Below, one piece after another: positions 1 to 21,813 of a DNA stretch of 21,813 nucleotides (positions within the stretch are counted from its first letter, which is position 1; every line of letters starts with the position of its first letter). Location of the stretch: the IMG/VR virus record IMGVR_UViG_3300045999_012180, positions 1-21,813 of that record, one strand, 5' to 3'. Position numbers and translations under genes: made by a program. The notes below the pieces were generated by a model, which was not told the DNA's origin, did not search any database, and worked only from the letters and a program-made list of their open reading frames with translations. This DNA is from a virus.

Positions 1-344
1 GTGGAGGTATAAATGTAACAAATGCTAATTTTAATATATCAGCAGCAGATGCCGGTGATTTAGATTACTTAAACACCAATGTAGGCAAAACAGCTAATAT
101 AGTAACTGCACCAAATGTAGCTATATTTACAGGAGCAGCATTACTCCAACCAAACCCAGGTTCTTCATTACCTCCTACATCAGCAAGTAATTTTACTTTC
201 TTTGTGAACGGTGTTAATGTTGATTCATCACTAGTAACAATTGTAGAAGCTGGAGGTAACGTAACATTAGTACTTAATACTAATGGAATGGGTTATACTT
301 TAATTCCAACAGATGAAGTTGTAGCTAGCGGAAAATTCCAATAA
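1..344 (+). CDS. Phage structural protein, C-terminal part (5' end outside window)
   Basis: The frame is open from base 3 to TAA at 342-344 and gives 113 residues with no start, so the gene begins upstream. The product is beta-rich, with Asn, Gly, Val and Thr dominant and few charged residues. It ends with a stretch of the type VTIVEAGGNVTLVLNTNGMG, then YTLIPTDEVVASGKFQ. I associate this type of ending with the C-terminal domain of large phage virion or fibre proteins (memory of the family, not a search). Its neighbours are all fibre-like genes, which fits. The next gene starts one base after the stop, so the two are probably co-translated. Exact role unknown. Confidence 0.7.
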   Translation, partial: GGINVTNANFNISAADAGDLDYLNTNVGKTANIVTAPNVAIFTGAALLQPNPGSSLPPTSASNFTFFVNGVNVDSSLVTIVEAGGNVTLVLNTNGMGYTLIPTDEVVASGKFQ

Positions 345-345
345 A

Positions 346-555
346 ATGGCACGAATTAGGTTAGAACAATTAAGATCAAATTTAAGTTACAATACAGGAT
401 CAAACGTATTGTCTGTATCTGGTTCACTTAATGTTATACAAACTAATCCAACATACTCTGCATTAACCACTTCTGGTTCATTCTACGTAGTAGATTCTCC
501 TGGTGTAGCAAGTGGTTCATATAATGGAAATGCTATAGACGGAGGAACATTTTAA
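346..555 (+). CDS. Small fibre-like structural protein
   Basis: A 69-residue protein. It begins MARIRLEQLRSNLSYNTGSN and continues with a VSGSLNV segment and a TTSGSFYVV segment, the same SGSL/SGSF turns used throughout the large fibre proteins downstream. The ATG at 346 lies one base after the preceding stop (TAA-A-ATG), suggesting translational coupling, and there is no Shine-Dalgarno sequence. The charged N-terminus followed by beta repeats resembles the attachment end of a fibre without its shaft. It may be a short virion decoration or a connector for the neighbouring fibres. That role is inference; the coding call is well supported by position and composition. Confidence 0.75.
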   Translation: MARIRLEQLRSNLSYNTGSNVLSVSGSLNVIQTNPTYSALTTSGSFYVVDSPGVASGSYNGNAIDGGTF

Positions 556-558
556 TCG

Positions 559-566
559 ATATTTAT
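559..566 (+). promoter_or_regulatory. ATATTTAT late-promoter-like motif before the 938-aa fibre gene
   Basis: ATATTTAT lies 67 bases before the ATG at 626, just after the previous stop. It is one of eleven copies in front of genes in this window. No -35-like sequence is shared between copies, as in T4 late promoters, which need only a -10 octamer. Function as a promoter is inference. Confidence 0.6.
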
Positions 567-570
567 ACAC

Positions 571-605
571 GGCTTACATAAGCCAAAGTATTAGAGGTAT
601 ATACC
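571..605 (+). promoter_or_regulatory. Two inverted repeats in the leader of the 938-aa fibre gene
   Basis: GGCTTA-CA-TAAGCC at 571-584 can fold as a small hairpin, and GGTATATACC at 596-605 is a perfect 10-base palindrome. Both lie between the ATATTTAT motif and the start at 626, so they would be in the 5' leader of the mRNA. They could stabilise the transcript or affect initiation. Function is not known. Confidence 0.45.
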
Positions 606-625
606 GTTTAAATTGATCCATACAT

Positions 626-3442
626 ATGGCTGTTAACATTGAACTGAAACGTAGTGCGGTTCCTGGTAAGGTGCCGACCACTGGTTCCCTAAATTTAGGA
701 GAAATTGCCATCAATACTTTTGATGGTAAAGCATACTTTAAAAAGGACGATGGCACACAGTCAATTATAGAATTAGCTACTACTTCTGGATCCTCAGCAA
801 CCTCTTCATATGCTCTAACATCTTCTCTTCCTCTTCAAGGTGTTGTTACTGCTTCTGCTGTTAATACAACTATTACTTTTACAAAAGGAGACGGAACTAC
901 ATTTAGTGTTACAACTTCTCAATCTGGATCTGTAGCTTCAGCATCATATGCTGATTTTGCAGTATCAGCATCATATGCTTTAAGTGCATCTAATGCACAA
1001 ACAGCATCATTTGTATTAAATGCTGTTTCATCATCGTATGCAACAACTGCCTCTTCAGCAGATAATTTTACTGTAAGAGGTACATTAACGGCTCAAACAA
1101 TTGTAGCCCAAACTATTACATCATCTACTGAATTTATAACTGGATCAACTAAATTTGGTACTCAATTAACAGATACACACCAGTTTACTGGATCAGTATC
1201 AATAACTGGTAGTTTAGGTATAAATGGTGTTGATTATACTTCAACATCAGCTTCATTTGATACTAGAATTATAAATAATAGTGCTAGTATTGCAGCACTA
1301 TCAGCTTCATTTAATGGATTTAGTGGATCATTCAATACAGGATCATTTACAGGATCCTTTAATGGTCAATTTACAGGTTCATTACTTGGAACAGCATCAT
1401 ATGCTACTAACGCTAATACTGCCTCTTATGTCTTAAATGCTGTAAGCTCTTCATTTGCTAGTACAGCTTCGTTTGTAGAAAATGCACAAACAGCAAGCTA
1501 TGTTTTAAATGCAGTAAGTGCTTCATTCGCTAGTACAGCATCCTTCGTTCAAAATGCAGTAACTGCCTCTTACGTCTTAAATGCGGTATCAAGCTCATTT
1601 GCTTCTACAGCATCTTATGTTAATCCACTTAACCAAGCAGTAGTAGTATCTGGATCTTTAACAGTAAGTGGTTCTACTAACTTTGTAGGATCTACAGGCA
1701 CAACATTATTTTCAGCCAATGCTGATACTTTAACCTTTACAGGTTCAATTTTTACAAGTGGATCTATTGTATCAACAGGTAGTTTAAGTATAAGCAGCAT
1801 AACAAGTTCATTACTTGGAACTGCTTCGTTTGCTACTCAAGCATTAACAGCATCTTATGCATTGAATGCTTTAAGTTCATCATATGCCCTAACAGCATCA
1901 TATGCAGAAAACATTCCTGCTACAGCATCTTATGCTTTACAAGCATTAAGTGCATCGTTTGCTTTAACAGCATCATACGTTGCAAATGCCTCTTCATTTC
2001 CATTTACTGGAAGTGCAATTATAACCGGAAGTTTAGTTGTAACAGGATCTGTTAGCTCAACAGGTGGCTTTACAGGATCATTATTAGGAACCGCTTCGTT
2101 TGCTAACAATGCTACTTCAGCATCAAATGCTTTAACAGCATCTTATGTGTTGAATGCAGTAAGTAGCTCGTTTGCAACTAGCGCCTCAAATGCTACTACA
2201 GCATCATATGTTTTAAATGCAGTAAGCTCATCATTTGCTTCAACAGCATCATATATTAATCCTTTAAATCAACTAGTTATAATAACTGGCTCTCTTATTC
2301 AAGGATTAGAGGGAAATATAGCGACAGGAGAATACTCACATGCTGAGGGAAGTATTACTAAAGCAACAGGAGACTACTCGCATGCTGAAGGAGATAATAC
2401 CCAAGCAAAAGGAAATTATTCACATGCTGAAGGTCAAGAAACAATAGCATCCGGATCTTATTCACATGCGGAGGGGTATCAAACAATAGCATTAGCCAAT
2501 CATCAACACGTACAGGGCCAATTTAACGCTGTATCATCCGTACCCTCCGCTTTTATTGTAGGTAATGGAACTGACAATAGTAATAGATCAAACTTAATAT
2601 ATGCTCATGATTCTACAGTTGAAATAACAGGATCATTAGAAGTAAATGGAGGTATAACAGGATCATTACAAGGTACAGCAAGCTGGGCTAATAATGCTAC
2701 AAGTGCATCATTCGCTAGTACAGCATCGTTTGTTCAGAATGCTCAAACAGCTTCTTATGTATTAAATGCAGTAAGTGCATCGTTTGCATCAACAGCATCG
2801 TTTGTTCAAAATGCTGTTTCATCTTCATTTGCTACTACAGCTTCATTTGCAACACAAGCCGCAAATGCTACAAGTGCTTCATTCGCATTAACAGCATCTT
2901 CAGCAGATAACTTTACCGTAAGAGGTACACTTACAGCACAAACAATTGTAGCCCAAACTATTACATCATCTACTGAATTTATAACTGGATCAACTAAATT
3001 TGGAAGTATAATTACAAATACTCACCAATTTACAGGTAGTGTAAGTATTAGTGGTTCTTTATCTGTATTCGAGGGAGTAATAAATAATTTAACTGCCTCT
3101 AATGCTGTAACGGCATCATATGCTTTAACAGCATCCTTTGTTCCTGGATTAAATTTATCTCAAATTTCAACAGGAAGCATTGTTGCTAGTGTAGATGTAG
3201 ACCCAAGTAATTTATTCCTAATAAAATCAGGAAGTACTCAATATTTTAACATTTCTAGTAGTGGAAATACCACACTTAGTAGTGATTTATTTATAATTAA
3301 AAACTTTACAACACAACAACCCGTAGTAACAGTTAGTCAGAGCATTGTACAATTTGCAACTCAATCAACTTCTCCAACAGGTATTGCTCCTAATGGAGGT
3401 TTCTGGTTTACTTCTGCTGATTTCTATGTGGGTCTTGACTAA
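626..3442 (+). CDS. Large repetitive tail-fibre-like protein (938 aa) with SHAEG repeats
   Basis: Residues 1-55 (IELKRSAVPGKVPTTGSLNL then GEIAINTFDGKAYFKKDDG) match an N-terminal segment I recognise from many phage tail fibres, where it probably anchors the fibre to the particle. The rest is almost only Ser, Ala, Thr, Gly, Asn, Val and Phe. It has 15-residue units of the type SFASTASFVQNAVSA, SITGSL turns, and two copies of a module with TVRGTLTAQTIVAQTITSST (DNA 1061-1216 and 2905-3060). Around residues 564-635 are four SHAEG repeats about 15 residues apart, resembling YadA-head or Hep_Hag beta-roll units. The C-terminus (NGGFWFTSADFYVGLD) is a short distinct cap. No S74 chaperone domain is visible. 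ATG is preceded by A/T-rich sequence without Shine-Dalgarno. It is likely a trimeric fibre; which receptor it binds is unknown. Confidence 0.85.
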   Translation: MAVNIELKRSAVPGKVPTTGSLNLGEIAINTFDGKAYFKKDDGTQSIIELATTSGSSATSSYALTSSLPLQGVVTASAVNTTITFTKGDGTTFSVTTSQSGSVASASYADFAVSASYALSASNAQTASFVLNAVSSSYATTASSADNFTVRGTLTAQTIVAQTITSSTEFITGSTKFGTQLTDTHQFTGSVSITGSLGINGVDYTSTSASFDTRIINNSASIAALSASFNGFSGSFNTGSFTGSFNGQFTGSLLGTASYATNANTASYVLNAVSSSFASTASFVENAQTASYVLNAVSASFASTASFVQNAVTASYVLNAVSSSFASTASYVNPLNQAVVVSGSLTVSGSTNFVGSTGTTLFSANADTLTFTGSIFTSGSIVSTGSLSISSITSSLLGTASFATQALTASYALNALSSSYALTASYAENIPATASYALQALSASFALTASYVANASSFPFTGSAIITGSLVVTGSVSSTGGFTGSLLGTASFANNATSASNALTASYVLNAVSSSFATSASNATTASYVLNAVSSSFASTASYINPLNQLVIITGSLIQGLEGNIATGEYSHAEGSITKATGDYSHAEGDNTQAKGNYSHAEGQETIASGSYSHAEGYQTIALANHQHVQGQFNAVSSVPSAFIVGNGTDNSNRSNLIYAHDSTVEITGSLEVNGGITGSLQGTASWANNATSASFASTASFVQNAQTASYVLNAVSASFASTASFVQNAVSSSFATTASFATQAANATSASFALTASSADNFTVRGTLTAQTIVAQTITSSTEFITGSTKFGSIITNTHQFTGSVSISGSLSVFEGVINNLTASNAVTASYALTASFVPGLNLSQISTGSIVASVDVDPSNLFLIKSGSTQYFNISSSGNTTLSSDLFIIKNFTTQQPVVTVSQSIVQFATQSTSPTGIAPNGGFWFTSADFYVGLD
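1061..1216 (+). repeat. Fibre module A, copy 1
   Basis: This encodes DNFTVRGTLTAQTIVAQTIT, then SSTEFITGSTKFG, then THQFTGSVSITGSL. Bases 1094-1158 are identical, 65 of 65 by eye, to 2939-3003 in the same gene. Related copies occur in the 1111-aa gene. Confidence 0.85.
1390..1620 (+). repeat. 15-residue fibre repeat array in the 938-aa gene
   Basis: Successive units of the type TASFVQNAVSASFAS or TASYVLNAVSSSFAS, about 45 bases each. Protein units are nearly identical, but codons differ from unit to unit. Further, less regular arrays lie near 1830-2270 and 2690-2890. Confidence 0.8.
2317..2530 (+). repeat. SHAEG repeat block
   Basis: Four tandem units of the form YSHAEG-x3-TxAxG (residues about 564-635), followed by a degenerate HQHVQG unit. 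This pattern is typical of YadA-head-like or Hep_Hag beta-rolls in trimeric surface fibres. The His and Glu residues stand out against the otherwise uncharged shaft. Confidence 0.75.
2905..3060 (+). repeat. Fibre module A, copy 2
   Basis: Second copy of the module in the 938-aa gene. It shares a 65-base exact match (2939-3003) with copy 1, followed by the diverged SIITNTHQFTGSVSISGSL. The exact block suggests recent recombination or gene conversion. Confidence 0.85.
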
Positions 3443-3446
3443 TTCA

Positions 3447-3454
3447 ATATTTAT
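3447..3454 (+). promoter_or_regulatory. ATATTTAT late-promoter-like motif before the 531-aa fibre gene
   Basis: ATATTTAT lies 37 bases before ATG 3484, five bases after the upstream stop. It is followed by TAACCCCTAATTA at 3462-3474, which also occurs in the leader of the sheath gene. Confidence 0.6.
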
Positions 3455-3483
3455 TAATAGATAACCCCTAATTAATTCAACAA

Positions 3484-5079
3484 ATGGCAACTTGGAAAAA
3501 AGTCATTGTATCAGGTAGTAGTGCAGAATTAGCTGCATTAAAAGTAGATAACCTTACCTCCGGTCAAGTAGTAATCGGTGGTGGCAGTGCAGGTAACTTA
3601 ACTACTACTGCAATCAACGGTACAGGAAATATAGTAGCTACTACAAACGCTACTAACCTAGTACACTCTGGATCATTTAGTGGTTCATTTACTGGAGATT
3701 TAACATCTGTCTTAGCAGCTGGTTCACAACCTAACTTTGTAGCTTATAATATATCTACTGGAAAATTCACATATGCAGGAACAGGTTCATTTACTGCTGC
3801 TACTGCTTCTTATATAACTTCTTCCAATGTTTTTGGTCCATTTGGATCAAATAGTATTTTAACAGCTTCATTTGCTACAACTGCTTCATTTGTACAAAAT
3901 GCTCAAACAGCATCCTTTGTTCAAAATGCAGTTAGTGCTTCATTTGCTAGTACTGCTTCATTTGTACAAAATGCAGTTAGTGCTTCATTCGCTTCAACAG
4001 CATCCTTTGTACAAAATGCAGTTAGTGCTTCATTTGCATCAACTGCCTCTTCAGTTAATGCTTTAAACCAAGCTGTAATAATTAGTGGTTCATTTACAGT
4101 ATTTACAGGCAGTGCAGTTGAACTTCAAGTTACTAACACAGGTGTTAGAATAGGTAATATAGTTACCGATGCTCACACAGTAACAGGTTCATTCAATGTT
4201 AGTGGAAGTGTAGTTATAACTGGTTCATTACAAGCAACCTCAATTACAGCCTCTATATTTGGTACTTCGTCATTTGCTACAAGTGCTTCATTTGCAACTA
4301 CAGCATCGTTTGCTAGTACAGCTTCATTTGTTCAAAATGCTGTATCTGCATCATTCGCTAGCACTGCTTCATTTGTACAAAACGCTGTATCTGCTTCATT
4401 CGCAACTACAGCTTCATTTGCTAGCACAGCTGCTCAAGTAAATAATGCCTTAACATTTGGTTTAGGTATATCAAGCAGTGCTGCTACTTATAACGGTTCA
4501 ACTGCCGTAACATTCCATGTTTCTGGTGCTTCTAATTTATCAAATAATATCATACCAAAATGGAATGGAACTGGATTTACCAACTCAAACGTTACTGATA
4601 CTGGTACCCAAGTTCAAATTGGTGCTGGTGCTACTAGTGGATTAAGTGTAGCAGCTGGTGGTATTAACGTAACTGGTAATTCAACTTTCAATAGTAATTT
4701 AACTGTACAAGGTGACTTAACAGTTAATGGTACTGCATCGTTTGTTAACTCAACAAACTTATATGTTAAAGACCAATTTATTACAATTAATAGTGGTTCA
4801 AGTACCTTAGCTGATTCTGGTATTATTTCTCAATACAATACTGCAGGTTCTGGATCTGCATTCTTCCTTGAAGCTGGCTCAGCCGGTACTTATGGAAGAT
4901 GGGCAGTAGCTTATGATTTAATTGGTACCTCAACTTCAGCAACTGCTGATGAATTTATGGTAACAGCTAAAATTAATCAAGCTTCCAACCCATCTGCAGC
5001 ACCAACTTGGGGAAGTACAGGAAACGGATCAGGTAATATGTGGGTAACAAACGCTGGTGATATATTTATATACGCGTAA
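3484..5079 (+). CDS. Repetitive tail-fibre-like protein (531 aa)
   Basis: It starts MATWKKVIVSGS, a peptide shared with the 1075-aa fibre (MPNWKKVIVSGS), so the two may attach to the same site or partner. Residues about 125-197 and 255-320 are 15-residue repeats (SFASTASFVQNAVSA). Between them lies one copy of module B (VELQVTNTGVRIGNIVTDAH, DNA 4081-4212). The C-terminal 200 residues are less repetitive, with LTVQGDLTVNGTASF, then TNLYVKDQFITINSGSSTLA, and ending in MWVTNAGDIFIYA. This looks like a folded tip. Almost no charged residues occur in the shaft. A virion fibre or appendage is the best reading, and its exact location is unknown. It is probably transcribed from its own promoter. Confidence 0.82.
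   Translation: MATWKKVIVSGSSAELAALKVDNLTSGQVVIGGGSAGNLTTTAINGTGNIVATTNATNLVHSGSFSGSFTGDLTSVLAAGSQPNFVAYNISTGKFTYAGTGSFTAATASYITSSNVFGPFGSNSILTASFATTASFVQNAQTASFVQNAVSASFASTASFVQNAVSASFASTASFVQNAVSASFASTASSVNALNQAVIISGSFTVFTGSAVELQVTNTGVRIGNIVTDAHTVTGSFNVSGSVVITGSLQATSITASIFGTSSFATSASFATTASFASTASFVQNAVSASFASTASFVQNAVSASFATTASFASTAAQVNNALTFGLGISSSAATYNGSTAVTFHVSGASNLSNNIIPKWNGTGFTNSNVTDTGTQVQIGAGATSGLSVAAGGINVTGNSTFNSNLTVQGDLTVNGTASFVNSTNLYVKDQFITINSGSSTLADSGIISQYNTAGSGSAFFLEAGSAGTYGRWAVAYDLIGTSTSATADEFMVTAKINQASNPSAAPTWGSTGNGSGNMWVTNAGDIFIYA
3859..4060 (+). repeat. 15-residue fibre repeat array in the 531-aa gene
   Basis: Tandem 45-base units. For example, a block beginning TGTACAAAATGCAG at 3963 recurs at 4008. 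Units encode ASFVQNAVSASFAST. A second array with the same unit is at about 4255-4440. Confidence 0.8.
4081..4212 (+). repeat. Fibre module B, copy 1
   Basis: Encodes FTVFTGSAVELQVTNTGVRI then GNIVTDAHTVTGSFNVSGS. It is one of five copies in the window: one in this gene, two in the 1075-aa gene and two in the 1111-aa gene. Confidence 0.85.
5062..5069 (+). promoter_or_regulatory. ATATTTAT motif inside the 3' end of the 531-aa gene
   Basis: ATATTTAT sits within the last codons of the fibre gene (reading D-I-F-I-Y-A-stop) and 38 bases before the next start at 5100. This matches the spacing of the intergenic copies. If functional, it drives the 5100-5563 pair. Confidence 0.45.
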
Positions 5080-5099
5080 TAAAGTTTTAAAAATTAGTT

Positions 5100-5327
5100 A
5101 TGGGTTTTAATTTAAAGAATGTTGTGATAGGTAATCAACCACAACCTAGCCCTGAGCAATCGTTGTCTTCTGCTCCTTCCTCAAATTCTCCTGAATTAGA
5201 GTTGGAAGAGCTACAATTTTTACTTAAAATGCTAGGGAATGCCGATTTAAAAGGGCATCAGGTTGAAATGTTTTATAATATGATTATCAAATTACAAAAT
5301 TTATACTTACAAAAATCTAAAAAATAG
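5100..5327 (+). CDS. Small helical protein, unknown function
   Basis: 75 residues. The N-terminal third is a Pro/Ser/Gln-rich linker (QPQPSPEQSLSSAPSSNSPE). It is followed by acidic and hydrophobic helical sequence (LELEELQFLLKMLGNADLKG) and a Lys-rich end. No domain recognised. It is followed two bases after its stop by another small helical protein (5330), so the pair is probably one operon placed between two fibre genes. Roles such as fibre-assembly chaperone or internal virion protein are possible but unsupported by a motif. No Shine-Dalgarno precedes the ATG. Confidence 0.7.
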   Translation: MGFNLKNVVIGNQPQPSPEQSLSSAPSSNSPELELEELQFLLKMLGNADLKGHQVEMFYNMIIKLQNLYLQKSKK

Positions 5328-5329
5328 TT

Positions 5330-5563
5330 ATGGATATTTTCTCTATTGATTTTACTCACAATGAGATCGCATTTATTCGCCAATGCCTTGATTTACCTAG
5401 TATATCAGGACGTGACGCTAAGTTCTTAGCTGGTCTGCAAAGTAGAATAGAAAATGAATTAATTCAGATCGAACAATTGAAACAAGCAGAATCTCAAAAA
5501 AAAACAGAAGAACTACAAGTAATCCTAGAAGCAGAGCAAACAAAAGCGAATAATAAAAAATAA
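5330..5563 (+). CDS. Small coiled-coil protein, unknown function
   Basis: 77 residues. The first half (MDIFSIDFTHNEIAFIRQCL, then DLPSISGRDAKFLAGLQSRI) is compact and probably helical. From about residue 42 the sequence is Glu/Gln/Lys-rich with coiled-coil character (IEQLKQAESQKKTEELQVIL) and it ends in a basic tail. The start is two bases after the stop of 5100-5327 and has no promoter motif of its own, so it is likely co-transcribed. I do not recognise the family. Its position beside fibre genes suggests a role in fibre assembly (inference only). Confidence 0.7.
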   Translation: MDIFSIDFTHNEIAFIRQCLDLPSISGRDAKFLAGLQSRIENELIQIEQLKQAESQKKTEELQVILEAEQTKANNKK

Positions 5564-5567
5564 TCAC

Positions 5568-5575
5568 ATATTTAT
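5568..5575 (+). promoter_or_regulatory. ATATTTAT late-promoter-like motif before the 1075-aa fibre gene
   Basis: ATATTTAT five bases after the preceding stop and 100 bases before ATG 5668, the longest leader in the window. Confidence 0.55.
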
Positions 5576-5588
5576 ACACACAGCACTG

Positions 5589-5656
5589 TTGGCCTGAATA
5601 AGGAAGTAGGCATATACACGGCATAAGTGTATGTATCTAACCGCAGTATAAACTGT
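5589..5656 (+). promoter_or_regulatory. Structured leader of the 1075-aa fibre gene
   Basis: Three short stems can form. GCCT pairs with AGGC (about 5592-5611). ATACAC (5614-5619) pairs with GTGTAT (5627-5632). CAGT pairs with ACTG around ATAA near 5643-5654. The string ATACACGGC at 5614-5622 also occurs in the leader of the 938-aa gene (565-573). Possible mRNA-stabilising or translational control element; unproven. Confidence 0.4.
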
Positions 5657-5667
5657 ACAAAAATACT

Positions 5668-8600
5668 ATGCCGAATTGGAAAAAAGTCATTGTATCTGGC
5701 TCGAACGCCAGTGTAAATAGTTTATATGCACAAACTAGTATTACAGCTAGTGTATTTTCTGGTTCGGCCTTTACCGGTTCATTATTAGGTACAGCATCAT
5801 ATGCTTCATATGCATTAACAGCCTCATCAGCACAAAATGCTTCGGACATATTAATATATGTTAAGAATAGTTCAGGTGCTCAAATTAATAAAGGCAGGGT
5901 TGTAAGAATCACAGGGGCAGTAGGTGATAATCCATTAATTGGAACCGCTTCTTACTTTAATGATAATGAATCAGCTAATACTTTAGGTATTACTTATGAA
6001 AATATTGCTAATGATTCTTTTGGTTATGTAATAACTGAAGGTACATTACTTGGTATTAATACTGATGCTTTTACAGCAAGTCAATTAATATATTTAGGAG
6101 ATACTGGTAGTATTATAGGTACCGCTCCTGTAGCTCCACTCCATGCAGTACGTTTAGGTCAAGTATTACGATCACAATTAAATAATGGTTCAATTTATGT
6201 TCGTATAGATAACGGATATGAATTAGGAGAATTACATGATGTAAGAGATACTACAACAACGGGATCATATGGTGATTTATTAGTTAAAAGTGGTAGTATT
6301 TGGATTAATTCTAAACAATTAACTGGATCTTACGGATTAACAGGATCATTACAAGCAACTTCATTTACCGGTTCATTATTAGGTACAGCATCATTTGCCT
6401 TAAATGCTTTAACAGCATCGTTTGTTCAAAATGCAGTATCAAGCTCATTTGCCTCAACAGCATCGTTTGTAACAACAGCACAAACAGCATCTTATGTGTT
6501 GAATGCAGTAAGTGCATCGTTTGCTAGTACGGCTTCGTTTGTTAATACATTAAATCAACCTGTTATTATATCTGGTTCACTAACAGTATTTACAGGCAGC
6601 GCGGTTGAATTCCAGGTTACAAACACAGGCGTTAGAATGGGTAATATAATTACCGATGCTCACACAGTAACAGGTTCATTCAACGTAAGTGGAAGTGTTA
6701 CATTAACAGGATCATTATCTCTTTTATCAGGAAGTATAACTGCTACTTCTATTCTTAATCCTCATACTATAACTAATACTAGAAGTTTAAGTAATGGAGG
6801 TGCTCTATTTATATATAGTCAAAATTCTACTTCTAGTTTTACAGACAGAGGATTGACTATATCTTCTGCTCCTGGTGCTTTTTACGATTCACGTGTTGAT
6901 ATTATAAGGGGCAGATCAGATTATTTTGCAGGATTAAAAGTTAATGGTGTAGGAGAAACAGGATCAGCTGCTATCCCTATTTGGTTATTTGGTCAACACC
7001 CAGAATACGGGATAGGAAGTAGTTGGAGATTTGGTTTAGTAGCATCTAATGGTACTGCTAATAATGATGTTATAAATGTTACTCCTTCTACACTCAATAT
7101 ACAAATTGGAAATAGAACAGATGCTGGATATAAGTTAGATGTACAAGGAACTTTAAGAAACACAACAGACGCTTATCTCAATACAACTTCTGGTAATACT
7201 TCTATAGGTAAAACTACAGCAAACGCTAAATTAGATGTTAATGGATCAGCTGTAATATCAGGCTCCTTTACAGTCATCACAGGCAGCGCAGTTGAATTCC
7301 AGGTTACAAATACTGGTGTTAGAATAGGTAATGTAATTACTGATACACACACAATAACAGGCTCCCTTAACGTAAGTGGTAGTGTAACTGCAACTAATTT
7401 TACAGGCTCTCTCTTCGGAACATCATCTTGGGCAAACAATGCTACTACAGCTTCTTACGTCTTAAATGCTGTTAGTTCTTCGTTTGCCTCAACAGCGTCG
7501 TTTGTAGCTAATGCTCAAACAGCAAGCTATGTATTGAACGCTGTTAGCTCTTCATTCGCAACTAGTGCTTCTACTGCTCAAACAGCATCATATGTTTTAC
7601 AAGCAGTATCAAGCTCGTTTGCTTCCACAGCATCGTTTGTAACAACAGCTCAAACAGCATCGTATGTTTTAAATGCTGTATCTGCTTCATTCGCATCAAC
7701 AGCATCTAGTGTTAATACATTAAACCAAAATGTAATAATAACAGGTAGCTTAACAGTAGGAGCTACTTCAGTTGGAGCAAATGAAAATACATTAATATTA
7801 GGACCAGCTCCAGGAGGTGGTGCAGGTGAAGGTGGACAGTTATTATTACAAGCTAAAGGAGATAGTGGATATACCTCAGCTTCAATGCTTGATAACTGGC
7901 AAAACCAAACTAGATTATTAAGAGGTACCAATGCAGGAAGTGATGCTGTAATAGCTAGTTTCAATATGCACTCTAAACAAGTTCAGTTCCCTGCATACAC
8001 AGGTTCAGGTGCATTCTCTGGAACAGCAACTGCTAATTTATCAGTTGATTCTGGTGGTAATATTATAACAACAGCAATCGGATCTGCTTTAACTGGTGGT
8101 TCTACAAACTATATAGCTAGATGGGCTAGCTCAACTACATTAACTACTGGATCATTATTTGATAACGGAACTAATGTAGGAGTAGGAAACCAATCCCCAT
8201 CTTATAAACTAGATGTATCTGGTGATATAAGATCTACAGGTGCTGTTTATGCTAATGCAAACGGCACAATGTATTTTAGAGGTGGTGATGATGCTGAGCT
8301 CTGGGATATAAACGTTGCAAACACAGTAGGTCTTTACGGACAACAAGATCAAACAGTAGGATCTTTAAAATTAGGTAGTGGTGGTGGAACAATTTCAGGA
8401 AGAAGCGGCAATATTGGTATTGGTACTATAAATCCAACCTCAGCTTCATTACAAGTGAATGGTAATGTATTTGCTACTTCATTTACTGGTTCATTACTTG
8501 GAACAGCATCGTTTGCTACTACAGCTACAAGTGCTTCATTTGCAGCAACATCATCATTTGCCGCTAGTGGATTTACAGTTGGTATATCTCAAATACAAAC

Positions 8601-8895
8601 AGCAACTGTAGCATCATCTATAGTAGGTGCAAATAACTTATTTACTACACCAACAGGTTCCTTCACAGGCGCTAAATACTTATATACCGTAACAAGCGGT
8701 TCAAACGCTAGAATGGGTGAAATATTTGCTATATGGAATGGTGGTACTGCTCAATTTACTGATGTTTCAACATTAGATATTGGATCTACAACTGTAGTTA
8801 CAGCATCTGTAACGATTGTAACAGCACAAGCACAATTAAATTTCCAAACCAACACTAGTGGATGGACAATTAAATCACAAGCAACATTTATTTAA
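5668..8895 (+). CDS. Large repetitive tail-fibre-like protein (1075 aa)
   Basis: The N-terminus MPNWKKVIVSGS is shared with the 531-aa fibre; the DNA at 5676-5696 equals 3492-3512. Residues about 57-190 are a non-repetitive domain (ILIYVKNSSGAQINKGRVVR ... GYVITEGTLLGIN ... VRIDNGYELGELHDV) that I recognise as a widespread module of phage and Bacteroidota surface proteins. The rest alternates 15-residue repeats, two module B copies (residues about 301-344 and 530-573) and YKLDVQG/YKLDVSG segments with IGIGTINPTS. The C-terminal domain (about 991-1075) contains YLYTVTSGSNARMGEIFAIW and resembles the end of the 1111-aa protein. It is likely a virion fibre with a long leader and its own promoter. 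Receptor unknown. Confidence 0.85.
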   Translation: MPNWKKVIVSGSNASVNSLYAQTSITASVFSGSAFTGSLLGTASYASYALTASSAQNASDILIYVKNSSGAQINKGRVVRITGAVGDNPLIGTASYFNDNESANTLGITYENIANDSFGYVITEGTLLGINTDAFTASQLIYLGDTGSIIGTAPVAPLHAVRLGQVLRSQLNNGSIYVRIDNGYELGELHDVRDTTTTGSYGDLLVKSGSIWINSKQLTGSYGLTGSLQATSFTGSLLGTASFALNALTASFVQNAVSSSFASTASFVTTAQTASYVLNAVSASFASTASFVNTLNQPVIISGSLTVFTGSAVEFQVTNTGVRMGNIITDAHTVTGSFNVSGSVTLTGSLSLLSGSITATSILNPHTITNTRSLSNGGALFIYSQNSTSSFTDRGLTISSAPGAFYDSRVDIIRGRSDYFAGLKVNGVGETGSAAIPIWLFGQHPEYGIGSSWRFGLVASNGTANNDVINVTPSTLNIQIGNRTDAGYKLDVQGTLRNTTDAYLNTTSGNTSIGKTTANAKLDVNGSAVISGSFTVITGSAVEFQVTNTGVRIGNVITDTHTITGSLNVSGSVTATNFTGSLFGTSSWANNATTASYVLNAVSSSFASTASFVANAQTASYVLNAVSSSFATSASTAQTASYVLQAVSSSFASTASFVTTAQTASYVLNAVSASFASTASSVNTLNQNVIITGSLTVGATSVGANENTLILGPAPGGGAGEGGQLLLQAKGDSGYTSASMLDNWQNQTRLLRGTNAGSDAVIASFNMHSKQVQFPAYTGSGAFSGTATANLSVDSGGNIITTAIGSALTGGSTNYIARWASSTTLTTGSLFDNGTNVGVGNQSPSYKLDVSGDIRSTGAVYANANGTMYFRGGDDAELWDINVANTVGLYGQQDQTVGSLKLGSGGGTISGRSGNIGIGTINPTSASLQVNGNVFATSFTGSLLGTASFATTATSASFAATSSFAASGFTVGISQIQTATVASSIVGANNLFTTPTGSFTGAKYLYTVTSGSNARMGEIFAIWNGGTAQFTDVSTLDIGSTTVVTASVTIVTAQAQLNFQTNTSGWTIKSQATFI
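6571..6700 (+). repeat. Fibre module B, copy 2
   Basis: Encodes VEFQVTNTGVRMGNIITDAH then TVTGSFNVSGSV. Bases 6583-6623 match 11767-11807 in the 1111-aa gene exactly by eye (41 bases). Confidence 0.85.
7258..7386 (+). repeat. Fibre module B, copy 3
   Basis: Encodes FTVITGSAVEFQVTNTGVRI then GNVITDTHTITGSLNVSGSV. It directly follows a KTTANAKLDVNGS segment, the same order as for copy 4 in the 1111-aa gene. Confidence 0.82.
7441..7725 (+). repeat. 15-residue fibre repeat array in the 1075-aa gene
   Basis: Longest array of this gene: units of TASYVLNAVSSSFASTASFV type with some TAQ insertions. It ends in SSVNTLNQNVIITGSL, the standard exit to the next module. Codons vary between protein-identical units. 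Confidence 0.78.
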
Positions 8896-8906
8896 AATAG
8901 AATAAT

Positions 8907-9092
8907 ATGATTTACGAAGTACAAATGCAATTTATTCCAGGTAACGATCAAATTTGGGTAGCACATCTTAACCCAAATGATCCAATTTACCAATATGATA
9001 ATTTTGCTGATGCGCAAGCAAAAGCAACTGAATTACAAGATAATGATCCATCTGGAAGACAGTATCGTGTAACACAATTAGCTGCAGAGTAA
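8907..9092 (+). CDS. Small phage protein, unknown function
   Basis: 61 residues, MIYEVQMQFIPGNDQIWVAH then LNPNDPIYQYDNFADAQAKA. It reads as a small alpha/beta protein with a beta strand start and a helix around DNFADAQAKATELQDND, ending YRVTQLAAE. The ATG lies 11 bases after the fibre stop. A degenerate motif (ACATTTAT at 8884-8891) overlaps the end of the fibre gene, so either read-through or a weak promoter could express it. Normal base use and tight packing support a real gene. No function assigned. Confidence 0.7.
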   Translation: MIYEVQMQFIPGNDQIWVAHLNPNDPIYQYDNFADAQAKATELQDNDPSGRQYRVTQLAAE

Positions 9093-9094
9093 TA

Positions 9095-9102
9095 ATATTT
9101 AT
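9095..9102 (+). promoter_or_regulatory. ATATTTAT late-promoter-like motif before 9119
   Basis: ATATTTAT two bases after the stop at 9092 and 24 bases before ATG 9119, the shortest spacing in the set. It would leave only a very short leader. Genes 9119 to 14966 follow without another intact copy. Confidence 0.6.
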
Positions 9103-9118
9103 ATCAAATAAATAACAA

Positions 9119-9403
9119 ATGAGAGCAATTCAACCAGTAAACATTTGGGCAGGTGGCCAAAATGTGCAAGCTAATAACATTAATATGTATGTTATTAATG
9201 ATGATTTATCATCATCCGCTACATTCTATTATCAGTTATTAAATGTAACAACTGATGGTGAAGGTAACACATCATCTCAACAATTAGCACAAGGTAATTT
9301 AACAATCAGTGGAACTGATTATGATAATTGGAATGCAACCCCAGACATCAACGATGCTGCTTATGTATGGGCTGCTGGTCAATTGAATTTAACTTTAGTT
9401 TAA
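9119..9403 (+). CDS. Small beta-rich phage protein, unknown function
   Basis: 94 residues beginning MRAIQPVNIWAGGQNVQANN. It contains a run typical of a beta sandwich (INMYVINDDLSSSATFYYQL) and ends AAYVWAAGQLNLTLV. The pattern looks like a small virion accessory protein that I have seen near phage fibre genes, but I cannot name a family. It is the first gene after the promoter motif at 9095, and the 1111-aa fibre follows 44 bases after its stop. A structural or fibre-accessory role is inference from location. Confidence 0.72.
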   Translation: MRAIQPVNIWAGGQNVQANNINMYVINDDLSSSATFYYQLLNVTTDGEGNTSSQQLAQGNLTISGTDYDNWNATPDINDAAYVWAAGQLNLTLV

Positions 9404-9414
9404 TATAAACCCCC

Positions 9415-9438
9415 GTCTCAGGGACAGTGAACTGAGGC
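9415..9438 (+). promoter_or_regulatory. Hairpin in the gap before the 1111-aa fibre gene
   Basis: GTCTCAG (9415-9421) pairs with CTGAGGC (9432-9438), one T-G pair included, around a 10-base loop and ten bases before ATG 9448. No ATATTTAT copy is present in this gap. It could be an mRNA processing or stability element, or a weak attenuator. There is no T-run, so a classical terminator is unlikely. Confidence 0.45.
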
Positions 9439-9447
9439 AGTACATAA

Positions 9448-12400
9448 ATGGCTAATGAATTTGTAGCGCGCAATGGTATCATTGCGCTTGATAACTCTGC
9501 AATAACAGGTTCTCTTAATGTATCCGGTGGTATCACTGGATCTTTGTTTGGTACTGCCTCGTTTTCTAATACAGCATCGTTTGTTAATCCTCTTAGACAA
9601 GATGTAATAATAACAGGATCACTCAGTGTTTCCGGATCTATACTTTTAAACGGAACTGGATCTATTATAGGATCAGGTAGTACTAACTACCTTTCTAAAT
9701 TTACAGGTACTACTGCATTGGGGAATTCACAGATATTTGATAATGGAACGAGTGTAGGAATAGGAACAACATCGCCAACATCATACACAAATTTTACAAC
9801 CTTATCAATAAATAACGCAACGGCTGGCGGTCTTATAGATTTGCTACAAAACGGAACATCAAACTTTCGCATATTGACAAGCACAACTTCCAATATGTTG
9901 AATGGTGTAGGAAATATACCTATGGTGTTCCATACTAACGGAACCGAGAAAATGCGAATTACCGCTGCTGGTCGCTTACTCATTGGAACTACTACCGAAT
10001 CGACGTACTTACTTGATGTCAACGGTACAGCGAGAGTGAGTGGAACAGCATTATTTACAGGAAATATCGGAGGTAATGCTTGGAACTATGATAGTGGAAA
10101 TGTAAGGTGGGTGTTTGGTACGGCTACAGATCAATTAAGTAGATTTTATACAATTCAAAATGCTTGGACTACTACTGCGGCTACACTTGCGGTAAGAAAC
10201 ATAGCTTCTCAAACTGCTAATTCTTTGCAGATTGAAAATAGTAGTTCTACAGTTCTTTCTGGTTTTAATGCAAGTGGGAGTTTATTTATTAATAAAACAA
10301 CAGCTAATGCTACATTAGATGTTAATGGCCCAACTATTATAACAGGTTCTCTCACAGTAACCCAAGGCATTACAGGTTCTCTCCTCGGCACAGCATCCTT
10401 AGCAACAACAGCATCAAATGCTTTAACAGCATCATTTGTTCAAAATGCTATATCTGCTTCATTTGCTTCTACTGCTTCGTTTGTAACAACAGCTCAAACA
10501 GCATCGTTTGTTCAAAATGCTGTTAGTGCATCGTTTGCATCTACTGCATCATCAGCAGATAACTTCTTAGTAAGAGGTACACTTACAGCACAAACAATTG
10601 TTGCTCAAACAATTACCTCGTCTACTGATTTTGTAACTGGTTCTACACGCTTTGGAAGTTTATCATCAAACACACATCAATTTACTGGTTCAGTAAGTAT
10701 AACTGGAAGTTTAACTGCTAACGGTAATACTACTATAAGTGGTTCTACTGTAATAACAGGCTCTCTTTTAATATCAACAGGATCATTATCTGATTTCCTA
10801 AGAACATCTAATGCTGGTGTAACTAATTTCAGAATATCATCTTCAGGATACCCTGTATGGGGAGTACCAGGATTTAATGTAGTATCTGTTCCAGGTGCCA
10901 CTTGGACACCTACAGTAACGTGGGATGGAACTAATGTACAGTGGGGAGATACTAGAGCTAACAGATCTATAATGACCCCCGGTATAGGAGGAGGATATGT
11001 TACTGTACCTAACATAACATTTATAAATGCAACTTATACTACTCAAGTAAATAACCTGTTTGGAAATAGTTTTATTGTTAATAATAATAATATTACCTCC
11101 ACTCTTGGAACAATAAACATGATTATTCAAGCTACCGGTTCACAAACTGGTAACATGTTACAATTTAGAAACGGAGCTGGATCAGTTTTATCAGGAGTTG
11201 ATGCAAGCGGTAGTTTATTTATAAATAAAACTACTGCTAATGCTCGCTTAGATGTTAATGGCCCAACTATTATATCTGGTTCACTAACAGTATTCACAGG
11301 TAGCGCAGTTGAACTCCAAGTTACTAATACTGGTGTTAGAATAGGTAATATAATTACCGATGCTCACACAGTAACAGGTTCATTCAATGTTAGTGGAAGT
11401 GTAACTGCTACTGGTAGTGTTAATATAGCAGGTGGCGTATCAGCATCAGGAAATATATATCAAGGAGGTACAGGTAATGCTTCTACAGTATTAGCAAGTA
11501 ATGGAAATACTGCTTTAGTTACTATTTCAAGTACAGGAGCTACTATCAACATGGGTAGATTAGGAGCAGTAAGTTTACTTGCTAACTCTACTGATGGTGG
11601 TATTGTAATGAATGATGGAGCATATCTTGGAGTATCATCAGGCACACTTAGAATTGGTAGTAACCTTGCTGCTAATAATGTTGTCATAGGTAATTTTGCT
11701 AATTCAACAGCAACAATAAATGGTAATACTACTATAAGTGGTTCTACTGTAATATCAGGCTCCTTTACAGTATTTACAGGCAGCGCGGTTGAATTCCAGG
11801 TTACAAATACTGGTGTTAGAATGGGTAATGTAACTACTGATACACACACAGTAACAGGTTCCTTCAACGTATCAGGCTCTATAACAACAACAGGTACTAT
11901 AACAGCACAAACGCTAGTAGTACAAACAGTAACATCATCAGTAAGCTTCATAACTGGTTCTACACGCTTCGGAAGCTTATCATCAAACACACACCAGTTT
12001 ACTGGTAGTGTTAGTATAACTGGTAGTTTAGGAATAACTGGTAGTTTATCAGTAAGTGCAAGTGATGCTACTATTAATGGAGTAAGAGTTGGTAGAGGTA
12101 ATAATAACGTATTAACAAACACTGCTGTCGGTAATACAGCTCTCAACGCGGTAACAGCAGGAGGTAATACAGCTGTTGGATACTTAGCGCTTCAAAGTGG
12201 ATCAAATGGAGTAGGAAATACAGCTGTAGCAGGCGAAGCAGGATCTCGAGTAACTACGGGAGACTATAATACACTAATAGGTTATAAAGCAGGAAGTTTC
12301 ATATCAAGTAGTAGCCAAAATACTATGATTGGCTGGGAATCTTATAAAAATCCAGCGTCTAACTCTTATTCAGGAAGTAAAACACTATCAATCACAGCAG

Positions 12401-12783
12401 GATCAAGTGAAAACGCAGGAGGGGAAATAAGACTATGGGCACCAGATCATCTGTATGTATCAAGTAGTATAACTAAAACAGTTGTAGAAGTTGATACAAC
12501 TCAGTATAGTGGATTTGTAATGGATTATGTTGTAGAAATTTCTAGCAACGCTGCTGGCCAAAGAACAGGAACATATTGGGCAAGTTTTGACAATGGCACT
12601 ACCTTCGTATCAAATGAACAAACAACAGCTGATATAGGAGACACTACAGGATTACAGTTTTCAGGTAGCTTTGTCTCTGGCTCTGGCAATTTTAGATTAT
12701 CGCTTGCAAATAAAACAGGAAATGTTAACGATGCAGGAATTGACACATCGTTTAGGTTTTTAAGACGAATGACATCCCTATAA
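9448..12783 (+). CDS. Largest repetitive tail-fibre-like protein (1111 aa)
   Basis: The N-terminus MANEFVARNGIIALDNSAIT is different from the other fibres. Then come segments with VGIGTTSPTS, EKMRITAAGRLLIGTTTEST and LLDVNGTARVSG, a combination common in Bacteroidota-type fibre and adhesin proteins. Module A occurs at residues about 370-421 and 815-861, and module B at about 609-652 and 769-811. KTTANAxLDVNGPTII precedes further GSL turns. Residues about 890-968 hold NTAVGNTALN, NTAVGYLAL and NTLIGYKAG units, a YadA-head-like roll. The last 125 residues (YSGFVMDYVVEISSNAAGQR ... RFLRRMTSL) form a distinct domain related to the end of the 1075-aa protein. No catalytic motif or S74 domain seen. 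It is probably translated from the transcript starting before 9119. Confidence 0.85.
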   Translation: MANEFVARNGIIALDNSAITGSLNVSGGITGSLFGTASFSNTASFVNPLRQDVIITGSLSVSGSILLNGTGSIIGSGSTNYLSKFTGTTALGNSQIFDNGTSVGIGTTSPTSYTNFTTLSINNATAGGLIDLLQNGTSNFRILTSTTSNMLNGVGNIPMVFHTNGTEKMRITAAGRLLIGTTTESTYLLDVNGTARVSGTALFTGNIGGNAWNYDSGNVRWVFGTATDQLSRFYTIQNAWTTTAATLAVRNIASQTANSLQIENSSSTVLSGFNASGSLFINKTTANATLDVNGPTIITGSLTVTQGITGSLLGTASLATTASNALTASFVQNAISASFASTASFVTTAQTASFVQNAVSASFASTASSADNFLVRGTLTAQTIVAQTITSSTDFVTGSTRFGSLSSNTHQFTGSVSITGSLTANGNTTISGSTVITGSLLISTGSLSDFLRTSNAGVTNFRISSSGYPVWGVPGFNVVSVPGATWTPTVTWDGTNVQWGDTRANRSIMTPGIGGGYVTVPNITFINATYTTQVNNLFGNSFIVNNNNITSTLGTINMIIQATGSQTGNMLQFRNGAGSVLSGVDASGSLFINKTTANARLDVNGPTIISGSLTVFTGSAVELQVTNTGVRIGNIITDAHTVTGSFNVSGSVTATGSVNIAGGVSASGNIYQGGTGNASTVLASNGNTALVTISSTGATINMGRLGAVSLLANSTDGGIVMNDGAYLGVSSGTLRIGSNLAANNVVIGNFANSTATINGNTTISGSTVISGSFTVFTGSAVEFQVTNTGVRMGNVTTDTHTVTGSFNVSGSITTTGTITAQTLVVQTVTSSVSFITGSTRFGSLSSNTHQFTGSVSITGSLGITGSLSVSASDATINGVRVGRGNNNVLTNTAVGNTALNAVTAGGNTAVGYLALQSGSNGVGNTAVAGEAGSRVTTGDYNTLIGYKAGSFISSSSQNTMIGWESYKNPASNSYSGSKTLSITAGSSENAGGEIRLWAPDHLYVSSSITKTVVEVDTTQYSGFVMDYVVEISSNAAGQRTGTYWASFDNGTTFVSNEQTTADIGDTTGLQFSGSFVSGSGNFRLSLANKTGNVNDAGIDTSFRFLRRMTSL
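10400..10557 (+). repeat. 15-residue fibre repeat array in the 1111-aa gene
   Basis: Units of TASFVQNAISASFAS and TASFVQNAVSASFAS type, directly followed by module A copy 3. The same order, array then module A, occurs in the 938-aa gene. Confidence 0.78.
10558..10710 (+). repeat. Fibre module A, copy 3
   Basis: Encodes DNFLVRGTLTAQTIVAQTIT, then SSTDFVTGSTRFGSLSSNTH, then QFTGSVSITGS. Same protein module as in the 938-aa gene, with many synonymous changes. Confidence 0.83.
11275..11403 (+). repeat. Fibre module B, copy 4
   Basis: Encodes LTVFTGSAVELQVTNTGVRI then GNIITDAHTVTGSFNVSGSV. Close to copy 1 in the 531-aa gene at protein level. Confidence 0.83.
11756..11880 (+). repeat. Fibre module B, copy 5
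   Basis: Encodes FTVFTGSAVEFQVTNTGVRM then GNVTTDTHTVTGSFNVSGS. It shares an exact 41-base block (11767-11807) with copy 2 in the 1075-aa gene. Confidence 0.83.
11893..12030 (+). repeat. Fibre module A, copy 4 (diverged)
   Basis: Encodes GTITAQTLVVQTVTSSVSFI, then TGSTRFGSLSSNTHQFTGSV, then SITGSL. The first half is diverged, while the second half is close to copy 3. Confidence 0.78.
12118..12350 (+). repeat. NTAVG-type beta-roll repeats
   Basis: Units NTAVGNTAL, NTAVGYLAL, NTAVAGEAG, NTLIGYKAG and NTMIGWESY at irregular spacing (residues about 890-968). The pattern resembles YadA-head or collar repeats of trimeric surface proteins. Confidence 0.7.
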
Positions 12784-12798
12784 AATATACTAAGTTAT

Positions 12799-13503
12799 AT
12801 GGCACAGTTAGGTAATAATTCAACTTTTAATAGAAGTCTGCTTAATGCAACTGGAGATCGTACCGTAAAAGGTTATCATTCACGTACAGTATTTTCATAC
12901 GCTACAGAAAATCTTATAAATTTATATAACACTGATGTCACAAACGAGGCCGATACAGAGGGTATTCAATTTTTAATAGACAATTCAGGAACTAATGATT
13001 ATCATGGAACCCATATTATACCAGCATATTATTGGCGTCCGGGAAAAGTATTTAGAGTAAGCGGTACTATTATAGTCGATGATACAAACGGTATTGGTGT
13101 TGAGGAGCTTAACATGAGATTTGGATTAAATGCTGGAGGATTAATTAATCCTGCTTGGTTAGCAATTCAAAATAATAACAATAACCACACTTTTTCCAAC
13201 GCCGATCCCTCGGGACCTCTGCCAGTAGATTTTTCCTGTGATATATTTTGCTCACGTGTTGAGACTGATGCTACAAATGCATATTTCGGAGCTTCTGGAT
13301 ATTACCAGTATACTTATGCAAATTTTAATAGTGTTGGAGAAGATAGAGGAAGTATACACGTGCCTGTGTGGTCTAGTACATTTGCGACAACAGGCTTAGA
13401 GGAAGTATACACCGGACAATCAACTATCATGTTTAACCTGTTCGGCACTACCACCGATCCAACTGTGTATATTACAAGACTAACAATTGAAGAATTAGCA
13501 TAA
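12799..13503 (+). CDS. Virion surface-type protein, paralogue 1 of 3
   Basis: 234 residues. It shares an ordered set of blocks with the next two genes: TFNR, GYHSRTVFSYA, HGTHIIPAYYWRPGK, LNMRFGL, LAIQNNNNNH, a Cys pair in DFSCDIFCS, GYYQYTYANFNS, VPVWSS, TIMFNLFG and the C-terminal LTIEELA. The alternating hydrophobic pattern and lack of signal peptide suggest a beta-sandwich virion protein. It follows the 1111-aa fibre by 15 bases and has no promoter motif, so it is likely co-expressed with that fibre. Three related proteins in tandem beside fibres suggest tip, receptor-binding or head-fibre proteins. That role is inference. I do not know the family name. Confidence 0.82.
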   Translation: MAQLGNNSTFNRSLLNATGDRTVKGYHSRTVFSYATENLINLYNTDVTNEADTEGIQFLIDNSGTNDYHGTHIIPAYYWRPGKVFRVSGTIIVDDTNGIGVEELNMRFGLNAGGLINPAWLAIQNNNNNHTFSNADPSGPLPVDFSCDIFCSRVETDATNAYFGASGYYQYTYANFNSVGEDRGSIHVPVWSSTFATTGLEEVYTGQSTIMFNLFGTTTDPTVYITRLTIEELA

Positions 13504-13504
13504 A

Positions 13505-14206
13505 ATGCCAGGTAATCAATATATTAATACTTTTAATAGAGCAAATTCTAATGGAGTTTCTCCTGGATTTTATTCTAGAACTCTGTTTACATGGGTTACT
13601 CCAAGTGATGGATATGAATTAAAAGATACAGTCTGGACAGATACACTAGACGGAGATGGGTTAGATTATCTATCAACACAAAAACCAGAGCAGTGTTACG
13701 GAGGTTATATATTTCCTCCCAACTACTGGACGGCAGGAAAAACTATTCGTTTTAGAGGCACTTTTTTTGTAGCTAGCGATGATACTGATCAAATATTTAA
13801 TTTAAGATTCGGGTTACAAGAGTATAATACGCCGTCTGTACAATGGCTAGCAATTCAAAATAACGACAATAACCATATTTTCGCTGAAGGAGCTAATACA
13901 GGAGCTAATGTTTACATTCCCATAAGTTTTAACTGTTTATTGATGTGTAGTGTTTTAAGTGCTGAAGATCTATCTTGGTTTACAGCTAACGGATTTTATA
14001 AATACTGCACTACTCCCAACGCTAGCTCTACAAATAAATCAGTACCTACCGTACCAGTATGGGGAAATTTTAACGGAACCAACGGAGTTTCAAAAGGTGT
14101 AGATTTGTTATTTACAACCCAACAAAGCAGTCTAATGATGAATTGCTATGGTTCCACTGTTAAAAATATAAGATTAGTAAATTTAACAATAGAAGAGCTA
14201 CTATAG
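13505..14206 (+). CDS. Virion surface-type protein, paralogue 2 of 3
   Basis: 233 residues with the same block order: TFNRANSNG, GFYSRTLFTWV, YGGYIFPPNYWTAGK, FNLRFGL, LAIQNNDNNH, SFNCLLMCS, ANGFYKYC, VPVWGN, SLMMNCYG and LTIEELL. It is the most diverged of the three in the YYWRPGK block (NYWTAGK). The start lies one base after the preceding stop (TAA-A-ATG), indicating coupled translation. It has two additional Cys residues (QCYGG and KYCTT) besides the conserved C-x3-C pair. Function as for paralogue 1: probable surface or receptor-binding role by context only. Confidence 0.82.
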   Translation: MPGNQYINTFNRANSNGVSPGFYSRTLFTWVTPSDGYELKDTVWTDTLDGDGLDYLSTQKPEQCYGGYIFPPNYWTAGKTIRFRGTFFVASDDTDQIFNLRFGLQEYNTPSVQWLAIQNNDNNHIFAEGANTGANVYIPISFNCLLMCSVLSAEDLSWFTANGFYKYCTTPNASSTNKSVPTVPVWGNFNGTNGVSKGVDLLFTTQQSSLMMNCYGSTVKNIRLVNLTIEELL

Positions 14207-14207
14207 A

Positions 14208-14966
14208 ATGGCTGCTATAACAAATAATACAACTTTTAATAAAAATAACAACAACGGACAGTTTCCTGGTTTTTATTCACGTGTCCTTTTTAGCTATGCT
14301 CCTTATTTAAATGAGGTGCCTGAACTACTCCAAAACAACACTTCAGACTGGGTTGTTGATTCCGGATATGATGGAATAGGTGAACTACTATCAGGAAATG
14401 CCCCATTATGCCACGGATCCAACATACTCCCCGCTTATTATTGGCGACCGGGAAAAACAATTAGAGTAACAGGAGATTTTTCTGTTAATATACCTTTACA
14501 AGAAGGTCTTTTTCAAAATAAAATATTGAATCTTCGTTTTGGCTTAATAGAGACCGCTACTCCGGCAGCAACATCATTAGCAATTCAAAATAATAATAAT
14601 AACCATGGATTAGCTTTTAGTGTAGGAACGGGAGGTTCGGCTTATGATTATATTCCTATCCATTTTGAATGTAATATTATATGTTCTACAATAAACCAAG
14701 CAAATGATCCCCCATGTACTTTTTATTCTAATGGGTTTTACTACTATGATCATTCTAACTACAATAGCGCCGGAACTAACTACGATAAAAGCGCTGTATA
14801 CGTTCCTGTTTGGAAATCAGCTAACGGCAGTACAACGTTAGGAGACGAATACTACTCAGCATCAACTAAAATAATGATGAATATATACGGCAGTGAAATA
14901 GGAAATGGAGCTGATGGATATGGAGCTGTTTATTTAACAAAATTATTAATAGAAGAATTAGCATAA
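14208..14966 (+). CDS. Virion surface-type protein, paralogue 3 of 3
   Basis: 252 residues, with blocks TFNKNNNNG, GFYSRVLFSYA, CHGSNILPAYYWRPGK, LNLRFGL, LAIQNNNNNH, HFECNIICS, SNGFYYYDHSNYNS, VPVWKS, KIMMNIYG and LLIEELA. It is longer than the other two because of insertions before the HG block (LNEVPELLQNNTSDWVVDSG) and near the C-terminus. The start is one base after a TAG stop (TAG-A-ATG). It ends the presumed 9119-14966 transcription unit. The weak A/T-rich sequence after it shows no convincing terminator. Confidence 0.82.
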   Translation: MAAITNNTTFNKNNNNGQFPGFYSRVLFSYAPYLNEVPELLQNNTSDWVVDSGYDGIGELLSGNAPLCHGSNILPAYYWRPGKTIRVTGDFSVNIPLQEGLFQNKILNLRFGLIETATPAATSLAIQNNNNNHGLAFSVGTGGSAYDYIPIHFECNIICSTINQANDPPCTFYSNGFYYYDHSNYNSAGTNYDKSAVYVPVWKSANGSTTLGDEYYSASTKIMMNIYGSEIGNGADGYGAVYLTKLLIEELA

Positions 14967-15023
14967 AGTAGAGTTAATTTTTTAGTATAATAAAAAAACT
15001 TGGTTGTCTCCTATCTTTGGTAT

Positions 15024-15031
15024 ATATTTAT
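15024..15031 (+). promoter_or_regulatory. ATATTTAT late-promoter-like motif before 15055
   Basis: ATATTTAT 31 bases before ATG 15055. Its position also argues against a longer frame from TTG 15004, which would run through the motif. The remaining sequence of the 14967-15054 gap is A/T-rich with no other feature seen. Confidence 0.6.
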
Positions 15032-15054
15032 ATCAAACAAATAAAAACAAAAAT

Positions 15055-15327
15055 ATGTTAACGTTTATCATCTTAGGCGCATTGAGCGTAATCATTGGTG
15101 TTTGGGCTCTTAACAAAGGCAGCAAAACCACAACTACAACCCCTGCTGAAACTAAAGAAGAAGAACCAGTTGGTTACGAATCAGGTTCATTTGCTTCTAT
15201 TGCTACTGAAGAACCAACTCCAGTTGCTGTTAGTCCAAAGCCAAAGAAAAAAACTTCCAAAAACACAGCTAAAAATGAATCATTAGCTAAAATGGAAGCT
15301 AAACCTAAAAAAGCTAAAAAAGCCTAA
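15055..15327 (+). CDS. Small single-pass membrane protein with Lys-rich tail
   Basis: 90 residues from ATG 15055; an upstream in-frame TTG at 15004 is rejected because the promoter motif lies after it. Residues 1-18 (MLTFIILGALSVIIGVWA) form one membrane segment. It is followed by a Thr-rich linker (KTTTTTPAE), an acidic stretch (KEEEPVGYE) and a strongly basic C-terminus rich in Lys, Ala and Pro. The shape would fit a small anchored phage protein such as a holin- or spanin-like factor, but no lipobox or known motif is present, so I assign no role. Its TAA overlaps the ATG of the next gene by one base, so 15055, 15327 and 15569 form one operon. Confidence 0.75.
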   Translation: MLTFIILGALSVIIGVWALNKGSKTTTTTPAETKEEEPVGYESGSFASIATEEPTPVAVSPKPKKKTSKNTAKNESLAKMEAKPKKAKKA

Positions 15328-15560
15328 TGCTTAAAATTGTTGAAATAGCTAAAGCATGGATTGCTGCAGCTAACCCAACTCCTGAACAACAGGCTATAGC
15401 GGAATATCGTGCAGCAGTGTGCGATCAGTGTCCGCATAGAAATCATGTAGCAGCAATTAACACATTTACCTGTGGTAAGTGTGGATGCCCATTAAGTAAA
15501 AAAATATTTAGTCCACTCCCTGGCAAACAGGCATGCCCTGATCAACGTTGGGAAAAATAA
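15327..15560 (+). CDS. Small zinc-ribbon-like Cys-rich protein
   Basis: 77 residues. An N-terminal helix (IVEIAKAWIAAANPTPEQQA) leads to CDQCPHR, then TCGKCGCPLSKKIFSPLPGK and CPDQRWEK. C-x2-C twice plus further Cys residues can bind one zinc as a ribbon. I recognise this arrangement as a small protein frequent in phages near structural genes; its biochemical role is not known to me. The ATG shares one base with the TAA of the membrane-protein gene. It could be a zinc-binding adaptor in tail or particle assembly (inference). Confidence 0.8.
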   Translation: MLKIVEIAKAWIAAANPTPEQQAIAEYRAAVCDQCPHRNHVAAINTFTCGKCGCPLSKKIFSPLPGKQACPDQRWEK

Positions 15561-15568
15561 AAAAGTAT

Positions 15569-15841
15569 ATGTCAGAAGTTAAAAAACTCACATCCGAAGA
15601 ATTACAGCAAATTAAAGACATGCAAGCCCAATACAACAAGTTTGTATTTGAACTTGGATCAATTGAAGCACAATTACAAAATATCATTGCTACTCAAGTA
15701 ATGATTGAAACCGAAAAAGGTAATGTTTTAGAAGACATTAAGAAATTAGGTGAACGCGAAAAAGAAATTATCAATACACTCCAAGCTAAATATGGCGCCG
15801 GAAATATCGATGTAGAGACCGGTGAAATTACTCCGCTTTAA
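15569..15841 (+). CDS. Small coiled-coil phage protein
   Basis: 90 residues from ATG 15569. An in-frame TTG at 15548 overlaps the previous gene and is rejected. Residues about 5-75 are one long amphipathic helix (LTSEELQQIKDMQAQYNKFV ... EKGNVLEDIKKLGEREKEII), compatible with a prefoldin-like or simple coiled-coil fold. The tail AKYGAGNIDVETGEITPL is a conserved-looking ending I associate with small proteins of T4-like phages. The ATG is eight bases after the previous stop, within the 15055 unit, and directly upstream of the sheath gene. It may act in tail assembly (inference). Confidence 0.78.
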   Translation: MSEVKKLTSEELQQIKDMQAQYNKFVFELGSIEAQLQNIIATQVMIETEKGNVLEDIKKLGEREKEIINTLQAKYGAGNIDVETGEITPL

Positions 15842-15875
15842 TCGAGAGACTTCTGCGTTTTGTATGTTTTTGTGA

Positions 15876-15883
15876 ATATTTAT
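15876..15883 (+). promoter_or_regulatory. ATATTTAT late-promoter-like motif before the sheath gene
   Basis: ATATTTAT 51 bases before ATG 15927, followed at 15891-15903 by TAACCCCTAATTA, the same string as in the leader of the 531-aa fibre gene. Confidence 0.62.
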
Positions 15884-15926
15884 CGTTAGGTAACCCCTAA
15901 TTATAAATTAAACAATTACAAATAAA

Positions 15927-18050
15927 ATGTCAGAAGTAATTCTCTCCCCTGGTGTATTCCAGAACGAAACCGATCAGAGTTTATATACTCAAGCGCCAGC
16001 AGCTCTTGGTGCAGCTATTGTAGGACCTACAGTAGGTGGTCGTCCATTCGTACCAACGTATGTTACTACTTATACACAATATTTATCACTTTTTGGTGAT
16101 ATTTTTAAAAGTGGTAGCTACTATTACGAATATTTTACATCACAAGCTGCTCGTGAATATTTCCAAAATGGTGGACAATCATTATTAGTAACTAGAATTA
16201 TTAGTGGTTCATCTGGTATTAGTACTTATGCTCAAGCTAATGTTATTAGCCAAGCTACTGTAGGTGATAAATTTGCTACTGGTAGCGGTACTGTATTATT
16301 AGCATCAACTACTGCTAATAGTGAGTTTAGAATTGTAGGTAGTGGTTATCCACTATTTAGATTCATTGCTGCTGCTGCTCCAATTCCAGCGAATGATGTT
16401 GATGGTAATCTTTATTACTTTGCCTCTGGTTCTTCTTTGCAAATTACTTTAGATAATTTAACTGGATCTATTAATAGTGCTTTATCTGGTGCAGCTGCTC
16501 TTTCAGGATATAATTTAATTCAGGCTACAAATACAGCAACTACAATTATATTATCAGGTTCTCAAGCAGGTACAACAGTAAACGGATTTACTTTCCAAAC
16601 TGGATCTGCTTCAACCTTCTCAACTTTACTTACTTTAGCCGGTGGTACTAATATTTCTACTCAAGCTACTTCGTTTACTCTTGAAACATTAGCATGGGGT
16701 GACCAAATGAACAACACTTCTAGTTTAACAGCAGGAGCTTTAGCTAGTGGTTCAGCTCAAAACGTACGTTTTGAAGTAACTAATGTAAATACCGGATCTA
16801 ACGGTGGTACATTTACAATTGTAGTTCGTCGTGGTGATGATAATGATGCTCAAAAGAATATCTTAGAAACATGGGCTAATGTAAGTTTAGATCCACAATT
16901 ACCTAACTATATTGCTCGTGTTATTGGTGATTTAAAACCAGTATTTAATGTATCTACCGGACAAGTTGATTTTGAAGGTACATATGCTAACCAATCATTA
17001 TATGTTCGTGTTGCTTCAGTAACTACTCCAAACGTAGATTCAATTGACAACAACGGTAATTTTAAAACTTCTTTATATGCTTCTACCTTACCATTAGTAG
17101 GTAGTGGCTCATATGGTGGTTCATTTAATGGTGGTGTAGCTGATACTAACCTTCCAAAGAACATGAATGAAAACATTACTGCAGCTAATATTCAAGGTTT
17201 CCATCCAGACGATTACAATCGCGCTTTCTTATTATTATCAAACAAAGATGAATATCAATTTAATGTATTAATGGCTCCAGGTGTTGGTTTAGATACCGCT
17301 GCTGCTGATAATATGATTGCTACTTGTGAAGGTAGAGGTGATGCTATTGCAATTGTAGATAATGGTGTTTACACTAACGCTACAGTAAACGGAGCTGTTC
17401 AAAATGCTGCCGGTGCAAATAGTAACTATGCTGCTACATATTTCCCTTGGGTTCAATTGTTTAGCTCTAACTTAGGTAAAACTGTATGGTGTCCTCCATC
17501 AACAGTAATCGGTGGTGTATTAGCATTCAACGACCAAGTAAGTGCTGAGTGGTTTGCCCCAGCAGGTTTAAATCGTGGTGGTATTCCATCTGTAATCAGA
17601 GCTCAATTCCGCTTATCTCAAACAGACCGTGATACATTATATACAGGAAATGTTAACCCATTAGCTACATTCCCAGGAACTGGAGTATGTGTATGGGGTC
17701 AGAAAACATTACAGCGCAAACAAACATCTCTCGATCGCGTAAACGTTCGTCGTTTGTTGATTGCATTAAAAGATTTCATTGGTGGTGTTGCTCGCAACTT
17801 AGTATTCGAACAGAATACAGCTGTTACTCGTAACCGCTTCTTAAGCCAAGTAAACCCATATCTTGAGTCTGTAACTCAACGTCAAGGTTTATTTGCTTAC
17901 AGAGTAGTAATGGATGATACTAACAACACACCTGATGTAATCGATAGAAATCAGTTAGTAGGTCAGATTTTCATCCAACCAACTAAGACTGCTGAATTCA
18001 TTATCTTGAACTTTAACTTAACTCCAACTGGCGCTACATTCCCTGCATAA
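15927..18050 (+). CDS. gp18: Contractile tail sheath protein (T4 gp18-like)
   Basis: 707 residues, against 659 in T4 gp18. The N-terminus MSEVILSPGVFQNETDQSLY is the typical sheath start (SPGV near the N-terminus). Next comes GAAIVGPTVGGRPFVPTYVT and a region with AREYFQNGGQSLLVTRI, characteristic of sheath proteins. The middle, about residues 95-280, is a Ser/Thr/Gly-rich variable insertion exposed on the tail surface in relatives. The C-terminal third has NVRRLLIALKDFIGGVARNL, VFEQNTAVTRNRFLSQVNPY and FAYRVVMDDTNNTPDVIDRN, the polymerising core of the family. Arg is mostly CGT/CGC, unlike the fibre and tape measure genes, which suggests selection for high expression. It has its own promoter motif. 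Confidence 0.95.
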   Translation: MSEVILSPGVFQNETDQSLYTQAPAALGAAIVGPTVGGRPFVPTYVTTYTQYLSLFGDIFKSGSYYYEYFTSQAAREYFQNGGQSLLVTRIISGSSGISTYAQANVISQATVGDKFATGSGTVLLASTTANSEFRIVGSGYPLFRFIAAAAPIPANDVDGNLYYFASGSSLQITLDNLTGSINSALSGAAALSGYNLIQATNTATTIILSGSQAGTTVNGFTFQTGSASTFSTLLTLAGGTNISTQATSFTLETLAWGDQMNNTSSLTAGALASGSAQNVRFEVTNVNTGSNGGTFTIVVRRGDDNDAQKNILETWANVSLDPQLPNYIARVIGDLKPVFNVSTGQVDFEGTYANQSLYVRVASVTTPNVDSIDNNGNFKTSLYASTLPLVGSGSYGGSFNGGVADTNLPKNMNENITAANIQGFHPDDYNRAFLLLSNKDEYQFNVLMAPGVGLDTAAADNMIATCEGRGDAIAIVDNGVYTNATVNGAVQNAAGANSNYAATYFPWVQLFSSNLGKTVWCPPSTVIGGVLAFNDQVSAEWFAPAGLNRGGIPSVIRAQFRLSQTDRDTLYTGNVNPLATFPGTGVCVWGQKTLQRKQTSLDRVNVRRLLIALKDFIGGVARNLVFEQNTAVTRNRFLSQVNPYLESVTQRQGLFAYRVVMDDTNNTPDVIDRNQLVGQIFIQPTKTAEFIILNFNLTPTGATFPA

Positions 18051-18066
18051 GGGATTGTAGCCCCTA

Positions 18067-18074
18067 ATATTTAT
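18067..18074 (+). promoter_or_regulatory. ATATTTAT late-promoter-like motif before the tail tube gene
   Basis: ATATTTAT 34 bases before ATG 18101 and 16 bases after the sheath stop. A CCCCTAAT string overlaps its 5' side, similar to the string in two other leaders. Confidence 0.62.
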
Positions 18075-18100
18075 TAACAGCAATTAAACAACAATAAAAA

Positions 18101-18586
18101 ATGCCAGTATTAAATCCTAACGAAATCATGTTTACAGCGTTTGAACCTAAAGTTCAGAATCGCTTTATCATGTATATTGATGGTATCCCAGCTTATTTGA
18201 TTAAAAAGGCCAGTGCTCCTGGATTCGAAGCTGGAGAAATTATTTTAGATCATATCAACGTTTATCGTAAAGTTAAGGGTAAAGTTCGTTGGAACGATAT
18301 GACCTTAGAATTATACGATCCTGTAACTCCAAGTGGTGCTCAAGCTGTAATGGAATGGGCTCGTTTAGCACACGAATCAGTAACTGGCCGCGATGGTTAC
18401 TCCGACTTCTACAAAAAGAGATTAACATTAGATATCTTAGGTCCAGTAGGTGATATAGTAGGAGAGTGGATTATCATGGGTGCTTATGTTAAAACAGCTA
18501 CCTTTGGTGAATACGATTGGAGTGCTGATGCTGCTATTAACTTATCAGTTACAATCGCTATGGATTACTGTATATTGAACTTCTAA
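18101..18586 (+). CDS. gp19: Tail tube protein (T4 gp19-like)
   Basis: 161 residues, close to T4 gp19 at 163. Typical features are RFIMYIDGIPAYLIKKASAP near the N-terminus, KGKVRWNDMTLELYDPVTPS in the middle, and a C-terminal half with KRLTLDILGPVGDIVGEWII and YDWSADAAINLSVTIAMDYC. It forms the rigid tube inside the sheath, and its position directly after the sheath gene is the classic order. Arg codons are almost all CGT/CGC. A strong hairpin terminator follows 24 bases after the stop, so the tube gene is probably a separate, abundant transcript. Confidence 0.96.
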   Translation: MPVLNPNEIMFTAFEPKVQNRFIMYIDGIPAYLIKKASAPGFEAGEIILDHINVYRKVKGKVRWNDMTLELYDPVTPSGAQAVMEWARLAHESVTGRDGYSDFYKKRLTLDILGPVGDIVGEWIIMGAYVKTATFGEYDWSADAAINLSVTIAMDYCILNF

Positions 18587-18609
18587 TTCCCCTTCATATT
18601 TCTATCTTC

Positions 18610-18637
18610 AAAGCGCTTGTCGTCAGACAGGCGCTTT
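18610..18637 (+). terminator. Hairpin terminator after the tail tube gene
   Basis: AAAGCGCTTGTC (18610-18621) pairs with GACAGGCGCTTT (18626-18637) around the tetraloop GTCA: 12 pairs, one of them T-G. The following sequence CTTTACAT is only moderately T-rich. The next promoter motif starts six bases after the stem. Confidence 0.8.
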
Positions 18638-18643
18638 CTTTAC

Positions 18644-18651
18644 ATATTTAT
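18644..18651 (+). promoter_or_regulatory. ATATTTAT late-promoter-like motif before 18670
   Basis: ATATTTAT 26 bases before ATG 18670, directly after the tube-gene terminator. Confidence 0.62.
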
Positions 18652-18669
18652 TTATGTAATTAGTAACGT

Positions 18670-19128
18670 ATGCCTTTATTTCTATCACAATCATTTGGAC
18701 AAACTGCCTTAGACCTAGAAAATCCAGGCCCTTATGGTGGTTTTAATACATTAGATACAATAACCGAATATCCTGCTACTAATACAGGAACTCCAACAAG
18801 TGATGCTAACCCAGGAGCTCCAACCAATTTTAACCAATCATATGTTCCTACTAACACATATGTAGAGGATATGAGAAATAATGGTAGCAGATTCTTTAGA
18901 TATGGAAATAGCGATACTCCATATGATATATTTGATGCAACAAATCTAGATACAGAAAAACCAGGAGTAGATGGTGGTATTCCTTATGACCAAATAAAAG
19001 ACCCAACTGTATATCCAGTAACAACACAAGCAGTAGATGCTACTACATCAGGGTTTAATGTTATATCAGGATCAGGAGCAAGTAAATATACTCAAAGATA
19101 TAGTGCAGCTAGTCCTTACTTTCAATAG
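18670..19128 (+). CDS. Unknown Pro/Thr/Asn/Tyr-rich protein between tube and baseplate genes
   Basis: 152 residues, starting MPLFLSQSFGQTALDLENPG. It contains PYGGFNTLDTITEYPATNTG, then TPTSDANPGAPTNFNQSYVP and DMRNNGSRFFRYGNSDTPYD. It has low complexity, is rich in Asn, Thr, Pro and Tyr, and lacks a clear hydrophobic core, signal peptide or membrane segment. It may be a largely extended virion protein. It has its own terminator-insulated promoter motif, between tube and gp26-like genes, which suggests a tail or baseplate component (inference). I do not recognise the family. Confidence 0.72.
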   Translation: MPLFLSQSFGQTALDLENPGPYGGFNTLDTITEYPATNTGTPTSDANPGAPTNFNQSYVPTNTYVEDMRNNGSRFFRYGNSDTPYDIFDATNLDTEKPGVDGGIPYDQIKDPTVYPVTTQAVDATTSGFNVISGSGASKYTQRYSAASPYFQ

Positions 19129-19145
19129 TTTTCTTGAAATATTAT

Positions 19146-19153
19146 ATATTTAT
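19146..19153 (+). promoter_or_regulatory. ATATTTAT late-promoter-like motif before the gp26-like gene
   Basis: ATATTTAT 36 bases before ATG 19182, in a very A/T-rich 53-base gap. Confidence 0.58.
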
Positions 19154-19181
19154 ATACACACAAATAAAATAAAATTAGTTT

Positions 19182-19940
19182 ATGGCTGAATTAAAGTTAC
19201 CGACAGAAATGGTTTCATTGCCTTCAAAAGGTTTATTGTACCCAAAAGAATCACCACTTTCAAAAGGTGAAATTGAAATGAAGTATATGACAGCTAAGGA
19301 AGAAGATATCCTTACTAACACTAACTTCATTCGCCAAGGTACCGTTATTGATAAATTATTACAATCATTGATTGTAACTCCAATCAATTATGATGATTTG
19401 TTAATCGGAGATAAAAATGCAATATTGATTGCAGCTCGTATCTTAGGATATGGTGCTGAATATTCATTTAAATATACTGATGAGCGCGGTAAAGAGATTG
19501 ATGCTACTATTGATTTATCTACACTAAGTGAAAAATCATTAGATGAATCATTATTTACAGCCGGTGTAAATGAATTTACTTTTACTTTACCTAAAACAAA
19601 CAACAATATAACGTTTAAGTTATTAACACACGGTGACGAGAAAAAAATTGAAGCTGAAATTAAAGGATTACAAAAAGTAAATCCAAACGGCTCGTTTGAT
19701 GTTACTACCCGCTTAAAGTATATTATTACTTCTATCAATAATGATCGTGATCAGAAAAACATTCGTGATTTTATTGATAATTACTTACTTGCTGCAGAAG
19801 CTAGAGCATTACGTGAGTACTATAATAAAGTACAACCTGACATCAATCTAACATATGTTCCTGAAGATAGTAATTATGTTGGGGAGGGCATAAATGTTCC
19901 AATTTCTCTTAGCTTTTTTTGGCCTGACACCGGAGCATAG
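19182..19940 (+). CDS. T4 gp26-like baseplate hub / tail assembly protein
   Basis: 252 residues. The start ELKLPTEMVSLPSKGLLYPK, followed by EIEMKYMTAKEEDILTNTNF and LLQSLIVTPINYDDLLIGDK, matches the T4-type baseplate protein family that includes gp26 (T4 gp26 is 208 aa), as I remember it. A conserved-looking core GDKNAILIAARILGYGAEYS follows. The C-terminus INVPISLSFFWPDTGA corresponds to the FFWP-type ending of relatives, so the frame is probably complete. Relatives often have a Cys-rich zinc knuckle before this end; none is present here. The last 47 bases overlap the next gene in another frame, across a run of seven T. It probably acts with the tape measure protein in baseplate assembly. 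Confidence 0.78.
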   Translation: MAELKLPTEMVSLPSKGLLYPKESPLSKGEIEMKYMTAKEEDILTNTNFIRQGTVIDKLLQSLIVTPINYDDLLIGDKNAILIAARILGYGAEYSFKYTDERGKEIDATIDLSTLSEKSLDESLFTAGVNEFTFTLPKTNNNITFKLLTHGDEKKIEAEIKGLQKVNPNGSFDVTTRLKYIITSINNDRDQKNIRDFIDNYLLAAEARALREYYNKVQPDINLTYVPEDSNYVGEGINVPISLSFFWPDTGA

Positions 19941-20193
19941 ACCTAACATATTCAAACAAATTCATGAAATTGTATTTCATGGAAATGGTGGATACGATTG
20001 GGAAACCGTTTATCATATGCCTTTATGGTTACGTAGAACTACGTTTAATATAATGAAGGAATACTATGATAATGAAAATAAAGAAATAGAGAATCAAAAC
20101 AATCTATTAAAAAACAAAACAGGTAACAAAAATATATCACGACCAAACATAGCCCCCGCTCCTAACTATATTGCAAAGGCGCCTAAAAAATAG
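19894..20193 (+). CDS. Small baseplate/tail-assembly protein overlapping the gp26-like gene
   Basis: 99 residues from ATG 19894, in the +1 frame relative to the gp26-like gene. MFQFLLAFFGLTPEHRPNIF is followed by KQIHEIVFHGNGGYDWETVY and HMPLWLRRTTFNIMKEYYDN, then a Lys/Asn-rich tail. The block with GGYDWETVY and PLWLRR is a pattern I associate with small proteins encoded between gp26-like and tape measure genes, sometimes called gp51-like hub assembly factors; the name is uncertain. The ATG is preceded by GGGGAGGG inside the upstream gene, the only Shine-Dalgarno-like string near a start here. It may alternatively be a frameshift extension of the upstream protein. Its stop lies inside a terminator stem. 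Confidence 0.75.
   Translation: MFQFLLAFFGLTPEHRPNIFKQIHEIVFHGNGGYDWETVYHMPLWLRRTTFNIMKEYYDNENKEIENQNNLLKNKTGNKNISRPNIAPAPNYIAKAPKK
19911..19923 (+). other. T7 run in the gene overlap, possible frameshift site
   Basis: AGC-TTT-TTT-TGG in the gp26-like frame versus GCT-TTT-TTT-GGC in the downstream frame. A +1 (or -2) slip on the seven T would join SLSFF to GLTPEHRPN. Downstream reading then continues to 20193. The case is weakened by the presence of a good ATG at 19894 and a normal ending of the upstream protein. Confidence 0.3.
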
Positions 20194-20200
20194 GCGCTTT
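20175..20200 (+). terminator. Hairpin terminator overlapping the stop of the small baseplate gene
   Basis: GCGCCTA (20179-20185) pairs with TAGGCGC (20191-20197) around five A, extended by AAA/TTT across a one-base bulge. The stop codon TAG (20191-20193) is part of the stem. The promoter motif begins three bases later. Confidence 0.72.
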
Positions 20201-20202
20201 CA

Positions 20203-20210
20203 ATATTTAT
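20203..20210 (+). promoter_or_regulatory. ATATTTAT late-promoter-like motif before the tape measure gene
   Basis: ATATTTAT 26 bases before ATG 20229 and directly after the terminator stem. Confidence 0.62.
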
Positions 20211-20228
20211 ACGATGTAATATCTAATT

Positions 20229-21813
20229 ATGGCTGATCCACAACAACTACAACAGCAAGTTGAACAACTTAATGATGAGTTAAATAAAATTAACGACAGG
20301 ATTGGGGATATTGGTGAAAATTTATCTAAAGGAGTAGTCAACCAACTAAGTAATTCTATTTCTAGAACCAGAACATTAGCAGATAATTTATCAAAATCTA
20401 GAGATTTATCTAAAGATCTTAAAGCAACACAAAGTGAATTAAATAAATCTATTGCTAAAAGTGAAGCATTAAGTTTATCAAAAAGAATATCTGAAGAAAA
20501 ATTTAGATCAGCTACTGAAGCTTTTAATAATGCCCAATCAGCATCAGAAAAAATAGCAGCTGGTAGAAGATTAATTAAAGCTAGAGATGAATTAAAAAGC
20601 ATCTCAATGCAATTGCAACTTAATGAAGCTATTGAAGATGAAATAAGAAAGTTAATCACTACAGCTGAACAAAGGAAAAGAGAAACTGATTTAGCTGAAA
20701 ATCTTTTTCAAGCTTTAGAAAAAAATCTAGGTGTTACACGAGAACAGATTAAGGAAATGACAACCTTAGCTGGTTTATTTACATTAATCATAGATCGTGT
20801 TTTTGCAGCGGATAGACAAGCAACAGAATTAGCTAAGTCTTTAGGATTAAGTAAAGGAGCAGCAATGGATATAAGACAAGAATTTGTCGAATATTCCAGA
20901 GCAGCAGGAGACTCATTTGTTAATACAGATCGTTTACTTAAAGCACAACAAGGATTAACTGAGCAATTAGGTATTGCTGTTAAATTTAGCGGAGAAGAAA
21001 CAGAACAATTTGCTCGCTTAACAGAAATAGTAGGTTTATCAAATGAAGAAGCAGGTAAATTAGCTGAATTTTCAGCAGCAACAGGAAAAAATACCAAAGA
21101 TTATGTTGCTGATTTACGTAAAGGAGCATTCTCAGCAATGCAAGCTAATAGAATTCATATTAGCGATAAAGAATTACTTTCTACTATTGGTAAATTAAGT
21201 GCAGGTATACTTGTTAAATTCCAAAACAACCCTAAAGCGTTAGCTGAAGCAGTAATACAAGCTAAAAAATTAGGATTAAATCTAGAACAAGTAAATAAAA
21301 TTGGAGATTCAATGTTAGAATGGGAATCTTCAATTGAAAATGAACTTGAAGCAGAATTAATTACTGGTAAAAAACTTAATTTTGAAAGAGCAAGAGCAGC
21401 AGCATTAACAGGAGATCAAGCTACATTAATGCAAGAAGTAGCTTCTCAAGCAGGTTCACTTGCTGAGTTTCAAAATATGAATGTTATAGCTCAAAGTTCA
21501 TTAGCTAAAGCATTCGGAATGAGTAGAGAGGAAATGAGCGAAATGTTAATGAAACAAGAAGCAGTTAATAAGTATGGAGATAAAGCAGCTGAATTGAATG
21601 CAGAGCAGCTTAAAGACATGGAAAAGAGAAATATGACTGTAGACCAATATCTTAAAATGCAAGAAGAACAGAGATCTGCCCAAGAAAAATTTAATGATCT
21701 CATGACAAAATTACAACAAACAATTGCTGATTTGGTATCAGGTCCTCTTGGCACTTTCTTAAGTCTTATAATGTCTATTTTAGATAGTACTGTTGGTTTC
21801 TCTATGGTAATAG
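20229..21813 (+). CDS. Tape measure-like tail protein (N-terminal 528 residues; 3' end outside window)
   Basis: Open from ATG 20229 to the window end. It starts MADPQQLQQQVEQLNDELNK, and residues 1-180 are strongly coiled-coil (Lys, Glu, Gln, Leu, Ser). After LGVTREQIKEMTTLAGLFTL comes a long helical region (ADRQATELAKSLGLSKGAAM ... FARLTEIVGLSNEEAGKLAE) and a further coiled coil (QEEQRSAQEKFNDLMTKLQQ). The visible end (GPLGTFLSLIMSILDSTVGF) is hydrophobic, as in tape measure proteins before their membrane-like segments. Position after tube, gp26-like and overlapping small gene is the usual place for a tape measure. It sets tail length inside the tube. Arg is mainly AGA, unlike the sheath. 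Full length cannot be judged here. Confidence 0.85.
   Translation, partial: MADPQQLQQQVEQLNDELNKINDRIGDIGENLSKGVVNQLSNSISRTRTLADNLSKSRDLSKDLKATQSELNKSIAKSEALSLSKRISEEKFRSATEAFNNAQSASEKIAAGRRLIKARDELKSISMQLQLNEAIEDEIRKLITTAEQRKRETDLAENLFQALEKNLGVTREQIKEMTTLAGLFTLIIDRVFAADRQATELAKSLGLSKGAAMDIRQEFVEYSRAAGDSFVNTDRLLKAQQGLTEQLGIAVKFSGEETEQFARLTEIVGLSNEEAGKLAEFSAATGKNTKDYVADLRKGAFSAMQANRIHISDKELLSTIGKLSAGILVKFQNNPKALAEAVIQAKKLGLNLEQVNKIGDSMLEWESSIENELEAELITGKKLNFERARAAALTGDQATLMQEVASQAGSLAEFQNMNVIAQSSLAKAFGMSREEMSEMLMKQEAVNKYGDKAAELNAEQLKDMEKRNMTVDQYLKMQEEQRSAQEKFNDLMTKLQQTIADLVSGPLGTFLSLIMSILDSTVGFSMVI

Follow-up and report, generated by a model that had tools for sequence, protein, structure and literature searches.

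The molecular details of late transcription have been worked out for T4, and for T4's closer relatives it is known as an in silico motif. The T4 late promoter, TATAAATA, is a −10-only octamer without a −35 box, A/T-rich just downstream and placed before virion genes, and the T4 machinery comprises gp55, gp33 and gp45; the octamer that we describe here appears to share these promoter features. Late promoter motifs have also been found in silico upstream of structural genes in KVP40, 44RR, S-PM2 and Aeh1, a placement like that seen here, but these motifs are highly similar to that of T4 or changed at −13/−12 only (PMC2988020), unlike our octamer. The housekeeping (sigma-A) promoter of Bacteroidota consists of TTTG at −33 and TAnnTTTG at −7 (PMC6847099, PMC9723704). 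The open literature yielded no report of late promoters in Flavobacterium or Bacteroidetes phages, nor of a phage promoter reading ATATTTAT or TATTTAT, a scope that does not prove the absence of an earlier report.

The stretch of DNA that we analysed, here called the window, is a 21.8-kb IMG/VR fragment carrying tail sheath, tail tube and T4-type baseplate genes. Its closest isolate is Flavobacterium phage vB_FspM_immuto_2-6A (hereafter immuto; complete genome NC_055915, 160 kb), with a sheath that is 46% identical over its length. The leaders of the window are A-rich and lack Shine-Dalgarno sequences, the pattern to be expected with Bacteroidota hosts (PMC6847099), suggesting that the phage infects a member of this phylum.

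A preliminary description of the window proposed that an octamer standing before eleven genes, ATATTTAT, is the late promoter of this phage. All eleven copies, and the one further copy that it had placed within the sheath gene, are present on the + strand (Table 1), and the reported distance of 24–100 bases to an ATG agreed at all eleven sites when recomputed. Counting both strands gave 12 copies on the + strand and 0 on the − strand (P = 5e-4 for the skew); dinucleotide shuffles of the window, counted on both strands, yielded a mean of 4.78 copies and a maximum of 9, never attaining 12. The claim that ten of the 12 copies lie in the scant intergenic DNA was confirmed (993 non-coding bases, 4.6% of the window; P = 2e-12), and ATATTTAT ranked first in the window when all octamers were ordered by intergenic versus coding frequency. 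By comparison, the + strand holds 3 copies of TATAAATA, none of them ahead of a gene start. The octamers cut the window into eleven units with a plausible gene at the head of each, in keeping with the division into transcription units first suggested, and the copy within the sheath gene is probably a chance occurrence.

Table 1. Copies of the octamer in the 21.8-kb window, with the genes that follow them
Feature	Coordinates	Strand	Details
Putative late promoter octamer	559..566	+	67 bases before 938-aa tail-fibre-like gene 626-3442
Putative late promoter octamer	3447..3454	+	37 bases before gene 3484-5079
Putative late promoter octamer	5062..5069	+	38 bases before gene 5100-5327, then 5330-5563
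Putative late promoter octamer	5568..5575	+	100 bases before gene 5668-8895 (and 8907-9092)
Putative late promoter octamer	9095..9102	+	24 bases before gene 9119-9403
Octamer	15024..15031	+	31 bases before small gene, ATG 15055
Putative late promoter octamer	15876..15883	+	51 bases before tail sheath gene
Tail sheath gene	15927..18050	+	PF04984, PF17482
Octamer within sheath gene	16079..16086	+	
Putative late promoter octamer	18067..18074	+	34 bases before tail tube gene 18101-18586
Putative late promoter octamer	18644..18651	+	26 bases before gene 18670-19128
Putative late promoter octamer	19146..19153	+	36 bases before T4-type baseplate gene 19182-19940 (PF12322)
Putative late promoter octamer	20203..20210	+	26 bases before gene from 20229, cut by contig end

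Individual sites differ in their surroundings. The octamer at 5062 overlaps the last codons (3′ end) of the preceding gene, that at 9095 probably serves the run of genes up to 14966, and terminator-like hairpins precede the octamers at 18644 (gcgcttgtc..gacaggcgc-tttcttt) and 20203. The relevant ATG of the site at 15024 lies inside a longer ORF that the ORF listing begins at a TTG; here TTGGTTG stands 24 bases upstream, at the host −33 distance, and is conserved, together with TATATATTTATAT. In ~30 relatives this hybrid layout is retained ahead of a small gene with a membrane-protein-like product (window 15000–15055); it resembles a late promoter overlaid on a host-type one and may function at both early and late times. 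It is the one conserved exception to the lack of a common −35 box, an observation that otherwise holds.

Further elements accompany the octamers or lie between them. The leader after the octamer at 5568 is unusually long and carries a conserved element: long post-octamer leaders before fibre-like genes share GGAAGTAGGC and a following hairpin (window 5576–5667, contig L004 2688–2775, immuto 137886–137954), with no Rfam match. A different hairpin leader, such as CTCTGT-GGACAGTGAA-ACAGAG, lies directly before fibre genes (window 9410–9447; contigs L015 2520–2560, L020 85–125 and L021 3695–3735); in three relatives, though not in the window, an octamer lies 25–26 bases ahead of the loop. The L015 copy had no Rfam match, and Rfam searches of the window, the immuto late region and the leader elements returned nothing credible. 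CCCCTAAT/CCCCTAA occurs at window positions 3462, 15898 and 18061, close to the octamers at 3447, 15876 and 18067, and CCCCTAAT is enriched in intergenic DNA. Four large, fibre- or adhesin-like genes of TASYVLNAVSSSFASTASFV-type repeats occupy 626–12783, with octamers between them, and three adjacent genes of similar length with visibly related products (12799–14966) are tandem paralogues, the first of which has no Pfam or PHROG match.

The same pattern recurred in 80 related contigs (851 kb, 6.3% of it intergenic), which contained 414 sense copies of ATATTTAT, 372 of them intergenic, and 46 antisense copies, 12 of them intergenic. Among all octamers, ATATTTAT was the most enriched in intergenic over coding DNA, at ~6.9 copies per kb of intergenic sense versus ~0.05 per kb of coding sense DNA; the equal density in coding DNA that would have spoken against a promoter is thus not found. 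Under a first-order Markov model of intergenic DNA, 16.7 sense copies were expected and 368 seen, while 24.3 antisense copies were expected and 7 seen, so that the reverse complement is, if anything, avoided. Applied to T4 75–115 kb, the same ranking placed ATAAATAT and TATAAATA on top, in the T4 direction, which shows the method to be capable of detecting late promoters and our motif to be distinct from that of T4.

In the complete immuto genome we found two putative promoter classes standing before different genes. Counting genes with an upstream gap, and with the limits of the structural module set manually from the record's annotation, [AC]TATTTAT precedes 22 of 32 structural-module genes versus 13 of 77 others (P = 5.4e-7), and a host-type class precedes none of the 32 and 13 of the 77. 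Sites of this second class read AGTTG, 19–20 bases, TATATTTAGGTATCAATAATTAAAA or TAnnTTTAGGTATCAATAATTAAAAC, then ATG, and are concentrated at 60–77 kb, before many small hypothetical genes. In general form the class is TTG, ~20 bases, TAnnTTTAGG, with TTG at all its sites, which is close to the Bacteroidota sigma-A promoter, A replacing G-5. The split by kind of gene is the main argument for the word ‘late’; promoter activity and late timing are both inferred. It counts against this reading that no octamer stands immediately ahead of the immuto major capsid gene and that some non-structural genes bear one. Two more near-complete genomes (161,982 and 167,382 bases) contain both classes, the nn of TAnnTTTAGG varying in each as in the host consensus. 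One of these two has nearly all its genes on the other strand and its motifs likewise, which, along with one site in a second phage, Mel-JY01, agrees with the promoter reading. The host-type class, the putative early one, was noted at immuto 60–77 kb and in the records G030 and G032.

The spacing of the octamer points the same way. In the relatives, its distance to the ATG has a median of 32 bases (interquartile range 27–37), and its distances from the preceding stop codon are widely spread. Directly after the octamer, 95% of non-redundant sites have A or T, and purines occupy bases 5 and 6 at 93% and 81%, versus ~60% nearby, a peak that would be the signature expected of a start site. This purine peak, with the lack of a common −35 box, makes a −10-type late promoter the best reading.

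Were the octamer instead a variant −7 box read by host sigma-A, perhaps with a phage activator and with no dedicated phage sigma, its TTT core, common to the host TAnnTTTG box, would be accounted for, as would the TTG at the host −33 distance at the conserved site at 15024. However, the octamer lacks the other marks of the host promoter, as T-12 shows no conservation, A invariably occupies the G-5 position, and the −33 element is missing: TTG stands at that position at 1 of 10 window sites, 2 of 41 immuto sites and 12 of 138 non-redundant relative sites, in contrast to all sites of the host-type class. The identical octamer also occurs in a cyanobacterial phage, and we consider recognition by sigma-A unlikely.

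That phage, a host INDEPENDENCE case, is Microcystis phage Mel-JY01, whose record gives a cyanobacterial host; its leaders are Shine-Dalgarno-like, and a family B DNA polymerase and a clamp-loader subunit are annotated. The top octamer of its structural region is again ATATTTAT, which precedes 12 of 31 structural versus 8 of 86 other genes (P = 5e-4) and, before genes, is sense in 20 cases and antisense in 2. Its whole-genome strand bias is mild (51 to 39) because coding copies dominate in this AT-rich genome; the signal lies in intergenic DNA. The translation signals thus changed with the host while the octamer did not, which favours a phage-encoded reader and argues against a function in leader RNA, and the like placement of the octamer in a Microcystis phage indicates that the reader is probably a phage factor rather than a host sigma.

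An RNA function, in which the octamer would act within the 5′ leader as a signal for mRNA processing or translation rather than as a promoter, fits its position near start codons in A-rich leaders, but we hold it to be very improbable. The octamer is unaltered where leaders have Shine-Dalgarno sequences, its spacing to the ATG runs from ~10 to >100 bases, many operon-internal genes have none, and it is often located behind a terminator, a point at which transcription has to begin anew. Of 136 sites, 13 have a terminator-like hairpin on their upstream side in the sense direction, and 3 show the opposite arrangement. Least credible of all is a T4-type late promoter (TATAAATA) facing the opposite way and driving antisense RNA. 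In its favour, the reverse complement ATAAATAT overlaps the T4 consensus, and TATAAATA can be read on the − strand at 7 of the 11 window sites. Against it, the octamer keeps its spacing to the ATG downstream rather than to the stop upstream, the purine peak and A/T preference lie on its sense side, terminators precede it in the sense direction, and the T4 match is broken by the common variant CTATTTAT.

Candidates for the reader were sought among relatives of T4 gp55, the family of which is phrog_234. The sole phrog_234 match in immuto is gp118 (78174–78872, 232 residues, annotated as hypothetical), relatives of which lie on at least 600 IMG/VR contigs, with 57–91% identity among those kept. 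In the phage collection, gp118 occurs only in immuto, Mel-JY01 (36%) and LR756508 (40%), which are also the phages with the closest sheaths. Profile–profile alignment (hhalign) of the gp118 family with gp55 gave a probability of 88.9% and an E of 2.4e-6 over 106 columns; single family members matched gp55, phage sigma and Sigma70_r2 models weakly, and the only Sigma70_r2 match in LR756508 is its gp118 homologue. The nearest viral-model neighbours of the predicted gp118 structure (pLDDT 75) are mostly phage sigma factors, and several sigma factors are among its weak neighbours in the PDB, where no match fell below an E of 0.001. The family profile returned unrelated weak hits only from PDB sequences, and a search of viral contigs for relatives of the Mel-JY01 and LR756508 homologues gave no useful result.

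Taken together, these matches make gp118 the likely reader of the octamer, albeit with some reserve: LR756508 carries the homologue, yet neither ATATTTAT nor another clear motif was found in the 58 kb examined. In its candidate make-up, gp118 joins an N-terminal part resembling sigma-2 to an additional, helical C-terminal part. The protein is longer than gp55, and the extra part recalls the functional gp55–gp33 fusions that have been described (PMC2988020), a lead only. None of 27 records of sheath relatives, all fragments that need not reach the gene, carries gp118, and the fragmentary state of the contigs kept the window's own sigma gene out of sight. Searches for a gp45-type sliding clamp (PF02916, PF09116) found no match in immuto or Mel-JY01, with a positive T4 control. 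The clamp coupling on which T4 centres is therefore missing, replaced or too diverged to be recognised; both phages may have a clamp diverged beyond the reach of this search.

We put the probability that intergenic ATATTTAT constitutes a late promoter class read by a phage sigma, with early genes on host-type promoters, at roughly 0.85. Each intergenic copy would act as a −10-type element for a gene or short operon ~25–50 bases downstream, with the group consensus [AC]TATTTAT followed by A or T and no need of a −35 box, and transcription is predicted to start at the purine 5–6 bases past the octamer. A phage-encoded sigma, for which the gp118 family is the candidate, would bind host RNA polymerase and recognise the octamer, switching on the virion genes late, and early genes would use the TTG, ~20 bases, TAnnTTTAGG promoters. 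The sequence, strand, position, gene-class association and conservation of the octamer are direct observations. On genome comparison, its assignment as the late promoter class of a T4-like lineage infecting mainly Bacteroidota is well supported, and a phage-made sigma factor is probably what reads it.

The late-promoter proposal of the preliminary description is supported by the octamer ranking, strand and position relative to start codons, as well as by the preference for structural genes that two complete phage genomes show, the lack of a −35 box and the separate early-type class. Its likening of the motif to T4 late promoters stands for architecture, including a predicted start site at about equal spacing, and the related isolate immuto encodes a gp55-like candidate; the likeness does not extend to sequence, as [AC]TATTTAT in the sense direction is nearly the reverse complement of the T4 motif, or to the gp45-type clamp, not found in immuto. 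The putative late promoter of this lineage is T4-like in architecture but has another sequence and probably other machinery.

More tentatively, and at somewhat less than even odds, a widespread T4-like lineage may possess its own late sigma class, gp118, together with a −10-only [AC]TATTTAT promoter, working without the T4 sliding clamp in immuto-type members and kept across a change of host between Bacteroidota and Cyanobacteria. These phages raise the question of what couples late genes to replication in the apparent lack of a T4-type clamp, and because the group includes a cultured isolate, direct testing is possible. For an abundant, little-studied group of environmental tailed phages, the analysis provides a promoter sequence, its early counterpart and a sigma candidate, and the octamer allows transcription units to be predicted in metagenomic phage genomes.
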